This document shows positions 1 through 64,000 of a DNA stretch of 64,000 nucleotides, in pieces (position 1 is the first letter of the stretch; each line of letters opens with the position of its first letter). Source of the DNA: Paenalcaligenes faecalis (GTDB taxonomy: Bacteria > Pseudomonadota > Gammaproteobacteria > Burkholderiales > Burkholderiaceae_B); contig NZ_CP106841.1 in assembly GCF_027557445.1 (NCBI RefSeq), positions 2,342,001-2,406,000 on the forward strand, in the 5' to 3' direction. The notes below the pieces were generated by a model. That model was not told where the DNA came from. It was given only the letters and a program-made list of their open reading frames with translations, and did not search any database. Position numbers and translations under genes: made by a program.

Positions 1-73
1 GTAGCTGCTACACGTCGATTCACTAAGGAACAATTTTTCATTTATTTATTTAGGTATAAGCTCATAGCTACGC

Positions 74-79
74 TATAAT
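74..79 (+). promoter_or_regulatory. -10 element of the terC-family gene
   Basis: A perfect TATAAT hexamer lies about 10 bases before the start of the riboswitch-like sequence, which is where a transcript carrying that element should begin. No good -35 box is visible at 16-18 bp upstream (the stretch is AT-rich). The call rests on the match and on position. Confidence 0.5.
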
Positions 80-84
80 TCCTT

Positions 85-220
85 CTATCAAGGGGAGTAG
101 CTTAACTTTTCCGACGCATCGTCATCACGGCTGTACGTTTATACGTCTCCCGGTGCGCGGGTAACGAACTACACAGTTAAATGTGGCCTCAACCCACATC
201 GTTACAAGCAAGACCTTGCC
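85..220 (+). ncRNA. yybP-ykoY (manganese) riboswitch, putative aptamer
   Basis: The 5' part contains AAGGGGAGTAGC (about 90-101) and the 3' part GCAAGACC (208-215). Both are recalled hallmarks of the yybP-ykoY Mn2+ riboswitch, and between them lies a GC-rich hairpin region (CGGTGCGCGGG near 150). The element sits in the 5' leader of a TerC-family gene, the classic context (for example alx in Escherichia coli). Boundaries are approximate, since no covariance model was run. Direct observation: motifs and position. Established knowledge: family association. Inference: Mn2+ sensing here. Confidence 0.75.
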
Positions 221-256
221 ATTCAAAGGGCAAGATGCGCGTACTCCAAATGAAAC

Positions 257-288
257 GGCCTGTCCTTTGTGGAATCAGGCCTTTTTTT
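257..288 (+). terminator. Intrinsic terminator in the riboswitch expression platform
   Basis: GGCCTG (257-262) pairs with CAGGCC (276-281) and is followed directly by seven T residues, only 15 bases before the start codon at 304. A terminator inside the leader, after the aptamer and before the gene, suggests transcriptional attenuation with read-through when the ligand is bound. A second stem, CTTGCC with GGGCAAG (about 214-235), lies between aptamer and terminator and may take part in switching. Confidence 0.7.
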
Positions 289-303
289 ATTGTCGGAGTT
301 TTT

Positions 304-1020
304 ATGTTGGAATTTTTTCAAACACTCAGCTGGGCTGCTGTCTTTCAGATCATCATGATCGACATTTTGCTCGGGGGCGATAATGCAGTTGTTATTGCAC
401 TCGCTTGTCGTAATTTGCCTGAAAAACAACGTCTACAAGGCGTCCTTTGGGGGACAGCAGGGGCCATCATTCTACGTGTTATTTTGATTGCTTTTGCCTT
501 AACTCTCTTAACTATCCCGTATTTAAAAATCATAGGTGCCTTATTATTGGCATGGGTAGCGATTCGTCTACTCGTTCCAGAGGATGAAAGTCACGGCAAT
601 ATTACCAGCAGTGTTTCTGTGTGGGCGGCTGTAAAGACCATCATTATTGCCGACTTTGTTATGAGTTTAGATAACGTCATCGCCATTGCGGGGGCAGCAC
701 AATTAGCCAGCCCTGACCATCAATTAGGTCTGGTCATCTTTGGCTTAGTCATCAGTATTCCCATCATTGTTTGGGGCAGCACCCTAATCCTAAAACTCAT
801 AGACCGCTTCCCCTCGATCGTCACCTTAGGCGCAGGCTTATTAGGATGGATCGCTGGTGGTCTATTGGTAACTGATATTGCTTATATTGAGCGTTTTGGC
901 GAGCCTAGCAACACCGTTCACTACGGTGCGCAGATTGCTGGCGCCGTTGTGATTATTCTTCTAGGTAAGCTCTTGGCTAGCCGAAAAAGTAAAAAACAAC
1001 CCCCTACCCCTGCCGCCTAA
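304..1020 (+). CDS. TerC family integral membrane protein (YjbE/Alx-like metal transporter)
   Basis: The 238-residue protein is almost entirely hydrophobic, with about seven membrane segments. It carries the TerC signatures ILLGGDNAVVIALA near the N-terminus and a second DFVMSLDNVIAIAGAA repeat after the middle, giving the two acidic GGDN/SLDN motifs of the family. TerC proteins of this type are linked to Mn2+ export or metal loading of secreted proteins. ATG 304 is chosen because GGAG lies at 295-298; an upstream in-frame ATG at 181 would fall inside the riboswitch. The C-terminus ends in a basic tail. Regulation by Mn2+ through the leader riboswitch is likely. Substrate is inferred. Confidence 0.9.
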   Translation: MLEFFQTLSWAAVFQIIMIDILLGGDNAVVIALACRNLPEKQRLQGVLWGTAGAIILRVILIAFALTLLTIPYLKIIGALLLAWVAIRLLVPEDESHGNITSSVSVWAAVKTIIIADFVMSLDNVIAIAGAAQLASPDHQLGLVIFGLVISIPIIVWGSTLILKLIDRFPSIVTLGAGLLGWIAGGLLVTDIAYIERFGEPSNTVHYGAQIAGAVVIILLGKLLASRKSKKQPPTPAA

Positions 1021-1046
1021 CGGGTAGACAATGCCCCTTAACTCAA

Positions 1047-1070
1047 ACCCTGCCTCGGCAGGGTTTTTTT
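1047..1070 (+). terminator. Rho-independent terminator after the TerC gene
   Basis: ACCCTGCC (1047-1054) and GGCAGGGT (1057-1064) form a perfect stem with a tiny loop, followed by seven Ts. It lies 27 bases after the stop codon and before the convergent helicase gene. Confidence 0.9.
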
Positions 1071-1171
1071 GTACAGAACCTAAAAAAGCAGTTAGCTCTT
1101 GTCTTTATAGCTCTGCCCTTGCTGCGTCAGTCTATAGCGCTGTAATCGACTCGTTTTCTTTTCAGGTATGA

Positions 1172-3385
1172 TTACCCTCTCCATCTCTTAAATGCGCTTT
1201 CATCTAAATCAGCGGGGACATACCAGGTTTTTTTAACGGGGTCCCAGCGCGCACCGAGTGATTTGGCTTGATCTTTATCCGCAAAAGGAACACGTAAATC
1301 AATACGACCATCCGCATAACTATTTTGAGAGGCGGAGGATGAGGCATACGCCACGGACGCACGTTGAGGCGCAACAAACGACCCCGCATTAGCGGGTACG
1401 GGTTTAACCAAATAAGGTTGCTGCTGCAGTTGTTGCAAGCGTTCTAAAGCGGGGGCTTTGACTTGCTCTAACTGTAATTCAGCTAAATAGTCACTCACTT
1501 TATGACTATCCTGAGGCACAAATAAGCTGAGTCGTTTTTGAGTCCGTGTGATACCTACATAAAATAAATTATGCTCTATTTGCCCACTGTTTTTAGCAGA
1601 GGGGAACTCCCCTTGTTCCAATAATGGCATCAGTACATGCTCATATTCCTTGCCTTTTGCTTGGGCAACCGTACACACCACCAGGGCTTGCGCAGCCTGT
1701 GCACCAGCCTCATCGGTTTGAGCACACCATGTATAAAAATCACGTAAGCTTAACTGCAGGTCAGCCGCAACCTGTATAAATCCAGCAATGGACTTCTGAA
1801 TCACGGTGGCTTGATGATCAAACACATAAATACGCTTTGCCACATTGAGCATATCCAATTGCTCACACAGCTGCGTTAGGACCTCGGCGGCACGCGTATT
1901 TTCATCGACTTGCTCTAAAAAATGCAGCGCTTCGCTTATGCGCCAGCGCCCTTGCGCTGAACCCGTGCGCTGTATCTGACCTTGATAAAAAGTAGAGAGT
2001 AATTGAGGAAACTCGGCGATCTCGCTAGCCGCCTCTTGCAACAGGCTATCAGCTAAATGAATCTCACTAAATAACGCCAAGGCATGAACTATTTTTTTTC
2101 TGATTTCCATTGAGCCAATATGGCTTAATCCATTGAGTGCCAGTGCCATCAAACCACGTAAAAATAGAATCTCATCGCGCTGCAAATACCCCGTAAAACC
2201 ATGTAGCTGATAGGCAATACCTGCTTTTAAAAAACTGTTTTCTAGGTGAATAGATTGATGCTCATCACGTAATAACACCGCACACTGATCTAAACGTCCA
2301 CCTTGTTTTTGCCACAACAAAATAGCATTCAACACAGGCTGCATGGCTAATTCAGTTTCGGACTCTTGGTACTGATGCACATGAATTTGTGTGCCTAAAG
2401 CCAAGGCACTATCCACCTTTTTCTTTTTAAAGGCGGCAACCGCATAAGCCAAATAGGGGCCATGTCTATAGGTATAGCTGAGAGGGTAGGTTTGCAGATG
2501 AGTAAAATAGGCTGCAAAGCGCTCATGTAAATAACTGGCATCAGCAGCCAGTTGTTTATAAATCACTTGGTCTTTATCGCCAGCAGCCACTAAATAGGTT
2601 TTATCTTTGGATAAAAGGGCTCGCAAAATCTGAAAGGAAGCCTCATTCGCATCATGTAACTCATCCACCACAACCAAGCGATAATCGGGTAATAGCTGCA
2701 ATAAATCGGGCGACTCTTGTAAGGCACAAGCTAGGTCATAAGTACCGTCAAAAGGCCCTCTAAACAACACTCCTTCGTAAGGGCTTTGTCGTAACTGCTC
2801 ATACTGCTGTGTCCACAAAAAATCTGTTAGCGTCACCCCTGCTATCAGGGCTTTTTCTGTGATGCTTTCGTCCTCTTGAGACTGTAAACCGAGACTTGCC
2901 TTCAAGCGCAACTGACTTTGAAAAAACTGGCTCAACGCCACATGGTGAGTACGAAAATCCAGCTCATGTTCCGTATCGGCATACAACAGGCTCAATCGTT
3001 CCAGTGACTCAATCGCGATAGGCTTTAACTCATGCAACGTCGCTAAAGAGGGCGGCGCCGACTCCTCCCAAAAAGCAAGGGTCTGCCGTGAAAACCCCTC
3101 TATCGTATGCAAGGCTAATTTTCTAACAACAAAAGGCGAAACACCTAAATCGATAAGACGCTGCTGTAAAACGGCTAAGGCCTCTGGGGTAAAAACCAAA
3201 CCCAGAATTTGTTGCGGGGCCAAACCGCGTGCCAAGGCTTCGCCTATGCGCAATGCCAATGTGGTTGTTTTTGCTGCCCCTGCATTCGCCTCAATCAAAC
3301 TAATACGATGCTGAGAGCATTGAATGGCTTGCTGCTCAGAGGTTGGAATCACCCCTCTAGGTATAAAACGTGGCGCGCGGCTCAT
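1172..3385 (-). CDS. UvrD/Rep-like superfamily 1 helicase with C-terminal DUF5710 module
   Basis: The 737-residue protein has SF1A helicase motifs: a Q-motif-like PTSEQQAIQ near residue 15, a Walker A variant NAGAAKTTT near 35 (canonical AGSGKT, so the Gly before Lys is Ala), Walker B VVDELHDA near 240, TYRHGP near 305 and motif VI YVGITRTQKRL near 605. After a Gln/Pro/Ser-rich linker the last 45 residues (DLRVPFADKDQAKSLGARW..TWYVP) match DUF5710, a small domain often attached to DNA-processing enzymes. It probably translocates on or unwinds DNA in repair or in handling of foreign DNA. It lies three bases upstream-to-downstream of the SapC gene on the same strand and is likely co-transcribed with it. 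The specific role is unknown. Confidence 0.85.
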   Translation of the reverse strand: MSRAPRFIPRGVIPTSEQQAIQCSQHRISLIEANAGAAKTTTLALRIGEALARGLAPQQILGLVFTPEALAVLQQRLIDLGVSPFVVRKLALHTIEGFSRQTLAFWEESAPPSLATLHELKPIAIESLERLSLLYADTEHELDFRTHHVALSQFFQSQLRLKASLGLQSQEDESITEKALIAGVTLTDFLWTQQYEQLRQSPYEGVLFRGPFDGTYDLACALQESPDLLQLLPDYRLVVVDELHDANEASFQILRALLSKDKTYLVAAGDKDQVIYKQLAADASYLHERFAAYFTHLQTYPLSYTYRHGPYLAYAVAAFKKKKVDSALALGTQIHVHQYQESETELAMQPVLNAILLWQKQGGRLDQCAVLLRDEHQSIHLENSFLKAGIAYQLHGFTGYLQRDEILFLRGLMALALNGLSHIGSMEIRKKIVHALALFSEIHLADSLLQEAASEIAEFPQLLSTFYQGQIQRTGSAQGRWRISEALHFLEQVDENTRAAEVLTQLCEQLDMLNVAKRIYVFDHQATVIQKSIAGFIQVAADLQLSLRDFYTWCAQTDEAGAQAAQALVVCTVAQAKGKEYEHVLMPLLEQGEFPSAKNSGQIEHNLFYVGITRTQKRLSLFVPQDSHKVSDYLAELQLEQVKAPALERLQQLQQQPYLVKPVPANAGSFVAPQRASVAYASSSASQNSYADGRIDLRVPFADKDQAKSLGARWDPVKKTWYVPADLDESAFKRWRG

Positions 3386-3388
3386 GGC

Positions 3389-4105
3389 TTATGCCGTTGC
3401 TCGTTTAGCTAAGGTATCTAAATTCAATAAGGAAAGGCGGTGCTGCTCAATTAAGCCTAAAGTGCCATTGTGATACATCTGCGCTAACTCCTCATCCGTC
3501 AAGGAGGACAGTTTATCGGTGTCCACCACCCACACACCGCCGACTCGCTCGGTTTTGTTGCCAACCGTCAGATCAATAGAGCGTTCAACCAGCAAGCCTT
3601 TTTCTTTGAGGCGCATGATCCAGTGTTGGGTTTGCTCAAGCTCAACCTGTAGAGTTCGCAACGCATGCAACAACTGGCTTAAATAAGCGGAAGGCTCTAT
3701 ACCCTCAAAAAAAGCCAGACCCTCTTTATGATTTAGACCTGGATAGCTTTGTTCTACAAAGACCAACGGCTCTTGCTGCTGCGCATCAACACCTAACTGG
3801 AAGGGGTGACGTTTCGCATAGGCGGGAATGTAATGGTGCGGCTCCCAACTTTGATCATCGTGTACAAAAAGGTTTTGACCTTGATTAAAGCCAAGCAAAG
3901 CCACGGATTGCAATAACGTGCCTTCAGCATTTGCGGCAATAAAAACGATAGGATAATTTTTGCAGGCCAGCTCAAACTCACTTTGAGCCAAAGGCAGCGC
4001 ATTTTGGTTTTTCAAAAAACCATAATGATTATTCTGTAGATTAATTTTTAAATTAACATCACTGCCATCTAACGCAATCCAGCCTGGCACATTATTTTTA
4101 GACAT
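3389..4105 (-). CDS. SapC family protein
   Basis: A 238-residue protein with the pattern of the SapC family: ALPLAQSEFELACKNYPIVF near residues 35-55, LLGFNQGQNLFV near 70, a YIPAYAKRHPF block near 90 and a C-terminal ITxLD-like ending. SapC was first described next to S-layer genes in Campylobacter, but most members have no proven role; some lie beside tryptophan halogenase or TonB genes. Start at 4105 is chosen because GGGGG precedes the ATG; a longer frame to 4162 would run into the promoter of the divergent iron-transport operon. The helicase gene follows 3 bp after its stop. Family assignment is by eye. Confidence 0.75.
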   Translation of the reverse strand: MSKNNVPGWIALDGSDVNLKINLQNNHYGFLKNQNALPLAQSEFELACKNYPIVFIAANAEGTLLQSVALLGFNQGQNLFVHDDQSWEPHHYIPAYAKRHPFQLGVDAQQQEPLVFVEQSYPGLNHKEGLAFFEGIEPSAYLSQLLHALRTLQVELEQTQHWIMRLKEKGLLVERSIDLTVGNKTERVGGVWVVDTDKLSSLTDEELAQMYHNGTLGLIEQHRLSLLNLDTLAKRATA

Positions 4106-4162
4106 AAAACCCCCGATCAAAACACCATTATATAGGCATAGGCAAGCCCCCTGATAATCCAC

Positions 4163-4196
4163 TATACTAACTTAAGTAATAACTATTCTCATTTGC
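4163..4196 (+). promoter_or_regulatory. -10 box and Fur-box-like site before the iron ABC transporter genes
   Basis: TATACT (4163-4168) is a good -10 box. The 19-mer at 4178-4196 (AATAACTATTCTCATTTGC) matches the Fur consensus GATAATGATAATCATTATC at 12 of 19 positions by hand count. It lies between the likely transcription start and the ATG at 4201, a good position for repression. No Shine-Dalgarno sequence is visible. The Fur call is inference from this match and the downstream genes. Confidence 0.55.
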
Positions 4197-4200
4197 ATTT

Positions 4201-5244
4201 ATGTCAACTACCTCGGCTCCTATCGCCGCCTATCAGCACGTTTTATCACGTCGTCTTTGGCTTATGCTGGCCCTTGTCTTAGCCATCGTTGCCAGTCTAA
4301 TCGCTGACTTTATGTTGGGCCCATCAGGCTTAGCCTGGTCTGAACTCTATGCAGCGCTTTTTAATCCAGCCAGCGCAGACCCAACCACGCGCGTCATTGT
4401 CTGGGATATACGTCTCCCCTTTGCCATGATGGCGATTGCGATAGGCATGGGCCTAGGCTTATCTGGTGCAGAGATGCAAACCATTTTAAATAATCCTTTA
4501 GCCAGTCCTTTTACACTGGGTATTTCATCCGCTGCTGCATTTGGGGCCTCTTTAGCTATTGTGTTAAATCTGTCTATTCCTGGCATACCCCCTAGCTGGA
4601 TGATTGCAACTAATGCGTTTATTTTCGCCGTCTTTTCCGCCTTGCTTTTAGATGCAGTCGCTCGTTGGGGTGCGCTCAGCACATCCTCTTTGGTGCTATT
4701 TGGGATTGCCTTGGTCTTTTCCTTTAATGCCTTAGTCTCTTTGATGCAGTTTGTAGCCAGTGCAGAAGCCCTTCAAGGCTTGGTTTTCTGGACTCTAGGT
4801 AGTTTATCCAGAGCCAGTTGGCCTAAAGTTGGCCTGATGTTTTTAGCCTTTGCTCTTTTATTTCCTTTGGCTATGCGAGACTCATGGAAACTCACCGCTT
4901 TGCGTCTGGGCGAGGAACGAGCGCTTAGCTTTGGTATTAACGTCCAACGTCTGCGCCTTAGCTCTTTATTGCGCATTAGTCTATTGGCTGCGCTTGCGGT
5001 TTCCTTTGTAGGAACCATTGGCTTTATCGGTTTGATCGCCCCACACATTGCACGACGACTCTTTGGGGAGGATCATCGTTTTTATCTACCTGGCAGCGCT
5101 TTGGTTGGGGCATTAATTTTATCAATGGCCTCTATCGCCTCTAAAAACATGGTGTCGGGCATTATTATCCCTGTGGGTATTGTGACCTCTCTAGTCGGCG
5201 TACCCTTTTTCTTGTCCGTGGTATTACGCCGCCAAGCCGCCTAA
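4201..5244 (+). CDS. FecCD-family iron-siderophore ABC transporter permease
   Basis: The 347-residue polytopic protein shows the FecCD/BtuC-type features: an early GSGLSGAEMQTILNNPLASP-like loop (here GLGLSGAEMQTILNNPLASP, about residues 83-102), then GISSAAAFGA, and near the C-terminus GTIGFIGLIAPHIAR and the final VGIVTSLVGVPFF block. It should form a homodimeric membrane channel for a ferric siderophore with the ATPase gene 9 bp downstream and the binding protein after that. As the first gene behind a Fur-like site it is probably iron-repressed. Length is normal for the family. The exact siderophore is inferred from the neighbours. Confidence 0.93.
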   Translation: MSTTSAPIAAYQHVLSRRLWLMLALVLAIVASLIADFMLGPSGLAWSELYAALFNPASADPTTRVIVWDIRLPFAMMAIAIGMGLGLSGAEMQTILNNPLASPFTLGISSAAAFGASLAIVLNLSIPGIPPSWMIATNAFIFAVFSALLLDAVARWGALSTSSLVLFGIALVFSFNALVSLMQFVASAEALQGLVFWTLGSLSRASWPKVGLMFLAFALLFPLAMRDSWKLTALRLGEERALSFGINVQRLRLSSLLRISLLAALAVSFVGTIGFIGLIAPHIARRLFGEDHRFYLPGSALVGALILSMASIASKNMVSGIIIPVGIVTSLVGVPFFLSVVLRRQAA

Positions 5245-5253
5245 GGATTCACC

Positions 5254-6048
5254 ATGCTAGAAGTTAAACAACTACAAGTCGGATACGGTAAAAAAACCAT
5301 TCTGCAACAGGTAGACATTACCCCCATCGCCGCTGGTCAAGTGGTCTCTTTGCTTGGGGCCAATGGCTGTGGCAAATCTACGTTACTGAAAAGTCTAGCT
5401 GGCCTCATTAAGCCAAAACAAGGCCAGATCATGCTGAATCAAGCGGACTTGAGCCAACAAAATTTTGAGCAGCGTGCTCAGCATGTGGTCTATCTCCCCC
5501 AGTCCTTGCCCGCCTCTGTCCATTTGCGAGTCTTTGAGTCTGTGCTGGTTGCAGCCAATGCCACCTTACGGCCTACTCAACACTCGGCAACCGATGCTGA
5601 CAGTATTATGCTGATGCTAGAAAAACTGGGCATTACTCATTTAGCTATGCGCTATTTGGACGAACTATCTGGCGGACAAAAGCAATTAGTTGGCTTAGCC
5701 CAAGCCCTGATCCGTAAACCCAAGCTATTGCTTTTAGATGAGCCCTTATCTGCATTGGATCTGAACTATCAATACCATGTGATGCAACTGGTCAAAGAGC
5801 AAACCAAAGCGCATCAGATGATCAGTGTCATTGTGTTGCACGATCTCAATGTGTCTATGCAGCATAGTGACGAATGCGTCTTATTACATAGCGGTAAAGT
5901 CTTAGCACAAGGTGCAGTCGATCAGGTGATTACCGCACCAAATTTAGCTACCGCCTACGGGGTCGCAACGCGTATTGAGCCATGTAGCCAACAGCAACTA
6001 CATGTTTTTATTGATGGTCTAACTGCCTCCACCCAGGGAGTGTTATGA
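5254..6048 (+). CDS. Iron-siderophore ABC transporter ATP-binding protein (FepC/FecE-like)
   Basis: The 264-residue ATPase has Walker A GANGCGKST (residues 35-43), Q-loop YLPQS, signature LSGGQKQ, Walker B LLLLDEPLSALD and the switch His in VIVLHDLN. It powers the FecCD permease encoded immediately upstream. The gene overlaps the next one by 4 bp (ATGA), so translation is probably coupled. The order permease, ATPase, binding protein and the siderophore genes that follow support ferric-siderophore import. Confidence 0.93.
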   Translation: MLEVKQLQVGYGKKTILQQVDITPIAAGQVVSLLGANGCGKSTLLKSLAGLIKPKQGQIMLNQADLSQQNFEQRAQHVVYLPQSLPASVHLRVFESVLVAANATLRPTQHSATDADSIMLMLEKLGITHLAMRYLDELSGGQKQLVGLAQALIRKPKLLLLDEPLSALDLNYQYHVMQLVKEQTKAHQMISVIVLHDLNVSMQHSDECVLLHSGKVLAQGAVDQVITAPNLATAYGVATRIEPCSQQQLHVFIDGLTASTQGVL

Positions 6049-7184
6049 AGCGAATTTTCTTTTTTCTAAGCAGTCTACTCGTCGCCTTTACTGCTCATGC
6101 TGAGCCCATTCAGGTGACAGATGTCATGGGTCGCGAAATCACCTTACCACAGCCCGCTAAACGAATTATTTTGACGCAAGCGCGTCATATGCCAGTGCTT
6201 GCTCTATTGCACCCTGACCCCATCAGTTTACTCGTAGGCTGGTCAGACGAGTTCAAAACCTCTTTTGCTAATGAGTACAAAACCTACGAACAGCACTTCC
6301 CTGCCATTAACCAAATTGCGGTGGTAGGTCGTCATACAGCAGAAAGTTTTTCTATAGAGCAAAGTTTGGCCCAACGTCCAGACCTTGTTGTCCTTACCTC
6401 ACGCTTTGCAGGACTATTACCCAATCAAGATCCAAAAGAATCCGCGTTAATTCGTCGATTTGAAGACGCAGGTGTGGCGGTACTGATTGTGGATTTCTTT
6501 ATGGACCCCATGAACAACACCATTCCTAGCCTACGGGCTTTAGGAGCTGCTATAGGCGAACCGGAGCGAACGGCTGAATTCATTACATTTTATGAGCAGC
6601 AAATGCAAACAGTTAGCGAGCGTCTACAAGGGGTAACAGAGCAAGATCGCCCCCTCGTCTTTGTGCATGCACACGCAGGCAGTACAGACTGCTGCAACTC
6701 TCCTGGTCAAGGCACATTCAATGACATGATTAGCTATGCAGGCGGTCATAATATTGGTGCTGATGTTTTAAAAACACAAACGGGCAAGTTAAATTTTGAA
6801 TACATCAATGCCAGTAACCCTGCTGCATATGTAGCCACCGGTACTGGTGCAAGCAGTCGCAATCAAGCAGGCGGGCTACGCATTGGTACAAATGCTAGTG
6901 AAGAAGAGGCTCGCACCAGTCTAGAGCAAATAATTAAATCCAATCGTTTGCAACATCTACACGCCGTCCAGCAAGGGAATGCGCACGGTATTTGGCACGC
7001 ATTTAATGACTCCCCCTTGCATGTCATCTTTATTCAAGCCTTAGCAAACTGGTTACATCCTGATCTCATGCAAGGGGTGTCTGCCCAAAGCACCTTAGAC
7101 ACGATTAATGAGCGCTTTTTAACTATCCCCATGCAGGGCAGTTATTTAGTCAATATCCACGCCTCTGCCACCAAGGATCAGTAA
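6045..7184 (+). CDS. Periplasmic siderophore-binding protein (FecB/FepB-like)
   Basis: The 379-residue protein starts with a signal peptide (KR followed by a hydrophobic run and a TAHA/E cleavage-like site near residue 20). It continues with the binding-protein opening VTDVMGREITLPQPAKRII and then RPDLVVLTSRF, typical of the periplasmic cluster-8 family for siderophores, heme and B12. An extra CC pair (TDCCNSPG, about residue 215) is unusual for the family but resembles some Brucella/Alcaligenes-type members. It delivers the ferric complex to the permease/ATPase encoded upstream. The start overlaps the ATPase stop by 4 bp. Confidence 0.88.
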   Translation: MKRIFFFLSSLLVAFTAHAEPIQVTDVMGREITLPQPAKRIILTQARHMPVLALLHPDPISLLVGWSDEFKTSFANEYKTYEQHFPAINQIAVVGRHTAESFSIEQSLAQRPDLVVLTSRFAGLLPNQDPKESALIRRFEDAGVAVLIVDFFMDPMNNTIPSLRALGAAIGEPERTAEFITFYEQQMQTVSERLQGVTEQDRPLVFVHAHAGSTDCCNSPGQGTFNDMISYAGGHNIGADVLKTQTGKLNFEYINASNPAAYVATGTGASSRNQAGGLRIGTNASEEEARTSLEQIIKSNRLQHLHAVQQGNAHGIWHAFNDSPLHVIFIQALANWLHPDLMQGVSAQSTLDTINERFLTIPMQGSYLVNIHASATKDQ

Positions 7185-7188
7185 GCTC

Positions 7189-7971
7189 ATGCAGTTTTGG
7201 CAACATACACTACGCGCCCCGAATGGCAGTGACTATCTATTACGTCTTTGGTCACCTCAAGACCCCGCCCCTGCCGAAGGCTATCCCTTGCTGTTACTGC
7301 TGGATGGCGACTGGATTCATGACCATGTGCGTTTGTTTTTAGCGCGTCAGCCTCGTCATATTAACTACGCTATTGCCACACTGGGTTTTGGATTAGAGCG
7401 ACCTGCGGCGCGCCAGCGGCGTTCCTATGACTATACCCCGCTCCCACCGCCCCCTCATGAGGCAGTAGACCCAAGAGAGCCAAACTGGCCTTGCGGTGGG
7501 GCCGTTGATTTAATGGCTTTTATTCAGCAGCAGGTTTTACCCACCATCCAGCAGCAATTATCGATAGACCCTACGCGTTTAGGTTTATATGGCCATTCGT
7601 ATGGTGGACTCTTTGTTTTATACAGCTTATTAACGCAACCCCACCTGTTTAAACACTATATTTCAGCCAGCCCGTCACTCTGGTGGTACGCACCATTTAT
7701 GCAAAATCTGGCGGCTCAACTCCCCGAGCTAACACGCCGCATCCAATTAAGCGTGCTGATAGGAGGCAAAGAGCAATGGCGGCCTAAGCCCGCTGATCCT
7801 CAAGCCCCCCGTCCTGATGGAATCCCTACCTTACGATTTCTAGAGCCATTTTTAACTCAGTTACCCCAACGTAGTCAGTTAAAACAACAACTACACATCT
7901 ATCCTGAGGCGGAGCACGGAGCCATGTTGGGTCTATCCACCGAATTTGCTCTATTAGAATTCATGGCCTAA
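7189..7971 (+). CDS. Alpha/beta hydrolase of the siderophore esterase type (Fes/IroE/BesA-like)
   Basis: The 260-residue hydrolase has the nucleophile elbow YGHSYGGLF (Ser about 137), LLLLLDGDWIHD near residue 37 (a D-G-D strand typical of the esterase-D/IroE group), and a likely catalytic His in PEAEHGAM near 243. There is no obvious signal peptide, so it is predicted to be cytoplasmic. In a locus that imports and makes a catecholate ester siderophore, its likely job is to hydrolyse the seryl trilactone or its ferric complex to release iron. It follows the binding-protein gene by 4 bp and precedes the phosphopantetheinyl transferase gene by 2 bp. Confidence 0.82.
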   Translation: MQFWQHTLRAPNGSDYLLRLWSPQDPAPAEGYPLLLLLDGDWIHDHVRLFLARQPRHINYAIATLGFGLERPAARQRRSYDYTPLPPPPHEAVDPREPNWPCGGAVDLMAFIQQQVLPTIQQQLSIDPTRLGLYGHSYGGLFVLYSLLTQPHLFKHYISASPSLWWYAPFMQNLAAQLPELTRRIQLSVLIGGKEQWRPKPADPQAPRPDGIPTLRFLEPFLTQLPQRSQLKQQLHIYPEAEHGAMLGLSTEFALLEFMA

Positions 7972-7973
7972 TT

Positions 7974-8624
7974 ATGCTCACTGTTTATTGGTTTGATACC
8001 TCCAGCAGCCCAATTACAGCTGAGCTGCAAACCAAATTATCGTCTGAAGAGTGGGCAATCGCGCATCAATTCAAAACCAAAGCCTTGCAGCGTCGTTACC
8101 TATGGAGCAGAGCCATATTACGGCAACAAATCGAAGACTTAACTGGGGAAAAGGCCGCCACTCTCTCGTTTGCGCTTGGCCCCCATCAAAAGCCGTATCT
8201 ATTGCACCTGCCTGTCCATTTTTCAATCAGCCATAGCCAGCACATTAGCGCTATCGCACTCAGTTCTAACCCGATTGGAATTGATATAGAGCATTTATCT
8301 ATCCCCTTCAATCAACAACTTTTAGCTGTTTTTCTCTCTGAATCAGAACAAGTAGCCTGCCAAAGCTCTGCCGACTACTATCGATTCTGGTGTATTAAAG
8401 AGGCCGTACTTAAAGCCAAAGGAACCGGATTTTATATAGACCCTCTTCAGGTTCAGATCCAACCATCGGTCTCTGCTGTCTTTTCTGTTCAAGTCCACAA
8501 CGAGTGCTTTGCCGCCCAAAGTCTACGATTACAACCAGAGTTAGAACTCGCCATTGCGCAGCGCCTACCAATAGCATCATTGTCTGTACGGAATTTATGC
8601 CCAACTCGTTTATTTTCGTTTTAA
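7974..8624 (+). CDS. 4'-phosphopantetheinyl transferase (Sfp/EntD-like)
   Basis: The 216-residue protein carries the Sfp-family motifs HFSISHSQ (about residue 82), PIGIDIEHL (about 100) and FWCIKEAVLKAKGTGF (about 134), the last providing the Lys/Glu of the active site. It activates carrier domains by attaching the phosphopantetheine arm from CoA. The obvious targets are the free aryl carrier protein and the T domain of the NRPS encoded just downstream. It ends shortly before the promoter of the biosynthetic unit, so it is the last gene of the transport operon. Confidence 0.9.
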   Translation: MLTVYWFDTSSSPITAELQTKLSSEEWAIAHQFKTKALQRRYLWSRAILRQQIEDLTGEKAATLSFALGPHQKPYLLHLPVHFSISHSQHISAIALSSNPIGIDIEHLSIPFNQQLLAVFLSESEQVACQSSADYYRFWCIKEAVLKAKGTGFYIDPLQVQIQPSVSAVFSVQVHNECFAAQSLRLQPELELAIAQRLPIASLSVRNLCPTRLFSF

Positions 8625-8629
8625 AGTGC

Positions 8630-8665
8630 TACACTAAAACTTAACTGACAATCATTCTCATTATC
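8630..8665 (+). promoter_or_regulatory. Promoter and Fur box of the siderophore biosynthetic operon
   Basis: An extended -10 (TGCTACACT, hexamer at 8630-8635) is followed by a 19-mer at 8647-8665 matching the Fur consensus GATAATGATAATCATTATC at 15 of 19 positions by hand count. The site ends 6 bp before the ATG at 8672 and occupies the place where a Shine-Dalgarno sequence would be. Iron repression by Fur is a strong inference; the SD-less start is seen directly. Confidence 0.75.
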
Positions 8666-8671
8666 ATTGTT

Positions 8672-10318
8672 ATGACTAATCATATTCCACTAAAACAAGT
8701 TTGGCCCGAAGAATTCGCGCAACGCTATGTAGAAAAAGGCTACTGGGACAACCAATGTTTTGGTGAGCTTTTAGCGCAACGTGCTCAACAGTTCGCAAAT
8801 CGCCCAGCAGTCATAGGCGGTGAAACCCGTTGGACATATCAAGATTTACACCAAAAGGCCTCTGCGATTGCCGCAGGTCTATTGCAATTGGGCTTAACGC
8901 GCGGTGCTAGAGTGCTGGTACAGCTACCTAATATCCCCGAATTCATCAGTGTGGTCTTTGCCCTATTTAGAGCAGGAATGGTACCGATTTATGCTCTGCC
9001 CGCACATCGCATTACAGAATTAGAGCACTTTGCCAATCAAGCCCCTGCTGATGCTTATGTGTGCGCAGATCAATTTGAAGGCTTTGATTACCGAGTCTTA
9101 GCTCGCCAGCTACAGGAACGCTGCCCACAGGTGCAACACATCATTGTGGTTGGTCAGGCTGAAGAGTTCACCTCAATCGCTTCGATTGAGGACACTGGCT
9201 CAACAACCACGCCTGTACCTAACGGGGTAGCTGCCGCGACTGACGTGGCATTTTTACAGATTTCTGGCGGCAGTACGGGGCTATCTAAACTGATCCCCCG
9301 TACTCATAACGATTACATTTATACCTTACGAGAAAGCGCCAACATTTGTGGCCTTAGTCCAGCGTCTATTTTTTTAGCCGCTCTGCCTATTGCTCATAAT
9401 TTCCCCATGAGCTCTCCTGGCTTTTTAGGAACGCTTTATGCTGGTGGTTGTGTCGTCCTCAGCCCAAGTGCAGAGCCTGAAACATGCTTTGCTCTGATTG
9501 AAAAACATCAGGCCACCTTCAGCAGCTTAGTGCCTCCGTTGTTATTAATGTGGCTCGAATTTGCACCAAATAGCCAGCACGACATATCCAGCTTAAAAAC
9601 CATGCAGGTAGGTGGTGCAAAACTTATTCCCGAGGTCGCAAAACGGGTCAAGCCTGTATTAGGCATACAGTTACAGCAGGTCTTTGGTATGGCGGAAGGC
9701 TTGGTGAACTACACCCGCCTAGATGATGATGAGCACACCATTATCACCACTCAGGGCCGACCGATTAGCGCTGATGATGAAATACGCATTGTGGACGATC
9801 AAGACCAGCCTGTTGCCCAAGGCGCCGTAGGCCATTTATTAACACGAGGCCCTTATACCTTACGTGCCTATCACAATACCCCTGCTGCCAATGCACGCTC
9901 GTTTACTGCCGACGGCTTTTATCGCACTGGCGATATAGTGCAGCTCACAGACAAGGGGTATTTAATTGTGCAAGGGCGCGCTAATGATCACATTAATCGG
10001 GCCGGAGAAAAAATCTCGGCCGAGGAAATCGAAGATCATTTATTGGCGCACCCCGCTCTATTTGATGCTGCGGTTGTGTCTGTACCCGATGAGTATTTAG
10101 GCGAGCGCAGCTGTGCCTTTTTAATTGTCAAAAACAACGAAATCAAACCTAGAGCTATTGAAATCAAACGCTGGATACGCGAACGTGGCCTCGCCGAGTT
10201 CAAAGTCCCAGATCAGGTCGTTTTTGTAGACAGTTTTGACACTACCGCCGCCGGTAAAGTCAGCCGTAAACAACTACGCGCCCAGCTTAGCCAATCACTA
10301 CAACAAAACCATGACTAA
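8672..10318 (+). CDS. entE: 2,3-dihydroxybenzoate-AMP ligase (aryl-adenylating enzyme)
   Basis: The 548-residue enzyme has the EntE/DhbE opening (WPEEFAQRYVEKGYW), the ATP loop QISGGSTGLSKLIPRTH (about residue 192), the aryl-binding stretch LPIAHNFPMSSPGFLG (about 235), QVFGMAEGLVNYTRLDD, and the C-terminal RANDHINRAGEKISAEEIE hinge. The Ser-Ser after HNFPM and the Val in EGLVNYTR agree with published DHB-specific rather than salicylate-specific codes as I recall them. It activates DHB and loads it on the aryl carrier protein, whose gene overlaps its 3' end by 8 bp. The genes that make DHB are not in this window. Confidence 0.92.
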   Translation: MTNHIPLKQVWPEEFAQRYVEKGYWDNQCFGELLAQRAQQFANRPAVIGGETRWTYQDLHQKASAIAAGLLQLGLTRGARVLVQLPNIPEFISVVFALFRAGMVPIYALPAHRITELEHFANQAPADAYVCADQFEGFDYRVLARQLQERCPQVQHIIVVGQAEEFTSIASIEDTGSTTTPVPNGVAAATDVAFLQISGGSTGLSKLIPRTHNDYIYTLRESANICGLSPASIFLAALPIAHNFPMSSPGFLGTLYAGGCVVLSPSAEPETCFALIEKHQATFSSLVPPLLLMWLEFAPNSQHDISSLKTMQVGGAKLIPEVAKRVKPVLGIQLQQVFGMAEGLVNYTRLDDDEHTIITTQGRPISADDEIRIVDDQDQPVAQGAVGHLLTRGPYTLRAYHNTPAANARSFTADGFYRTGDIVQLTDKGYLIVQGRANDHINRAGEKISAEEIEDHLLAHPALFDAAVVSVPDEYLGERSCAFLIVKNNEIKPRAIEIKRWIRERGLAEFKVPDQVVFVDSFDTTAAGKVSRKQLRAQLSQSLQQNHD

Positions 10319-10559
10319 TCACACTGTACTAGACCTAACTATTGAAATGATGCGGGCCGATGTCGCCGCCATGCTGCACGAAGACCCCAGCGAAATTCTG
10401 GATGATGACAACCTCATGGAGTGGGGCTTGGACTCGATGCGTGCCATGACCTTAGCTGCTAAATGGCGACAAACCGGTGCGGTGATTGAGTTTGCGGATA
10501 TGGCCACTGACCCCACCTTGGCTCACTGGTGGGATATTGTTAATCGTAATCATTCTTAA
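10311..10559 (+). CDS. Stand-alone aryl carrier protein
   Basis: An 82-residue acyl-carrier-like domain with the phosphopantetheine site WGLDSMRAM (Ser about residue 42), preceded by an acidic EILDDDNLM helix. It is homologous to the C-terminal ArCP of EntB/DhbB but has no isochorismatase domain. It should accept DHB from the adenylating enzyme and present it to the C domain of the NRPS. The ATG at 10311 lies inside the last codons of the upstream gene; the longer frame from 10236 would overlap that gene by 83 bp and lacks similarity. Confidence 0.88.
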   Translation: MTNHTVLDLTIEMMRADVAAMLHEDPSEILDDDNLMEWGLDSMRAMTLAAKWRQTGAVIEFADMATDPTLAHWWDIVNRNHS

Positions 10560-10574
10560 TTTTTGTTGTAGAAC

Positions 10575-13500
10575 ATGAGTAGCAGCACTTTGCATCCATT
10601 AAGCTCAGCCCAACAAGGGCTTTGGTACGCCCAACGCGTAAGCCCTGACAATGCGATTTTTAATACCGCTCATTACACGGATATTCAAAGTCCCATTGAT
10701 ACGGCGCTATTTACCCACGCTGTAAATACTGTTTTAGCTCAAGCCGAGATCCTACGTCTGCGGGTCATTGAAGATAACGATGGCCCTAAACAGCACTTTG
10801 ATGCGGTGTGCCCTACTCTAGAAATCAATACCGATTTCAATACCCTTGAGGATGCGCTTGCATTTATGCAGGCAGATCGACAAACAGCCGTTGATCCGCG
10901 TACCGATGCCATTGCCCGCTTTGTGTTGTTGATTCTACCCAATCAACGTCAGCTTTTTTATATGCGAGTACACCATTTAGCGGCTGATGGGTATGCGATG
11001 AACTTACTCGAAGCACGTTGTATTCAGCACTATTTAGCTCTGCTACACCAGCAGCCTGCGCCTCCGGCTTTGCACCGCATTCAACAGGTATTAGCCGATG
11101 ATCTCGCCTATCAAAACAGCCCAAAAAAAGAAAAAGATAAGGCGTTTTGGATTGAGCAGTTACAACACAAAGAAGATGTATTGAGTCTAAGCAATGAGTC
11201 CGCGCTAAGCGCAGATCATTTTCTTTATGCGCAACATTATGTAGGTGAGGATTTCCGTCAGCGATTATTACAGTTCGCCTCTGAAAAACAATGCAGCTGG
11301 GCTGATGTACTGACCTTATTGACTGCGGTTTATATCGCACGTCATTCTGGTCAGTACGATTCCGTCTTTGGTGTGCCCTATATGGGCCGTATGGGCAATA
11401 GCAGCGCATTAGCTATTGCTACCGTCATGAATGTCGCCCCCTTAGCTTTAGATATAGACGAAAAGTTACCGATCGATGACTTTTTAATAAGGGGGTCAAA
11501 GGCATTATTACAAACCCGACGTCATGGCCGATACCGTAGTGAGCAATTACGTCGTGATCTTGGTTTATTGGTTGGCATGCGCCGTTTACACGGACCGTTA
11601 ATCAATATACTCCCCTTCGATACTCCTTATGCAAACACAGACTTAGAGGCTCAATCACATGTGTTGTGCGCCGGGCCAGTTGAGGACATCAACTTTACAT
11701 TCCGAGCGGATACTCAAGCCAACGGGATGCGCATCGAAATAGAGGCCAACCCAACGCTATACGACTCGGCTGAAATCCAAGCTCATGCGGCTCGTTTAAT
11801 ACCATTTATAGAACGTGCTATGCAAGCCGAACGCTTAGTAGATGTGGCAACCCTTAGCCTAGCTGAACAGCATCATTATGTGGTTGAACTCAATCAGACC
11901 CAGCATCCTGTGCCACGCACGACCCTAAGTCATTTATGCGCACAAACAGCTAAGCAACACCCTTCACTCCTGGCCATCGCTGATCAGGCCATATCCTATA
12001 ACTATCAACAATATCAACGTCGTGTTAATCAATTGGCGACCCAGCTACATACAGCGGGCGTAAAACGAGGTGATATTGTAGCGGTTGCGATGCATCGTCG
12101 CGTAGACATGGTCTTAGTGTTACATGCCATTATGCGTGTAGGTGCAGCGTATTTACCCTTGGATTTAAGCCAGCCTAAGGCGAGACGCCTTGCTGTGTTA
12201 GAACAAGCCACACCTCGTCTGTGCATCAGTGATGAGCCCTTTGCACACCCCTCTGAACTAGCATGTCCTCTGCTAGCCCTTGATGCTTTACCAAAAGCTA
12301 CGGTGACGATTGAGTCTATTGCCTATCCTCAACCAGAGGATGCCGCCTACGTACTATTTACCTCAGGCTCTACAGGAACACCTAAAGGCGTAGTGATTTC
12401 ACATCAGGCCATTGTGAATCGGCTTTTATGGATGCGTGCGCATTATCAAATTAGCCCTGCTACCCGCTTTATTCAAAAAACACCCTACACCTTTGATGTG
12501 TCGGTGTGGGAGCTTTTCTTACCTTTCATAAGCGGCTCCTCTTTATTTGTAGCGCACCCCGAAGCCCATAAAGACCCCCACGTTTTGGCAAATCTGATTC
12601 TAGATCAAGCGATTGATGTGATTCATTTTGTGCCCTCTATGCTGGCTGCTTTTTTAGCGGATAAACACAGCCAAAATCTGCGTATTCCTTTGGTTTTTTG
12701 TAGCGGTGAAGCCTTAGCTGCCACTTTACGTAAGCAATTTTATGAGCGTATAGACGGTGAGCTGCATAATCTTTATGGCCCCACAGAAGCTGCCGTTGAT
12801 GTGTCCTACTGGCATGCCTCCAACCAAGATCACAGCAATCCTATCCCCATTGGCTTTCCTGTATGGAATACCGCCTTATATATCGTCGATGATGCCTTAC
12901 GTCCGGTACCTGCTGGCGTAACGGGTCATTTATATTTGGCTGGTATGCAATTGGCAGACGGCTACCTAAACCGTCCAGACCTAACTGCTGCTAGCTTTAT
13001 CCCTAATCCCTTTAGCGATCAGCCCAGCACACGTATTTATAAAACCGGAGATCTAGCACGTTGGCGTTCTGATGGCGCGGTAGAGTATTTAGGTCGATCA
13101 GATCACCAAGTGAAACTACGTGGCTTACGTATTGAGCTAGGGGAAATCGAACACGTTTTACTGCAACACCCAGAAATAACACAAGCAGTCGTTATTGTGC
13201 GTGAGGATCAACCACAACAGCAACATTTGGTTGCCTATGTGGTGAGTCAAACCCCCATCGATTCCGATTCCCTTTTACAGTTATGTCGCACACAACTACC
13301 TGACTACATGGAACCCAATGCGATTATCTTTTTAGATGCATTGCCTTTGAATAACAGCGGTAAGCTAGATCGTAAAGCCTTACCTATTCCCCAACGCCTA
13401 CGTCAAACAGGAACACGACCAACAACAAAAACAGAAAAATGGGTAGCAGGGCTTTTCAAAGAGGTTTTACAGCTCAATCAGCCTATTTTTTGCGAGGATA

Positions 13501-14480
13501 ATTTCTTTGCTTTAGGTGGACACTCATTACTTGCAGCCCAACTCACAGCGTTATTACGCCAGTCCGGTCATGCGCTTAACTTAGGGGTGGTTTTTGCCTA
13601 TCCCACTGTGGCACAACTCGCGCATCACCTAACACACACGCCATCCACCTCCGCTAAGACAGCAGGTTTTGACTCTATTCTCTCATTGCATCAAGGCGAT
13701 AAGGCACTCCCTGCTCTCTTTTGCATTCACCCTGCAGGTGGCCTTAGCTGGTGTTATGGCGCTTTAGCACGATCAGACCTAGGCCAACGATCTGTCTATG
13801 GCTTACAGTCCAGCACCTTTCATAACGAACAACTAGCCGCTCAGAATTTGAAAAAGATGGCTTATGACTATGCCGATCAAATTCAATCTGTGCAACCTCA
13901 TGGCCCCTACCATTTATTAGGCTGGTCAGTAGGAGGCATCATTGCACATGCGATTGCCGTCGAACTGCAGTCGCGTCAGTGTCAAATTGGCGTGCTATGT
14001 TTACTCGATGCCTACCCCAGTGCGGCATGGCGAGATCAGCCCTTGCCGGCTGCAAATGCTATTTATAAAGCCTTATTACACATTGCAGGCTTTGATCCAG
14101 ATGAACTCCCACATGTACAGCTAGAGCGTCAAAGCGTAATTGATTTTTTACGTAGTCAACATCACCCCTTAGGTGCACTCGAAGACATGCAGCTCAACGG
14201 GGTATTTAATGCCGTAGCCAGTAACAACCAAGCAGTTCGCGATCACAAGGAAGAACCCTTTTTCGGTGAAATACTGTATTTCCAAGCGGAACTAGATCAT
14301 ACCGAGACAAACTTAACTCCTGAGATGTGGCAACCGTGGGCTACCACCCTAAACGTACACGGCTTACCCTTTTTACATGCCCATTTAACGGGGCCAGAGG
14401 CAACCGCACAAATCAGTCCTATCCTGAACCGCTCTCTTGCATTAGCCGAGCAACACCATTTAACTGAAGTCGATTTATGA
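10575..14480 (+). CDS. entF: EntF-like non-ribosomal peptide synthetase (C-A-T-TE)
   Basis: The 1301-residue protein has one module: a condensation domain (about 5-430; HHLAADGYAM active site), adenylation domain (about 455-950; LFTSGSTGTPKGVV, YGPTEAAVDVS, YKTGDLARW), thiolation domain (about 965-1035; FFALGGHSLLAAQ) and thioesterase (about 1050-1290; LGWSVGGIIAH). Specificity residues read from FDVSVWE, IHFVPSM, FCSGEAL and NLYGPTEAAVD give roughly D-V-W-H-F-S-L-V-D, the serine code of EntF. The expected product is a DHB-serine ester, possibly cyclised as in enterobactin. The stop overlaps the exporter start by 4 bp. The number of repeats and exact product cannot be told from sequence. Confidence 0.92.
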   Translation: MSSSTLHPLSSAQQGLWYAQRVSPDNAIFNTAHYTDIQSPIDTALFTHAVNTVLAQAEILRLRVIEDNDGPKQHFDAVCPTLEINTDFNTLEDALAFMQADRQTAVDPRTDAIARFVLLILPNQRQLFYMRVHHLAADGYAMNLLEARCIQHYLALLHQQPAPPALHRIQQVLADDLAYQNSPKKEKDKAFWIEQLQHKEDVLSLSNESALSADHFLYAQHYVGEDFRQRLLQFASEKQCSWADVLTLLTAVYIARHSGQYDSVFGVPYMGRMGNSSALAIATVMNVAPLALDIDEKLPIDDFLIRGSKALLQTRRHGRYRSEQLRRDLGLLVGMRRLHGPLINILPFDTPYANTDLEAQSHVLCAGPVEDINFTFRADTQANGMRIEIEANPTLYDSAEIQAHAARLIPFIERAMQAERLVDVATLSLAEQHHYVVELNQTQHPVPRTTLSHLCAQTAKQHPSLLAIADQAISYNYQQYQRRVNQLATQLHTAGVKRGDIVAVAMHRRVDMVLVLHAIMRVGAAYLPLDLSQPKARRLAVLEQATPRLCISDEPFAHPSELACPLLALDALPKATVTIESIAYPQPEDAAYVLFTSGSTGTPKGVVISHQAIVNRLLWMRAHYQISPATRFIQKTPYTFDVSVWELFLPFISGSSLFVAHPEAHKDPHVLANLILDQAIDVIHFVPSMLAAFLADKHSQNLRIPLVFCSGEALAATLRKQFYERIDGELHNLYGPTEAAVDVSYWHASNQDHSNPIPIGFPVWNTALYIVDDALRPVPAGVTGHLYLAGMQLADGYLNRPDLTAASFIPNPFSDQPSTRIYKTGDLARWRSDGAVEYLGRSDHQVKLRGLRIELGEIEHVLLQHPEITQAVVIVREDQPQQQHLVAYVVSQTPIDSDSLLQLCRTQLPDYMEPNAIIFLDALPLNNSGKLDRKALPIPQRLRQTGTRPTTKTEKWVAGLFKEVLQLNQPIFCEDNFFALGGHSLLAAQLTALLRQSGHALNLGVVFAYPTVAQLAHHLTHTPSTSAKTAGFDSILSLHQGDKALPALFCIHPAGGLSWCYGALARSDLGQRSVYGLQSSTFHNEQLAAQNLKKMAYDYADQIQSVQPHGPYHLLGWSVGGIIAHAIAVELQSRQCQIGVLCLLDAYPSAAWRDQPLPAANAIYKALLHIAGFDPDELPHVQLERQSVIDFLRSQHHPLGALEDMQLNGVFNAVASNNQAVRDHKEEPFFGEILYFQAELDHTETNLTPEMWQPWATTLNVHGLPFLHAHLTGPEATAQISPILNRSLALAEQHHLTEVDL

Positions 14481-15712
14481 GTCGTTTTTTACTAGACATT
14501 AGTCCCCTGCGCGAAAGCCGTGCCTTTCGCTATGCCTACGCAGCTCGTACCGCCACTGTTTTAGTGACAGGAATGCTAATGGTAGCGGCCAGTATTCAGC
14601 TATTTGAACTCACCAAATCCAGTATTGCTGTCGCCGGTTTAAACGTAGCAATGGCGCTTCCGATGGTGTTAGCGCTCATGATTGGAGGCGTATTGTCTGA
14701 TCGTATGGACAGACGTAAGCTCATGCTGTATTCCCGTACTGTCTATGTATTTAGTGTGGGATTATTTTTACTCAATGCTTTGCTGCCCACTCCTACCGTC
14801 TGGTTAATTTATGTTGCGGCCACCATTGGCGGCGCCGCAGGCGGTATTAGTGTGCCTGCCATGATGTCTGCCACACCAGCTTTAGTTGGGCGCGAGCATT
14901 TAGCCGCCGCTGCAGCCTTATCTGGACTATCTATGCAGATAGGGGGCGTCATCGGCCCGTCTCTAGCAGGATTAATTATTGCGGGCCCTGGGCTCATCGT
15001 TTGTTATGCCATCGTTTTAGCCGCTGTACTCGTCACCCCTTTTTTTCTTAGTCAATTGCCCTCATTACCCCCTCGTGGTGCAGCGACTAAACAGCCAGCG
15101 ATTTTTCATTCTTTTGTCGAAGGTTTTAGCTATATGGCTAAACAACCTTTGCTACGCGCTTTATTATTAATTGATTTAACAGCCGTTGTACTAGCCACTC
15201 CGCTGGCCTTACTACCTGAATGGGGGAGCCTGATTCTTGATCAAGGCTCTGAGGTCACGGGCCTGCTTTACTCCGCACCCGCTGTGGGCGCAACGATTAT
15301 GGCGCTTAGCTCTGGCTGGACGAAAACCGTTCAATACTCAGGGCGCATTATTATTGCCGCCGTGATGATTTGGGGGGCCGCTGTGTTTGCACTCTCCCAA
15401 AACACCTGGCTAGTTTGGAGTCTTATCTGTTTAGCCATTATGGGTGGCGCAGATACCGTTTCCAAAATTCTGCGTATGGCTTTAGTACAAAAGCATACAC
15501 CGGATCATCTACTAGGCCGTATGTCCAGCCTCTGGATGACCCAATCATCCTTAGGAACGGCTGTAGGTAATATGCAAATGGGTGTGTTATCTCGTTATTT
15601 CAGCCCCTCTACCGCTTTTTTTATAGGTGGGGGAGCCTGTTTCGTGCTCAGCTCTTTATTTGCATTACGCAACAAAAGCTTAAAAGACCTGCAACAGCCA
15701 CCTAAACCTTAA
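14477..15712 (+). CDS. MFS siderophore exporter (EntS-like)
   Basis: The 411-residue protein has about 12 membrane segments and the EntS/MFS-3 hallmarks LSDRMDRRKLMLYSR between segments 2 and 3, and the N-terminal RAFRYAYAARTATVLVTGM. EntS exports enterobactin across the inner membrane. Position directly after and overlapping the NRPS gene supports export of the locus's own siderophore. MFS members with other cargoes exist, so the cargo is inferred. Confidence 0.88.
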   Translation: MSRFLLDISPLRESRAFRYAYAARTATVLVTGMLMVAASIQLFELTKSSIAVAGLNVAMALPMVLALMIGGVLSDRMDRRKLMLYSRTVYVFSVGLFLLNALLPTPTVWLIYVAATIGGAAGGISVPAMMSATPALVGREHLAAAAALSGLSMQIGGVIGPSLAGLIIAGPGLIVCYAIVLAAVLVTPFFLSQLPSLPPRGAATKQPAIFHSFVEGFSYMAKQPLLRALLLIDLTAVVLATPLALLPEWGSLILDQGSEVTGLLYSAPAVGATIMALSSGWTKTVQYSGRIIIAAVMIWGAAVFALSQNTWLVWSLICLAIMGGADTVSKILRMALVQKHTPDHLLGRMSSLWMTQSSLGTAVGNMQMGVLSRYFSPSTAFFIGGGACFVLSSLFALRNKSLKDLQQPPKP

Positions 15713-15769
15713 TCAACCTACTGTCATGACAGCTACCTGTACTATCGTTTATTTAAATCAGGAATAGAA

Positions 15770-17158
15770 ATGCAAATCAATATCATTACTAAAACTAAAA
15801 CATGGCAGCGTATTGGCCTAAGCGCCGCTGCATTAGCCATCAGCTCTATTGCATGGGCAAACGCTGGCACCTTTACGGCTCCAGATGCCGACTTTAACGC
15901 CATGCTCTCTGTCTCGGGCGTCGTACATGCCGGTGACACGGCGGAGGTGATGGGTCGAGGATTTAAAGCAGGTCAGCAGGTTCAATTAGTCCAAAACGGT
16001 ACAGTTTTAAGTGGTAAAACGCCGCTAGTTGCTAATGATAAAGGGGAAATACGCGCCCAAATCCATATACCTAAAGAGGCGGTCACGGGCCTACACCCCG
16101 TCGTCGTACAGGTTAGCAATCCCACAGCTGCTACGGTATTCGAGTTAAAAGTGTCACCAAAATTAGACCTAACCGGTGAGCAGCTATTTGACGTACAACA
16201 AGCCACCATTGCACCCGGCTTATACCAAGTCGCCTATAGCGCTAAAAACAATGCATTATTTGTGACCTCCTCGGTGGGTCGTCCTCCGGTAAAAGTGTCA
16301 CAAATCAGCAAGGTTGATCCTGAAAGTTTAAAAGTCATCCAGCAGGTGACCCCCGCCGCTGACCCCCATCGAGCCGAACAAGTTATGGCCGTTTACGGTG
16401 TTGCTGTAGATGACAACGCCAATACCGTCTGGGTCACAAACACCCGCGCAGGCACGGTCGCAGTATACGATCAAAAAGACCTAAAGCTCATCAAGCAATT
16501 TGCTCACAATAGTGCGCCACATGGCCGCGATGTGGTGGTGGACAGTCAATTACAGCGTGCTTTTGTGTCCTCTCCTACCTCTAATAAGCTCTATGTCTTT
16601 GATAGCAAAAAATTAGAACCTCTGGCCCCTATTGAAATTCCATCCACGACGCGCCAAGATTTCGCAGCAATGAGCTTATCTTATGATGCCAATGGGCAGC
16701 GACTTTATACCGTCAGCCGCAGTACAAATGAACTGGCCATTATTGATACCAAGGAACTAAAAACCATCAAAACACTTGCTTTGCCTGGTATTAAAAATGC
16801 ATCGGGTGTCGCTGTAGCAGCAGATCAAAAACGGGTATTTGTTACCGGTCAATCCAGTGACAACGTCGTCATTATTGACGTAGAGAACGACAAAATAATT
16901 CATAACGTAGCCGTGGGAGCCGGTGCGCTGAATGTGCTGTGGGATCAAGATACAGAACAGGCTTACATTGCAAACCGTGCAGCAGATACATTAACCGTTA
17001 TTAATCTCAATGGTGACGTACTAGCCAACCTTTCTATTGGCAGCCTACCTAATCACCTCAGTACTGATGGTGAGGGCAATGTGTTCTTAGTCAATAAAGC
17101 CAGAGGTCAGAACGATGAGAGTGGTGATCAACTGTCTCGTCTACATTTTAAAAAATAA
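15770..17158 (+). CDS. YncE-like exported beta-propeller protein
   Basis: The 462-residue protein begins with a signal-peptide-like segment (hydrophobic SAAALAISSIAWA, then NAG). An Ig-like region follows (about 30-125), then repeated blades with VYDQKDLKLIK-, VFDSKKLE-, IIDTKELKTIK- and IIDVENDKII-type strands, typical of YncE/YVTN beta-propellers. Escherichia coli yncE is Fur-regulated, and here the gene follows the siderophore exporter by 57 bp. The ligand or partner is unknown; a periplasmic role linked to iron uptake is a reasonable guess. The codon use resembles its neighbours. Confidence 0.75.
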   Translation: MQINIITKTKTWQRIGLSAAALAISSIAWANAGTFTAPDADFNAMLSVSGVVHAGDTAEVMGRGFKAGQQVQLVQNGTVLSGKTPLVANDKGEIRAQIHIPKEAVTGLHPVVVQVSNPTAATVFELKVSPKLDLTGEQLFDVQQATIAPGLYQVAYSAKNNALFVTSSVGRPPVKVSQISKVDPESLKVIQQVTPAADPHRAEQVMAVYGVAVDDNANTVWVTNTRAGTVAVYDQKDLKLIKQFAHNSAPHGRDVVVDSQLQRAFVSSPTSNKLYVFDSKKLEPLAPIEIPSTTRQDFAAMSLSYDANGQRLYTVSRSTNELAIIDTKELKTIKTLALPGIKNASGVAVAADQKRVFVTGQSSDNVVIIDVENDKIIHNVAVGAGALNVLWDQDTEQAYIANRAADTLTVINLNGDVLANLSIGSLPNHLSTDGEGNVFLVNKARGQNDESGDQLSRLHFKK

Positions 17159-17665
17159 CGCCTAATGAGTTATTAACACAATACACACCACACAGCAGCC
17201 TCTTTGCTAGCCCCTTAGGGGTGTTAATAACGCAAGGCTGCTTGGCGCGCCAGTCCTACGTCAATGACAGGCAACCTTTGGTTCGCGCCGCCCAAGACCT
17301 CTTTAAGCAGCATGCACAGGCTGACATCATTGTTGGACTCTTGCCTTTCAATACAACCCGTGCTGCACAGCCATTCGTGATCTCACAAACCCTCAATCTG
17401 ACCAAATCATTGCACAACAACTACTTGAGTCTAAAAAAGATCAGCAAGAACACGCCATCGTTATTGAAAATATTATCGAAGCGTTGGCGCCTTTTTGTGA
17501 CTCGATTGAGGCAGCAAAAACTCCGTACGCTGCTCAATGCCTTACACGTCAGCCCGGAACTCATTCAACAAGGAATTACCCAATGACCTCAAAAACAATT
17601 GCTGCTATTGCCAGCTATGCCATGCCCACCGCATTATCCAAGCCAAATCCTACAGCAAATCAGTG
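17159..17665 (+). pseudogene. Gap with overlapping frame fragments, possibly a decayed gene
   Basis: This 507-base stretch has no convincing intact gene. One frame is open from 17221 to 17586 (GTG start). A second frame runs 17325-17669 and reads like coding sequence in its middle part (RDLTNPQSDQIIAQQLLESK, then EHAIVIENIIEALAPFCDSI, about 17362-17500). The better-looking segments change frame near 17340, which would fit a frameshifted remnant. A small CCCCTTAGGGG inverted repeat at 17210-17220 is too weak for a terminator call. I do not recognise the family. Low confidence. Confidence 0.3.
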
Positions 17666-19234
17666 CTAACTAACGCGACTTGCCCACGCTAAGAGCAACC
17701 CATCTCTGGACAAAGGCAATGACACCACATCACCAACCAAATATTGGACTCCGCATGCCTCAGCCTGCTCTCGCTGCTGAGCGTCTGCCGAGTCCTCACA
17801 CATGACACCTAGATTTTTTCGTTCTGCAAAATGCAATGATTTTTCATAAGAGAAATCCGATTTTTGGATTTGCTCTTTGGTCAACTGCCCTAATAGGCTA
17901 ATGCCAATAAAGCCTAGGCCTTGTTCTAATAATTTAGTGCTTTGAGGGCCTTCGTGACGTAACCAAACGAATACCCCTTTGGATTTTAGTTTTTTAATGA
18001 TTCGACTTAGAACCACCACATCAACCTGATGATCAACGTGATAAACAATAATATTTAATTGTGGTGTAACACTGGCTTCTTCGATGATTTGCTGCAAGCT
18101 AAGGTAGTCTTTTACCAACGCATAGGCGGGCACAGCCACAAAAACAGGCAGATGTAAGTCGTATTCGGTCAACCAAAATTGCAGCTCTGTATTCAGTTTT
18201 CTTAAAGCCCAAGAAAACAGGGCCTCTACCACCCCTAAGTGAAGTAAATTAGGTCGTAATTCCTCTATGGGTCTGATTTCCCCCTGTGCATCAGTCCAAA
18301 CCAAACAGGCTTTAGCGCCGTAATAATCCCCCTTATGGCTATTTTCAATCAGCTGATAAGTGAAATCAAAACGATCCGTTTCCATTAGATTCTGGAATTC
18401 TTCAACTGTTGACAAGCTAATTTGAGGAGGCTCTTGTTCTTGGGTTTCATCTACCCCTGTGTCATGAACAAACCCATCCATATCTGACTGCAAAAACCCG
18501 CTGAAGCTATAGCCCCAACCATGAATAGATTTAATGGGTAAAGCAAAATCCTTATCAGCGGCTTTACGACGCAAACGACTCACCAAAGAATCAATGGCAC
18601 GACTGTTTTCATTTAAAATCGCACTGTGTTCGAGCAGCTCATTCCGACTTAACCGTTTATCCATCTCGCCAGCAAAGCAAGATAAGAAAAACTTTTCACT
18701 ATAGGTCAGAGTAATGGATTTGTTATCTGGGCTTAGTAAACGCCAACCCGCATCAACTAATCGCCATACAGGGCCTGCACTAGCCCCTGACGTAGGCTCC
18801 TTTGCTGACTCAGATTCCAAAGGAATGAGCGTACTTTGTTGATAAAGTCGAAACAGCCCCTCGGAACGCCGCCGTAATGCGGTTTTCCATGCCAGTAGCT
18901 CTGTAAAATACCCGTCAGATAATGAGCTCATCGCCACATCTGCGCCAGCAATTAACAGATCACTAATTAGTAAAGGGTGCGCTTGATCTGTAACTACAAC
19001 TAAAGTCCCTACGCCCAAAGCAGCGCGTATATTTGCAGCGGCTAAGGTTAGCGGTAACTCTAGCGCTGCAAATAAAATCAACTCTTCGTTTTTATTTCTT
19101 AGCTGTTTGCGTAGTTCAGTTGCATTATCGACCACACACACATTAGCAAAATCCATCTGCTTGAGACGACGACATACATCGTTGCATGTAGTTACACTCT
19201 GGAAAACGATAACGGCTTGCTTGGTACTTTTCAT
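17666..19234 (-). CDS. OmpR-type winged-helix protein fused to a degenerate EAL-like domain
   Basis: The 522-residue protein has an N-terminal receiver-like region (about 5-125) that lacks a clear phospho-acceptor Asp. An OmpR/PhoB-type winged helix follows (about 165-260; LTYSEKFFLSCFAG, RAIDSLVSRLRRK, IHGWGYSF). The C-terminal region (about 300-515) has the shape of an EAL domain: FDFTYQLIEN matches the FxxxYQPI opening, but the EAL motif is KACL and the DDFGTG loop is replaced. A c-di-GMP phosphodiesterase is therefore unlikely; it may bind c-di-GMP or act as a protein-binding domain. No signal peptide. The partner and target genes are unknown; it lies between the siderophore locus and dsbC. 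Confidence 0.7.
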   Translation of the reverse strand: MKSTKQAVIVFQSVTTCNDVCRRLKQMDFANVCVVDNATELRKQLRNKNEELILFAALELPLTLAAANIRAALGVGTLVVVTDQAHPLLISDLLIAGADVAMSSLSDGYFTELLAWKTALRRRSEGLFRLYQQSTLIPLESESAKEPTSGASAGPVWRLVDAGWRLLSPDNKSITLTYSEKFFLSCFAGEMDKRLSRNELLEHSAILNENSRAIDSLVSRLRRKAADKDFALPIKSIHGWGYSFSGFLQSDMDGFVHDTGVDETQEQEPPQISLSTVEEFQNLMETDRFDFTYQLIENSHKGDYYGAKACLVWTDAQGEIRPIEELRPNLLHLGVVEALFSWALRKLNTELQFWLTEYDLHLPVFVAVPAYALVKDYLSLQQIIEEASVTPQLNIIVYHVDHQVDVVVLSRIIKKLKSKGVFVWLRHEGPQSTKLLEQGLGFIGISLLGQLTKEQIQKSDFSYEKSLHFAERKNLGVMCEDSADAQQREQAEACGVQYLVGDVVSLPLSRDGLLLAWASRVS

Positions 19235-19351
19235 AGGAGGCCAATAGGAAAACGATTTGTAATGCTAAACGTAGCATTTATTCTACCTATTGTCCTCGGC
19301 TCTGAGCAGTAGGAAAAGCAGATCTTCGTCAAGCTTTGTTAGCTTTGCTTT

Positions 19352-20104
19352 TTAGTTCTGCTTATTTTTCTCTGCCTCGGCTAAACGCTCTTTTAGCTTG
19401 TCCTCTGGCAGCCAACCATTAGCACGTGAGCCATCGGCAAAAAAGATCGCTGGTGTCCCTTGTACGCCTAGTTTCATACCAAAAGCCAACAGTTCATCTA
19501 TAGGTGTATCGCAGGTTTTCTCGGCTGGCTTTGTGCCATCTTTCATCCAAGCACTCCAGGCAGCAGCACGATCGTCTGCACACCAAACGTGCTCAGATTT
19601 CACTCTAGAGTCTGGCGTTAGAATGGGAAACAAGAACGAGTACACGGTAATATTATCGATGTTCTCTAGACTTTGATGTAGCCGTTTACAATAAATACAA
19701 TTCGGATCCTCGAAAATGGCAATCTGCTGTTTACCATCCCCTTTTACCATTTTAATGGCCTTATCCAAAGGTAAGTTAGCAAAATCCACTCGGTTTAATT
19801 CCTCAACACGCTGCGCAGTTAAATCCGTACGAGTTTGCACATCTACCAATGAACCCTGTAAAACAAAATCCACCTTTTCATTGGTGTACAACACATCATT
19901 ACCTAAACGTAATTCAAGAATGCCCGGAAATGGCGTAGGTGAGACCTCGTCAACTTCGATGCCCTCAAACTCTGTCTCAAAGCGTTTTTTAGCTTGCTCT
20001 AGGACGGCAGAGGATACCGTCGCTGCTTTGGGTTCTGCCCATGCGTTTACTGCCCCAAAACCCATTGTCAATGCCAGCATACCTGCTGCTAAGCGCAATT
20101 TCAT
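19352..20104 (-). CDS. dsbC: Thiol:disulfide interchange protein DsbC
   Basis: The 250-residue protein has a signal peptide ending near AWA/EP, a DsbC-type N-terminal dimerisation region (PTPFPGILELRLGNDVLYTN) and a thioredoxin fold with active site CIYC (in EDPNCIYCKRLH). It also has a second Cys pair (WCADD..KTCD) and the cis-Pro GVQGTPAIFFADG. It isomerises wrong disulfides in the periplasm. The active site usually reads CGYC or CPYC, so Ile is a variation. The start at 20104 has AGGAG upstream; the longer frame to 20134 has none. Confidence 0.9.
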   Translation of the reverse strand: MKLRLAAGMLALTMGFGAVNAWAEPKAATVSSAVLEQAKKRFETEFEGIEVDEVSPTPFPGILELRLGNDVLYTNEKVDFVLQGSLVDVQTRTDLTAQRVEELNRVDFANLPLDKAIKMVKGDGKQQIAIFEDPNCIYCKRLHQSLENIDNITVYSFLFPILTPDSRVKSEHVWCADDRAAAWSAWMKDGTKPAEKTCDTPIDELLAFGMKLGVQGTPAIFFADGSRANGWLPEDKLKERLAEAEKNKQN

Positions 20105-20186
20105 GTTTTCTCCTGCTTTGGCGAATGAGGCCAAATGTCTTATCTATAAATATTAATCAAAATGGGCGTATAGCCTAGGTTAAATC

Positions 20187-21374
20187 TTAGAAAAACCCCG
20201 TTTTTCTACCCGCCGCGCCCTCGATGAGCTGACGTTTAATAAAAGGGACTTTATTCACCATATTCATACCCACATTACGAGCAAAAGCAATAGGCGCTCC
20301 GGGTAGACTAAATAGCTGATGCAGCCCATGAGTCACCCAGCGCATTGCCATAATGGGTTCGACCCGCGCTCGGCGATAACGTTCCAAAACTCGACTATCC
20401 CCTACCGACTGATAGGAGGCTTTGGTTGATAAGACGCGTACTAATTCCTCTATGTCACCTAAACCTAGATTTAACCCTTGGCCTGCCAACGGGTGTACCC
20501 GATGAGCAGCATCCCCAATCAACGCCACTTTAGGGGCAATCATTGCACTGCGCTCTAAGGTCAAAGGAAAAGAAAAGGGCTCGCTACGCAACCTAAGAGA
20601 ACCCAAGCGATGCTGAGTTAATGCACCCAGAAGTGATTGAAGATGTGCTGCTTGCGCCGCCCGATCTAGCGCCATGAAATCATTGGCTTGTGACTCTTGC
20701 ACAGACCAGACCATCGACACCTGAGGGCCCCGATCGGTGTCAGGCATAGGTAGCAATGCTAAGACAGCATCACCTACAAACCATTGATAAGCGATATGTT
20801 GATGCGGTAACTGTGCATCCAAATGAGCCACCACCCCATTATGTTTATAGGGTCTAGCCTGATGTTCGATATGGGCTTTAGCTCGCAACTGAGAACGCGC
20901 CCCATCAGCCCCTATAATCAAATCAGCCGGTATTTGCACACCACCTTTAGTTTGAATACCGGTGGCCGTTAATTGATCGAAAAAGTCGTCTTGCCACGGT
21001 ACGCTATAAACCTGAAGGGCCTGATGTAAGACGCGCTCTATTTCTCCGGACTCCACAATCCACGTCAAGGTAGACTGTGCATTTTGCCACGAATCCAATT
21101 GCACAAAGCCGTCGCCATCCCCATACAGCTCCATTCCTGAAACGGGCGTGATGCGCGCGGCATCCATTAAGGACCACACTCCTAGCTCATTTAAAAAGGC
21201 CTGACTGGTTGCTGAAAGGGCATAGACCCGTGGGTGATATTGATGTGCTGCCAAAACCATTGGTTTATAGGCGGGTGCAAGAATCCGAGGGGAAAAGCCC
21301 GCTTTTTTCAAGGCTAAGGCGCAGGCCATACCAGCGAGTCCACCCCCACAAACTAAGATATGTTCATGTTTCAT
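20187..21374 (-). CDS. UbiH/UbiF/COQ6-family FAD-dependent hydroxylase
   Basis: The 395-residue flavoprotein has the FAD dinucleotide fold ILVCGGGLAGMACALAL, the middle DLIIGADGARSQLR (DG motif) and the ALIGDAAHRVHPLAGQGLNLG box that defines the UbiH/UbiF/VisC/Coq6 group. It most likely hydroxylates the benzoquinone ring in ubiquinone synthesis. The start at 21374 overlaps the mltA stop by 4 bp (ATGA), so the two genes are translationally coupled. Which ring position is hydroxylated cannot be told here. Confidence 0.87.
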   Translation of the reverse strand: MKHEHILVCGGGLAGMACALALKKAGFSPRILAPAYKPMVLAAHQYHPRVYALSATSQAFLNELGVWSLMDAARITPVSGMELYGDGDGFVQLDSWQNAQSTLTWIVESGEIERVLHQALQVYSVPWQDDFFDQLTATGIQTKGGVQIPADLIIGADGARSQLRAKAHIEHQARPYKHNGVVAHLDAQLPHQHIAYQWFVGDAVLALLPMPDTDRGPQVSMVWSVQESQANDFMALDRAAQAAHLQSLLGALTQHRLGSLRLRSEPFSFPLTLERSAMIAPKVALIGDAAHRVHPLAGQGLNLGLGDIEELVRVLSTKASYQSVGDSRVLERYRRARVEPIMAMRWVTHGLHQLFSLPGAPIAFARNVGMNMVNKVPFIKRQLIEGAAGRKTGFF

Positions 21375-22678
21375 CGTGCGCTTGGTGTCCCGGCTTGTTT
21401 GGGCCAAAGTACCCACATTTCACCATTTTGTTTCATACGACCTGCCTGGGCTCCGGCTTGATCACCCGTACCCCAGTAAAAGTCTGTACGAGCCGCCCCT
21501 TTAATCGCAGCACCGGTATCCTGTGCAAACACCAATTTACGCAAAGGCTGTTGAGTTGCAGGATACTGCGTTGCCAAATAAACAGGTGTCCCTAACGGCA
21601 CGAAGGTGGGGTCAATCGCTACTGCGCGCTCTGCAATGAGCGGAATGCCATAAGCCCCCTTCGGCCCTAAAATGGGGTCGGTAATATGTTCCTCGTTAAA
21701 GAACACCATTGCTTTGTTCACATTCAACATCTCGTGCACACGATGCGGATTGTCTTTAGCCCATTTTTTAATATTTTGCATGGAGGTTTGAGCTAAAGGA
21801 AGTTCGCCTTTATCTGCCAGCCATTTACCAATCGAGCTATACGGATGACCATTGTGATCTCCGTAGGCTAAACGCACCGCGCTGCCATTTTCTAAAACAG
21901 CACGCCCTGACCCCTGAATCTGTAAGAAAAAAGCCTCTACAGGATCATTTGCCCATGCCAGAACCTGTGGTTGACGAGCCGTATTGGATGTAATTTCACC
22001 CCGTGTGTCATAAGGAACAACACGATTACCATCCACAACCTTACCGCGAATTCGTTTTCCGGCTAATTCGGGGTATAAACCACCTAAATCGATAGTTAAT
22101 AAGTCATCCGGGACCGCATATAGAGGCCACTGATAATCACCGTGTTTACGTTTAGAAGCTCGAATTAGCGGCTCGTAATAGCCCGTAACCGTATTTTTAG
22201 CAACCTTACCACTACCATCGAGTAAACGCCAAGGCTGCAAATGTGTCTCTAGGAATTGGCGGATTTTTTGGGTGTCTTTGCTATCAACACTCATCCCACT
22301 ATTTTGAGCAGCCAAACAAACAGACTGCCATGCTCTGGGCGTAGCACGTGCTGGCATCGCCAATGAACCGCTAACGGGACGCATTAAGCCCTTGCAGTTA
22401 TTGATGAATCCTTTCCAGACATGCTCTAAATTATCATTATTCCAATCAGGTAGTGCGCCCCAGCCTACGGACTGAAATCGGCTGGATAATGGACGTGCTG
22501 GCGTCTCAGGCAATCCGGCCAAATCCGGAACTCGTAGGGGTTGGGTAGCTATGTCTATCTTAGGATCAGAACTCACTGATCCCATACTGGCAGGTCGGGT
22601 AGAGTCCGACGTCGTTGTTGTGCATGCAGAGAGCAGCACAGCAAAAATTCCTAAGCTGATATTTCGTAATGAACTCAT
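21371..22678 (-). CDS. mltA: Membrane-bound lytic murein transglycosylase A
   Basis: The 435-residue protein is a lipoprotein (hydrophobic leader with lipobox LLSAC). It carries MltA-domain blocks: GYYEPLIRAS, LFLQIQGSGRAVL-like FFLQIQGSGRAVLENG, the double-psi barrel region GAYGIPLIAERAVAIDP, and the 3D-domain catalytic stretch FAQDTGAAIKGAARTDFYWG with the conserved Asp. It cleaves peptidoglycan glycan strands with 1,6-anhydro ring formation. A GTG codon directly upstream (22681) could also serve as start. The apaG gene lies just upstream on the same strand. Confidence 0.93.
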   Translation of the reverse strand: MSSLRNISLGIFAVLLSACTTTTSDSTRPASMGSVSSDPKIDIATQPLRVPDLAGLPETPARPLSSRFQSVGWGALPDWNNDNLEHVWKGFINNCKGLMRPVSGSLAMPARATPRAWQSVCLAAQNSGMSVDSKDTQKIRQFLETHLQPWRLLDGSGKVAKNTVTGYYEPLIRASKRKHGDYQWPLYAVPDDLLTIDLGGLYPELAGKRIRGKVVDGNRVVPYDTRGEITSNTARQPQVLAWANDPVEAFFLQIQGSGRAVLENGSAVRLAYGDHNGHPYSSIGKWLADKGELPLAQTSMQNIKKWAKDNPHRVHEMLNVNKAMVFFNEEHITDPILGPKGAYGIPLIAERAVAIDPTFVPLGTPVYLATQYPATQQPLRKLVFAQDTGAAIKGAARTDFYWGTGDQAGAQAGRMKQNGEMWVLWPKQAGTPSAR

Positions 22679-22689
22679 CACAACCTCGA

Positions 22690-23064
22690 TTAATGCAAAG
22701 TACGGGGCAAGGCTAAAACAAACTCGGCAATAGAGACATCAAAGGGCACCCCATTTTCACCCACAAAATGGAACTCGCCTTTCATGGTGCCAATAGGGGT
22801 GGGTAACGGACAGCCACTGCTGTACTCAAAGCTTTCGCCAGCTGCAATCAAGGGTTGCTTACCTACCACGCCTAAACCACGTACCTCTTGTACCCGCTGA
22901 GTGCCATCGGTAATCACCCAATGGCGACTAATCAACTGGACGGCTTGCGCACTGTTATTGCGCACCACGACTCGGTAAGCAAATACATAGTGCTGATTAT
23001 CAGGCTCAGATTGATCCGGTAAATACTGAGGGGTTACGTTCACCACAATGTCATCAGGCTGCAT
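22690..23064 (-). CDS. apaG: ApaG (Co2+/Mg2+ efflux-associated protein)
   Basis: The 124-residue single-domain protein matches ApaG: VTPQYLPDQSEPDNQHYVFAY, then RHWVITDG, GVVGKQPLIAAGESFEYSSG and a GTMKGEFHFV strand. ApaG has an FN3-like fold and is linked to the ApaH/KsgA region or to divalent metal resistance in enterobacteria; its molecular role is not settled. It is divergent from rpe across 120 bp. Confidence 0.93.
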   Translation of the reverse strand: MQPDDIVVNVTPQYLPDQSEPDNQHYVFAYRVVVRNNSAQAVQLISRHWVITDGTQRVQEVRGLGVVGKQPLIAAGESFEYSSGCPLPTPIGTMKGEFHFVGENGVPFDVSIAEFVLALPRTLH

Positions 23065-23184
23065 ACAAATAACTTAGCTCCATGTCTGTTTGCTGTTTAC
23101 AATGCCACTATGTATTACACCACAGCAATGGTCAATACACACTTGCTGTGCGCATTGTAACCCTCATTTTTACATAGTACTGCC

Positions 23185-23886
23185 ATGTCTCATATCCAAC
23201 CTGCTTGTATCGCCCCCAGTATCCTAGCCGCTGACTTTGCCCGTCTAGGCGAAGAAGTCCGTGATGTTATCGCCGCAGGCGCTGACTGGATTCATTTTGA
23301 TGTGATGGATAATCACTACGTCCCTAATCTAAGCTTTGGCCCAATGGTTTGCGCGGCGCTACGCCCACATACAGATGCTCCCATCGATGTGCATTTAATG
23401 ATTGAGCCTGTAGATAGTTTAGTTGAGCCTTTTGCAAAGGCAGGAGCCAACCTAATTAGCTTTCACCCTGATGCCTCCCATCACGTAGATCGCACTTTAT
23501 CGTTAATTCGTGATCACGGCTGTAAAGCGGGCTTAGTGCTAAATCCAGCCACCCCTCTGCATCACCTCGATTACGTCATGGACAAACTAGACCTAATTTT
23601 ATTAATGTCAGTGAACCCAGGTTTTGGTGGTCAAAAATTTATCCCCACCACCTTAGACAAGGTACGTCAGGTCCGTGCGCGTATTGATCGCTGGGTAGAT
23701 CAAGGTGGACAGCCAATCCGCTTACAAGTGGATGGGGGCGTGACTGCCACTAATATTCGTGAGATTCGGGCTGCGGGTGCAGATACCTTTGTGGCGGGTT
23801 CAGCTATTTTTAGCAAAGAGGATTACGCTGCAGAAGTCCAAGCCATGCGTGCTGAAATTTTAGCGGCAGATAGCCTAAGCGCTTAG
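23185..23886 (+). CDS. rpe: Ribulose-phosphate 3-epimerase
   Basis: The 233-residue TIM-barrel enzyme has [17 protein letters not shown], the metal ligands in [15 protein letters not shown] and VHLMIEP, the [13 protein letters not shown] loop and the terminal [10 protein letters not shown] and GSAIFS phosphate-binding residues. It interconverts ribulose 5-phosphate and xylulose 5-phosphate in the pentose phosphate pathway. The gene order rpe, gph, trpE as in Bordetella-type genomes is interrupted here by a convergent EAL gene. Confidence 0.96.
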
Positions 23887-23890
23887 CGTA

Positions 23891-24631
23891 TTATTGCTTT
23901 GTCTTTAGTAGTGGATTTTCCACCGGATGGCCAAGGTAAAAGCCTTGGCCATGGCTAACACCTATTATCTGCAACACACCCAGCTCACACTCTTGCTCAA
24001 TGCCTTCGGCAATCACAAACGTTTTATTTTGTAATGCCACCTCACTGATCGCTTTTAATAGTTGTTGTTTAAACGGGTGACGGTGGATATGATGCGCAAA
24101 ATAACGGTCTAATTTCACAAACTCGGGCTGTAGCTCTGACCACAATCGTAACGAGGCGTAGCCCTCGCCTAAATCATCAATAGCAAACTGAATACCCTGA
24201 CGACGACAGCGCTCTGCCGCAATGCGTAGTTGATCATAGTCTCGGGTAAGCTCACTCTCGCTCAGCTCTACTACTATTTTCAGTCGATTATGATCTGTGC
24301 TTTTATCTAGCCAAGGGGGAATCTGCCCTGAAAATGCCCGTGACAGATCAATAAACAACTCGGGGCTCAAATTTAAAAATAATAATCCTTGTAGCCCCAA
24401 CTCGATAAATTTGGCCATCTGCAACCGGCAACATAGCTGCTCTAGCTCTTGGGTTTTGCCATATTTTTTAGCGACGCTAAACAACACAATCGGCATATGC
24501 AAATGTGTGTTCACCGGCCCTCGAATTAAGGCCTCATAGCCAATCACTTTCTGGCTGCGTATATCCACTATAGGTTGAAATAATGGTGTTAACGTCTCAT
24601 CTCGTAACACAGCCTCAAGAGCAGCCTTCAT
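23891..24631 (-). CDS. EAL-domain cyclic-di-GMP phosphodiesterase
   Basis: This 246-residue protein is a bare EAL domain. It keeps the opening FQPIVDIRSQKVIGYEALIRG (EAL motif near residue 29), the LNLSPELF Asn, VELSES Glu, IDDLGEGYASL Asp pair, KLDR Lys and AEGIE Glu, so it is predicted to be catalytically active on c-di-GMP. There is no membrane or sensory domain, so activity must be controlled by expression or partners. It is convergent with rpe, 4 bp apart, and sits between rpe and gph, which are usually adjacent; the insertion may be recent. Confidence 0.9.
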   Translation of the reverse strand: MKAALEAVLRDETLTPLFQPIVDIRSQKVIGYEALIRGPVNTHLHMPIVLFSVAKKYGKTQELEQLCCRLQMAKFIELGLQGLLFLNLSPELFIDLSRAFSGQIPPWLDKSTDHNRLKIVVELSESELTRDYDQLRIAAERCRRQGIQFAIDDLGEGYASLRLWSELQPEFVKLDRYFAHHIHRHPFKQQLLKAISEVALQNKTFVIAEGIEQECELGVLQIIGVSHGQGFYLGHPVENPLLKTKQ

Positions 24632-24796
24632 GATTACCTACATCTCTTTAACAAAAAGCAATTGTTATGAACTGTAAAGCCGTAATAATGACAGATTGTG
24701 TCAATTTAAACAATTACCATCAAATAAGTATAATTCCTACTCGCTTTATGTGCCACGGTACACTATTAGGATTCTTTTCATTGCAGGAGCAAAAAG

Positions 24797-25477
24797 ATGC
24801 GCTATTCAGCTGTGCTGTTTGATTTGGACGGTACTCTAGTCGACTCTATTCCCGACATTGCGGGCGGAATCAATGCGATGTTGCTCGAGATGGATCTGCC
24901 ACAGATCCCGGCTCAACGCCTTAGTACCTTTTTAGGCAAAGGAATGGATCACCTCATCTGGTTAACTCTGGCGGAGTTCTCTAAAGAAAGTGAGCCCAGC
25001 CCTGAAAGCTACGATCTAGCTCGTACCTTATTCAAAAAACATTATCACGAACAATTAACTCGTACCGTTTCTACGGTTTTTGATGGGGTGATTGACGGCC
25101 TAGAAGCCTTTAAGGCTGCGGGCTGTCGCTTGGCGATTGTCACCAACAAACCCATTGAGTTTGTTCCTGCTCTTATTGAGCAAATGGGGATTGCTTCTTA
25201 TTTCGAAGTCGTCGTCGGAGGCAATACCTGTGCAGAAAAAAAACCACACCCCCTACCCTTTTTATATGCTTGCGAGCAGCTTGGTATAGCGCCTTCAGAC
25301 GCCTTGGTCATCGGTGACTCTAGCAATGACAGCATTGCGGCTCGCCGTGCCAATATAGACGTGCTGATTGTGCCTTACGGCTACAACGAAGGTAAAAGCG
25401 TGCAAACTTTAGATTGTGATGGTATAGTTTCTAGCATTGCCGAGGCTGCCCAATGGGCGGCTCGCTCTGATCGTTAA
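24797..25477 (+). CDS. gph: Phosphoglycolate phosphatase
   Basis: The 226-residue HAD hydrolase has motif I FDLDGTLVDS, motif II IVTNKP, motif III KKPHP and motif IV VIGDSSNDSIAARRA. It dephosphorylates 2-phosphoglycolate formed from DNA repair or oxygenation reactions. AGGAG lies upstream of the ATG. In this gene order it leads into the trp leader, whose start is only 22 bp after the gph stop, so trp transcription may begin inside gph or read through from it. Confidence 0.9.
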   Translation: MRYSAVLFDLDGTLVDSIPDIAGGINAMLLEMDLPQIPAQRLSTFLGKGMDHLIWLTLAEFSKESEPSPESYDLARTLFKKHYHEQLTRTVSTVFDGVIDGLEAFKAAGCRLAIVTNKPIEFVPALIEQMGIASYFEVVVGGNTCAEKKPHPLPFLYACEQLGIAPSDALVIGDSSNDSIAARRANIDVLIVPYGYNEGKSVQTLDCDGIVSSIAEAAQWAARSDR

Positions 25478-25499
25478 TTATTTAAAGACCAAATACCTA

Positions 25500-25595
25500 A
25501 TGCAACTAAACCGTAACTCCTATTCCATCTATGGCGCCTATTGGCGCTGGTGGCGTTCGGGTTCCGGGACAGCTGCGTTGACGCTCTCTGTGTAA
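25500..25595 (+). CDS. trpL: trp operon leader peptide
   Basis: A 31-codon reading frame begins at the ATG at 25500 and ends at TAA 25593-25595. It encodes MQLNRNSYSIYGAYWRWWRS and eleven further residues. Three Trp codons lie at 25542-25544, 25548-25550 and 25551-25553, directly before the RNA segment (25558-25568) that can pair with the terminator's 5' arm. Ribosome stalling at Trp codons when charged tRNA-Trp is low is the classic attenuation design. The frame is short, has only a weak ribosome site (AAAGA), and was found by reading the sequence. Confidence 0.85.
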   Translation: MQLNRNSYSIYGAYWRWWRSGSGTAALTLSV

Positions 25596-25668
25596 TATAA
25601 AAATGTAATTTCATTTTTTTACGCTTAGGCGCAAAAAGCCCGGAACTCGTTAAGAGCCGGGCTTTTTT
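25558..25668 (+). terminator. trp attenuator: antiterminator pairing and intrinsic terminator
   Basis: The terminator stem is AAAAAGCCCGG (25633-25643) with CCGGGCTTTTTT (25657-25668), ending in a T-run. The competing pairing is CGGGTTCCGGG (25558-25568) with CCCGGAACTCG (25639-25649): 11 base pairs, one of them G-U. Forming the second pairing would block the terminator stem. With the Trp-rich leader peptide just upstream, this is a complete ribosome-mediated attenuator for trpEGDC. All pairings were read by hand. Confidence 0.88.
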
Positions 25669-25720
25669 GTGTTCATAGCTCGGCTCACTGTAACTTTTTT
25701 GACTCACAGTAGGCCTACAC

Positions 25721-27238
25721 ATGACAGAAATTGAATTTAAAGCTCTTGCCGCCCAAGGTTTCAACCGCATTCCTCTGATCGTTGAAACCTACGCAGACCT
25801 CGATACCCCGCTATCGATTTACCTAAAACTGGCTCATAACAGCAGCGAACAAGGGGCCAACAGTTGCCTGATGGAATCCGTCGTTGGCGGTGAACAGTTT
25901 GGTCGTTACTCCTTTATTGGCCTACCTGCTAAAACCGTCATTCGTGCCACAGGCACAACCACAGAGGTCTTGGTTGATGGGCAAATTGTTGAAACAGCAC
26001 AAGGCAACCCTTTAGACTTTATTGAGCAATACCAAAAACGCTTTAAAGTCGCTTTACGCCCCGGCATGCCGCGATTTTGTGGTGGTCTAGCAGGCTACTT
26101 TGGCTACGATACTGTGCGCCATATTGAGCCTTCTCTTGGTATCAATGCCAAACCGTTTCCAGCAGGCCAAACGGGAACACCCGACATCATGTTGTTGCAC
26201 ATTGATGAGTTAGTCATTGTAGATAACTTAGCCGGTCGCACTTACTTAATCGTCTACGCTAATCCCAACGAAGCAGAAAGCTACACCAATGCGCGTCGTC
26301 GCTTACGTGATTTACGTGAAAAGCTACGTCATCCCGTAACAATTCCTTACTCTTACGCCAGTATGGAAACCTTTGAGCAGCGTGATTTTGCCAAAGAGGA
26401 TTACTTATCTACCGTCGCTAAAGCAAAACAATACATCACCGACGGCGAAGTAATGCAGATTCAAATTGGCCAAGTCATCACAAAACCATTTCGTGATGCG
26501 CCTTTATCACTCTACCGTGCTCTACGTTCATTAAACCCCTCTCCTTACATGTACTTTTGGAACTTTGACGACTTTCAAGTCGTTGGCTCCTCTCCTGAAA
26601 TTTTAGTACGCCATGAAAAAAATGTAGTGCAAGGTGAGGAAAAGCAGCATGTCACCATACGACCTCTAGCAGGCACACGTAAACGTGGAGCTACGCCTGA
26701 AGAAGACCTTCGTCTTGCCGCTGAACTACAAGCAGACCCCAAAGAGCGAGCTGAGCACGTCATGCTCATTGATCTGGCCCGTAATGACATTGGGCGCATT
26801 GCTAAAGCGGGAACCGTTGAGGTCACTGACGCCATGAGCGTAGAACGTTATTCACACGTGCAACACCTCGTCTCCAACGTGTGTGGAGAACTACAGGACA
26901 ACATGAGCAACATGGATGTGCTCAAAGCCAGCTTTCCTGCTGGCACATTAACCGGCGCCCCTAAAGTACGCGCCATGCAATTAATTGATGAGCTAGAGCC
27001 AGTCCGTCGCGGCATCTACGGTGGCGCTGCTGGTTACCTAAGTTACGGTGGTGAAATGGACTTAGCCATCGCGATACGTACTGGAGTCATTCAAAACGGC
27101 ATGCTGTATGTACAAGCGGCTGCTGGCATTGTTGCCGACTCTAGCCCCGAAGCGGAATGGCAAGAAACAGAAGCAAAAGCGCGCGCTATGCTACGTGCCG
27201 CAGAACAAGTTCAGTTTGGTTTAGACGAACCTATTTAA
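25721..27238 (+). CDS. trpE: Anthranilate synthase component I
   Basis: The 505-residue protein has the TrpE N-terminal region (about 10-170, with the LMESV feedback-site motif near residue 49) and the chorismate-binding domain, including [16 protein letters not shown], the [12 protein letters not shown] block, [30 protein letters not shown] and [14 protein letters not shown]. With TrpG it makes anthranilate from chorismate. It is the first gene of the trpEGDC operon, under the attenuator just upstream. Confidence 0.97.
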
Positions 27239-27258
27239 ATCAGCCAAAGGATTTCACC

Positions 27259-27822
27259 ATGTTATTTATGCTTGATAACTACGACTCATTCACCTATAAC
27301 CTCGTTCAATATTTTGAAGAACTCGGTATGCCAGTGCAGGTCGCTCGAAATGACCAATGCACCATCGAAGACATTGAGGCACTCAATCCTGACTATATCT
27401 GTCTCTCCCCAGGCCCTGGCAACCCTGATAGTGCTGGTCTGACTTTAGCCGTAATTCGTCATTTTGCAGGTAAAAAACCCATATTAGGTGTCTGTCTAGG
27501 CCATCAGGCCATAGCCCAAGCCTTTGGAGGTCGTGTGATCCATGCTAAACAAGTCATGCATGGCAAAGTCAGTGCCATCACACATAACGGTAATGATGTA
27601 TTTACTGGCCTAGCTAGCCCCATGACGGTCACTCGCTACCACTCCTTAGCCGTAGAGGCCGAATCGCTACCCGCCTGCCTTGAAATCACAGCGCAAACTG
27701 AAGATGGTGAAATTATGGGACTACGCCATAAAGAGCTGGCTATCAGCGCCGTGCAATTTCATCCCGAATCCATTCTTAGCGAATACGGTCACGAACTACT
27801 GCAAAACTTTTTAAATCAATAA
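27259..27822 (+). CDS. trpG: Anthranilate synthase component II (glutamine amidotransferase)
   Basis: The 187-residue class I glutamine amidotransferase starts [18 protein letters not shown] and has the oxyanion [12 protein letters not shown], nucleophile [15 protein letters not shown] (Cys about residue 80) and the catalytic His-Glu pair in VQFHPES. It supplies ammonia to TrpE. ATG 27259 is chosen because AAAGGA lies upstream; the longer frame would begin inside trpE. Stop to trpD start is 17 bp. Confidence 0.96.
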
Positions 27823-27839
27823 GACTAAAGAGACAAGTC

Positions 27840-28883
27840 ATGAAACAAGATAAAGCCAACACCATCACTCCAAATGAAGCCTTAGTGCGTTGTATTGAGC
27901 ATCGCGAGATATTCCATGATGAGATGTTGCATTTAATGCGTATGCTCATGCGGGGTGAAATGTCTCCCGTAATGGCTAGCGCCCTATTGATGGGTTTACG
28001 TGTCAAAAAGGAAACCATTGGTGAAATAGCCGCTGCCGCCGAAGTCATGCGCGAGTTTGCATTACCCGTGATTGCACATAATCCGGAACATCTTTTAGAT
28101 ATGTGTGGCACAGGCGGAGACGGTAGCAACACATTTAATATCTCTACGGCCGCCATGTTTGTGGTTGCAGCTGCAGGCGTTAAGGTCGCAAAACACGGTG
28201 GTCGAAGCGCTTCCTCATCCTCTGGTAGTGCGGACGTTCTAGAAACGCTAGGGGCCAATTTAGATCTGCACCCAGAACAAGTGGCTCAGAGTATAGAAGA
28301 CATTGGTATTGGCTTTATGTTCGCTCCTGCCCATCATTCCGCCATGAAAAACGTAGCTGCCATACGCAAGGAGTTGGGTGTACGCACTATATTTAATATA
28401 CTAGGGCCTTTAACTAATCCTGCGAATGCGGCAAATCAACTGATGGGGGTTTTTCACCCTGACCTAGTTGGGATTCAAGTGCGAGCTATGCAGCGCCTAG
28501 GAGCCAAACACGTTTTAATTGTTCATGGCCGTGACGGAATGGACGAGGCCTCCACTGGTGCCGCTACAATGGTTGGCGAACTAAAAAATGATCGCGTCAC
28601 GGAATACGAAATCCATCCAGAGGATTTTGGAATGGCCATGAGTTCTAACCGTAGCATTCGTGTTAATTCCAGTGAAGAGTCCGCCCTTATGATTAAAGAG
28701 GCACTATCTAACACCGAAGGCACAGCTCGTGATATTGTGGCCTTTAATGCGGGGCTCGCTATTTACGCAGGCAATGGCGCGGATTCCATTGAATCTGGCT
28801 TAAAAATCGCATTTGATACCATCACTAGTGGTGCAGCTCGCGCTAAACTAGACGAATTTTGCACCTATACTCGGAAAATCTAG
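27840..28883 (+). CDS. trpD: Anthranilate phosphoribosyltransferase
   Basis: The 347-residue enzyme has the PRPP-binding [15 protein letters not shown], the [18 protein letters not shown] loop, [22 protein letters not shown], and [11 protein letters not shown]. It transfers phosphoribosyl to anthranilate. It follows trpG by 17 bp and has its stop 2 bp before trpC, as expected for a tightly spaced operon. This biosynthetic anthranilate use contrasts with the anthraniloyl-CoA breakdown proposed for the 3' part of the window. Confidence 0.96.
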
Positions 28884-28885
28884 GC

Positions 28886-29677
28886 ATGAACGATATTCTC
28901 GCTAAAATCCTACAAACAAAAAAAGAAGAAGTCGCTGCTGCTCGTCAATTACGTAGCGAAGCCGATCTATTGCGCGAAGCCAAAAGTCGTAAAGACGTGC
29001 GTGGTTTTGCTCGTGCTCTACAATATAAAATTAGCCAAGGTAAACCCGCTATTATTGCTGAGGTAAAAAAAGCCTCGCCCTCCAAAGGCATTATCCGTGA
29101 GAATTTCAATCCTACGGAAATCGCGACCTCTTATGCAGCTCATGGTGCAGCTTGCCTATCTGTGTTAACCGATATGCAATACTTCCAAGGCTCTTACGAT
29201 CATTTGCGTCAAGCCCGTGCTGCATGTGCTTTGCCTATTTTACGCAAAGACTTTATGGTCGACCCCTATCAAATCATTCATGCTCGCGCCATTGGGGCAG
29301 ATTGTATTTTGTTAATTGTTGCTGCCCTCAGCCCCAACCAGCTTTTAGAATACGAAGCCTTAGCCAACGAACTAGGTATGGACGTATTAGTCGAGGTGCA
29401 TGATCAAGCCGAGCTAGATATTGCCCTAAACATGAAAAGTGTATTGTTAGGCATCAATAACCGTGACTTGCGCACCTTTGAGACCAGTATCCAAAATACC
29501 ATTCAGTTGCTGGATTTAATCCCAGAAGACAAACTCGTCATTACAGAAAGTGGTATTCTTAATGCTGACGATGTAAAAACCATGCGCGATCATAAAGTTA
29601 ACGCGTTTTTAGTGGGTGAGGCCTTTATGCGTCAGCCCGATCCAGGGGTGGCGTTGGAACAATTGTTTTTTAACTAA
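28886..29677 (+). CDS. trpC: Indole-3-glycerol phosphate synthase
   Basis: The 263-residue TIM-barrel enzyme has [15 protein letters not shown] with the catalytic Lys, [54 protein letters not shown] and the final ITESGI and FLVGEAFMR. It makes indole-3-glycerol phosphate. ATG 28886 follows the trpD stop by 2 bp and fits the family start; an upstream frame of 9 more codons overlaps trpD. Genes trpF, trpB and trpA are not here. Confidence 0.96.
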
Positions 29678-29691
29678 ACAGATATTCCCCT

Positions 29692-30450
29692 ATGCAAATG
29701 CAACAACTAGGGCTGTTAGATCAGCCAGAAACGCTTAATCAATTAGCCGGCTCTCTACAGCCTTTGGTTGCGGCATTATCCCCCAGCTGGCAACAGGTAC
29801 TCCAACAAGAGCCCTTGCAGTCTAAATTACAATTACTAGACCATTGGCTCAAACAGCGATTGTCTGCTGGGGCGGTGATCTATCCTGCCAACCCTTTCTA
29901 TGCCCTTACGCTCAGTCAGCCCGAGGACATCAAAGTGGTCATCTTAGGCCAAGACCCGTATCACGGCCCAGGCCAAGCCCAAGGCTTGGCCTTTTCTGTG
30001 CCGGACTACATAGCACGTCCGCCTAGTCTACGTAATATCTACGAAGAGCTGCACCTTGAGTACCCAGAATACGCAAATCAACCTCCTCAACATGATCTAA
30101 GCGCATGGGCTAAACAGGGTGTGTTGCTACTCAATACTTCCCTCACTGTAGAGGACGGTAAAGCCGCCTCTCATGCAAACAAAGGGTGGGAATACATCAG
30201 TGATGGCATTTTGCGGCATATTCTGACCTTAGCAACCCCTAAGGTGTTTATGCTGTGGGGCAATCATGCCCAAGCCAAACAACCTCTGATTGATGAGTAC
30301 GCCACCGCACCGGTATTAAGCCTGCACTCAAACCACCCCTCACCTTTATCAGCAAAAAGAAAGCCCACTCCCTTTATTGGGAATGGGCATTTTATGCAGT
30401 GCAACGAATGGCTAGAGCAACACGGAGAAAAACCAATTAGCTGGCTTTGA
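29692..30450 (+). CDS. ung: Uracil-DNA glycosylase (family 1)
   Basis: The 252-residue enzyme has the catalytic water-activating motif GQDPYHGPGQAQGLAFSV (Asp in GQDPYHG), LLLNTSLTVEDG with the uracil-binding residues, and the DNA-intercalating HPSPLSAKR loop with the catalytic His. It removes uracil from DNA as the first step of base excision repair. It follows trpC by 14 bp and may be co-transcribed. Convergent with lipA, 7 bp apart. Confidence 0.96.
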   Translation: MQMQQLGLLDQPETLNQLAGSLQPLVAALSPSWQQVLQQEPLQSKLQLLDHWLKQRLSAGAVIYPANPFYALTLSQPEDIKVVILGQDPYHGPGQAQGLAFSVPDYIARPPSLRNIYEELHLEYPEYANQPPQHDLSAWAKQGVLLLNTSLTVEDGKAASHANKGWEYISDGILRHILTLATPKVFMLWGNHAQAKQPLIDEYATAPVLSLHSNHPSPLSAKRKPTPFIGNGHFMQCNEWLEQHGEKPISWL

Positions 30451-30457
30451 AACCGTA

Positions 30458-31441
30458 TTAGGCAACACCCGCTGCTTCGGCCTGCTGATCCGCATGGTAT
30501 GAAGAACGTACCATCGCACCAATAGCAGCATGAGTAAAGCCCATTTCATAGGCTTGCTCTTCGAGGTACTTGAACTCGTCTGGGGTGACATAACGCATCA
30601 CGGGCAAATGATGTTCTGACGGCTGCAGGTATTGACCAATCGTAAGCATATTGACGTTATGCTTACGCAAATCACGCATAACCTCAAGAATTTCCTCGTT
30701 AGTTTCACCTAAACCAACCATCAACCCCGATTTAGTCGGTACATCGGGACAACGCTCTTTAAACTGCGACAACAGTTTTAGCGAGTGCTCATAGTCCGCG
30801 CCGGGACGAGCCTGTTTATATAAACGCGGAATCGTTTCCAGATTATGATTCATCACATCCGGTGGGCTTTGTTCAAAAATATCCAATGCCTTATCGAGAC
30901 GACCACGAAAATCCGGAACCAAAACTTCGATAGTGGTGTGTGAGGAATGTTCCCGTACCTGAGCAATACACTCAGCAAAATGCGCGGCGCCCCCATCACG
31001 TAAATCGTCTCTATCCACAGAGGTCACGACGACATAAGACAATCGCATTGCCCCAATCGCTTTGGCTAGGTTGGCTGGCTCATCCGTATCTAATGGGTCA
31101 GGACGACCATGCCCTACATCACAAAATGGGCAGCGACGTGTACATTTATCACCCATAATCATGAACGTGGCAGTCCCCTTACCAAAACACTCACCAATGT
31201 TCGGACAGGAGGCTTCCTCGCAAACGGTAAATAACTTGCGTTCGCGCAAAATCGTTTTAATGTCGTAAAAACGAGAATTAGGTGCGGCGGCCTTAACACG
31301 AATCCAATCGGGTTTTTTTAGTCGCTCGGTTTGCTCGAACTTAACGGGCAAACGCGAGGTTTTATCTTCGGCCTTTTGCTTACGAGTTGGATCGTAGTCG
31401 CGTGGACGCACGGTAGGTTTGGGAGAGTTCACATTATTCAT
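30458..31441 (-). CDS. lipA: Lipoyl synthase
   Basis: The 327-residue radical SAM enzyme has both iron-sulfur sites: the auxiliary cluster [12 protein letters not shown] and the radical [16 protein letters not shown]. It also has the conserved C-terminal Arg-Ser ([11 protein letters not shown]) that ligates the auxiliary cluster. It inserts two sulfurs into octanoyl groups of lipoyl domains. The start overlaps the lipB stop by 8 bp. Confidence 0.97.
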
Positions 31442-32105
31442 AAACGTTTTCTGTGTGTGCGCTAAATTGATGCTTTAGCTGTAAGGACAAGACCTGACCT
31501 ACCTGAGATAGTGTCAATGATTGACCGCAAGCCTGCATATCGGTGGTACCTAAGCCTGCATAACCGCAGGGATTTATCCCTAAAAAGGGACGCAAATCCA
31601 TATCCACATTTAATGACAAACCGTGATAACTGCGACCATTGCGTATTTTAACACCCAAGGCAGCAATCTTAACCAATTCATCCCTACCATAGAGGTTATT
31701 CAACACCTGTTTGCCTTGTACATAGACCCCAGGGGCATTGTCTTTACGTTGGCTAGGTATAGAAAAGTGAGCCAATGTCGCAATAATAGCGTCCTCTAGG
31801 CGAGTCACGTACTCGCGTACATAAATGCCTTGGCGACGTAAATCAATCAAACAGTACGCAATCAGTTGCCCGGGACCATGATAGGTAACCTGACCTCCAC
31901 GATCTGTTTTCACAACCGGAATCGTCTGAGGATTCAGAATATGCTCTGGCTTACCGGCTTGTCCCAAGGTGTACACAGGCGGATGCTCCAGTAACCAAAT
32001 TTCATCTGGGCTATCCGCCGTGCGCGCGTTGGTATAGTCCTGCATGGCCTGCCAAATCGTTTCAAAATCAGGCTGACCAGACAGCCAACGTAACTGTAAT
32101 GCCAT
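31434..32105 (-). CDS. lipB: Octanoyl-[acyl-carrier-protein]:protein N-octanoyltransferase
   Basis: The 223-residue LipB has [31 protein letters not shown] with the conserved His, and [15 protein letters not shown]. It transfers octanoate from ACP to lipoyl domains for LipA. ATG 32105 is chosen because it lies just after the stop of the upstream DUF493 gene; a longer frame to 32120 would overlap that gene. Acyl-thioester Cys is in [10 protein letters not shown]. Confidence 0.94.
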
Positions 32106-32109
32106 ACAG

Positions 32110-32382
32110 CTACATAACAATTGAAACTAAAGGATGACCATGTAAGGCACGGTATAAGGTGTCAAGCTGCTCTCGTGAGGTAGCCCAAACACGGAACGTT
32201 AACCCCACATAATTGCCTTTGCCGCTTGGACGCATTTCCAATGTAGCGGGATCAAAACGTGGGTCATGTTCCAGAACTAATTCCGTCAGCACCTGAGAAA
32301 ACTCGGGCACCGCTTTGCCCATCACTTTAATGGGGAACTCGGACGGGTATTCAATAAGAGAATCTTCGGGTTTAATTTCCAT
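32110..32382 (-). CDS. DUF493/YbeD family protein
   Basis: A 90-residue small protein with the YbeD-type pattern [15 protein letters not shown] near the N-terminus and a second half with [25 protein letters not shown]. YbeD-like proteins are ACT-like folds of unclear function found beside lipB in many proteobacteria. Here it lies between dat and lipB with 3-4 bp gaps, as expected for one operon. Confidence 0.9.
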
Positions 32383-32385
32383 GTG

Positions 32386-33255
32386 TTAGCCCTCTAGTTG
32401 ATCCAGTATCTGATCATAGCCAGCACGTAGTGCCTGATAGACTGGACCTAATTGACCTGTACCAACGGGTTTACCGTTGTATTGCAAAATCGGTAAGACT
32501 TCTTTGGTGGCAGATGTCAGCAAAAGTTCATCGGCGGCTTCGACCTCGGCCTCTGAGATCGGACGAGCCTCGAAGGGAATACCTGCTTTGGCGGCCAGTT
32601 CCTCGAGTAAACGGTAACGAATCCCCTCTAGGATCAAATTATCACGCGGAGGCGCCAATAATACCCCGTCTTTTACCACCCAGATATTCGTAGATGAGCC
32701 CTCGGTCATATATCCATCACGGAACTGAATGACCTCGTCTACACCTGCATCAACCGCCTGCTGGCGTGCCAATACGTTACCCAACAACGAAATAGATTTG
32801 ATATGACACATTAACCAACGCACATCAGGAATAGAAATCGCGGTTAAGCCTTTTTCACGCGCCACAGAAGGACGCTCAAAAGGAGTCACCATACAAAATA
32901 CCGTCGGTGTCGTATTCGCAGGGAACGCATGATCGCGTTTAGCTGCACCACGTGTCACATGCAAATACACCATGCAGTCCTGACCTTGGCTGACGCGCGC
33001 TAGCATATCTAGCACCAGCTTTTCCCAGTCTTGACGAGTGTAATTTACCTCTAAACCAATCAGTTTTAGGCTTCGTTCTAGGCGGCCTAAGTGCTCATCC
33101 ATACGAAAGGCTTGGCCTTTATAGGCTGGCACTACGTCATAAATACCGTCACCAAAAATAAAACCGCGATCCAACACCGAAACTTTAGCGTCAGCTAAGC
33201 GCGTATAGTCTCCGTTTAGATAGACGATAGTGTTTGGATCTACGTTTGCAATCAT
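32386..33255 (-). CDS. dat: D-amino-acid transaminase (class IV PLP aminotransferase)
   Basis: The 289-residue enzyme has VSVLDRGFIFGDGIYDVVPAY-type residues with Arg near 30, SISLLGNVLARQ with the PLP Lys (HIKSISLLGN), EVIQFRDGYMTEGSSTNIW and a C-terminal LLTSATKEVLPI. The GDGIYDVVP signature and the neighbouring dacC gene fit D-alanine/D-glutamate supply for peptidoglycan. Branched-chain aminotransferase is the alternative within the fold. Located 35 bp after dacC. Confidence 0.88.
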   Translation of the reverse strand: MIANVDPNTIVYLNGDYTRLADAKVSVLDRGFIFGDGIYDVVPAYKGQAFRMDEHLGRLERSLKLIGLEVNYTRQDWEKLVLDMLARVSQGQDCMVYLHVTRGAAKRDHAFPANTTPTVFCMVTPFERPSVAREKGLTAISIPDVRWLMCHIKSISLLGNVLARQQAVDAGVDEVIQFRDGYMTEGSSTNIWVVKDGVLLAPPRDNLILEGIRYRLLEELAAKAGIPFEARPISEAEVEAADELLLTSATKEVLPILQYNGKPVGTGQLGPVYQALRAGYDQILDQLEG

Positions 33256-33290
33256 GATTACCTCGTTAACAACAAAAGGGAATGAATATA

Positions 33291-34487
33291 TTAGTTAAAC
33301 CACATACGAACTTTATCAATCATACGCCCCATAAACCCAGCTTGGGGAACGTTATTTAGCGCTAATAACGGCTCGTTTGCGATCACTTGTCCGCCTAAGC
33401 TAAATGCCACCGTACCTACCTGCTGATCTTGGCTTACGGGGGCCATTAAAGGCTGAGTGTAATGAGCCATCGGTTTAATATCACCCGATTGACCACGAGG
33501 CACAGTCACCCAAACAGAGCGTTTTAGACCTAAGCCTACCGTATCAACCTCGCCTTCCCAAATACGGGCCGTCACAATAGGTTGATTCGGCTGATAGAGT
33601 TCAACTGTCTCAAAGTTTTGATAACTCCAATTCAGTAACTTTAAACTGTCTTCGGTGCGTGCGGCATCATTGGCAGTACCCGTCACTACCGTCACAATAC
33701 GGCGTCCATCACGTAATGCCGTCGTCACTAAGCCATAACCTGCTGATTTGGTATGACCTGTTTTCAAGCCATCTACCGTCGTATCTAGCCACAGCAACCG
33801 GTTCCGGTTTGGCTGTTTAATTTTATTGTATAGATATTCTTTTTGGCTGTAGTAGTGCAAATGTTGAGGAAAATCCGTGACTAAGTTTTTAGCCAAAATA
33901 CCTAAGTCGCGTACAGAGGTTAAATGATCTGGATGGGGCAGACCGCTTCCGTTTTCAAAGTGGGTATTGGTTAAACCCTGACGCTTTGCTTCCTCGTTCA
34001 TGAGTGCTGCAAATGCATCCTCACTGCCTGCCACCGCCTCTGCTAAAGCAACAGTGGCATCATTACCCGACTGGACAATCACCCCTTGCAGTAAGTCATT
34101 GACCTTGACCTGCGTGTTCGGATTGATAAACATACGCGAACCTTCGGTACGCCATGCGTTTTCGGATACATGAACCTCTTGATCTAACTGCAGCCTACCC
34201 GCTTCAATGGCCTGAAACACCAAATAAGCAGTCATGAGCTTAGTCAATGAGGCAGGCTCGATACGCTCATCCAGATTATGAGCCGCAATGATTTGATTGC
34301 TGTTTACATCTAAGCTCAACCACGCCTTAGCACCTAAGGTGGGAGCAGGGATAGAAGATAGTTCGCTGAGCAAAGCGGGCTCTGTGGCTGCGCCTGCCAT
34401 ATCCTGAGCGGATAACGCAAAAGGAGCAAATGCCAAAGTGAGAGCCGCTAAATAGCGACGTAGTGAAATTCGACCTGTTTTCAACAT
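33291..34487 (-). CDS. dacC: D-alanyl-D-alanine carboxypeptidase (PBP5/6 family)
   Basis: The 398-residue protein has a signal peptide, the SxxK site SLTKLMTAYLVF, the SGN motif (IVQSGNDATVALAE), the KTG box (GLKTGHTKSAGYG) and a C-terminal PBP5 domain ending in an amphipathic VRMWFN-type anchor. It trims the terminal D-Ala of muropeptides on the periplasmic side. It is the first gene of a minus-strand unit dacC, dat, DUF493, lipB, lipA. Confidence 0.93.
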   Translation of the reverse strand: MLKTGRISLRRYLAALTLAFAPFALSAQDMAGAATEPALLSELSSIPAPTLGAKAWLSLDVNSNQIIAAHNLDERIEPASLTKLMTAYLVFQAIEAGRLQLDQEVHVSENAWRTEGSRMFINPNTQVKVNDLLQGVIVQSGNDATVALAEAVAGSEDAFAALMNEEAKRQGLTNTHFENGSGLPHPDHLTSVRDLGILAKNLVTDFPQHLHYYSQKEYLYNKIKQPNRNRLLWLDTTVDGLKTGHTKSAGYGLVTTALRDGRRIVTVVTGTANDAARTEDSLKLLNWSYQNFETVELYQPNQPIVTARIWEGEVDTVGLGLKRSVWVTVPRGQSGDIKPMAHYTQPLMAPVSQDQQVGTVAFSLGGQVIANEPLLALNNVPQAGFMGRMIDKVRMWFN

Positions 34488-34607
34488 AATTCAGCTTTAT
34501 AGTGGTAAGCAAAACATTAATATAATGACTTACATTATAGGCATGGGCGTACAGTCAGAGAGAAGCGAAAGCCGCATCTAGAGGCAAGCACTTGTAACAA
34601 AATAAAA

Positions 34608-35273
34608 CTAAGCTTGGCGTAGCATACCCAATTGCCACTGCGCACTGACCAATTCACGTAATAAAATGAGTTTGCCATGAAAAAAGTGGCCCGTCTCTGG
34701 AATCACACTAACGGCTAAATCATGGTTTTTCGCAAACGCCATGCTTTCAGATAAAGGGACAACCTCATCGGCCTCACCATGAACTAAATAGGTGTGATTG
34801 GGGACACGAAGCTCATCAACAAATCTAAAGCGCTCTACTGCACAACCGGCTAAAACCAAAGCCTGTGGGGTACGCTGACCGGTACTCGCTAAGGTGGCGT
34901 AAAGCTGTGCGGCAACAGACGTGCCAAACGAAAAACCACCAAGCATAAAGTGGCCAGAGCAAATCTCAGAGAACTGCGCCTGAAACTGCTGCACGACCTC
35001 TATCATGTCTAGGGTTTCGCCATGGCCGTGGTTAAATTCGCCCTCGGAAGCCCCCACCCCACGAAAGTCAGGCCTTAGCGCCACTAAACCGTGCAATGTT
35101 GCTGCACGACTCATGGTCGTTACGACTTTATTATTTCTGGCACCACCATGCAAAGGGTGCGGGTGTAAAATAAGAGCCCAACCTGTAATAGGTTGATTTG
35201 CTTCGGGCCAATCAATTGCACAATCAATGACACCTGCTTTCCCTTGGTACTGAGCCGTCTTTATACGTTCCAT
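34608..35273 (-). CDS. Alpha/beta hydrolase family protein
   Basis: The 221-residue hydrolase has the opening ALILHPHPLHGGARNNKVV (the HPHPLxGG motif of this group), RPDFRGVGASEGEFNHG, and the nucleophile elbow MLGGFSFGTSVAA (Ser about residue 116), with Asp in GEADEVV and His in ETGHFFHG. The substrate is unknown. It is divergent from birA across about 70 bp. Confidence 0.85.
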   Translation of the reverse strand: MERIKTAQYQGKAGVIDCAIDWPEANQPITGWALILHPHPLHGGARNNKVVTTMSRAATLHGLVALRPDFRGVGASEGEFNHGHGETLDMIEVVQQFQAQFSEICSGHFMLGGFSFGTSVAAQLYATLASTGQRTPQALVLAGCAVERFRFVDELRVPNHTYLVHGEADEVVPLSESMAFAKNHDLAVSVIPETGHFFHGKLILLRELVSAQWQLGMLRQA

Positions 35274-35346
35274 GTCTAAAATGCCATAATGTAGTTAATA
35301 TGCTTTATTTTAACGAAAAACCCTTTCTTTGCTTGTGAACACCTGT

Positions 35347-36237
35347 ATGCCATCTAAACACTGCTCTGCGGCCTTAGGCCTAGCATCCCCATCTGAGCTT
35401 TGCCAGCAACTACAAGCACAGTTGCCTTTTTTTCCTACAATTTCGTGGGTAGAACGCACAGACTCCACAAATGGTGATCTGATGTCATTAGCTCGATCAG
35501 GCAATGGGCAACTAATCCGTCCTTGGTTGTTAGGTGCTCACTTTCAAGATCGAGGCCGAGGTCGGGCAGGTCGAACCTGGGTCAATAGCAATGGTTCACA
35601 TTTAATGTTTTCCTGTGCTTTTGATGTCTTTTTACCCGCCCGCCAGTTAGCGACCTTATCCCCCTTGGCAGGGGTTGCTGCCACCGAAGCGCTACGTTCG
35701 TTCCTGCCTATTCAAGATGTCCCAAAGCTCAGTATGAAATGGCCAAACGATTTACAGTGGCATCAAGCAAAACTGGCTGGCATCCTAACTGAAGTCACCC
35801 GAGCCAGTACCTCTCCGTTAAGTAACGATCATCATGTTGTCATCATCGGGATAGGTATTAATCTTAATGATGCCCGGGCTTTAAGCCAATCCTTGAATAG
35901 AAACGTGGCCGATTGGGCTGAAATCGTTGCTGAAGTTCCAACCCTAAAAGACATTACAGCGGCTGAGTTAACGTCTCGTATTGCCAAGGCATGGTATCAG
36001 GCCCTGAATGAGGTCACCGCACACGGCTTTCAGGACTTAGTGCAACGGTATAAAAAAGTAGATGGATTAAAAGACCAGCATCTCAATATTTTAGACAACA
36101 ATCAAGTCGTGCTGGCAGGCATAGGCAGCGGCATTAACGAACAAGGTCAGCTCGTCATCCGTCAAGGCAATCAAAGCCATGCTATTTCTGTAGGCGAGGT
36201 CTCTGTGCGCCCTTTTGATCCTGATGCAGCCCCATGA
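35347..36237 (+). CDS. birA: Biotin-[acetyl-CoA-carboxylase] ligase
   Basis: The 296-residue protein has the biotin ligase domain with VERTDSTNGDLMSL, the ATP/biotin loop RGRGRAGRTWVN (GRGRxGR), MKWPNDLQWHQAKLAGIL with the catalytic Lys and IGIGINLND. There is no N-terminal winged helix, so it is a ligase and not a repressor. The start is uncertain: ATG 35347 is used, with GTG 35335 and TTG 35329 as alternatives and no strong ribosome site. Stop overlaps coaX by 4 bp. Confidence 0.9.
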   Translation: MPSKHCSAALGLASPSELCQQLQAQLPFFPTISWVERTDSTNGDLMSLARSGNGQLIRPWLLGAHFQDRGRGRAGRTWVNSNGSHLMFSCAFDVFLPARQLATLSPLAGVAATEALRSFLPIQDVPKLSMKWPNDLQWHQAKLAGILTEVTRASTSPLSNDHHVVIIGIGINLNDARALSQSLNRNVADWAEIVAEVPTLKDITAAELTSRIAKAWYQALNEVTAHGFQDLVQRYKKVDGLKDQHLNILDNNQVVLAGIGSGINEQGQLVIRQGNQSHAISVGEVSVRPFDPDAAP

Positions 36238-37052
36238 GTCTACTCATTGATATAGGTAATACCCGCGTAAAAATCGGTTATGCCGATGCGGATGGCATCA
36301 GGCAGCCACACCACACTATCGCTCTTACCCATGCCGAACTATCACAACTACCCCTTTGGCTTAAACAACATGGCTTACGGCCTGATTACGCCTTTGCTAT
36401 TTCTGTTTCAGCCCCAGCCCTCTCTGAGCAACTGCACCTTTTACTACATCAACAAGGCTGTCGTGTTCATTGGTTAGATGCCACCACAGCCTGCAATTTA
36501 TTGCATAATGACTATGAATACCCTGAACGATTAGGGGCAGACCGTTGGCTAGCCTTAATTGGTGTTTTAGCCTTACATAAAAAAGAGGCCCTACGCCCTA
36601 TTGTGCATGCCAGCTTTGGAACAGCCACTACCGTGGACACCATTATGCCCGCTAGCACTACCCAGTCGGCTCGATTTGTGGGCGGGCTTATTTTGCCCGG
36701 CCCCAAGCTCATGTATGACTCATTAGCCTTAAATACCGCTAAATTAGGAAATGGTATCGGAACCATTGCCCCTTTTCCTACTAATACTCGGGCGGCAATT
36801 AGCTCAGGGATCGCTGCAGCTCAAGCCGGAGCCGTATTGCGGCAATGGCAATTAGCAGCACAATATCAACAAGGTACACCGTTATTAGTATGCAGTGGAG
36901 GTGGCTGGGAGTTAATCCAAGAGGAAATATACCAGGCCTATTCCCAGCAACTACGCCTCGCTAATCTAGACGATGATCCTGTCATCTGGCAGCCCACCCC
37001 TGTGCTAGATGGTTTGGCTTATATGGCAACGCAGAACTTATTGACTGACTAA
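36234..37052 (+). CDS. coaX: Type III pantothenate kinase
   Basis: The 272-residue ASKHA kinase has the phosphate loop LLIDIGNTRVKIGYAD, ERLGADRWLALIG, ASFGTATTVDTI and the GGLILPGPKLMYDSLA loop. It phosphorylates pantothenate, the first step of CoA synthesis. The ATGA overlap with birA indicates coupled translation, as in many Burkholderiales. Confidence 0.94.
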   Translation: MSLLIDIGNTRVKIGYADADGIRQPHHTIALTHAELSQLPLWLKQHGLRPDYAFAISVSAPALSEQLHLLLHQQGCRVHWLDATTACNLLHNDYEYPERLGADRWLALIGVLALHKKEALRPIVHASFGTATTVDTIMPASTTQSARFVGGLILPGPKLMYDSLALNTAKLGNGIGTIAPFPTNTRAAISSGIAAAQAGAVLRQWQLAAQYQQGTPLLVCSGGGWELIQEEIYQAYSQQLRLANLDDDPVIWQPTPVLDGLAYMATQNLLTD

Positions 37053-37071
37053 AAAACCTGGACTATCACTC

Positions 37072-37230
37072 ATGCGGATTTTAGTATTATTGGCATTACT
37101 CGCTAACTTGTTTCTCTTGGCTTATGGTCAAGGCTTTTTTGGTGTAGCCCCGCATGATATAGGCCGCACCCCCAGTCCCAAGCCTTTTTTTAATCATGCC
37201 AACATTCATGTTGGCCCTCCTTCACCTTAA
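37072..37230 (+). CDS. Small single-pass membrane protein (52 aa)
   Basis: An intact 52-codon frame (MRILVLLALLANLFLLAYGQ at its start) lies between coaX and galU, 19 bp after coaX and 13 bp before galU. It encodes an N-terminal hydrophobic helix followed by a short Pro-rich tail (GPPSP end). It was too short for a standard ORF cut-off. It may be the remnant or short form of the membrane-anchored proteins often found after coaX in related genomes; that comparison is from memory. Function unknown. Confidence 0.55.
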   Translation: MRILVLLALLANLFLLAYGQGFFGVAPHDIGRTPSPKPFFNHANIHVGPPSP

Positions 37231-37243
37231 TTAAGCGCCTTTT

Positions 37244-38083
37244 ATGAAACCCATTCGCAAAGCTGTTTTCCCCGTTGCAGGTCTAGGCACGCGTTTTTTG
37301 CCCGCGACTAAAGCCATGCCTAAGGAAATGCTTCCCATTGTGGATAAGCCCTTAATTCAGTACGCGGTCGAAGAAGCCATTGCCGCTGGCGTCACCGAGT
37401 TAATTTTTATCACAGGCCGCAACAAACGAGCCATTGAAGACCATTTTGATCGCGCTCCTGAACTGGAGTTTGAACTCGCTGCCAAACAAAAAAACGAACT
37501 GCTAGATATCGTACAAAATGTAATTCCGGCGCATGTAAACTGTATTTATACACGGCAAGCTAACCCTTTAGGCTTAGGTCATGCGGTGTTATGTGCTGCT
37601 CCCATCGTAGGAAACGAGCCCTTTTTAGTCTTATTGGCTGATGATCTCATTGACGCCTCTCCTGCTGTCGCCTTACAAATGGTCGAAGCCGCCCATCAGC
37701 ACAATGGCAGTATTATCGCAGTTCAACATATAGACCCCAGTGAAACAGATAAATACGGCATCGTATCTGGGGAAATGGTAGCCACACAAACCATGCGATT
37801 AGACGGCATCATCGAAAAACCCGCTCCGGCCGACGCCCCAAGTCAATGTGCGGTCGTGGGCCGCTATGTATTAGAACCAGAGATCTTTGACCATTTACGT
37901 CGCATTAAACCCGGCGTAGGCGGAGAGCTTCAACTCACGGATGGTATTGCCAGCCTATTACAAAAAAAGGCCGTATATGGCTTTGAGTACCAAGGCACGC
38001 GTTATGATTGCGGCAGCAAAGATGGCTTTTTTAAAGCCACCGTCGAATTTGGTCGTAAATACCACGGTTTAAGTACCGATTAA
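37244..38083 (+). CDS. galU: UTP-glucose-1-phosphate uridylyltransferase
   Basis: The 279-residue nucleotidyltransferase has [23 protein letters not shown], the [12 protein letters not shown] block, [13 protein letters not shown], and [12 protein letters not shown], all typical of GalU. It makes UDP-glucose for surface polysaccharides and other pathways. It is convergent with the MarR gene 14 bp downstream; no terminator is visible in the gap. Confidence 0.95.
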
Positions 38084-38097
38084 GGCTTAACTGCGTG

Positions 38098-38538
38098 TTA
38101 TTCCTCGACGCGATTCTCTGCGATCAATCGACGCAACGTGGCTTTAAGTGCCGTCACATCTAAAGGTTGTAGACGGCGCACCACCTCATCCTCATGTTTT
38201 TTAGCTTCTTCAATTAGACCGGAAATCAAATACTTTCCGGTCTCCGTAATTTCGACCAAAGTCACCCGTCTATCACCGTTATGAGCCACTCGATGCACAT
38301 AACCGGCTTGAACCATCTTATCCACCACACGTGTCACCGTGGGCTGCTTGCTGGTTGCTATACGCGCCAAATGTCCCACACTCACTACTCCAGCACCTGA
38401 AAGTGTAGAAAGCACGCGCCACTCGGTAATCGAAAGGCCATTTTTCTGTACTACCTGATGGAACTCCGTCGAAATAATTTGGCTGGCCTGCGCCAGAAGA
38501 GCAGGTAAATAATTGTCCACAAACACGGATTCTGTCAC
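38098..38538 (-). CDS. MarR family transcriptional regulator (first of two)
   Basis: The 146-residue protein has the MarR winged helix: ITEWRVLSTLSGAGVVSVGHLARIATSKQPTVTRVVDKM (helices 3-4, about residues 35-75) and the beta wing RVAHNGDRRVTLVEITETG. It is divergent from iorA across a 214-bp region and probably controls that unit and itself, with an aromatic or CoA-thioester ligand. A second MarR lies at 42670-43188, downstream of iorB. Confidence 0.85.
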   Translation of the reverse strand: MTESVFVDNYLPALLAQASQIISTEFHQVVQKNGLSITEWRVLSTLSGAGVVSVGHLARIATSKQPTVTRVVDKMVQAGYVHRVAHNGDRRVTLVEITETGKYLISGLIEEAKKHEDEVVRRLQPLDVTALKATLRRLIAENRVEE

Positions 38539-38752
38539 TACTCACACCCTACTCATAGAAAAATTAAGCAATAAATAATTATAAATCGGCTTAACTATAC
38601 CTAAGCCTTGCTGCCAAGTCTTTGATCCGATGAAAAAATAAGCATTATAGGGAAAACCATTAGGATTGATATGTTGAGTTCTAAATATATTCATATGAAA
38701 ATAATAGGTATTCATTGATCACAATAATTCGCAGTACCACAAGGAGGACAAC
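38539..38752. promoter_or_regulatory. Divergent MarR/iorA control region
   Basis: This 214-bp AT-rich stretch must hold promoters for both directions. At 38687-38702 lies an imperfect inverted repeat ATATTCA-ta-TGAAAAT resembling a MarR-type 16-bp palindrome and the perfect repeat found at 50284-50299. A strong ribosome site (AGGAGGACAAC) precedes iorA. Core promoters cannot be fixed by eye. Confidence 0.45.
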
Positions 38753-40981
38753 ATGGCAGAACGTTCATTTGTCGAGGAAGTCAAAAAACTACGTCTAGGA
38801 GACGGAGAGGTCTTTAGCGGTGAAGGTATTCTTGCTGTCACCAAAGCGCTATTGGAATCGGGTGTCTCTTATGTTGCTGGTTATCAAGGTGCGCCTATTT
38901 CGCACTTGATGGATGTGTTGGCAGATGCCCAAGATATTCTGACTGAACATAATATTCGTTTCGAGAACAGTGCCTCTGAAGCCACGGCTGCTGCCTCCTT
39001 AGCTGCGTCGGTGAACTACCCACTACGTGGCGCAGTTACTTTTAAAGCGACAGTAGGTACAAACGTAGCTTCTGATGCATTGGCTAACTTAGCCTCTGGT
39101 GGGGTCAAGGGTGGCGCACTCATTATCGTGGGTGAAGACTACGGCGAGGGCTCCTCCATCATGCAAGAGCGTAGCCACGCCTTTGCCATGAAATCTCAAA
39201 TGTGGATGCTAGACCCTCGCCCAAACCTGCCTTGCATTGTGCAAGCTGTCAAAGACGGTTTTGATTTATCCGAAGCCAGTAACACGCCCGTTATGCTGCA
39301 ACTACGTATACGTGCCTGTCACGTACATGGTCAGTTCGTGGCTTCGGATAACAAACGAGCAACCTTCTCGTTAAAAGATGCCATGGAGCAACCCACTCGC
39401 GATCTAGATCGGATTGTGCTGCCTCCTGCGAGCTTCTTACACGAAAAAGAAAAAATCGAACATCGCTGGCCTGCCGCGATTAAATTCATCGAAGAGCGTC
39501 AACTGAACGAATTCTTTGGTGATGATACGGATGATGTTGGTCTGATCGTCCAAGGGGGTGGCTACAACAGCGCCATTCGAGCCCTAGAACATTTGGGGCT
39601 TGCTGACGTATTTGGCGAGTCAAAAATACCACTGTATGTCATGAACGTGGCCTACCCATTGATTGACTCCGAGTTACATCGTTTCTGCGAAGGCAAACGT
39701 GCTGTATTGGTTCTAGAAGAAGGTCAACCTAACTTTGTAGAGCAAAACATTGCCTCTATTTTAGGTCGCGCCAAATCCAATACGGAACTACACGGCAAAG
39801 ACTTTTTACCTATGGCGGGTGAGTACAACACCCAAACCATGCAAAAAGGAATCCGTGCTTTCTTAGAGCACTATGGTCGCATTGAGCCTATTCCAGCCCC
39901 TAAACCACGAGTAGTAGCACGAACCGAAGACACAGGCAAACCACGCTCTGTAGAAATTAGCCAATTAAATGACGCTGCCCCTGCTGTAGTCGAAGCCGCT
40001 GACGTCATACCAATGGGTACACTGGATGAAAACGTCCATTCCCGTCCCCCTGGGTTCTGTACTGGTTGCCCAGAGCGCCCTATTTTTACAGCCATGAAGC
40101 TTGTAGAGCGCGAACTAGGCGAACATCACGTCAGTGCCGATATTGGCTGTCACCTGTTCTCTATTTTGCCGCCTTTCAACCTCGGTAACACCACGATGGG
40201 TTATGGCTTAGGTGGTGCAGCAGCCTCTGCCTTGAACACCAGCACCTCAGACAAACGTGCTATTTCCATCATGGGTGATGGCGGTTTCTGGCATAACGGG
40301 TTAACTAGCGGTATTGCTAACGCCGTGTTTAACCAAAGCGATAACCTCACCATTGTGATTGACAATAACTACACGGCCGCTACCGGTGGTCAAGACATCT
40401 TGTCATCCAAAGCCAAAAATGAAACACGCAGCACCGGTCACTTAATCGAAAAAGCAGCTCGTGGTGTGGGGGTTAACTGGTTACGGACAGTAAAACGAAC
40501 CTACGACCTAAAAACCATGACGGCAGACTTACGCGAAGCCCTAACCACAAAGGTTAAAGGCCCTAAAGTCATCATCGCCCAAAGCGAATGTATGCTGAAT
40601 CGTCAACGTCGTGAGCGCGGCCAAGTCCGCAAAGCCGTAGCAGCAGGCGAGCGTGTAGTTCGCGAACGTTTTGGCGTAGACCCTGATACCTGTACGGGCG
40701 ATCACTCATGTATTCGCTTGTCGGGCTGCCCTTCTCTCTCTATTCGTCCTAATCCAGATGCACTGCGCACTGACCCCGTTGCGACCGTGATGAACAGCTG
40801 TGTAGGTTGTGGTTTGTGTGGCGAAGTCTCTCACGCCGCGATTTTATGCCCTTCCTTTTACCGTGCACAAATCATCAGTAATCCGACCGGCATGGATAAA
40901 TTCCGAGAAAAACTACGCCGTGGTGTCATCGGTTGGTTCCAACGCCGCAATGCCGCTAAACGCGAACAGTACGCATTCTAA
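38753..40981 (+). CDS. iorA: Indolepyruvate ferredoxin oxidoreductase alpha subunit-like (2-oxoacid oxidoreductase)
   Basis: The 742-residue protein is longer than archaeal IorA (about 620-640). The N-terminal half resembles the pyrimidine-binding domain (SGVSYVAGYQGAPISHLMD). The TPP-binding domain carries GDGGFWHNGLTSGIANAVFN with IDNNYTAATGGQ (about 505-545). The C-terminus has ferredoxin-like cysteines (CTGDHSCIRLSGCP, CVGCGLCG..CP). It decarboxylates a 2-oxoacid to an acyl-CoA with electrons to ferredoxin. In this cluster the most fitting substrate is an aryl 2-oxoacid such as isatinate; indole-3-pyruvate is the textbook alternative. iorB follows by 21 bp. Confidence 0.88.
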   Translation: MAERSFVEEVKKLRLGDGEVFSGEGILAVTKALLESGVSYVAGYQGAPISHLMDVLADAQDILTEHNIRFENSASEATAAASLAASVNYPLRGAVTFKATVGTNVASDALANLASGGVKGGALIIVGEDYGEGSSIMQERSHAFAMKSQMWMLDPRPNLPCIVQAVKDGFDLSEASNTPVMLQLRIRACHVHGQFVASDNKRATFSLKDAMEQPTRDLDRIVLPPASFLHEKEKIEHRWPAAIKFIEERQLNEFFGDDTDDVGLIVQGGGYNSAIRALEHLGLADVFGESKIPLYVMNVAYPLIDSELHRFCEGKRAVLVLEEGQPNFVEQNIASILGRAKSNTELHGKDFLPMAGEYNTQTMQKGIRAFLEHYGRIEPIPAPKPRVVARTEDTGKPRSVEISQLNDAAPAVVEAADVIPMGTLDENVHSRPPGFCTGCPERPIFTAMKLVERELGEHHVSADIGCHLFSILPPFNLGNTTMGYGLGGAAASALNTSTSDKRAISIMGDGGFWHNGLTSGIANAVFNQSDNLTIVIDNNYTAATGGQDILSSKAKNETRSTGHLIEKAARGVGVNWLRTVKRTYDLKTMTADLREALTTKVKGPKVIIAQSECMLNRQRRERGQVRKAVAAGERVVRERFGVDPDTCTGDHSCIRLSGCPSLSIRPNPDALRTDPVATVMNSCVGCGLCGEVSHAAILCPSFYRAQIISNPTGMDKFREKLRRGVIGWFQRRNAAKREQYAF

Positions 40982-41002
40982 ATACGCTAGAGGTCTAAAC
41001 CA

Positions 41003-42511
41003 ATGCAAGTAAAACCAATTAAAATCGCAATTTTAGCAATGGGTGGTGAAGGCGGTGGCGTATTAGCTAACTGGATCGTCGCCTTGGGTGAAAATAATGA
41101 TTACGTTGCCCAAACCACCTCTATCGCTGGGGTGGCCCAACGTACTGGTGCCACCATTTATTACGTTGAGCTTTTTCCAAAAAGCCAAATGAAAGATGGC
41201 AAAGTCCCCGTTTTAGCCTTGATGCCTACACCAGGTGATGTGGATGTGGTGATGGCTTCCGAGCTAATGGAAGCCGGACGCGCGGTACAACGTGGCTTTG
41301 TAACGCCTGAGCGCACTACCCTTATTACCTCCACGCACCGTGTCTATTCCATTGCCGAAAAAACCGCAATGGGTGACGGTCGTGTAGATAGCGAAGCCCT
41401 AATCGAACATACCCGCGCTGCAGCCAAACAATACATTCATTTTGATATGGCACAAGCCGCTGAGGACTCTGGCAGTGTAATTAGTGCAGTCCTATTTGGT
41501 GCCTTATCCGCCTCTGGCGTCCTGCCCTTTAGTCGTGAGCAATTCGAACAAACGATTGAACGAGGTGGAGTTGGCGTTAAACCTAGCCTACGTGCATTCT
41601 CTAATGCCTATGCTCGTGTGGGCAATGATGGCGCAGCGGACGAGCAAACCGATGCCAAAACCATTGATGTTGCATCCGTTCAGCCCAAAAATCCTAAAGT
41701 CGCAGCCTTAGTGGATCGGGTACGCAACGAATTCGCTGCCGATGCGCAGTCTATTATTCTTGAGGGTGTACGTCGCCTCATTGATTTCCAAGACCTAGAC
41801 TACGCCCAACTCTATATAGATCGTTTAGCCAAAGTACAGCGCCAAGCACACGCTGACGATACGGCTCTCATCCGTGAAACGGGACGTTTTTTAGCGTTGT
41901 GGATGTCTTTTGAGGACGCCATCCGTGTCGCTGAACTCAAAACACGTAGTAGCCGTTTTGAGCGTGTACAAAACGAAGTACGCCTCGATGAAGGTCAAAT
42001 TTTGACTATTAACGAGTACATGCACCCTCGGGTTGAAGAGATCAGTGAAATCTTACCGTGTAAAAAACTAGGACGCTGGTTACTTAAACCTAGCTCATTA
42101 GGACACAAAACGCTCAGCAAGTTCACCACCGAAGGCCGCGTCATACGCACCAGCTCACTACGTGGCTTTATGTTGCTCAATACACTAGGTGGCTTAAAGC
42201 GCTGGCGTCGTAAAACACTGCGCTACGAAGTCGAGCAAGAGCGTATTGAAAAATGGTTAGATCGCATTGCTGCCAATGCCTCTGCTCACCCTGCCTTAGC
42301 GCTTGAAATTGCGCGTGCGCAGCGTTTGGTTAAAGGCTATGGTGATACCCATTTACGTGGTCTAAAGAATTTCCATACCGTAATGGATGCCTTAGACCGT
42401 AACGCAAATCGCGTGTCTCCCCATATTCTACAGACCATGCGTGATGCCGCCTTAGCTGACGAGCATGGCAAAGAGCTAGAAAAAGTGCTTAAACAGCACG
42501 CTTTAGCTTAA
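41003..42511 (+). CDS. iorB: Indolepyruvate oxidoreductase beta subunit-like, with extra C-terminal domain
   Basis: The 502-residue protein starts with the 2-oxoacid oxidoreductase gamma/beta domain (AILAMGGEGGGVLANWIVAL, then TTSIAGVAQRTGATIYYVEL, about 5-200) and adds a long C-terminal region (about 230-500; RLAKVQRQAHADDTALIRET and related), resembling the DUF6537-type extension of proteobacterial IOR subunits. Classical IorB is about 200 residues. It forms the CoA-binding part of the complex with IorA. The extension suggests the proteobacterial aerobic/denitrifier branch rather than the archaeal form. Confidence 0.85.
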   Translation: MQVKPIKIAILAMGGEGGGVLANWIVALGENNDYVAQTTSIAGVAQRTGATIYYVELFPKSQMKDGKVPVLALMPTPGDVDVVMASELMEAGRAVQRGFVTPERTTLITSTHRVYSIAEKTAMGDGRVDSEALIEHTRAAAKQYIHFDMAQAAEDSGSVISAVLFGALSASGVLPFSREQFEQTIERGGVGVKPSLRAFSNAYARVGNDGAADEQTDAKTIDVASVQPKNPKVAALVDRVRNEFAADAQSIILEGVRRLIDFQDLDYAQLYIDRLAKVQRQAHADDTALIRETGRFLALWMSFEDAIRVAELKTRSSRFERVQNEVRLDEGQILTINEYMHPRVEEISEILPCKKLGRWLLKPSSLGHKTLSKFTTEGRVIRTSSLRGFMLLNTLGGLKRWRRKTLRYEVEQERIEKWLDRIAANASAHPALALEIARAQRLVKGYGDTHLRGLKNFHTVMDALDRNANRVSPHILQTMRDAALADEHGKELEKVLKQHALA

Positions 42512-42540
42512 AAAAGCTGCTTATTTTTGATGATTTATTA

Positions 42541-42655
42541 TGGTTAACGATAGGACTTAAATGCTTCACTACTAAACTATTTATAGTAGAATGCATTTAA
42601 CTAATCGACAAAAATTATCGTTAACCATCACAAGTACAGCCTGTACATTGTGATG
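42541..42655 (+). promoter_or_regulatory. Nested inverted repeats in the promoter/leader of the second MarR gene
   Basis: TGGTTAACGATA (42541-42552) and TATCGTTAACCA (42616-42627) are perfect inverted copies 63 bp apart. Inside lies TTAAATGC (42557-42564) with GCATTTAA (42593-42600), and CTACTA with TAGTAG. The motif ACTAAACTATT (42571-42581) seen upstream of other cluster units is at the centre. A second, tight repeat, CATCACAA-GTACAG-C-CTGTAC-A-TTGTGATG (42626-42655), covers the leader just before the SD and ATG 42670. These are plausible autoregulatory operators or mRNA folds. Confidence 0.6.
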
Positions 42656-42669
42656 TACAGGAAAAGAAC

Positions 42670-43188
42670 ATGAAGCAAGACGCAGCAACGCTTGACGAGG
42701 TACTAGAGCAAAATCAAGACAGTGGTTACGAGGGCCGTTTAAGCCCTAAAGACCCAGCTAGCCTACGCTTGTGGCTACGTTTAATGACTTGTACCAAACA
42801 AATCGAGGACGAAATCCGTCGTCGCCTACGGGCTAATTTTGATATTTCATTGGCTCGATTTGACTATATGGCGCAACTGTATCGCTACCCAACAGGCCTA
42901 AAAATGGGGGAACTATCCCGCTATTTAATGGTGACGGGTGGCAACGTAACCGGTCTAACCGACGAGCTATCTCGCGAAGGCCTTGTGTCTCGTGAAAGCA
43001 GTCCCACCGACCGCCGTGCTTGGCTTCTACGCTTGACCCCTAAAGGCAAAAGTACTTTTGAGTTAATGGCTAAACAACACAACCAATGGGTTGCCGAGCT
43101 ATTCGAAGGCCTAGATCACGACACCATAGAGCTCGTGCATCAGCATTTAGGACAACTACGTGTGCACTTATTAACCTTAATCAAATAA
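42670..43188 (+). CDS. MarR family transcriptional regulator (second)
   Basis: The 172-residue protein has the MarR fold with ISLARFDYMAQLYRYPTG, GELSRYLMVTGGNVTGLTDELSREGLV (recognition helix about residues 75-100) and the wing SPTDRRAWLLRLT. It has a longer N-terminal extension than the first MarR. Position in the centre of the catabolic cluster, behind heavily repeated DNA, suggests it is the main ligand-responsive regulator of the cluster. MarR-type control of auxin-degradation loci is known in other plant-associated proteobacteria; equivalence here is inferred. Confidence 0.87.
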   Translation: MKQDAATLDEVLEQNQDSGYEGRLSPKDPASLRLWLRLMTCTKQIEDEIRRRLRANFDISLARFDYMAQLYRYPTGLKMGELSRYLMVTGGNVTGLTDELSREGLVSRESSPTDRRAWLLRLTPKGKSTFELMAKQHNQWVAELFEGLDHDTIELVHQHLGQLRVHLLTLIK

Positions 43189-43303
43189 GGCACACCACAA
43201 AACATGATAAAGCTATGGTTTGGGTTAGCGCTTCCTGTCAGTTTTACCCAAATCTTGATTAACCAAAAGTGCAAACAGCGCTTAACGTAGTAAAGGTAAA
43301 AAC

Positions 43304-43744
43304 ATGGGATCAAAGCTGTACACAAGTGAACACCGTATCCGTTTTTCCGAATGCGACCCCGCTGGCATCGTTTTCTACCCACAATACTTTGTATTGTTTA
43401 ATGACCTCCTAGAGCAATGGATTGACTCCATGCTTCCTGAAGGTTTTAGCGGTTTAATTGCACACAATAAAGTGGGCATGCCTACCGTTAATCTGCAAGC
43501 CGATTTCCGCTCTATCAGCAAAATGGGTGATGATGTTGTGCTCAGCCTTGGTGTTAAGAAAATCGGCAGCCGCTCCTTGCAATTACGTTTGCAATGTGTA
43601 GGCAAAGATGATGTTTTACGTATGGAAGTGCAACAAGTGATTGTCACAACCTCGCTTGTAACCCACCAAGCCATCGAAATTCCTGAATACCTTCGTACTC
43701 CCATGCAAGATTACTTGCTGGCCGACGAAGAAATCACAGCATAA
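43304..43744 (+). CDS. Hotdog-fold acyl-CoA thioesterase (4-hydroxybenzoyl-CoA thioesterase-like)
   Basis: The 146-residue protein has the 4HBT active-site segment RFSECDPAGIVFYPQYF (catalytic Asp in DPAG near residue 18) and the expected length. It should hydrolyse an aromatic CoA thioester. In context the substrate would be the hydroxylated anthraniloyl-CoA or gentisyl-CoA formed by the adjacent monooxygenase/reductase fusion, delivering a free acid to the cupin dioxygenase. It lies just upstream of that gene, separated by a promoter-like region. Confidence 0.85.
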   Translation: MGSKLYTSEHRIRFSECDPAGIVFYPQYFVLFNDLLEQWIDSMLPEGFSGLIAHNKVGMPTVNLQADFRSISKMGDDVVLSLGVKKIGSRSLQLRLQCVGKDDVLRMEVQQVIVTTSLVTHQAIEIPEYLRTPMQDYLLADEEITA

Positions 43745-43812
43745 TTCGGCCATGACTTGGATAACAAGACAGCATACTAAGTAAAAAAGTACGGTTTACC
43801 TTTACCTATATA

Positions 43813-43842
43813 CTTTACTTGTATACTATTTATTAATAAATA
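43813..43842 (+). promoter_or_regulatory. Promoter/operator motif before the monooxygenase/OYE fusion gene
   Basis: TATACT (43822-43827), in the context GTATACTATT, resembles the ACTAAACTATT motif found upstream of other units in the cluster and is a good -10 hexamer. Directly following is a 16-bp perfect palindrome TATTTATTAATAAATA (43827-43842), a plausible MarR-type operator overlapping the likely start site. The gene starts at 43893. Confidence 0.5.
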
Positions 43843-43892
43843 TACTGACTTGAATATATCAACAACAGTAATTAACCATACGGGACAAAGCT

Positions 43893-46208
43893 ATGAAAAT
43901 CGTATGTATTGGTGGAGGCCCAGCTGGCCTATATTTTGGCCTGCTGATGAAATTGCAAAACCCCGAAAACGACATTGTGATCGTAGAGCGTAATCGCCCA
44001 TACGATACCTTTGGCTGGGGCGTGGTGTTCTCTGACGCCACAATGGAGAACTTGCGAGCCGCTGATCCTGTATCAGCACAAACCATTGGTGATGCATTTA
44101 ACCACTGGGATGATATCGAGACACACTACAAAGGCCGTGCTATCCGTAGCAAAGGTCATGGGTTTATCGGTATAGGTCGTAAAAAACTATTAAATATTCT
44201 ACAAGCTCGCTGTGAAGAAGTCGGCGTAGAACTCGTATTTGAAACCATCGTAGAAGACGAAGTCGAAATCGCACGTAAATACAATGCAGATTTAGTCATC
44301 GCCTCCGACGGGATCAATAGCCGTATCCGCAACAAATACCCAGAAAGCTTCAAGCCCGATATCGATGAACGCAATTGTCGCTTTGTGTGGTTAGGCACGA
44401 AAAAAGTCTTTGATGCCTTTAACTTTATTTTTGTAGAAAATGAGCACGGCTGGTTCCAGGCTCATGCCTACCGCTTCGAAGATGGCCTATCTACGTTCAT
44501 TGTAGAAACCCCGAACGAAACATGGGAAAAAGCTGGCATTGAAAACATGAGCCAAGAAGAAGGCATTAAGTACTGCGAAGAACTTTTCGCGCCGTACTTG
44601 GATGGCAATGAGCTCATCAGCAATGCATCACACCTACGCGGCTCTGCCATCTGGATTCGTTTCCCGCGCGTTATCTGTAACGAATGGGTACATTGGGAAA
44701 ATGTAGACGGCAAAAAAACGCCATTTGTATTGATGGGTGATGCGGCTCATACCGCACACTTCTCCATTGGATCTGGTACTAAACTGGCTCTAGAAGACGC
44801 CATCTCTTTGGCTGAGCATCTACAAAACGATGCCTCCCTAGAAGAAGCCCTAGAGCAATACGGTAAAGTTCGCGGTGTAGGCGTACTACGCATCCAAAAT
44901 GCAGCACGTAACTCAACCGAATGGTTTGAGAACGTCGCACGTTACGCCAATATGGCCCCAGAGCAATTCACTTACTCTATGTTGACTCGCTCGCAGCGTA
45001 TCTCCCACGAGAACCTACGCTTACGTGACGCAGAGGGCATCGAGCAATTTGAACGTTGGTTTGCCAATGATGCTGGGATGAACTTGGCGGCAAATCAAAC
45101 GCCTCCTCCACCCATGTTCACACCGTACAACTTACGTGACATGACGCTTAAAAACCGTATCGTTTTTGCGCCTACCCTTACCTACTCCGCCACCGATGGA
45201 ATGACCAACTCCTTCCATCAAACACACTATGGCGCTCGCGCTTTAGGTGGTGCTGCCTTGGTTATGGCCGAAATGACAGCCGTTACTGCTGATGGTCGTG
45301 TGACCCCTGGTTGTACCGGTCTCTGGAATGACGATCAAACCGCGGCCTGGGCTCAAGTTGTAAAAACAGTACAAGACAGCGGCGCACAGATGGGCATACA
45401 GCTAGGTCATGCTGGTCGTCGTGGCTCTAAACAGGTCGGCTGGGAAAAAGCCAACAAACCACTTGCCTCGGGCAACTGGGATCTGATTTCTGCTTCTGCT
45501 CTTGCTTATGATGCTGACAGCGCAACACCTGCCGAAATGAGCCGAGCCCAAATGGATCAAATCCGTGACGCATTTGTTGCCGCCACTCAACGTGCTGATG
45601 CTGCTGGTTTTGACTGTATCGAACTACAAGCAGCCCAAGGCTACCTACTATCTAGCTTCATTTCACCTCTAACGAATCAGCGTAACGACGAGTTTGGTGG
45701 CAGCCTAAGCAATCGCATGAAATACCCCTTAGAGGTCTTTAACGCGATGCGCGCTGTTTGGCCAGAAAACAAACCAATGATGGTTCGTATCTCTGCAACA
45801 GATTGGGCAGACGGTGGTACAACCGTAGACGAAGCCGTCGAGATCTCACGTCTATTTAAAGCAGCAGGCGCTGATTTAGTGGATGTGTCCAGTGGCGAGG
45901 TTGTGGCCGATCAACAACCTATTTATGGTCGTATGTATCAAACCCCCTTTGCTGATCGTATTCGCAACGAGGCAGGTATTGCCACAATGGCCATCGGCTC
46001 CATCATGGAAGCCGACCATGCCAATAGCATTATTGCAGCAGGTCGCGCTGATCTTTGTGGTTTATCTAGAGGCTTTTTAGCCAATCCAAACTGGCCACTA
46101 CACGAAGCGGCAAAACTGGGTTATCACGACATCACTTGGCCTAAACAGTATCGTTGGGGTCAAGACTGGCTAGAACGCAACGAAAACCGCCCTGTACTAA
46201 AAGGTTAA
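43893..46208 (+). CDS. Bifunctional FAD monooxygenase / old yellow enzyme fusion (2-aminobenzoyl-CoA monooxygenase/reductase or salicylyl-CoA 5-hydroxylase type)
   Basis: The 771-residue protein joins an FAD monooxygenase (about 1-380; IGGGPAGLYFGLLMK, IASDGINSRIR, LMGDAAHTAHFSIGSG) to an OYE-type FMN domain (about 400-755; LKNRIVFAPTLTYSATDG, QLGHAGRRGS, FISPLTNQRNDEFGGS). This architecture is known for 2-aminobenzoyl-CoA monooxygenase/reductase (Aromatoleum/Azoarcus) and for salicylyl-CoA 5-hydroxylase. It hydroxylates the CoA-bound ring at C5; the OYE half may then reduce it. Anthraniloyl-CoA is the best-fitting substrate if IorAB makes it. The gene is followed 11 bp later by the cupin dioxygenase. 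Confidence 0.9.
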   Translation: MKIVCIGGGPAGLYFGLLMKLQNPENDIVIVERNRPYDTFGWGVVFSDATMENLRAADPVSAQTIGDAFNHWDDIETHYKGRAIRSKGHGFIGIGRKKLLNILQARCEEVGVELVFETIVEDEVEIARKYNADLVIASDGINSRIRNKYPESFKPDIDERNCRFVWLGTKKVFDAFNFIFVENEHGWFQAHAYRFEDGLSTFIVETPNETWEKAGIENMSQEEGIKYCEELFAPYLDGNELISNASHLRGSAIWIRFPRVICNEWVHWENVDGKKTPFVLMGDAAHTAHFSIGSGTKLALEDAISLAEHLQNDASLEEALEQYGKVRGVGVLRIQNAARNSTEWFENVARYANMAPEQFTYSMLTRSQRISHENLRLRDAEGIEQFERWFANDAGMNLAANQTPPPPMFTPYNLRDMTLKNRIVFAPTLTYSATDGMTNSFHQTHYGARALGGAALVMAEMTAVTADGRVTPGCTGLWNDDQTAAWAQVVKTVQDSGAQMGIQLGHAGRRGSKQVGWEKANKPLASGNWDLISASALAYDADSATPAEMSRAQMDQIRDAFVAATQRADAAGFDCIELQAAQGYLLSSFISPLTNQRNDEFGGSLSNRMKYPLEVFNAMRAVWPENKPMMVRISATDWADGGTTVDEAVEISRLFKAAGADLVDVSSGEVVADQQPIYGRMYQTPFADRIRNEAGIATMAIGSIMEADHANSIIAAGRADLCGLSRGFLANPNWPLHEAAKLGYHDITWPKQYRWGQDWLERNENRPVLKG

Positions 46209-46219
46209 GGAGACACATC

Positions 46220-47347
46220 ATGAGTGACGAACGTTACGATAGCTATAACGAAGACGTGATTGGACGTGCTAACGTGGCCGCAACCCCTGAATTGATCAAA
46301 TACTACAAAGATTTGGAACAATTCGAAGCGGGTGCCCTTTGGAACGTAGCAAACAAAATTGAGCCATGGGAGCCTAAGTCCCAGTCAGTGCCAGTACTGT
46401 GGCGTTACCAAGACCTGCGCGAATACGTACTACGCTCCGTAGACTTGGTCACCCCAGAGCAAGCAGGTCGCCGGGTTATTTATTTAAATAACCCAGGTCG
46501 ACAAGATGTGTCGGCTTCAGTGGGTTGGCTGTATTCTGGTTTACAGGTGATGCACCCAGGCGAAGCGGCCTCTGCCCACTCCCACTCCTCCTCTGCCTTG
46601 CGTTTCATCATGGAAGGCTCTGGCGCTTATACCGTCGTAGATGGTCACAAAATGACCTTAGGTGCTAACGACTTTGTGCTAACACCAAATGGTGCTTGGC
46701 ATGAGCACGGCGTTAGCTCCGAGGGCACCACATGTATTTGGCAAGACGGCTTGGACATTCCTTTTGTCAATGCCATGGAAGCCGGTTTTTACGCGGTTCA
46801 CCCTGACTTATCTCAGGCAGTGACATTCCCCGTGAATGACGCCACACATATCTGGGGTAACCCTGGATTAAAACCGGTACTACATGACTGGCAAAAACCG
46901 TACTCCCCCTTGCTGAAATACGAGTGGGAACCGACCTACGAAGCCTTGTCTCGCTATGCCAAAGTCACTGATGGCAGCCCTTTTGATGGCATCATCATGG
47001 ATTACACCAATCCGCTCACTGGCGGCCCCGTGATGGCAACCATGGGTGCTAGCATGCAAATGCTGCGCCCCGGTGAACACACCAAAGCGCATCGTCACAC
47101 CGGTAGCATTATGTACCAAGTGGCAAAAGGTCATGGTTACTCCATCATCAATGGCAAACGTTTTGATTGGCGCGAGCGCGATATCTTCTGCGTACCCTCT
47201 TGGATGTTCCACGAACACGTCAATGGGTCCAGCAGCGATGATGCGTGCTTGTTCTCTTTCCACGACTTACCCGTTATGCGTGCACTAAACCTCTACTACG
47301 AGGAAGCGCTTGCAGAAAACGGTGGTCACCAAATAGTTACTGAATAA
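46220..47347 (+). CDS. Gentisate 1,2-dioxygenase-like bicupin ring-cleavage enzyme
   Basis: The 375-residue protein has two cupin domains: N-terminal HPGEAASAHSHSSSALRFIM with its Fe-binding His pair and GSGAYTVVDG (about 105-150), and a C-terminal RPGEHTKAHRHTGSIMYQV (about 280-300) with an intact-looking second set. It belongs to the gentisate dioxygenase group that opens para-hydroxylated salicylates between C1 and C2. In this cluster the ring could carry OH (gentisate) or NH2 (5-hydroxyanthranilate) at C2; sequence alone cannot decide. Start at 46220 has GGAGACACATC upstream; the longer frame overlaps the fusion gene. Confidence 0.85.
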   Translation: MSDERYDSYNEDVIGRANVAATPELIKYYKDLEQFEAGALWNVANKIEPWEPKSQSVPVLWRYQDLREYVLRSVDLVTPEQAGRRVIYLNNPGRQDVSASVGWLYSGLQVMHPGEAASAHSHSSSALRFIMEGSGAYTVVDGHKMTLGANDFVLTPNGAWHEHGVSSEGTTCIWQDGLDIPFVNAMEAGFYAVHPDLSQAVTFPVNDATHIWGNPGLKPVLHDWQKPYSPLLKYEWEPTYEALSRYAKVTDGSPFDGIIMDYTNPLTGGPVMATMGASMQMLRPGEHTKAHRHTGSIMYQVAKGHGYSIINGKRFDWRERDIFCVPSWMFHEHVNGSSSDDACLFSFHDLPVMRALNLYYEEALAENGGHQIVTE

Positions 47348-47355
47348 TTGAATCC

Positions 47356-47379
47356 GGTACGTTGCCCTATCAACGTACC
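47356..47379 (+). repeat. Perfect intercistronic hairpin
   Basis: GGTACGTTG (47356-47364) and CAACGTACC (47371-47379) form a 9-bp perfect stem with a 6-base loop in the gap between the dioxygenase and FAH genes. No T-run follows, so it is not an intrinsic terminator. It may stabilise or process the message. Confidence 0.6.
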
Positions 47380-47401
47380 CCGCTTCTTTCGGAGATAAAA
47401 A

Positions 47402-48325
47402 ATGCGTCTTGTTACTTACCGCAGCGAAGTTGCTGCCGCTGCCCGCCTAGGTGCTATTGTTGGCGATCTAGTTGTTGATTTATTTGAGCTAGGCCTAGCC
47501 ACTGGTCAGCCGCTACCTGACAACATGCTCGATTTTATCGACATGGGTCCTTCCGCTGTAGCTGCTACAACCCGTCTACTTGAGGAGTGTGCCGACGACC
47601 TACCTTTAGGTGTTGCCGTTCCTTTGGCTAACGTCAAACTATTGGCTCCTATCCCACGCCCACGCAAAAACATTTTCGGTATTGGTTTGAACTACGTAGA
47701 GCACGTAGCTGAATCCAGCCGTACCTTGGATACTTCCGCAGACCTACCTAAAGAGCCTGTGATTTTCTCCAAGCCGCCTACCACTGTGATTGGCCCTGAT
47801 GATGCCATTGAGCACAACAAAAACATCACTCAGCAAATGGACTGGGAAGTTGAGCTTGCTGTCATCATGGGCACTCGTGCTAAACGCGTTAGCAAAGAAG
47901 ACGCCTTAAAATACGTATTTGGCTACAGCGTTATGATTGACGTTAGCGCACGTGATTGTCGTCGTGCTGGTCAGTGGATTTACTCCAAAGGCCAAGACAC
48001 TTACGCCCCTTTCGGTCCAGTTATCGTGACTGCGGACGAGCTACCAGATCCACACAACTTGGATCTAAGCCTAACGCTAAACGGCGTGACCAAACAAAGC
48101 TCCAACACCAAACACATGCTCTTTAATGTCAATGATCTAATTGCTGACATCAGTGCTGGTATTACACTAGAACCCGGTGACATCATTGCTTCTGGTACAC
48201 CTGAAGGTGTAGGTGCAGGCCGTGATCCACAAGAATGGATGTGGCCAGGTGATGTTGTTGAAGCTGTTGTTGAAGGTATTGGTTCGCTACGCCACTCCAT
48301 CGTGGACGTAACACCTAAAAACTAA
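47402..48325 (+). CDS. Fumarylacetoacetate hydrolase family protein (fumarylpyruvate/maleylpyruvate hydrolase candidate)
   Basis: The 307-residue enzyme has the FAH core IFGIGLNYVEHVAES, PVIFSKPPTTVIGP, the metal ligands in MDWEVELAVIMG and YVFGYSVMIDVSARD, and ASGTPEGVGAG at the end. It hydrolyses a C-C bond in the ring-cleavage product, probably giving pyruvate plus fumarate or maleate. No maleylpyruvate isomerase is present nearby, so it may act on the unisomerised product. GGAG lies 8 bp before the ATG. Confidence 0.87.
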   Translation: MRLVTYRSEVAAAARLGAIVGDLVVDLFELGLATGQPLPDNMLDFIDMGPSAVAATTRLLEECADDLPLGVAVPLANVKLLAPIPRPRKNIFGIGLNYVEHVAESSRTLDTSADLPKEPVIFSKPPTTVIGPDDAIEHNKNITQQMDWEVELAVIMGTRAKRVSKEDALKYVFGYSVMIDVSARDCRRAGQWIYSKGQDTYAPFGPVIVTADELPDPHNLDLSLTLNGVTKQSSNTKHMLFNVNDLIADISAGITLEPGDIIASGTPEGVGAGRDPQEWMWPGDVVEAVVEGIGSLRHSIVDVTPKN

Positions 48326-48336
48326 GGAGAACATGC

Positions 48337-49359
48337 ATGCTTGAATTGCCAAAATTCAAGGCTGCAGCTGTTCAGACCGCGCCGGTGTTTTTAAACACCG
48401 ACGCGACCGTTGATAAAGCTTGCCGCCTGATTCACGAAGCCGCCGATAATGGTGCCCAACTTGTGGCTTTCCCCGAGGTATTCATCTCAGCCTATCCGTA
48501 CTGGAGCTGGGTCATGAACCCCGTAGAGGCCAGCCCTTGGTTCGAGAAGCTCGTCATGTCAGCTATCGAAGTCCCCGGCCCAGAAATTCAGAAGATCGCT
48601 CAGGTGGCTCGTCAACGCGAAGTTAACGTAGTGATTGGTGTTAACGAACGTAACCCCAATAGCTTCGCTACGATCTACAACACGCTCGTTACCATCAACC
48701 ACGAAGGCCGTATCATTGGTCGTCACCGTAAGCTCGTGCCTACTTGGGCAGAGAAACTGACGTGGTCTCCTGGTGATGCTTCTTCTATGCGTGTACATAA
48801 AACAAACATTGGCCCGCTGGGTTCTTTGGCATGTGGTGAAAACACTAACACCTTAGCGCGTTTCAGCTTGCTTGCTCAGGGTGAGATGATCCATACCGCT
48901 AACTACATTGCCCTACCGGTCGCACCCAAAGACTACGACATGGCAGAAGCCATTCGTCTACGCGCCGCCGCACATTGTTTTGAAGGTAAGGTCTTTACTG
49001 TCATCTCTTGCTCTACCGTTTCCGAAGAAATCGTAGACCTGATGAGTGCTTCACATCCCGAAGCCCGCGAATTACTTGCCCGTAAAAACAGTGCATTCTC
49101 TGGCATCATCGGCCCTGATGGTCGCACCGTAGGCGACCCACTAATTGATGACGAAGGCATTGCTTATGGTGATATTGACTTATCCCGCTGCATTCAGCCT
49201 CGCCAAATGCATGACATTACGGGTCACTACAACCGTTTTGATGTATTCAATCTGCAAGTGAACCGTCGTGCTCTAAGCGCAGCTACCTTTGTGAACGACA
49301 ATTTCAATGTCGATGAGCTCAATCCTGAGCCCACAGAGTTTGAGCCTCGCGATAACTAA
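48337..49359 (+). CDS. Nitrilase (carbon-nitrogen hydrolase, arylacetonitrilase type)
   Basis: The 340-residue enzyme has the Glu of AFPEVFISAYPYWSW, the Lys of HRKLVPTWAEKLTW and the nucleophile Cys in GSLACGENTNTLARF, the full nitrilase triad. Length and the CGEN signature fit true nitrilases rather than amidases. In an indole-acetate locus the likely substrate is indole-3-acetonitrile, giving indole-3-acetate and ammonia; other aryl nitriles are possible. It starts 11 bp after the FAH gene. Confidence 0.87.
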   Translation: MLELPKFKAAAVQTAPVFLNTDATVDKACRLIHEAADNGAQLVAFPEVFISAYPYWSWVMNPVEASPWFEKLVMSAIEVPGPEIQKIAQVARQREVNVVIGVNERNPNSFATIYNTLVTINHEGRIIGRHRKLVPTWAEKLTWSPGDASSMRVHKTNIGPLGSLACGENTNTLARFSLLAQGEMIHTANYIALPVAPKDYDMAEAIRLRAAAHCFEGKVFTVISCSTVSEEIVDLMSASHPEARELLARKNSAFSGIIGPDGRTVGDPLIDDEGIAYGDIDLSRCIQPRQMHDITGHYNRFDVFNLQVNRRALSAATFVNDNFNVDELNPEPTEFEPRDN

Positions 49360-49367
49360 TATCGCCT

Positions 49368-49392
49368 GTAGGGCATACAGCGTATGCCCTAC
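49368..49392 (+). repeat. Perfect intercistronic hairpin after the nitrilase gene
   Basis: GTAGGGCATAC (49368-49378) pairs with GTATGCCCTAC (49382-49392) around a 3-base loop: 11 perfect base pairs without a T-run. Like the hairpin at 47356-47379 it sits between two co-directional genes. Confidence 0.65.
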
Positions 49393-49427
49393 CAAAACCA
49401 TACAAAATACAAAAAATGGAGACTACC

Positions 49428-50213
49428 ATGAGCAACGCCCTCGACCTAATGATTCAAGCTTTAAACGATAAAAGCGTAAAGGTCATTGATTTAACACACA
49501 CCCTAAACGAAGAGTTCCCTTCTTTGCAATTGCCTGATCAGTTTGGTCAAACCGCCGGCTTTAGCAAACAGCGCATCAGTAAATACGACGATAAAGGTCC
49601 TGGCTGGTACTGGAACAACTTCACCTGTGGTGAGCACACTGGCACCCACTTTGATGCACCTGCCCACTGGGTATCCGGCAGCGAGCACACTAACGCCACC
49701 GTTGATACCGTGCCTGTAGAAAACTTCATTCGCCCTGCCGTAGTGATTGATGCCAGCGCCGAAGTCGCCAAAGACGACAACTGGATTTTGACACCCGAAT
49801 ACCTAGAAGCTTGGGAAGAAAAACACGGTCGCATTCCAGCTAAATCCTGGGTGTTTTTCCGCACTGACTGGTCCAAACGTCTAGAGGAAAAAGGCCCTGA
49901 AGCCTACGTCAACATGCACGAAGACGGCCCTCACACTCCTGGCCCATCGAAAGAAGCCGTCGAGTGGATGATCGAACGTGATGTGATCGGTTTTGGTGTA
50001 GAAACCATCAACACTGACGCTGGTAAATCCATGTCTTGGGATCTACCTTTGCCTTGTCACACACTCATGCACGGTGCAAACCGCTACGGTCTACAGTGTA
50101 TGCGCAACCTTGATCAGTTGCCTCCTACTGGTGCATTGATTATCTCTGCCCCACTAAAAATCGAAGATGGCTCTGGTAGCCCATTACGTGTTTTAGCTAT
50201 CGTAAACAGCTAA
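49428..50213 (+). CDS. Metal-dependent hydrolase of the isatin hydrolase/kynurenine formamidase (cyclase) family
   Basis: The 261-residue protein has the family's metal-binding signature HTGTHFDAPAHW (HxGTHxDxPxHW, about residues 70-81) and a later HEDGPHTPGPS. Isatin hydrolase and kynurenine formamidase share this fold and Mn/Zn site. In this cluster, hydrolysis of isatin to isatinate fits best. ATG 49428 follows GGAGACTACC; the ATG at 49416 would place the SD inside the gene. An intrinsic terminator follows at 50234. Confidence 0.85.
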   Translation: MSNALDLMIQALNDKSVKVIDLTHTLNEEFPSLQLPDQFGQTAGFSKQRISKYDDKGPGWYWNNFTCGEHTGTHFDAPAHWVSGSEHTNATVDTVPVENFIRPAVVIDASAEVAKDDNWILTPEYLEAWEEKHGRIPAKSWVFFRTDWSKRLEEKGPEAYVNMHEDGPHTPGPSKEAVEWMIERDVIGFGVETINTDAGKSMSWDLPLPCHTLMHGANRYGLQCMRNLDQLPPTGALIISAPLKIEDGSGSPLRVLAIVNS

Positions 50214-50233
50214 TTCCAAACCTTCGATCATCA

Positions 50234-50264
50234 AGCCCCTTTAGCCATAAAGGGGCTTTTTTTT
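50234..50264 (+). terminator. Rho-independent terminator after the isatin hydrolase-like gene
   Basis: AGCCCCTTTA (50234-50243) pairs perfectly with TAAAGGGGCT (50248-50257), followed by a run of eight Ts. It ends the first catabolic transcript (fusion enzyme to hydrolase). Confidence 0.93.
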
Positions 50265-50283
50265 CGTCTAATGGTTTTCCATT

Positions 50284-50317
50284 ATATTCTTGAGAATATA
50301 TTGATTACTAAACTATT
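50284..50317 (+). promoter_or_regulatory. Promoter/operator of the Rieske-dioxygenase unit
   Basis: ATATTCT-tg-AGAATAT (50284-50299) is a perfect 7+7 inverted repeat. It is followed by TACTAAACTATT (50306-50317), shared with the upstream regions at 42571 and 57187. The stretch TGAGAAT.TATT.A..A.TAAACTATT.AC aligns here with 57171-57201. Probable MarR operator plus -10 (TAAACT). Confidence 0.55.
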
Positions 50318-50369
50318 CACCAATAGAATACCTTTCATATCAATAACTATTTCTGTGATGAGACAAGCG

Positions 50370-51341
50370 ATGCAACTATTAGAACTCGTTATTCGCGATA
50401 TTCGCGATGCCTCCCCTCTGATTCGTGAGTTCGTTCTCGAATCCACGAACGGATCTGCACTACCTGTTTTTTCAGCAGGCGCTCATATCCAAGTCCAAAT
50501 TCCCGAGCTCAACGACCATCGCTGTTACTCGCTCATAGTCACTGACCCAGAGCATGACTGGCGTGCAGCCCCACAACAGTATCGTCTAGGCGTTCGCCTA
50601 GAGGCCGAAGGCAATGGCGGTTCAAAATTTATGCATCAGCTGAAAATGGGTGATGTGATTCAAGCTACTGCCCCCATCAATGATTTTCCTTTAGATGCTG
50701 CACAAACGGACGAAAAAGACATTGTGTTAATCGCTGGCGGGATTGGTATCACCCCTATTGCCAGTATGGCCCACGCCCTAGCAGACCAACAGCGTCCGTT
50801 CACCTTGCATTACAGCGCTAGAACAGCCGATCAATTGGCTTTCGCAGACGAGTTAAAAACACATCTAGCTCACCAATTAGTTTGCTATACCAACGATGAC
50901 ACGCCTTTTGATCTAACCGCCTTATTTGACACGCTCAGCCCGGATCAGCACATCTATGTATGTGGCCCCCAAGGCATGATTGACGCGGTGATTGAGCTGG
51001 CTAAAACACGCAATTGGCCCCGCTGTAACGTGCATTTTGAACTATTCATTACAGCCGCCCCCTTAGAAGGCGATCAACCCTTTGAGCTAGAACTTCGACA
51101 ATCAGGACTGACTTTTACCATTCCTGCTGACAAAACAATTGTTGATGTACTCGAAGAGGCCGGTGAAGACCCCATGTATGACTGCAAACGCGGCGAATGC
51201 GGTGTCTGTACGGTAGATGTACTAGAGGGCATTCCCGACCACCGGGATTACTTTCTCAGTGATAAAGAAAAAGACAGCGGAAAAGTCATCCAAATCTGTA
51301 TTTCACGCGCTAAATCCCCAAAACTCGTTCTTGATCTATAA
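50370..51341 (+). CDS. Dioxygenase reductase (FMN, NADH, plant-type [2Fe-2S])
   Basis: The 323-residue protein has the phthalate dioxygenase reductase order: flavin domain (about 1-100), NAD(P)-binding domain (IVLIAGGIGITPIASM; YVCGPQGMIDAVIE) and C-terminal ferredoxin domain (CKRGECGVCTVDV with a fourth Cys in QICISRA). It passes electrons from NADH to the Rieske oxygenase encoded next. ATG 50370 has GAGAC upstream; the longer frame to 50271 would cover the promoter. It precedes the alpha subunit by 10 bp. Confidence 0.9.
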   Translation: MQLLELVIRDIRDASPLIREFVLESTNGSALPVFSAGAHIQVQIPELNDHRCYSLIVTDPEHDWRAAPQQYRLGVRLEAEGNGGSKFMHQLKMGDVIQATAPINDFPLDAAQTDEKDIVLIAGGIGITPIASMAHALADQQRPFTLHYSARTADQLAFADELKTHLAHQLVCYTNDDTPFDLTALFDTLSPDQHIYVCGPQGMIDAVIELAKTRNWPRCNVHFELFITAAPLEGDQPFELELRQSGLTFTIPADKTIVDVLEEAGEDPMYDCKRGECGVCTVDVLEGIPDHRDYFLSDKEKDSGKVIQICISRAKSPKLVLDL

Positions 51342-51351
51342 GGTGCTTGCC

Positions 51352-52665
51352 ATGAGTCACTATCGTAATAATCCCGATGCTATTCGCCAACTTGTGCGCG
51401 ATACCGAAGTTCATAAAGACCTCTACATCAATGACGAGCTATTTCAGCTTGAAATGGAACAGCTTTTTGCTAATACCTGGGTATATGTGGGCCATGCCAG
51501 CCAGATTCCCAATAAAGGCGACTACTACACCACGACCATTGGTACCGAAGAGGTCATCATGGTGCGCCACAGCGACAACAGCATCAAAGTGCTATACAAC
51601 CGTTGCCCACATAAAGGGGTCAAAGTCGCCGGAGAAACCTGTGGTAATACAGGCAAGTTTTTCCGTTGTCCCTATCACGCATGGACTTTCCGCACCGATG
51701 GACGCCTATTAGCCATTCCACTCAAGAAAGGCTACGAAGATACCGGTTTTGAGTGCTCTGAAGCCAGCCAAGGCATGGCTCCCGTCGAAAACGTAACCGT
51801 TTATCGTGACTTTGTTTTCTGTAGACTCAGCCCCGAAGGGCAAAGCTTTGAGGATTTCTTTGGTGAGTCCTTAACTACTATAGACAATATGGTAGAGCGC
51901 TCTCCCGAAGGAAAACTAGAAATAGCAGGTGGTGTTATGCGTTACATGCATAACTGTAACTGGAAGATGCTGGTCGATAACCAAACGGATACCTGTCATC
52001 CTATGGTGGCCCATGAATCCTCCGCCGGTACAGCTATCAAAGTCTGGGAAGACGCCCCCGAAGGCACGCCCAAACCAATGGCGGTAGAGCTTTTCGCCCC
52101 CTTTATGTCTCCTTATGAGTTTTTTGAAAACATGGGCATTCGGGTTTGGGAAAACGGTCATGGTCATACGGGCGTTTCTGACTCTATCCATGCAGAATAC
52201 TCTGACATTGATGGGTACTGGGATCAAATGGTGAGCGCCTATGGCGAGGAGCGAGCCAAAGAAATTCTGGGTGATGTACGCCATAACACGGTGTATTTCC
52301 CTAACATCATGATCAAAGGGCCTATTCAAACCATTCGTATTTTCAAACCCATTGCCGTGGATAAAACACTGGTGGAGTCATGGACATTCCGCTTAGTAGG
52401 CGCCCCGGATAAATTCCTTGAACGCACATTAATGTACAACCGCCTCATTAATGCCCCTACTTCGGTGGTCGGCCATGATGATCTGGAAATGTATGAGCGC
52501 GCTCAAGAGGCACTAAAAAGCCGGGGACGTGATTGGATGAACGTAGGACGTCTCTATGATCCAGCGGAAAAAGAACAAAAAAATGTGGTGGTTAACGGCA
52601 CAAGCGAAGTGCAAATGCGTGCGCAGTTTCGTGCGTGGTTGAAATACATGGGTGTTGATGCCTAA
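51352..52665 (+). CDS. Rieske non-heme iron dioxygenase alpha subunit
   Basis: The 437-residue protein has the Rieske ligands CPHKG and CPYHAWTF (about residues 84-105). The mononuclear Fe site lies in DNQTDTCHPMVAHESS, with a later Asp in the family position. It is the oxygenase component that uses the reductase upstream and the small subunit downstream. PGAP-like names for such proteins (anthranilate, benzoate or salicylate dioxygenase) are not reliable; in this cluster indole-3-acetate or its 2-oxo form is the likely substrate. Start 51352 fits the family; a longer frame overlaps the reductase gene. Confidence 0.9.
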   Translation: MSHYRNNPDAIRQLVRDTEVHKDLYINDELFQLEMEQLFANTWVYVGHASQIPNKGDYYTTTIGTEEVIMVRHSDNSIKVLYNRCPHKGVKVAGETCGNTGKFFRCPYHAWTFRTDGRLLAIPLKKGYEDTGFECSEASQGMAPVENVTVYRDFVFCRLSPEGQSFEDFFGESLTTIDNMVERSPEGKLEIAGGVMRYMHNCNWKMLVDNQTDTCHPMVAHESSAGTAIKVWEDAPEGTPKPMAVELFAPFMSPYEFFENMGIRVWENGHGHTGVSDSIHAEYSDIDGYWDQMVSAYGEERAKEILGDVRHNTVYFPNIMIKGPIQTIRIFKPIAVDKTLVESWTFRLVGAPDKFLERTLMYNRLINAPTSVVGHDDLEMYERAQEALKSRGRDWMNVGRLYDPAEKEQKNVVVNGTSEVQMRAQFRAWLKYMGVDA

Positions 52666-52697
52666 CCCCTCTGCCCCATTGATATAAAGGATTCCCC

Positions 52698-53180
52698 ATG
52701 ACACAAATTACTGCCCAAGCCCTAATTGATTTTGTTTACCACGAAGCCGACCTACTCGATGAGCAGCGTTTTACCGAGTGGTTAGAGCTATTTACCGAAG
52801 ACGCTTATTACTGGATGCCCTTGGCTCATGGCCAGACAGACCCCATCTTGCACGCCTCATTGCTGTACGAAGACAAACTGTTATTAAAGGTACGGATAGA
52901 GCGCCTCGTAGGTCAACGTACCTTTTCCCAGCAACCAAAAAGTCGCTGCCACCACTTATTACAGCAGCCCCGTGTCATCGATTTTGATGCTAACGCCACC
53001 GAGCATAAAGTCCGTACCTCTTTTCACTACACAGAAACCCGAGGTGAGGCACAAACACTTTATGTAGGTTGGGCCACTCATCATATCGTGGTTGAGAATA
53101 ACCAATTACGTATGCGTCTAAAACGCGTTGATTTGCTAAATTGTGATGCGCCATTTGGCAACATCCAGTTGTTTATGTAG
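52698..53180 (+). CDS. Rieske dioxygenase beta subunit
   Basis: The 160-residue protein has the SnoaL/NTF2-like fold with EADLLDEQRFTEWLELFTEDAYYWMP at the start, typical of ring-hydroxylating dioxygenase beta subunits. It supports the alpha subunit as an alpha3beta3 hexamer. It lies 32 bp after the alpha gene and 9 bp before the ligase. Confidence 0.92.
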   Translation: MTQITAQALIDFVYHEADLLDEQRFTEWLELFTEDAYYWMPLAHGQTDPILHASLLYEDKLLLKVRIERLVGQRTFSQQPKSRCHHLLQQPRVIDFDANATEHKVRTSFHYTETRGEAQTLYVGWATHHIVVENNQLRMRLKRVDLLNCDAPFGNIQLFM

Positions 53181-53189
53181 GAGACCGCC

Positions 53190-54818
53190 ATGGCACAAAC
53201 CATTTACACCGCGTTTCAGCAAAGCGCTCAGCAGTGGCCTGACCACGATTTTATGCTGGTCTTACCAGAGACCGCCGATGCCTATGACATTCCTGCTGGC
53301 GCAATTAGCTATGCTCAGGCACAACAGGAAATAGACCGTCTCGCCGCCCTGTATTCAGCGGCTGGCTATGGACATGGACACCGTGTTGGGATGTTATTAG
53401 AAAATCGTCCGGCTTTTTTCTTGCATTGGGTCGCTCTGAACAAACTCGGTGCTTCTATTGTTCCCATCAACCCAGACTTACGAGCCGCAGAACTCGAATA
53501 CTTAATCGGCCACTCCGAAATGATTTTGGCTGTAGCCACCCCAAATCGCCATGCTGATTTGGGTGAAGCCGCATTAAAAGCAGGGCAAACGATGGGTTTA
53601 ATCACACCAGATCAAACCCCTCCTCCTGCGCCACAAAAAGCCCCACGTCTAGATCAAGCCATCACCATTGAAAGTGAATGCGCCCTCATGTACACCTCTG
53701 GTACAACGGGTCGCCCTAAAGGCTGCATGCTACCCAACCAGTATTTTCACGATGCAGGAGACTGGTATGCACAGGTAGGCGGCTTAGCCACCCTACATAA
53801 AGGTCGGGAGCGTATGCTGACACCACTGCCCCTTTTTCACATGAACGCATTGGCATTCTCTGCCATGGCTATGGTGAAAACAGGGGGCTGCTTAATCGTA
53901 CTTGATCGCTTTCACCCCAGAACCTGGTGGGAGTCCGTACGCAAATCAGAAGCCACGGTGATTCACTACCTCGGCGTCATGCCTGCCATTCTCATGAAAC
54001 TAGAGTTAACTGAAAGCGACAAAAATCATTACGTACGCTTTGGTTTTGGTGCAGGGGTAGATGGGTCTTTGCATCAGCCCTTCGAAGAACGCTTTGGCTT
54101 TCCTCTACTAGAGGCATGGGCCATGACAGAAACGGGCTCAGGCGCATGTATTATTGCCAACGAAGAACCCCGCTACATTGGTACTAACTGCTTTGGCAAA
54201 GAAAGCGCTGACATGGAAGTGCTACTCATTGATGATGAGGGTAACCCCGCCGCAACAGGCACCAATGGTGAGCTATTAGTTCGTCACGCAGGCCCAAATC
54301 CCCGTCGTGGTTTTTTTGCTGGTTACTGGAAAGACCAACCTGCCACGGATGAAGCGTGGGCTGGTGGCTGGTTCCACACCGGCGATATCGTCAAACGTGA
54401 TGAGCATGGCTATCTGCACTTTATTGATCGCAAACGAAATGTCATTCGTCGTAGTGGTGAAAATATCGCCGCTGTTGAAGTAGAAAACGTGATGCAGCAA
54501 TGTCCAGCAGTTCGCTCCATTGCCGTCGCTGCTGTACCAGATGCCATTCGTGGTGATGAAGTGATGGCCCTCATTGTGCCGCATAAACCCCTCTCTAACC
54601 TTGAGGCCAAACAGCAACTAGCCACTGAAATCGTCCAATGGGGTCTGAGCCAACTGGCCTACTTTAAGGTACCTGGTTATGTGGCCTTTGTGGACCAGCT
54701 ACCCTTGACCTCCACGAATAAAATTCAACGCGGCGAACTCAAAACCTTAGCCCTAGAGCTACTGAATCACCCCGACTGCGTGGATACCAATCACCTTAAA
54801 AAGCGTCAGGAGATCTAA
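53190..54818 (+). CDS. Acyl-CoA ligase (AMP-forming)
   Basis: The 542-residue ANL enzyme has ALMYTSGTTGRPKGCMLPN (ATP loop, about 165), EAWAMTETGSGACI, WFHTGDIVKRDEHGYLHFIDRKRN and C-terminal TSTNKIQRGELK with the catalytic Lys. It forms a CoA thioester from a free acid. In the proposed route it activates dioxindole-3-acetate (or indole-acetate) before side-chain removal. The stop overlaps the thiolase-like start by one base (TAATG), so these two are coupled. Confidence 0.88.
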   Translation: MAQTIYTAFQQSAQQWPDHDFMLVLPETADAYDIPAGAISYAQAQQEIDRLAALYSAAGYGHGHRVGMLLENRPAFFLHWVALNKLGASIVPINPDLRAAELEYLIGHSEMILAVATPNRHADLGEAALKAGQTMGLITPDQTPPPAPQKAPRLDQAITIESECALMYTSGTTGRPKGCMLPNQYFHDAGDWYAQVGGLATLHKGRERMLTPLPLFHMNALAFSAMAMVKTGGCLIVLDRFHPRTWWESVRKSEATVIHYLGVMPAILMKLELTESDKNHYVRFGFGAGVDGSLHQPFEERFGFPLLEAWAMTETGSGACIIANEEPRYIGTNCFGKESADMEVLLIDDEGNPAATGTNGELLVRHAGPNPRRGFFAGYWKDQPATDEAWAGGWFHTGDIVKRDEHGYLHFIDRKRNVIRRSGENIAAVEVENVMQQCPAVRSIAVAAVPDAIRGDEVMALIVPHKPLSNLEAKQQLATEIVQWGLSQLAYFKVPGYVAFVDQLPLTSTNKIQRGELKTLALELLNHPDCVDTNHLKKRQEI

Positions 54819-55990
54819 TGACTCAACGCACGCCCTATTCTGATGTTGTCCTCGTGTGTCCTGTCACCATCCCCTATGAGCGTTTTTCTGAACACAGTGC
54901 GCATCGATGGTTAGGTACGGCACTCAAAGAACTCATCGCTCAAAGTGGTCTCAAAAAAAACGAGATAGATGGTGTTTGTGTTTCTAGTTTTACCTTAGGC
55001 AGTGATACGGCCGTCGGGTTAATGCAGCATTTTCAAATGAGCCCGCGTTGGTTAGACCATATCCCCATGGGAGGCGCGAGCGGAGTCGTAGCTATGCGCC
55101 GTGCTGCCCGCGCCGTGCAATGTGGAGATGCCACAGTAGTCGCCTGTATCGCGGGAGACACCAATCAACGTGAGTCCTTTAAAAATACAGTCAGTGCTTT
55201 TTCGCGCTTCTCTCAAGATGCCGTCTACCCCTATGGGGCTGCAGGCCCAAATGGCAGCTTTGCGTTATTGACCGACTATTACATGCAGCATTACGGAGCC
55301 ACCCGCGAAGACTTCGGCAAACTCTGTGTAGCTCAACGCGACAATGCCTTACGTAACCCTCATGCGCTAATGAAAAAACCATTAGATCTTGAGCAGTACA
55401 TGGCCGCTCGCCCCATTGCAGGCCCCATCCATTTATTTGACTGTGTCATGCCATGTGCGGGGGCAGAAGGCTATCTGGTCATGCGCCGTGAGCAAGCAGA
55501 ACAACTGAATCTTCCTTATGTAGAGATTCTAGGCACCATTGAACGCCACAACGCCTTTCCTGAAGACCCTGTTCAATATCGGGGCGGCTGGGCCATGGAC
55601 ATCGATGATCTCTACCACATGGCTCAGGTCACTGCCTCTGATATTGATTTTTTAGAAACCTACGATGACTACCCCGTCATTAATGTACTGCAATTCGAAG
55701 ACCTCGGTTTTTGTGCCAAGGGTGCAGGCCCTCAATTCATTCGTGATAACACGTTCACGATTGATGGCAGCTTTCCATTTAATACTTCTGGTGGGCAACT
55801 GTCCGTCGGCCAAGCGGGTGCAGCTGGAGGCTATTTAGGCTTAGTACAGGCCTTACGTCAGCTCACTCATTGTGCAGCTGAGACACAAGTCAAAAATGCC
55901 ACTGTGGGAATGGTGTCTGGCTTTGGCATGATCAACTATGACCGCGGTATTTGTACTGCTGCAGCGATTTTAAAACGAGGTCACGCATGA
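54818..55990 (+). CDS. Thiolase-superfamily protein lacking the catalytic Cys and His (Ltp2-like aldolase candidate)
   Basis: The 390-residue protein has the thiolase fold but lacks the usual nucleophile: the place of the Cys loop reads PMGGASGVVAMRRA, and the C-terminal GHPxGA box is replaced by SGGQLSVGQAGAAGGYLG (Gln instead of His). It keeps a Tyr-rich FLETYDDYPVINVLQFEDLGFC region, where Ltp2-type steroid aldolases have catalytic Tyr. With the DUF35 partner encoded in a 4-bp overlap, a retro-aldol cleavage rather than thiolysis is likely. The substrate is inferred as dioxindole-3-acetyl-CoA. Confidence 0.85.
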   Translation: MTQRTPYSDVVLVCPVTIPYERFSEHSAHRWLGTALKELIAQSGLKKNEIDGVCVSSFTLGSDTAVGLMQHFQMSPRWLDHIPMGGASGVVAMRRAARAVQCGDATVVACIAGDTNQRESFKNTVSAFSRFSQDAVYPYGAAGPNGSFALLTDYYMQHYGATREDFGKLCVAQRDNALRNPHALMKKPLDLEQYMAARPIAGPIHLFDCVMPCAGAEGYLVMRREQAEQLNLPYVEILGTIERHNAFPEDPVQYRGGWAMDIDDLYHMAQVTASDIDFLETYDDYPVINVLQFEDLGFCAKGAGPQFIRDNTFTIDGSFPFNTSGGQLSVGQAGAAGGYLGLVQALRQLTHCAAETQVKNATVGMVSGFGMINYDRGICTAAAILKRGHA

Positions 55991-56388
55991 CACGCCCTTT
56001 ACCACCTAGCGCCCGAAGTACCGCTGCAGCAGGTTTAACCACTGCCGCTCAGCAGAATCAAATGGCCTTGCAAGTCTGTGCCGATTGCCAAACTGTGCAA
56101 TACCCACCACGAGATGTCTGCTCTCATTGCCTAGGAGATCAGTTACCTTGGCAACCTGTATCCCCTCTGGCGACAGTAGTCGCCTCTTGCACTTTGCATC
56201 ACAGTAATGAGCCTTATTTTCAAGACCAACTTCCCTGGCGAATTGGTACAGTCAAACTCGATTGTGGCCCCATCGCTATTGCTCATTTACAAGACCAACT
56301 GCAAACGGGAGATCGTACAACATTGGCTCTAGAGCTAGACCCCTCTGGAGTTGGCGTATTAGTCGCTCACGCTAAGACCTCAGCCTAA
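55987..56388 (+). CDS. DUF35 zinc-ribbon/OB-fold partner of the thiolase-like protein
   Basis: The 133-residue protein has a rubredoxin-like Zn ribbon CADCQTVQYPPRDVCSHC (two CxxC pairs, about residues 33-50) followed by an OB-fold region (about 60-130). In steroid degradation, DUF35 domains (ChsH2) are needed by Ltp2 for aldolase activity. Here the gene overlaps the thiolase-like gene by 4 bp (ATGA), which indicates a complex. Start 55987 is chosen for that overlap. Confidence 0.87.
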   Translation: MTRPLPPSARSTAAAGLTTAAQQNQMALQVCADCQTVQYPPRDVCSHCLGDQLPWQPVSPLATVVASCTLHHSNEPYFQDQLPWRIGTVKLDCGPIAIAHLQDQLQTGDRTTLALELDPSGVGVLVAHAKTSA

Positions 56389-56414
56389 AAAATAAAAAAC
56401 CAAGGAGACTTTCT

Positions 56415-57143
56415 ATGACTACCCCTTATACCGTTGTTATCACTGGTGGCAGTGCCGGAATCGGTGCTGATCTCTGTCAGCACTATATTGAAAAAGGCTA
56501 CACCGTCATCTCTCTAGCCAGAAAAACGCTCAGCTGGACACACGAGCGCTTAATACAGATACAGGTCGATTTACTTGACGAGACCGCTACAGAGCAGGCC
56601 GCCGCAGACATTGCTGCCCACTATGATGTGACTCACTTTGTACATAATGCCGGTGTTATTTGGCCCAACTTAATTGATGAAGTAAAAATCAGTGAGCTAC
56701 AAGGCTTAACCCAAATTCATCTAGGGGCGGCCATTCAAATCATGCAAGCCATCCTACCCGCTATGCGTCAAAAGCAATTTGGTCGCGTAGTCTTAATGTC
56801 CTCTAGAGGCGCTCTTGGCTTACAAACACGCACAGCGTATTCGGCCACCAAAGCAGGCATGATCGGTATGGCACGCACATGGGCTTTAGAACTCGCTGAC
56901 CAAGGCATCACGGTAAACGTAGTTGCCCCTGGCCCAATTCAAACCCCTATGTTTTATGACGTAGTGGAAGCGGGTAGCGAACGCGAGCAAAAACTAGCAG
57001 CGAGTATCCCTGTTAAACGCCTAGGTCGAGCCGATGATATTACCCGTGCGGTTAGCTTTTTTGCAGATCCAGACAATAGCTTTGTAACAGGCCAGACGTT
57101 GTATGTTTGTGGTGGCGCCAGCGTAGGCACACTCACCATTTAA
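56415..57143 (+). CDS. Short-chain dehydrogenase/reductase (first)
   Basis: The 242-residue SDR has TGGSAGIG (cofactor, about residues 10-17), NAG (VHNAGV), the catalytic Ser in MSSRGALG, YSATKAG (Tyr-Lys) and the PGP loop. It is the last gene of the ligase/thiolase unit. A role in oxidising or reducing a hydroxy-indole intermediate is likely; the step is unknown. GGAGAC precedes the ATG. Confidence 0.88.
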   Translation: MTTPYTVVITGGSAGIGADLCQHYIEKGYTVISLARKTLSWTHERLIQIQVDLLDETATEQAAADIAAHYDVTHFVHNAGVIWPNLIDEVKISELQGLTQIHLGAAIQIMQAILPAMRQKQFGRVVLMSSRGALGLQTRTAYSATKAGMIGMARTWALELADQGITVNVVAPGPIQTPMFYDVVEAGSEREQKLAASIPVKRLGRADDITRAVSFFADPDNSFVTGQTLYVCGGASVGTLTI

Positions 57144-57170
57144 TAGGTGATAAGGGTTATTTTCTATTTA

Positions 57171-57200
57171 CGAGAATCTATTAACAAGTAAACTATTTAC
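57171..57200 (+). promoter_or_regulatory. Promoter/operator motif before the TRAP transporter genes
   Basis: CGAGAATCTATTAACAAGTAAACTATTTAC aligns with 50291-50320 (TGAGAATATATTGATTACTAAACTATTCAC). TAAACT (57189-57194) may be the -10, with TTTACG 16 bp upstream (57167-57172). Shared regulation with the Rieske unit is likely. Confidence 0.55.
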
Positions 57201-57275
57201 AACAAAACATATAAATATAAAGGGGCGTATTGACGTCCCTTCATTTCAAAAACATCAGTCCTCGATGGAGACAAC

Positions 57276-57788
57276 ATGGACAATGACTTACCTGGCATGC
57301 AATTAGTGCGTAGCCAAGGCGGACTGGTACGCACACTAGAAATCACTCTTGATGCGCTATGCGTCATCTTATTAATCTTGATGACTGGCATCACGACCAT
57401 TGATGTGGTCGGACGCTACTTATTTCATTCGCCCTTACATGGGGCCTACGAAAGCAATGAACTGCTATTAGGCATATTAGTCTTTGCAGCCCTACCTCGG
57501 GTGACGTGGCATCAACAACACCTGACAGTCACCGTTTTAGACGCCTGTCTTGGGGCTTCTTTCCGTCGCATTCAACAGAAATGTTTGTCCTTGATCTCTG
57601 CGGTAGGACTGGCCATTTTGAGCTATTTTCTGTGGCAACACGGCATGCAGTTAGCTGACTATGGCGACATGAGTAATGCCTTGCAGGTTCCCATTGCTCC
57701 CTTTGCTTTTGCTATTGCCATTTTTACCGCTATTTCCTCTTTAGCGGCATTTATGCACCTATTTGTATCACCACGCCCACAGTCCTAA
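57276..57788 (+). CDS. TRAP transporter small permease (DctQ-like)
   Basis: The 170-residue protein has four membrane segments and the DctQ-type pattern (GITTIDVVGRYLF in segment 1 and a YESNELLLGILVF stretch). It forms the small subunit of a TRAP system with the large permease and binding protein encoded downstream. GGAGACAAC precedes the ATG. Confidence 0.9.
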   Translation: MDNDLPGMQLVRSQGGLVRTLEITLDALCVILLILMTGITTIDVVGRYLFHSPLHGAYESNELLLGILVFAALPRVTWHQQHLTVTVLDACLGASFRRIQQKCLSLISAVGLAILSYFLWQHGMQLADYGDMSNALQVPIAPFAFAIAIFTAISSLAAFMHLFVSPRPQS

Positions 57789-57805
57789 GCCCGAGGTAAT
57801 TTGAT

Positions 57806-59095
57806 ATGTTAGTTTCTTTAATTGGCTTGGCCTTTTTACTGTTTAGCCTATTTATTGGCTTGCCCATTGCATGGGGCATGTTGTTGGTGGGTACGATAGG
57901 CTTTAGCTATTACACCGGCTTCGAGGCCGCCTACACCATGGCAGCACAAACCGCCTTTGATACCGGCATGAGCTATAGCTTTACGGTGCTGCCTCTCTTT
58001 ATTTTGATGGGTAATTTGGTTACCGCCTCTGGCTTATCAAGAGACCTATACACCGCTGCTAATGCCTTTATTGGTCACCTACGCGGTGGCTTAGCAATGG
58101 CTACCATTATTGCCTGTGGCTCTTTTAGTGCGCTCTCTGGCTCCAGTATGGCTACCACCGCCGCCATGAGCCGAGTCGCCATGCCGAACATGCGCAAATA
58201 CAACTATGACGACCGCTTAGCCACCGGTAGTATTGCTGCTGGAGGCACCTTAGGGATTCTGATCCCTCCCAGCGTCATCATGGTGGTGTATGGCATTTTG
58301 ACTGAAACCGACATTGGTAAGCTCTTTGCCGCTGGCTTTCTGCCTGGTTTCATCGCCATGCTGATGTACCTATTAACCATCGTGGTTCTCACCACCCTCA
58401 ATCCAAAACTTGGTCAGCCCGGTGAAAAAAGCTCCTGGGCACAACGTCTACACGCAACCAAAGGCGTTTTTGCCATCACCGTGTTATTTATTGTGATTAT
58501 GGGGGGTATTTATGGGGGTGTATTTACCCCTACCGAAGCCGCAGGCATCGGGGCATTTTGTACCTTTTTAATCACTTTCAAACGTCGTGGCTGGCAGCCT
58601 AAGCTCTATCTAACCGTATTGGTTGAGGCCGCCCAAACAACCGCCATCATGTTTGCTTTGGTGATCGGGGCTTTAATCTTTACTAACTTTCTCACTGTAG
58701 CGGGCTTACCCAATCAACTGCTTGAGTTTATTAACGGCTTAGACATGTCACCACTCATGGTGATCTTTATGATCTGCCTTATTTACTTGGTCTTAGGCTG
58801 TTTTTTAGAAACCATGTCAATGGTGATGCTCACAGTACCCATTTTCTACCCTATTGTGGCCTCTCTTGGATTTGATCTGGTTTGGTTTGGCATCATCGTG
58901 GTGGTTGCTGCCGAAATCAGCCTCATCACCCCACCATTAGGTTTAAATATTTTCATGATTAAAAATGTGATGCCTGATATTCCGCTACGTACCGTTATTT
59001 ATGGTGTTAGCCCCTTTGTCATCACAGATATTATTCGCCTGGCTATCTTGGTTCTGGTGCCTTGGATTGTGCTGGTGGTCCCCAACAGCATGTAG
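57806..59095 (+). CDS. TRAP transporter large permease (DctM-like)
   Basis: The 429-residue protein has about 12 hydrophobic segments and DctM hallmarks: GFEAAYTMAAQ, the FSALSGSSMATTAAMSRVAMP loop, GGTLGILIPPSVIMVVYGI, GGIYGGVFTPTEAAG and ITPPLGLNIFMIK. It is the Na+-driven transport channel. The cargo in this cluster is likely an aromatic acid such as indole-3-acetate, not C4-dicarboxylates; that is inference from context. Confidence 0.93.
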   Translation: MLVSLIGLAFLLFSLFIGLPIAWGMLLVGTIGFSYYTGFEAAYTMAAQTAFDTGMSYSFTVLPLFILMGNLVTASGLSRDLYTAANAFIGHLRGGLAMATIIACGSFSALSGSSMATTAAMSRVAMPNMRKYNYDDRLATGSIAAGGTLGILIPPSVIMVVYGILTETDIGKLFAAGFLPGFIAMLMYLLTIVVLTTLNPKLGQPGEKSSWAQRLHATKGVFAITVLFIVIMGGIYGGVFTPTEAAGIGAFCTFLITFKRRGWQPKLYLTVLVEAAQTTAIMFALVIGALIFTNFLTVAGLPNQLLEFINGLDMSPLMVIFMICLIYLVLGCFLETMSMVMLTVPIFYPIVASLGFDLVWFGIIVVVAAEISLITPPLGLNIFMIKNVMPDIPLRTVIYGVSPFVITDIIRLAILVLVPWIVLVVPNSM

Positions 59096-59142
59096 TCGTA
59101 GTTCTTAACATTATCAAAAAAAGCTATATTTGGAGTAGACAA

Positions 59143-60174
59143 ATGAAATTAATTAAACGCTTAGGGGCCTGTTTAGGCTTAGGTTTAGCCGCTGCTATTA
59201 CCCCCCTCAGTGCGCAGGCCGAAGACACCGTCTTACGTTTTTCAAACTGGCTCCCACCCGCTCACTACATCGTCAAAGAGATGCTAGAACCATGGGCAGC
59301 TAAAGTAAACGAGGTCACCGAAGGCCGAGTCAAGGTTGAATTCATTAATCCTCTTGGCAAACCACAAGCCCACTTAGACTTAGTGCGCAATGGGGTAGCC
59401 GATATGGGTATGTCCGTTCACAGCTACACAGCCACCCGCTTTCCCTTAATCGAATTTGCAGAGCTCCCCTTCACCATCGAAGATGGCGGCATTAACTCGG
59501 TGGCTTACTGGCGCACCTACGAAAAATTCATGATGGAGGCCGATGAGCATCGTGGCGTTAAACTAATGGGTGTGTGGACCAGCCCAGCCACCGTCATCTT
59601 TACCAATAAAGACGAAATCAAAAACGTGGATGATCTAAAGGGTCTAAAACTACGCTCTCCTAGCCCGTTGTTTGACAGTATTGGTAAAGCCATGGGCATT
59701 GTTACTGTTAACGCCCCCGCCTCTGAAAGCTACGAAATGCTGTCGCGCGGTGTAATTGACGGTTTATATTTCCAGTACGACCAAATCGAAAACTTTAAGC
59801 TTGACAAACTCATTAAAAGTGCTGTTGCTGTACCAGGTGGCTTTGGCAAATCGAGCCAATACATGTTCATGAATGAACGCAAATGGAAATCCATTAGCGA
59901 GGCTGATCGTGCCGCTATTGAGCAAGTTTCTGGCGAATACATTGCCCGTGACTTTGGTGCTAAATGGCAGCAAGCCGAAGTTAACGCCACAAAGAACCTG
60001 ACAGATGCAGGTCTAAAAACCTACCATGTCGAAGGCGCGGAACTAGACAAGCTAAAGGCTGACTTAGCCTTTATTGAAAGCGATTGGATCAAAGCCGCCG
60101 ACAAGAAAAAAATCGACGGTCAAGCTGCTCTTGATTTCTACAGAGCACAAATCGAGGCCCTAAGCAAAGAATAA
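59143..60174 (+). CDS. TRAP transporter substrate-binding protein (DctP-like)
   Basis: The 343-residue protein has a signal peptide (KRLG.. hydrophobic.. AQA/EDT) and the DctP pattern with HYIVKEMLEPWAAKVNEVTEGRV, the LKGLKLRSPSPLFDSI region (Arg that binds a substrate carboxylate) and SRGVIDGLYF. ATG 59143 follows GGAGTAG; an earlier frame start at 59062 would overlap the DctM gene. It captures the substrate in the periplasm. Terminator follows at 60199. Confidence 0.92.
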   Translation: MKLIKRLGACLGLGLAAAITPLSAQAEDTVLRFSNWLPPAHYIVKEMLEPWAAKVNEVTEGRVKVEFINPLGKPQAHLDLVRNGVADMGMSVHSYTATRFPLIEFAELPFTIEDGGINSVAYWRTYEKFMMEADEHRGVKLMGVWTSPATVIFTNKDEIKNVDDLKGLKLRSPSPLFDSIGKAMGIVTVNAPASESYEMLSRGVIDGLYFQYDQIENFKLDKLIKSAVAVPGGFGKSSQYMFMNERKWKSISEADRAAIEQVSGEYIARDFGAKWQQAEVNATKNLTDAGLKTYHVEGAELDKLKADLAFIESDWIKAADKKKIDGQAALDFYRAQIEALSKE

Positions 60175-60198
60175 CTCTACGCAACCTTTGCCCCTTCA

Positions 60199-60226
60199 AA
60201 CGCCTGCTTTTGCAGGCGTTTTTTTG
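60199..60226 (+). terminator. Rho-independent terminator after the TRAP operon
   Basis: AACGCCTGC (60199-60207) pairs with GCAGGCGTT (60212-60220) around a TTTT loop and runs into a T-run. It separates the TRAP genes from the next unit. Confidence 0.93.
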
Positions 60227-60469
60227 TTTGCCGCATTCTCAAAATCATCAAAATACTATAAACCTAAATTAAATTTAATACTTTAGTATCAATAACTTAT
60301 AAGAAAAATCTCATTGAAATAGATTTTTTTCACTGGGGTTTTCCCTAGAAATATCAAGTATTTGCACTAATTGGATACGCGTTGCTAAAACTGGATAGAC
60401 CATAAAAAACAACACACATACCATCTAAATCATTCACAACTAAACAATATAAATGAGGTGGAGACAACA
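60227..60469 (+). promoter_or_regulatory. AT-rich promoter region of the outer-membrane protein/StyA unit
   Basis: This 243-base stretch holds no gene. It is AT-rich; ACTAAACAATAT (60439-60450) is similar to the ACTAAACTATT motif of the other units, followed by a strong ribosome site (GGAGACAACA). Two further AT-rich blocks (near 60265-60330) could hold a -35/-10 pair but I see no clear match. Confidence 0.4.
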
Positions 60470-61369
60470 ATGGCAACACAAAAGAAATCAACCTTAGCCA
60501 TTGCCTGTGGGGCGCTACTGCTACTTAGCTCAAGCGCCACCATGGCAATTGAGGGTAATGGGCTACCCATTTATCCTGATGGCTTGGAATCTTACATGTC
60601 AGGAGCCTTACCTGGCCCAGGAGTACATCTACTGATGTATGGCGGTGCAATGCGTTACAACTCAGTACGCGATCACAGCGGAGACAAAATCCCCGTCCCC
60701 GGTTTCAAAGTGGATGTTGCCATGGTCGCACCTCGTGTGGTCTGGGTTACCCCTCAGCAAATCGCCGGTGGACAGCTCGCTTTCCATGCCTTATTCCCCT
60801 TGTTAACCGTTAAAGAACAAGCCATGGGATTAAGCAAACGTCGTAGTGGCTTGGGCGATATCGCCTTTGGCCCAGCCTTGGGCTATCACTTTAGTGATGC
60901 GGTGCATGCCGTTGTAGGGGTGGACTTTGTCGCTCCCACCGGTCGCTACAAAAAGGGCGAAATGGCGAATCTAGGGCGCAACTACTGGACCATACAACCT
61001 GCCGCTGCCTTTACTTATACACAACCTAGTGGCATTAACTTCGACCTAAAAGCCATGGTTGATTTCAATATGCGTAACAGCGATACCCGCACTCGTACTG
61101 GTCACGCCATCCATGCCGACTACGCGTTAGGCTACGGCTTTGGCAATGGCTGGGTAGCTGGCGTAGGTGGTTATGCCTATCAACAATTTCAAAAAGACAG
61201 CGGTCCATTCGCTGGAGACGGCAAAGCCAGATCATTTGGTTTTGGCCCAACTGTGCGCTATGCCAATCCCAATGGCTGGCTCTTTACTGCTAAATGGCAA
61301 CAAGACTTTGGTGTACGCAGCCGTCCCAAAGGTCATCAACTCTTAGCTAAAGTCGCTATTCCTTTTTAA
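60470..61369 (+). CDS. MetA-pathway-type outer-membrane protein (SphA-like channel)
   Basis: The 299-residue protein has a signal peptide (KKSTLAIACGALLLL.. ATMA/I) followed by beta-strand alternation with many aromatic girdle residues (GVHLLMYGGAMRYN, DIAFGPALGYHF, FGFGPTVRY). It ends in F (KVAIPF), as outer-membrane barrels do. The family (meta-pathway of phenol degradation) is often found in aromatic-acid loci and may take up hydrophobic substrates. ATG 60470 is chosen after GGTGGAGACAACA. Confidence 0.82.
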   Translation: MATQKKSTLAIACGALLLLSSSATMAIEGNGLPIYPDGLESYMSGALPGPGVHLLMYGGAMRYNSVRDHSGDKIPVPGFKVDVAMVAPRVVWVTPQQIAGGQLAFHALFPLLTVKEQAMGLSKRRSGLGDIAFGPALGYHFSDAVHAVVGVDFVAPTGRYKKGEMANLGRNYWTIQPAAAFTYTQPSGINFDLKAMVDFNMRNSDTRTRTGHAIHADYALGYGFGNGWVAGVGGYAYQQFQKDSGPFAGDGKARSFGFGPTVRYANPNGWLFTAKWQQDFGVRSRPKGHQLLAKVAIPF

Positions 61370-61392
61370 TCAATCACTAGACGGAGCAAATA

Positions 61393-62181
61393 ATGAAAGG
61401 CTTAAAAGATAAAGTATTTATCGTTACCGGTGGAGCGACACGTATTGGCGCTGGTGTTGTCGATGTATTGCGTAGCTATGGCGCTCGTGTAGCTGTGTTT
61501 GACATTGATGCCACAGGCGGTGCTCAAGTGGTTGGCACAGATGCCAGCACAGCTCGCTTCTGGCAAGTTGATATTACTGATGATGAGGGCATTGCCTCTG
61601 CAACACAGGCCGTGCAAGACCATTTTGGTCGCGTAGACGGTCTAGTCAATCTAGCTTGCTCCTACCTAGACGAAGGGCTCAATTCCAGTCGTAAGGACTG
61701 GCTAACAGCATTAAACATTAATGTGGTGAGCAGCGTTGAAATGAGCAAAGTTGTACGCCCATTTATCAAGCAGCAAAACGGCGGAGCCATTGTTAACTTC
61801 ACCTCTATCTCCTCCTCAATTGCTCAAACAGGTCGTTGGCTCTACCCCGTCTCTAAAGCCGCTATTTTGCAATTAACACGTAGCTTAGCCATGGACTTTG
61901 CGGGCGATAAAATCCGTGTGAACTCCGTGTCTCCTGGATGGACATGGTCACGTGTTATGGACGAAATCACTGGGGGCGATCGGGCCAAAACAGATCGCGT
62001 TGCCGCCCCCTTTCACATGCTAGGTCGTGTGGGAGACCCAGAGGAGGTCGGCGAAGTCGTGGCCTTTCTCTTATCTGATGCAGCCAGTTTTGTGACCGGC
62101 GCTGATTACGCCGTGGATGGTGGTTATTCCGCCATGGGCCCAGAGCAAAATGTGCCTGCTATCCCTAAATTAGCCGAATAA
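61393..62181 (+). CDS. Short-chain dehydrogenase/reductase (second)
   Basis: The 262-residue SDR has TGGATRIGAGV (cofactor), a LVNLACSY in place of the usual NNAG, the active-site Ser in FTSISSS, YPVSKAA (Tyr-Lys) and PGW. The NAG motif is altered to NLA, yet the Ser-Tyr-Lys triad is intact. It lies between the outer-membrane protein and StyA-like genes and may oxidise a hydroxylated indoline product of the monooxygenase; this role is inferred. Confidence 0.86.
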   Translation: MKGLKDKVFIVTGGATRIGAGVVDVLRSYGARVAVFDIDATGGAQVVGTDASTARFWQVDITDDEGIASATQAVQDHFGRVDGLVNLACSYLDEGLNSSRKDWLTALNINVVSSVEMSKVVRPFIKQQNGGAIVNFTSISSSIAQTGRWLYPVSKAAILQLTRSLAMDFAGDKIRVNSVSPGWTWSRVMDEITGGDRAKTDRVAAPFHMLGRVGDPEEVGEVVAFLLSDAASFVTGADYAVDGGYSAMGPEQNVPAIPKLAE

Positions 62182-62219
62182 ATTAGCTTATCAATTCTTA
62201 AATACGTTGGAGACCTACT

Positions 62220-63464
62220 ATGCGTAAAATCGCTATTATTGGCGGCGGCCAAGCCGGGATGCCTGTCGCTTTTGGCCTACTAGATAAAGGCTACGAGGTA
62301 GCCCTGTACACCAACCGCACACCAGATCAAATTCGTGACGGTCGTGTCATGTCCAGCCAGTGTATGTTTGCGAATGCTCTAGATGTAGAACGTCGCCTTG
62401 GCATCAACTACTGGGAAGATGAATGCCCACCTGTAGAAGGCATTGGCTTTGCCCTGCCTAATCCGGATAAACCAGACACCAAAGCCGTGGACTGGAGTGG
62501 TCGCTTAGATCGCGTCGCTCAAGCCACAGACCAACGTATCAAAATGCCCGTCTGGATCGAAGAATTTGAAAAACGCGGTGGTAAAGTTATTTTTGAAGAC
62601 GTGGGCGTTGCCGAATTAGAACGTATCAGTAACGAATATGAACTCACTATCCTTGCCGCCGGTAAAGGCGAGGTCGTGCGTTTATTTGAGCGCGATGCCT
62701 CTCGCTCTCCTTATGATAAACCTCAACGTGCTTTGGCCTTAACCTATGTACATGGTCTAGAGCCCACTCCCGAGTACTCTCGTGTGTCATTTAACTTTAT
62801 TCCCGGTGTAGGCGAATACTTCGTATTCCCCTCTTTAACGCTATCCGGTCCCTGCGATATTATGGTATTTGAAGGTATCCCAGGCGGCCCCTTAGATCGT
62901 TTCCGTGATGCACAAAGCCCTCAGGAACACTTTGAACGCAGCCTTTCCTTCCTACAAGAATTCCTCCCTTGGGAAGCCGATCGTGCACGTAACTGTGAGC
63001 TAACCGATGCACAAGGTTATTTAGCGGGTAGCTTCCCTCCCACAGTACGTAAGCCAGTATTAACTCTACCTTCAGGTAATATTGTGTTAGGTATGGGCGA
63101 TGCGGTCGTCGTTAACGACCCAATTACTGGTCAAGGCTCCAATAACGCTGCAAAATGTGCACAAGTCTATTTAGACCGTATCTTAGAGCGTAGCGATCAA
63201 CCCTTTGATCGTGATTGGATGGAAGGCACCTTTGAAAAATACTGGGATTATGCCAATCGCGTAGTGTCTTGGACTAACTCCATGTTAGTGCCTCCTACCC
63301 CACAAGCACTCGCCTTATTAACTGGTGCTGAACAACACCCTGACCTTGCTCATTTTATGGCAAATGCTTTTGATAATCCGCCTGTGCTGTATCCTGCTTG
63401 GGGCGATTTATCCGAAGCCGAAAAGCTCATTCAATCTAAAGCAAACGTGCCCGCCACGGCGTAA
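62220..63464 (+). CDS. StyA-like FAD-dependent indole/styrene monooxygenase
   Basis: The 414-residue protein has the Rossmann start IAIIGGGQAGMPVAFGLL, LAAGKGEVVRLF in the middle, and the GMGDAVVVNDPITGQGSNNA box typical of the styrene/indole monooxygenase (StyA) group, which take reduced FAD from a partner reductase. It should epoxidise or hydroxylate the indole ring; StyA-type enzymes turn indole into indole oxide/oxindole. A flavin reductase gene follows by 27 bp. GGAGACC precedes the ATG. Confidence 0.88.
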   Translation: MRKIAIIGGGQAGMPVAFGLLDKGYEVALYTNRTPDQIRDGRVMSSQCMFANALDVERRLGINYWEDECPPVEGIGFALPNPDKPDTKAVDWSGRLDRVAQATDQRIKMPVWIEEFEKRGGKVIFEDVGVAELERISNEYELTILAAGKGEVVRLFERDASRSPYDKPQRALALTYVHGLEPTPEYSRVSFNFIPGVGEYFVFPSLTLSGPCDIMVFEGIPGGPLDRFRDAQSPQEHFERSLSFLQEFLPWEADRARNCELTDAQGYLAGSFPPTVRKPVLTLPSGNIVLGMGDAVVVNDPITGQGSNNAAKCAQVYLDRILERSDQPFDRDWMEGTFEKYWDYANRVVSWTNSMLVPPTPQALALLTGAEQHPDLAHFMANAFDNPPVLYPAWGDLSEAEKLIQSKANVPATA

Positions 63465-63491
63465 ATTTGTATTACCAAGGAGTATCTCATC

Positions 63492-64000
63492 ATGTCTACA
63501 CAGGCCACTATGGAACCCGAAAATGCTGTCAATTTGTTCGACAGTCGTGCATTTAGACAAGCCTTAGGCCATTTTCCTACTGGCGTTGCGATTGTTACCA
63601 CTCGCACCCCTGAAGGACGGCCTGTGGGCTTGACCATCAACTCCTTTTCCTCACTTTCCCTAGAGCCTCCCCTCATTATGTGGAGCCTCGTTAACCACTC
63701 GCCTAGCTTAGCTATTTTTGAAAACTGCAATTATTTTGCAATTAACGTCATTAGCCAAGCCCAAACCGAGGCAGCATTAGGCTTTGCTAACTCCAAAGTC
63801 GAAGATAAGTTTGCCCTGGTTTCACACGTAGATGGTGAGGATGGTGTGCCCCTAATTGACGATTGTGTCGCCACCTTTGTGTGTGAAAACTATCGTCAAC
63901 ACGAAGGGGGTGACCACACCTTATTTATTGGTCGTGTTGTACACCACAGCACTATCACTGAACACGAACCCGCCGTATTCCATCGCGGTAAGTTTGCTCG
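63492..64000 (+). CDS. Flavin reductase (StyB-like), cut off by the window end
   Basis: The reading frame from ATG 63492 stays open to the end of the window (169 codons and two bases, no stop). It has FPTGVAIVTTRTPEGRPVG, LTINSFSSLSLEPPLIMWSL, VATFVCENYRQHEGGDHTLF and IGRVVHH, matching the HpaC/StyB flavin reductase family. It should supply reduced FAD to the adjacent StyA-like monooxygenase. Because the 3' end is missing, length and next genes are unknown. Confidence 0.88.
   Translation, partial: MSTQATMEPENAVNLFDSRAFRQALGHFPTGVAIVTTRTPEGRPVGLTINSFSSLSLEPPLIMWSLVNHSPSLAIFENCNYFAINVISQAQTEAALGFANSKVEDKFALVSHVDGEDGVPLIDDCVATFVCENYRQHEGGDHTLFIGRVVHHSTITEHEPAVFHRGKFA

Follow-up and report, generated by a model that had tools for sequence, protein, structure and literature searches.

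The closest described relatives of the locus studied here are the iad auxin loci of Variovorax paradoxus CL14 and Bradyrhizobium (PMC9613470, PMC10374108, PMC12633357). They encode IadCDE, a CoA ligase, a thiolase-like protein, the isatin-hydrolase-like IadI, dehydrogenases, two MarR regulators and an ABC-type uptake protein. The genes iorA and iorB have already been noted in such loci (legend to Extended Data Fig. 4 of PMC9613470), and in the sections of these reports cited here the printed route ends at anthranilate. The indole cluster of Providencia (PMC9871250) and iif of Acinetobacter (told in PMC12538310) have an IndA/IifC-type monooxygenase, a flavin reductase and a short-chain dehydrogenase (SDR), and a phenol-degradation-type outer-membrane protein is described for the WHOP homologue (told in PMC12538310). 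Anthraniloyl-CoA is the substrate of the 2-aminobenzoyl-CoA monooxygenase/reductase of Azoarcus evansii, which combines FAD hydroxylase and reductase activities (told in PMC4539516, PMC3534580). Gentisate-type cleavage has been reported in Nocardia opaca, together with 5-hydroxylation (Cain 1968), and in Alcaligenes In3 (Claus and Kutzner 1983); these reports are told in reviews (PMC4539516, PMC6221969) and have no genes assigned, and the 2018 review notes that gentisate was seen in indole degradation and the gene not revealed (PMC6221969).

We analysed a window of 64,000 nucleotides from Paenalcaligenes faecalis (NZ_CP106841.1, positions 2,342,001 to 2,406,000), whose gene cluster is given in Table 1. 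A sequence-only reading of this DNA had proposed a complete route from indole-acetate to central metabolism, and every gene class that it named has significant Pfam or NCBIfam matches at the place given. As a whole the proposal survives in part: its iad-like upper half stands, the roles that it gave to StyA/B, the nitrilase and the thiolase do not, and the lower half, which it had not settled, is the new part. On balance, we find it probable by a modest measure that two entries, from auxin and from indole, join one lower route that would run through isatinate, anthraniloyl-CoA and 5-hydroxyanthranilate to a gentisate-type cleavage, with the nitrogen lost from an amide. It is a more tentative proposal, to which we give somewhat less than an even chance, that this amounts to a new aerobic route for the indole ring, characterised by cleavage of 5-hydroxyanthranilate at the nitrogen-bearing carbon, late release of ammonia by an amidase and the repeated loss of a ring-spoiling ene-reductase histidine.

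Table 1. Genes of the cluster, in window coordinates, with their proposed roles and the main evidence for the assignment.
Feature	Coordinates	Strand	Evidence
MarR1, IadR-like MarR regulator	38098..38538	-	Best PDB 7kki, 7kfo
IorA-like TPP subunit (iadA-like), proposed isatinate to anthraniloyl-CoA	38753..40981	+	TIGR03336
IorB-like subunit with DUF6537 (iadB-like)	41003..42511	+	NF006179; Pfam POR, DUF6537
MarR2, second MarR regulator	42670..43188	+	Pfam MarR_2; best PDB 3boq
4HBT acyl-CoA thioesterase, proposed 5-hydroxyanthranilate release	43304..43744	+	Pfam 4HBT_2; conserved lower operon
FAD monooxygenase/OYE fusion, proposed anthraniloyl-CoA 5-hydroxylase	43893..46208	+	NF006101; residue survey, tree
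Gentisate-1,2-dioxygenase-like bicupin, proposed 5-hydroxyanthranilate cleavage	46220..47347 (longest frame from 46154)	+	PDB 3bu7
FAH-family C-C hydrolase, proposed cut to pyruvate and C4 amide	47402..48325	+	Pfam FAA_hydrolase, 236 bits
Nitrilase-superfamily enzyme, proposed ammonia-freeing amidase	48337..49359	+	Pfam CN_hydrolase
Isatin hydrolase (IadI-like) cyclase	49416..50213	+	Best PDB 5nmp
IadC-like ferredoxin reductase	50271..51341 (start may be 50358)	+	Pfam Fer2, NAD_binding_1
IadD-like Rieske oxygenase alpha	51352..52665 (longest frame from 51259)	+	Best PDB 9o71
IadE-like Rieske oxygenase beta	52698..53180	+	Pfam Ring_hydroxyl_B
IadF-like AMP-forming CoA ligase	53190..54818	+	Pfam AMP-binding; order matches other iad loci
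IadG-like thiolase-superfamily protein, proposed retro-aldolase	54818..55990	+	PDB 4u4e, 9myr, 6ok1
DUF35 (zf-ChsH2/OB), partner of thiolase-like protein	55987..56388	+	Pfam PF12172, PF01796
SDR1 dehydrogenase, candidate for dioxindole-3-acetate formation	56415..57143	+	Pfam adh_short; adjoins iad genes in other loci
TRAP transporter DctQ, DctM, DctP	57276..60174 (DctP start probably 59143)	+	Pfam DctQ, DctM, DctP
Outer-membrane protein, indole module	60458..61369	+	Pfam Phenol_MetA_deg; Providencia, Xenorhabdus indole clusters
SDR2 dehydrogenase, indole module	61393..62181	+	NF006121, 409 bits; adjoins indA in indole clusters
Indole monooxygenase (IndA/StyA-like)	62220..63464	+	PDB 9lrq, 7z4x
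Flavin reductase partner (IndB-like)	63492..64013 (window ends 64000)	+	Pfam Flavin_Reduct

The gene run continues beyond the end of the window, where a FAD 'phytoene-dehydrogenase-like' protein (64030-65616 in window numbering) begins 16 bases after the flavin reductase. Compared with the loci of Variovorax and Bradyrhizobium, this one carries TRAP in place of ABC-type uptake, and both an indole module and a complete lower route are linked to it. Alcaligenes faecalis AU14 carries the whole gene set in identical order (60-90% identity); in Alcaligenes sp. SORT26 the portion of the locus that was fetched, from iorA to dctM, is conserved at 59-90% identity. Given this conservation, the cluster is not a chance assembly.

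Judged by its homologues, the upper half belongs with the auxin loci of iad type, a known pathway. The IadD-like alpha subunit matches PDB 9o71 (E 2.5e-184), retains every one of the seven published ligands of Rieske centre and iron, and keeps eight of the nine auxin-pocket residues (L211 is Q), and the homologues of IadC, IadE, IadF, IadG and IadI all lie within a single block of the cluster. Among the best PDB matches of MarR1 is 7kfo, the Variovorax MarR_73 with indole-3-acetate (IAA), and the published IAA contacts are identical at six of seven positions (V65 is I). We discarded these contacts as proof of auxin sensing, since they are not specific and are also kept in clusters in which auxin genes were not seen. 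The matches of IadD, IadR and the isatin hydrolase agree with the earlier proposal of an auxin route via isatin in which the side-chain and ring steps are CoA-bound. That proposal also had the IacA-type start missing, and no IacA-like flavin monooxygenase was recognised among the genes of the cluster. IadCDE and an SDR would convert indole-3-acetate to dioxindole-3-acetate, of which IadF would form the CoA ester.

The label 'thiolase', given previously to the IadG-like protein, is not borne out by its residues. Alignments and a motif search reveal GGASG, GQAG and SGFG stretches at what we take to be the thiolase motif positions, and the nucleophilic Cys and the catalytic His/Cys are missing. 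The protein has an aldolase-like motif, Y282-D-D-Y, which is present in 20 of the 20 thiolase-like sequences of a motif survey, and the next gene encodes a DUF35 protein. The YDxx tyrosine and the DUF35 partner are the features of Ltp2/Sal-type retro-aldolases, to which the pair conforms at the level of sequence. The steroid side-chain aldolases Ltp2-ChsH2 and Sal-Shy (PMC12329534) share this thiolase-like protein, partner and tyrosine, but their motif is YDHF or YDCY, and the substrate proposed here is different, namely dioxindole-3-acetyl-CoA. We infer that the pair may split this ester into isatin and acetyl-CoA by retro-aldol cleavage; if true, the iad 'ketothiolase' would be reassigned as an aldolase. 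In Variovorax without iadI there is a build-up of a C8H7NO2 compound, whose formula is that of dioxindole and not of isatin (PMC12633357), so that the retro-aldol step is still a proposal.

The isatin hydrolase matches the isatin hydrolase of PDB 5nmp (E 1.5e-117) and scores only 33/223 bits with the arylformamidase model. It would open isatin to isatinate (2-aminophenylglyoxylate), from which IorAB would form anthraniloyl-CoA by oxidative decarboxylation; from isatinate on, the substrates given here are predictions. The IorA-like subunit reaches 302 bits with TIGR03336, under the cut-off of 650.9, and was therefore filed as IorAB-like and not as indolepyruvate:ferredoxin oxidoreductase, and the IorB-like one has 705 bits with NF006179 (cut-off 348). 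Of 56 named loci with 9.5 kb or more on each side, 39 have IorA no farther than 10 kb from isatin hydrolase, which makes the IorAB step of the earlier proposal a plausible link. The further claim of that proposal, that free anthranilate is bypassed, is no more than a possibility, since in a Variovorax deletion strain iadC-K2 restores the formation of free anthranilate without iadA/iadB (PMC12633357). Hence, IorAB is not the sole route.

StyA/B had been taken for a second ring-oxygenation system acting on auxin. The IndA/StyA-like protein is nearer to PDB 9lrq (E 9e-175) and 7z4x (E 6e-160), which we take to be indole enzymes, than to the styrene monooxygenase 3ihm (E 4e-40), with 585 bits to the indole-type match versus 142 to styrene monooxygenase. 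These matches identify the StyA/B pair as an indole monooxygenase, and indole would therefore be a second entry. The pair, SDR2, the FAD protein and the outer-membrane protein together match the indole cluster of Providencia and Xenorhabdus; unlike the Providencia and iif clusters, that of the window continues with isatin hydrolase and IorAB and is joined to auxin genes. IndAB, SDR2 and the FAD protein would convert indole to isatin, probably via dioxindole.

The FAD monooxygenase/OYE fusion scores 1280 bits with NF006101 (bifunctional salicylyl-CoA 5-hydroxylase/oxidoreductase), above the cut-off of 1078. In its OYE domain the His-x-x-His/Asn pattern, whose residues we take to bind the substrate, is absent, being replaced by Gln579 and Gln582. 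Position 579 is Gln in all 24 fusions that lie no more than 5 kb from this cupin, including that of Soonwooa (at 4.9 kb, beyond the 4.5 kb used in the residue survey, and counted as linked), and His in the 75 others read, four of which (L080, L087, L136, L155) have less than 0.5 kb of downstream stretch. The fusion survey covers 59 of 73 places, and one homologue survey, with matches in 24 genomes including this one, covers 19 others with 1.5 kb flanks only. At least three separate changes at this position are seen in a quick tree, in which Soonwooa and G706 are long branches; a sign test on independent pairs has n = 3 only, with which significance is unreachable. The linkage is not absolute: G696 (L161) has a His-type fusion 9.2 kb from a cupin of the same type (not linked at 5 kb and an exception at 10 kb, a distance for which most His-type stretches are too short), G472 has one at 29 kb, and eight of 12 cupin-bearing genomes of the phylum have a fusion elsewhere, the seven read, G696 and G472 among them, being all His-type. 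These His-type fusions imply that the cupin does not require a Gln-type one. With its reductase site altered, the fusion may 5-hydroxylate anthraniloyl-CoA and keep the ring aromatic, after which the 4HBT thioesterase would release CoA to give 5-hydroxyanthranilate. The Azoarcus evansii route differs in that the OYE catalytic histidines are replaced in the window's fusion, and in that the linked genes are those of thioesterase, bicupin, FAH and nitrilase here and of beta-oxidation there. If true, Gln or His at position 579 would predict which of the two anthraniloyl-CoA routes is served.

The bicupin matches PDB 3bu7 (E 6e-176) and scores 309/442 bits with TIGR02272 (gentisate 1,2-dioxygenase), under the cut-off. 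H142, H144 and H183, presumably the iron ligands, are invariant in all 44 aligned rows. Only five positions passed a filter for residues that separate this cupin type from ordinary gentisate dioxygenases, and we lay no weight on them; one is Glu184, which adjoins an invariant His and is mostly Asp in the ordinary enzymes. Grouping rows by genome, a grouping of our own, gave 31 loci of this cupin type, and FAH adjoins the cupin in all of them. A nitrilase of at least 60% identity lies near the cupin in 23 of the 31 loci (eight of the 31 having been found through the nitrilase), with its start within 1.2 kb in 22 of the 23; three loci have a distant nitrilase only (33-36%) and five have none nearby. 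In the loci found independently of the nitrilase, the counts are 5/12, plus distant ones in 3/12. None of 12 ordinary gentisate dioxygenases has one beside it, within flanks of 1.5 kb (0.7 kb on one side of one control). The nitrilase has the motifs FPEVF, RHRKL and LACGEN, whose Glu47, Lys132 and Cys166 we take to be the triad; its residues are compatible with amidase and nitrilase alike. The bicupin would cut 5-hydroxyanthranilate between C1 and the nitrogen-bearing C2, leaving an amide, from which the FAH enzyme would split off pyruvate; the nitrilase-family enzyme would free ammonia from the remaining C4 amide. In other clusters the nitrilase gene is followed by one for a homologue of maleate isomerase (4fq7, E 1.5e-97). 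None is linked in the window, and the homologue encoded elsewhere in this genome, at C1:141834, may form the fumarate.

This second half looks like an undescribed opening of an amino-substituted ring, with a chemistry seen decades ago and no genes tied to it in the literature searched. It places the loss of nitrogen after ring cleavage, and the main alternative places it before: 5-hydroxyanthranilate or its CoA ester would be deaminated first, the bicupin being an ordinary gentisate dioxygenase, the FAH enzyme a maleylpyruvate hydrolase and the nitrilase unrelated. This order agrees with the route of Cain (told in PMC4539516) and with the gentisate of Claus and Kutzner (told in PMC6221969); maleate isomerase also fits it, as do the five cupin loci lacking a nitrilase. 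We nevertheless consider it unlikely, as none of the genes of the cluster was recognised as a deaminase, the nitrilase is found repeatedly next to this cupin but next to none of 12 ordinary gentisate dioxygenases, and the cupin falls short of the gentisate dioxygenase model. In three loci (L224, L226, L228) a gene of 215-217 aa beside the cupin had looked like a NicF-type maleamate amidase; its Pfam match is Flavin_Reduct, with no NCBIfam match, and this support therefore failed. Reported observations in Providencia rettgeri, namely salicylate and catechol from indole, with a proposed catechol route (PMC9871250), count against the route proposed here.

The name of the model passed by the fusion would suit a module for salicylate (salicylyl-CoA to gentisyl-CoA to gentisate) that simply lies next to an auxin locus. 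His-type fusions near acyl-CoA dehydrogenase and enoyl-CoA hydratase genes bear the same name, however, across phyla the lower module accompanies IorAB and, often, the isatin hydrolase, and the sole CoA ligase of the cluster sits in the iad block, all of which leaves this explanation most improbable. It is also very unlikely that the cluster begins with a plant nitrile, the nitrilase making auxin from indole-3-acetonitrile, even though its Glu-Lys-Cys motif set is intact and it is closest in the PDB to nitrilases and cyanide dihydratases. The nitrilase is kept beside cupin and FAH in fetched stretches where no iad genes were seen, in six genera (Providencia, Xenorhabdus, Cupriavidus, Caballeronia, Soonwooa and Ruegeria), and we therefore set aside an auxin-forming role for it. 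A relative of 54% identity in Polaromonas has no cupin alongside, a point against the role proposed here for the nitrilase.

The gene run proposed to carry the route with late loss of nitrogen, iorA-iorB-thioesterase-fusion-cupin-FAH-nitrilase-maleate isomerase, is shared by Providencia, Xenorhabdus, Cupriavidus and Caballeronia. In Soonwooa (Bacteroidota) the parts of the module stand together beside indAB, and no iad genes were seen there. If the proposed route is true, the iad auxin pathway would extend from anthranilate, as far as it is printed in the sources cited, to fumarate, and there would be candidate genes for the gentisate route from anthranilate (Nocardia opaca, 1968) or from indole (Alcaligenes, 1983), the latter genus being one that carries the cluster. 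Cultivated Alcaligenes, Cupriavidus, Caballeronia and Providencia hold the whole lower route, and Ruegeria its ring-opening part.

All gene classes named in the sequence-only reading were confirmed in the window by Pfam/NCBIfam matches. The genome has 2.73 Mb in two contigs, and the GC content of the window, in 4-kb steps, stays at 45-50% and does not change abruptly at the cluster. The same genes are found in identical order in Alcaligenes faecalis AU14 and, from iorA to dctM (the extent of the stretch compared), in Alcaligenes sp. SORT26. Among 11 genomes of the window's own genus (its own included, several incomplete), 8 carry the hydroxylase fusion and 7 carry IadD. The gene run extends beyond the window, with the end of the flavin reductase and then the FAD protein. 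The novel element that we propose for this cluster is a specific, testable lower pathway.

Coordinates of the features discussed (window positions unless a contig is named)
Feature	Position	Remark
Palindrome	38690-38699	divergent gap MarR1/iorA
Thioesterase	43304..43744	
Hydroxylase fusion	43893..46208	FAD monooxygenase/OYE
Bicupin	46220..47347	gentisate-1,2-dioxygenase-like cupin
FAH	47402..48325	
Nitrilase	48337..49359	
Second Rieske system and neighbours	C1 2270045-2276088	contig of own genome; L011 8045-14088

The alpha subunit of the Rieske oxygenase aligns with IadD of Variovorax (9o71) over 443 residues without a gap (E 2.5e-184). It is identical at 8 of the 9 auxin-pocket residues given in the available part of PMC10374108, and it keeps 7 of the 7 metal ligands in the available published description of IadD. 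The divergent regulator, MarR1, matches MarR structures from Variovorax and keeps 6 of the 7 auxin contacts of MarR_73, and the cyclase is closer to isatin hydrolases of solved structure than to the model for arylformamidase. On these matches and residues the auxin outline of the sequence-only reading stands; its accounts of the StyA/B pair, the nitrilase and the 'thiolase', all set on the same indole-acetate route, were wrong or incomplete. The StyA/B pair fits a second, indole entry. Against 9lrq and 7z4x the StyA-like protein reaches 585 and 536 bits, respectively, versus 142 against styrene monooxygenase A, and the same set of StyA-like protein, flavin reductase, SDR2, FAD protein and outer-membrane protein surrounds the isatin hydrolase in Providencia and Xenorhabdus, in stretches where no iad genes were found. 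In Providencia rettgeri, a monooxygenase encoded in an indole cluster, together with its reductase, was shown to oxidise indole (available part of PMC9871250). Together, these observations suggest that two entries, auxin and indole, converge on isatin in the window. A second Rieske system of the same genome (alpha subunit 44% to IadD, with two of the nine pocket residues changed, F251N and K322H) perhaps acts on a neutral indole. Around it lie one homologue each of SDR2 and of the FAD protein, together with a periplasmic binding protein and a protein of the isochorismatase family.

The nearest matches of the thiolase-like protein are thiolase-fold proteins, the Ltp2 aldolase (6ok1) among them. 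Its GGASG stretch, the site of the nucleophilic Cys in thiolases, lacks the Cys (GGACG occurs in 2 of 20 relatives), and an aldolase-like YDDY motif is present in 20 of 20 aligned sequences, which is why the label 'thiolase' does not hold. Where this protein has YDDY, the corresponding motif is YDHF in Ltp2 and YDCY in Sal (PMC12329534, in part). The protein would thus be predicted to cleave dioxindole-3-acetyl-CoA into isatin and acetyl-CoA by a retro-aldol reaction. The published account describes IadG as a ketothiolase and IadH as an alcohol dehydrogenase (available part of PMC12633357). Of three related loci, one (L012; not L009 or L013) encodes the DUF35 protein and an SDR domain as a single polypeptide, which may account for the naming of IadH.

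IorA lies within 10 kb of the isatin hydrolase in 39 of the 56 loci with 9.5 kb on both sides, and within the same distance in 44 of 80 when all loci are counted; the 80 named loci are the best 80 among at least 564 matches. As an aryl-glyoxylate, isatinate belongs to the 2-oxoacids, which enzymes of the IorAB type turn into acyl-CoA, so anthraniloyl-CoA would be the natural product of IorAB. IorB and IorA had already been noted in iad loci (PMC9613470, legend of Extended Data Fig. 4). In a Variovorax deletion strain the nine genes iadC-K2 restored anthranilate (available part of PMC12633357), which weakens a strict need for IorAB.

The window fusion carries Gln579 and Gln582 in place of the OYE pair, which is His-x-x-His in 7o0t. 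In OYE enzymes, a His-x-x-His/Asn pair grips the carbonyl due for reduction. At the first position, 16 of 80 different fusions have Gln, each with a bicupin of the window type within 5 kb, and 64 have His, none with such a bicupin within 4.5 kb (four of these rows have less than 0.5 kb downstream). Nineteen further fusions of relatives, read once the rule was fixed, all agree (8 Gln with bicupin, 11 His without). In a quick tree built without the residue columns in question, the starred branches require at least three residue changes: in the main Gln group (Alcaligenes, Cupriavidus, Caballeronia, Providencia, Xenorhabdus), then in Soonwooa, then in genome G706, the latter two on long branches. 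In fusions already described, hydroxylation of anthraniloyl-CoA precedes ring reduction, and 5-hydroxyanthraniloyl-CoA is released when NADH is limiting (as told in the available part of PMC3534580). In both annotated loci examined, His-type fusions neighbour enoyl-CoA hydratase and acyl-CoA dehydrogenase genes. We read the Gln type as one in which ring reduction would have been lost where the downstream enzyme requires an aromatic ring.

A search by bicupin alone found it in 12 of 398 genomes of the phylum, with a close nitrilase in 5, a distant one in 3 and none in 4. A Gln-type fusion adjoins the bicupin in 4 of these genomes and the fusion lies elsewhere in 8; all 7 of the latter that were read are His type, at distances including 9.2 kb (G696) and 29 kb (G472). 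Hence, the bicupin can be served by suppliers other than the Gln-type fusion. G696, where CoA ligase and SDR genes lie between the His-type fusion and the bicupin (L229, L161), is an exception to their strict separation.

In Providencia, Xenorhabdus, Cupriavidus and Caballeronia, a homologue of maleate cis-trans isomerase (4fq7 match, E 1.5e-97) comes immediately after the run iorA-iorB-thioesterase-fusion-bicupin-FAH-nitrilase. Soonwooa (Bacteroidota) has these parts within about 20 kb, and an unbroken block of nitrilase, bicupin, FAH and isomerase genes occurs on plasmids of Ruegeria, Leisingera, Sulfitobacter, Sagittula and Shinella and in Embleya (Actinomycetota). The isomerase homologues of the window's genome and of Alcaligenes faecalis are located away from the cluster. 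Grouping of locus rows gave 31 distinct loci of the window bicupin type: FAH adjoins the bicupin in all 31, the isomerase is present in 19, and a nitrilase of at least 60% identity is present in 23 and a distant one in 3, 8 of the 31 having been obtained by nitrilase search. The nitrilase is absent in five (the C. taiwanensis plasmid, G559, G575, G688 and G696). At 12 loci of ordinary gentisate dioxygenases (32-38% identity, flanks of 1.5 kb), FAH is found in 9, and nitrilase and fusion in none. Nitrilase relatives away from any cupin occur in Polaromonas (54%) and Bosea (44%). The nitrilase recurs with the bicupin-FAH lower module.

In the pathway that we propose, the thioesterase would release 5-hydroxyanthranilate, which the bicupin would cleave between C1 and C2; because the nitrogen sits on C2, the new terminus would be an amide. 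FAH would then give pyruvate and maleamate, the nitrilase-family enzyme would convert maleamate to maleate and ammonia, and the isomerase would convert maleate to fumarate. The main rival, deamination to gentisate ahead of ring cleavage, accounts for the isomerase as well but leaves the nitrilase unexplained. The iad pathway as published stops at anthranilate in the available parts of PMC9613470, PMC12633357 and PMC11630574; the work of Cain (1968) is recounted in PMC4539516 (in part). Our search of the open-access literature, with subscription journals mostly outside it, found, among the papers listed, none assigning cluster genes to the lower route. For Providencia, a catechol route was proposed from the detection of salicylate and catechol (available part of PMC9871250), which conflicts with a gentisate-type reading for that genus.

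Several bicupin loci are arranged differently. L224 and L227 (G559, G575) have the bicupin-FAH pair next to iorAB and iadCDE and no nitrilase. In L224 the pair lies between an acyl-CoA dehydrogenase, which might restore aromaticity to what a His-type fusion makes, and a Flavin_Reduct protein, also present in L226 and L228. In L225, L226 and L228 the pair adjoins a distant nitrilase (33-36%, CWEN vs CGEN), a pattern that would fit recruitment to the nitrilase role on two occasions. On plasmids of Ruegeria (L165) and Sulfitobacter (L170), nitrilase-bicupin-FAH-isomerase is divergent from iorAB-thioesterase-MarR-MarR, and no hydroxylase fusion was found in the 25 kb and 21 kb, respectively, that were covered; the substrate may be 5-hydroxylated before arrival. 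On a Cupriavidus taiwanensis plasmid (L176), fusion-bicupin-FAH lies between transposase genes, IS66 family among them, and neither nitrilase nor iorAB was found in 18 kb. In the window, the perfect palindrome TTCATATGAA is a possible operator; in AT-rich DNA it may also be due to chance.
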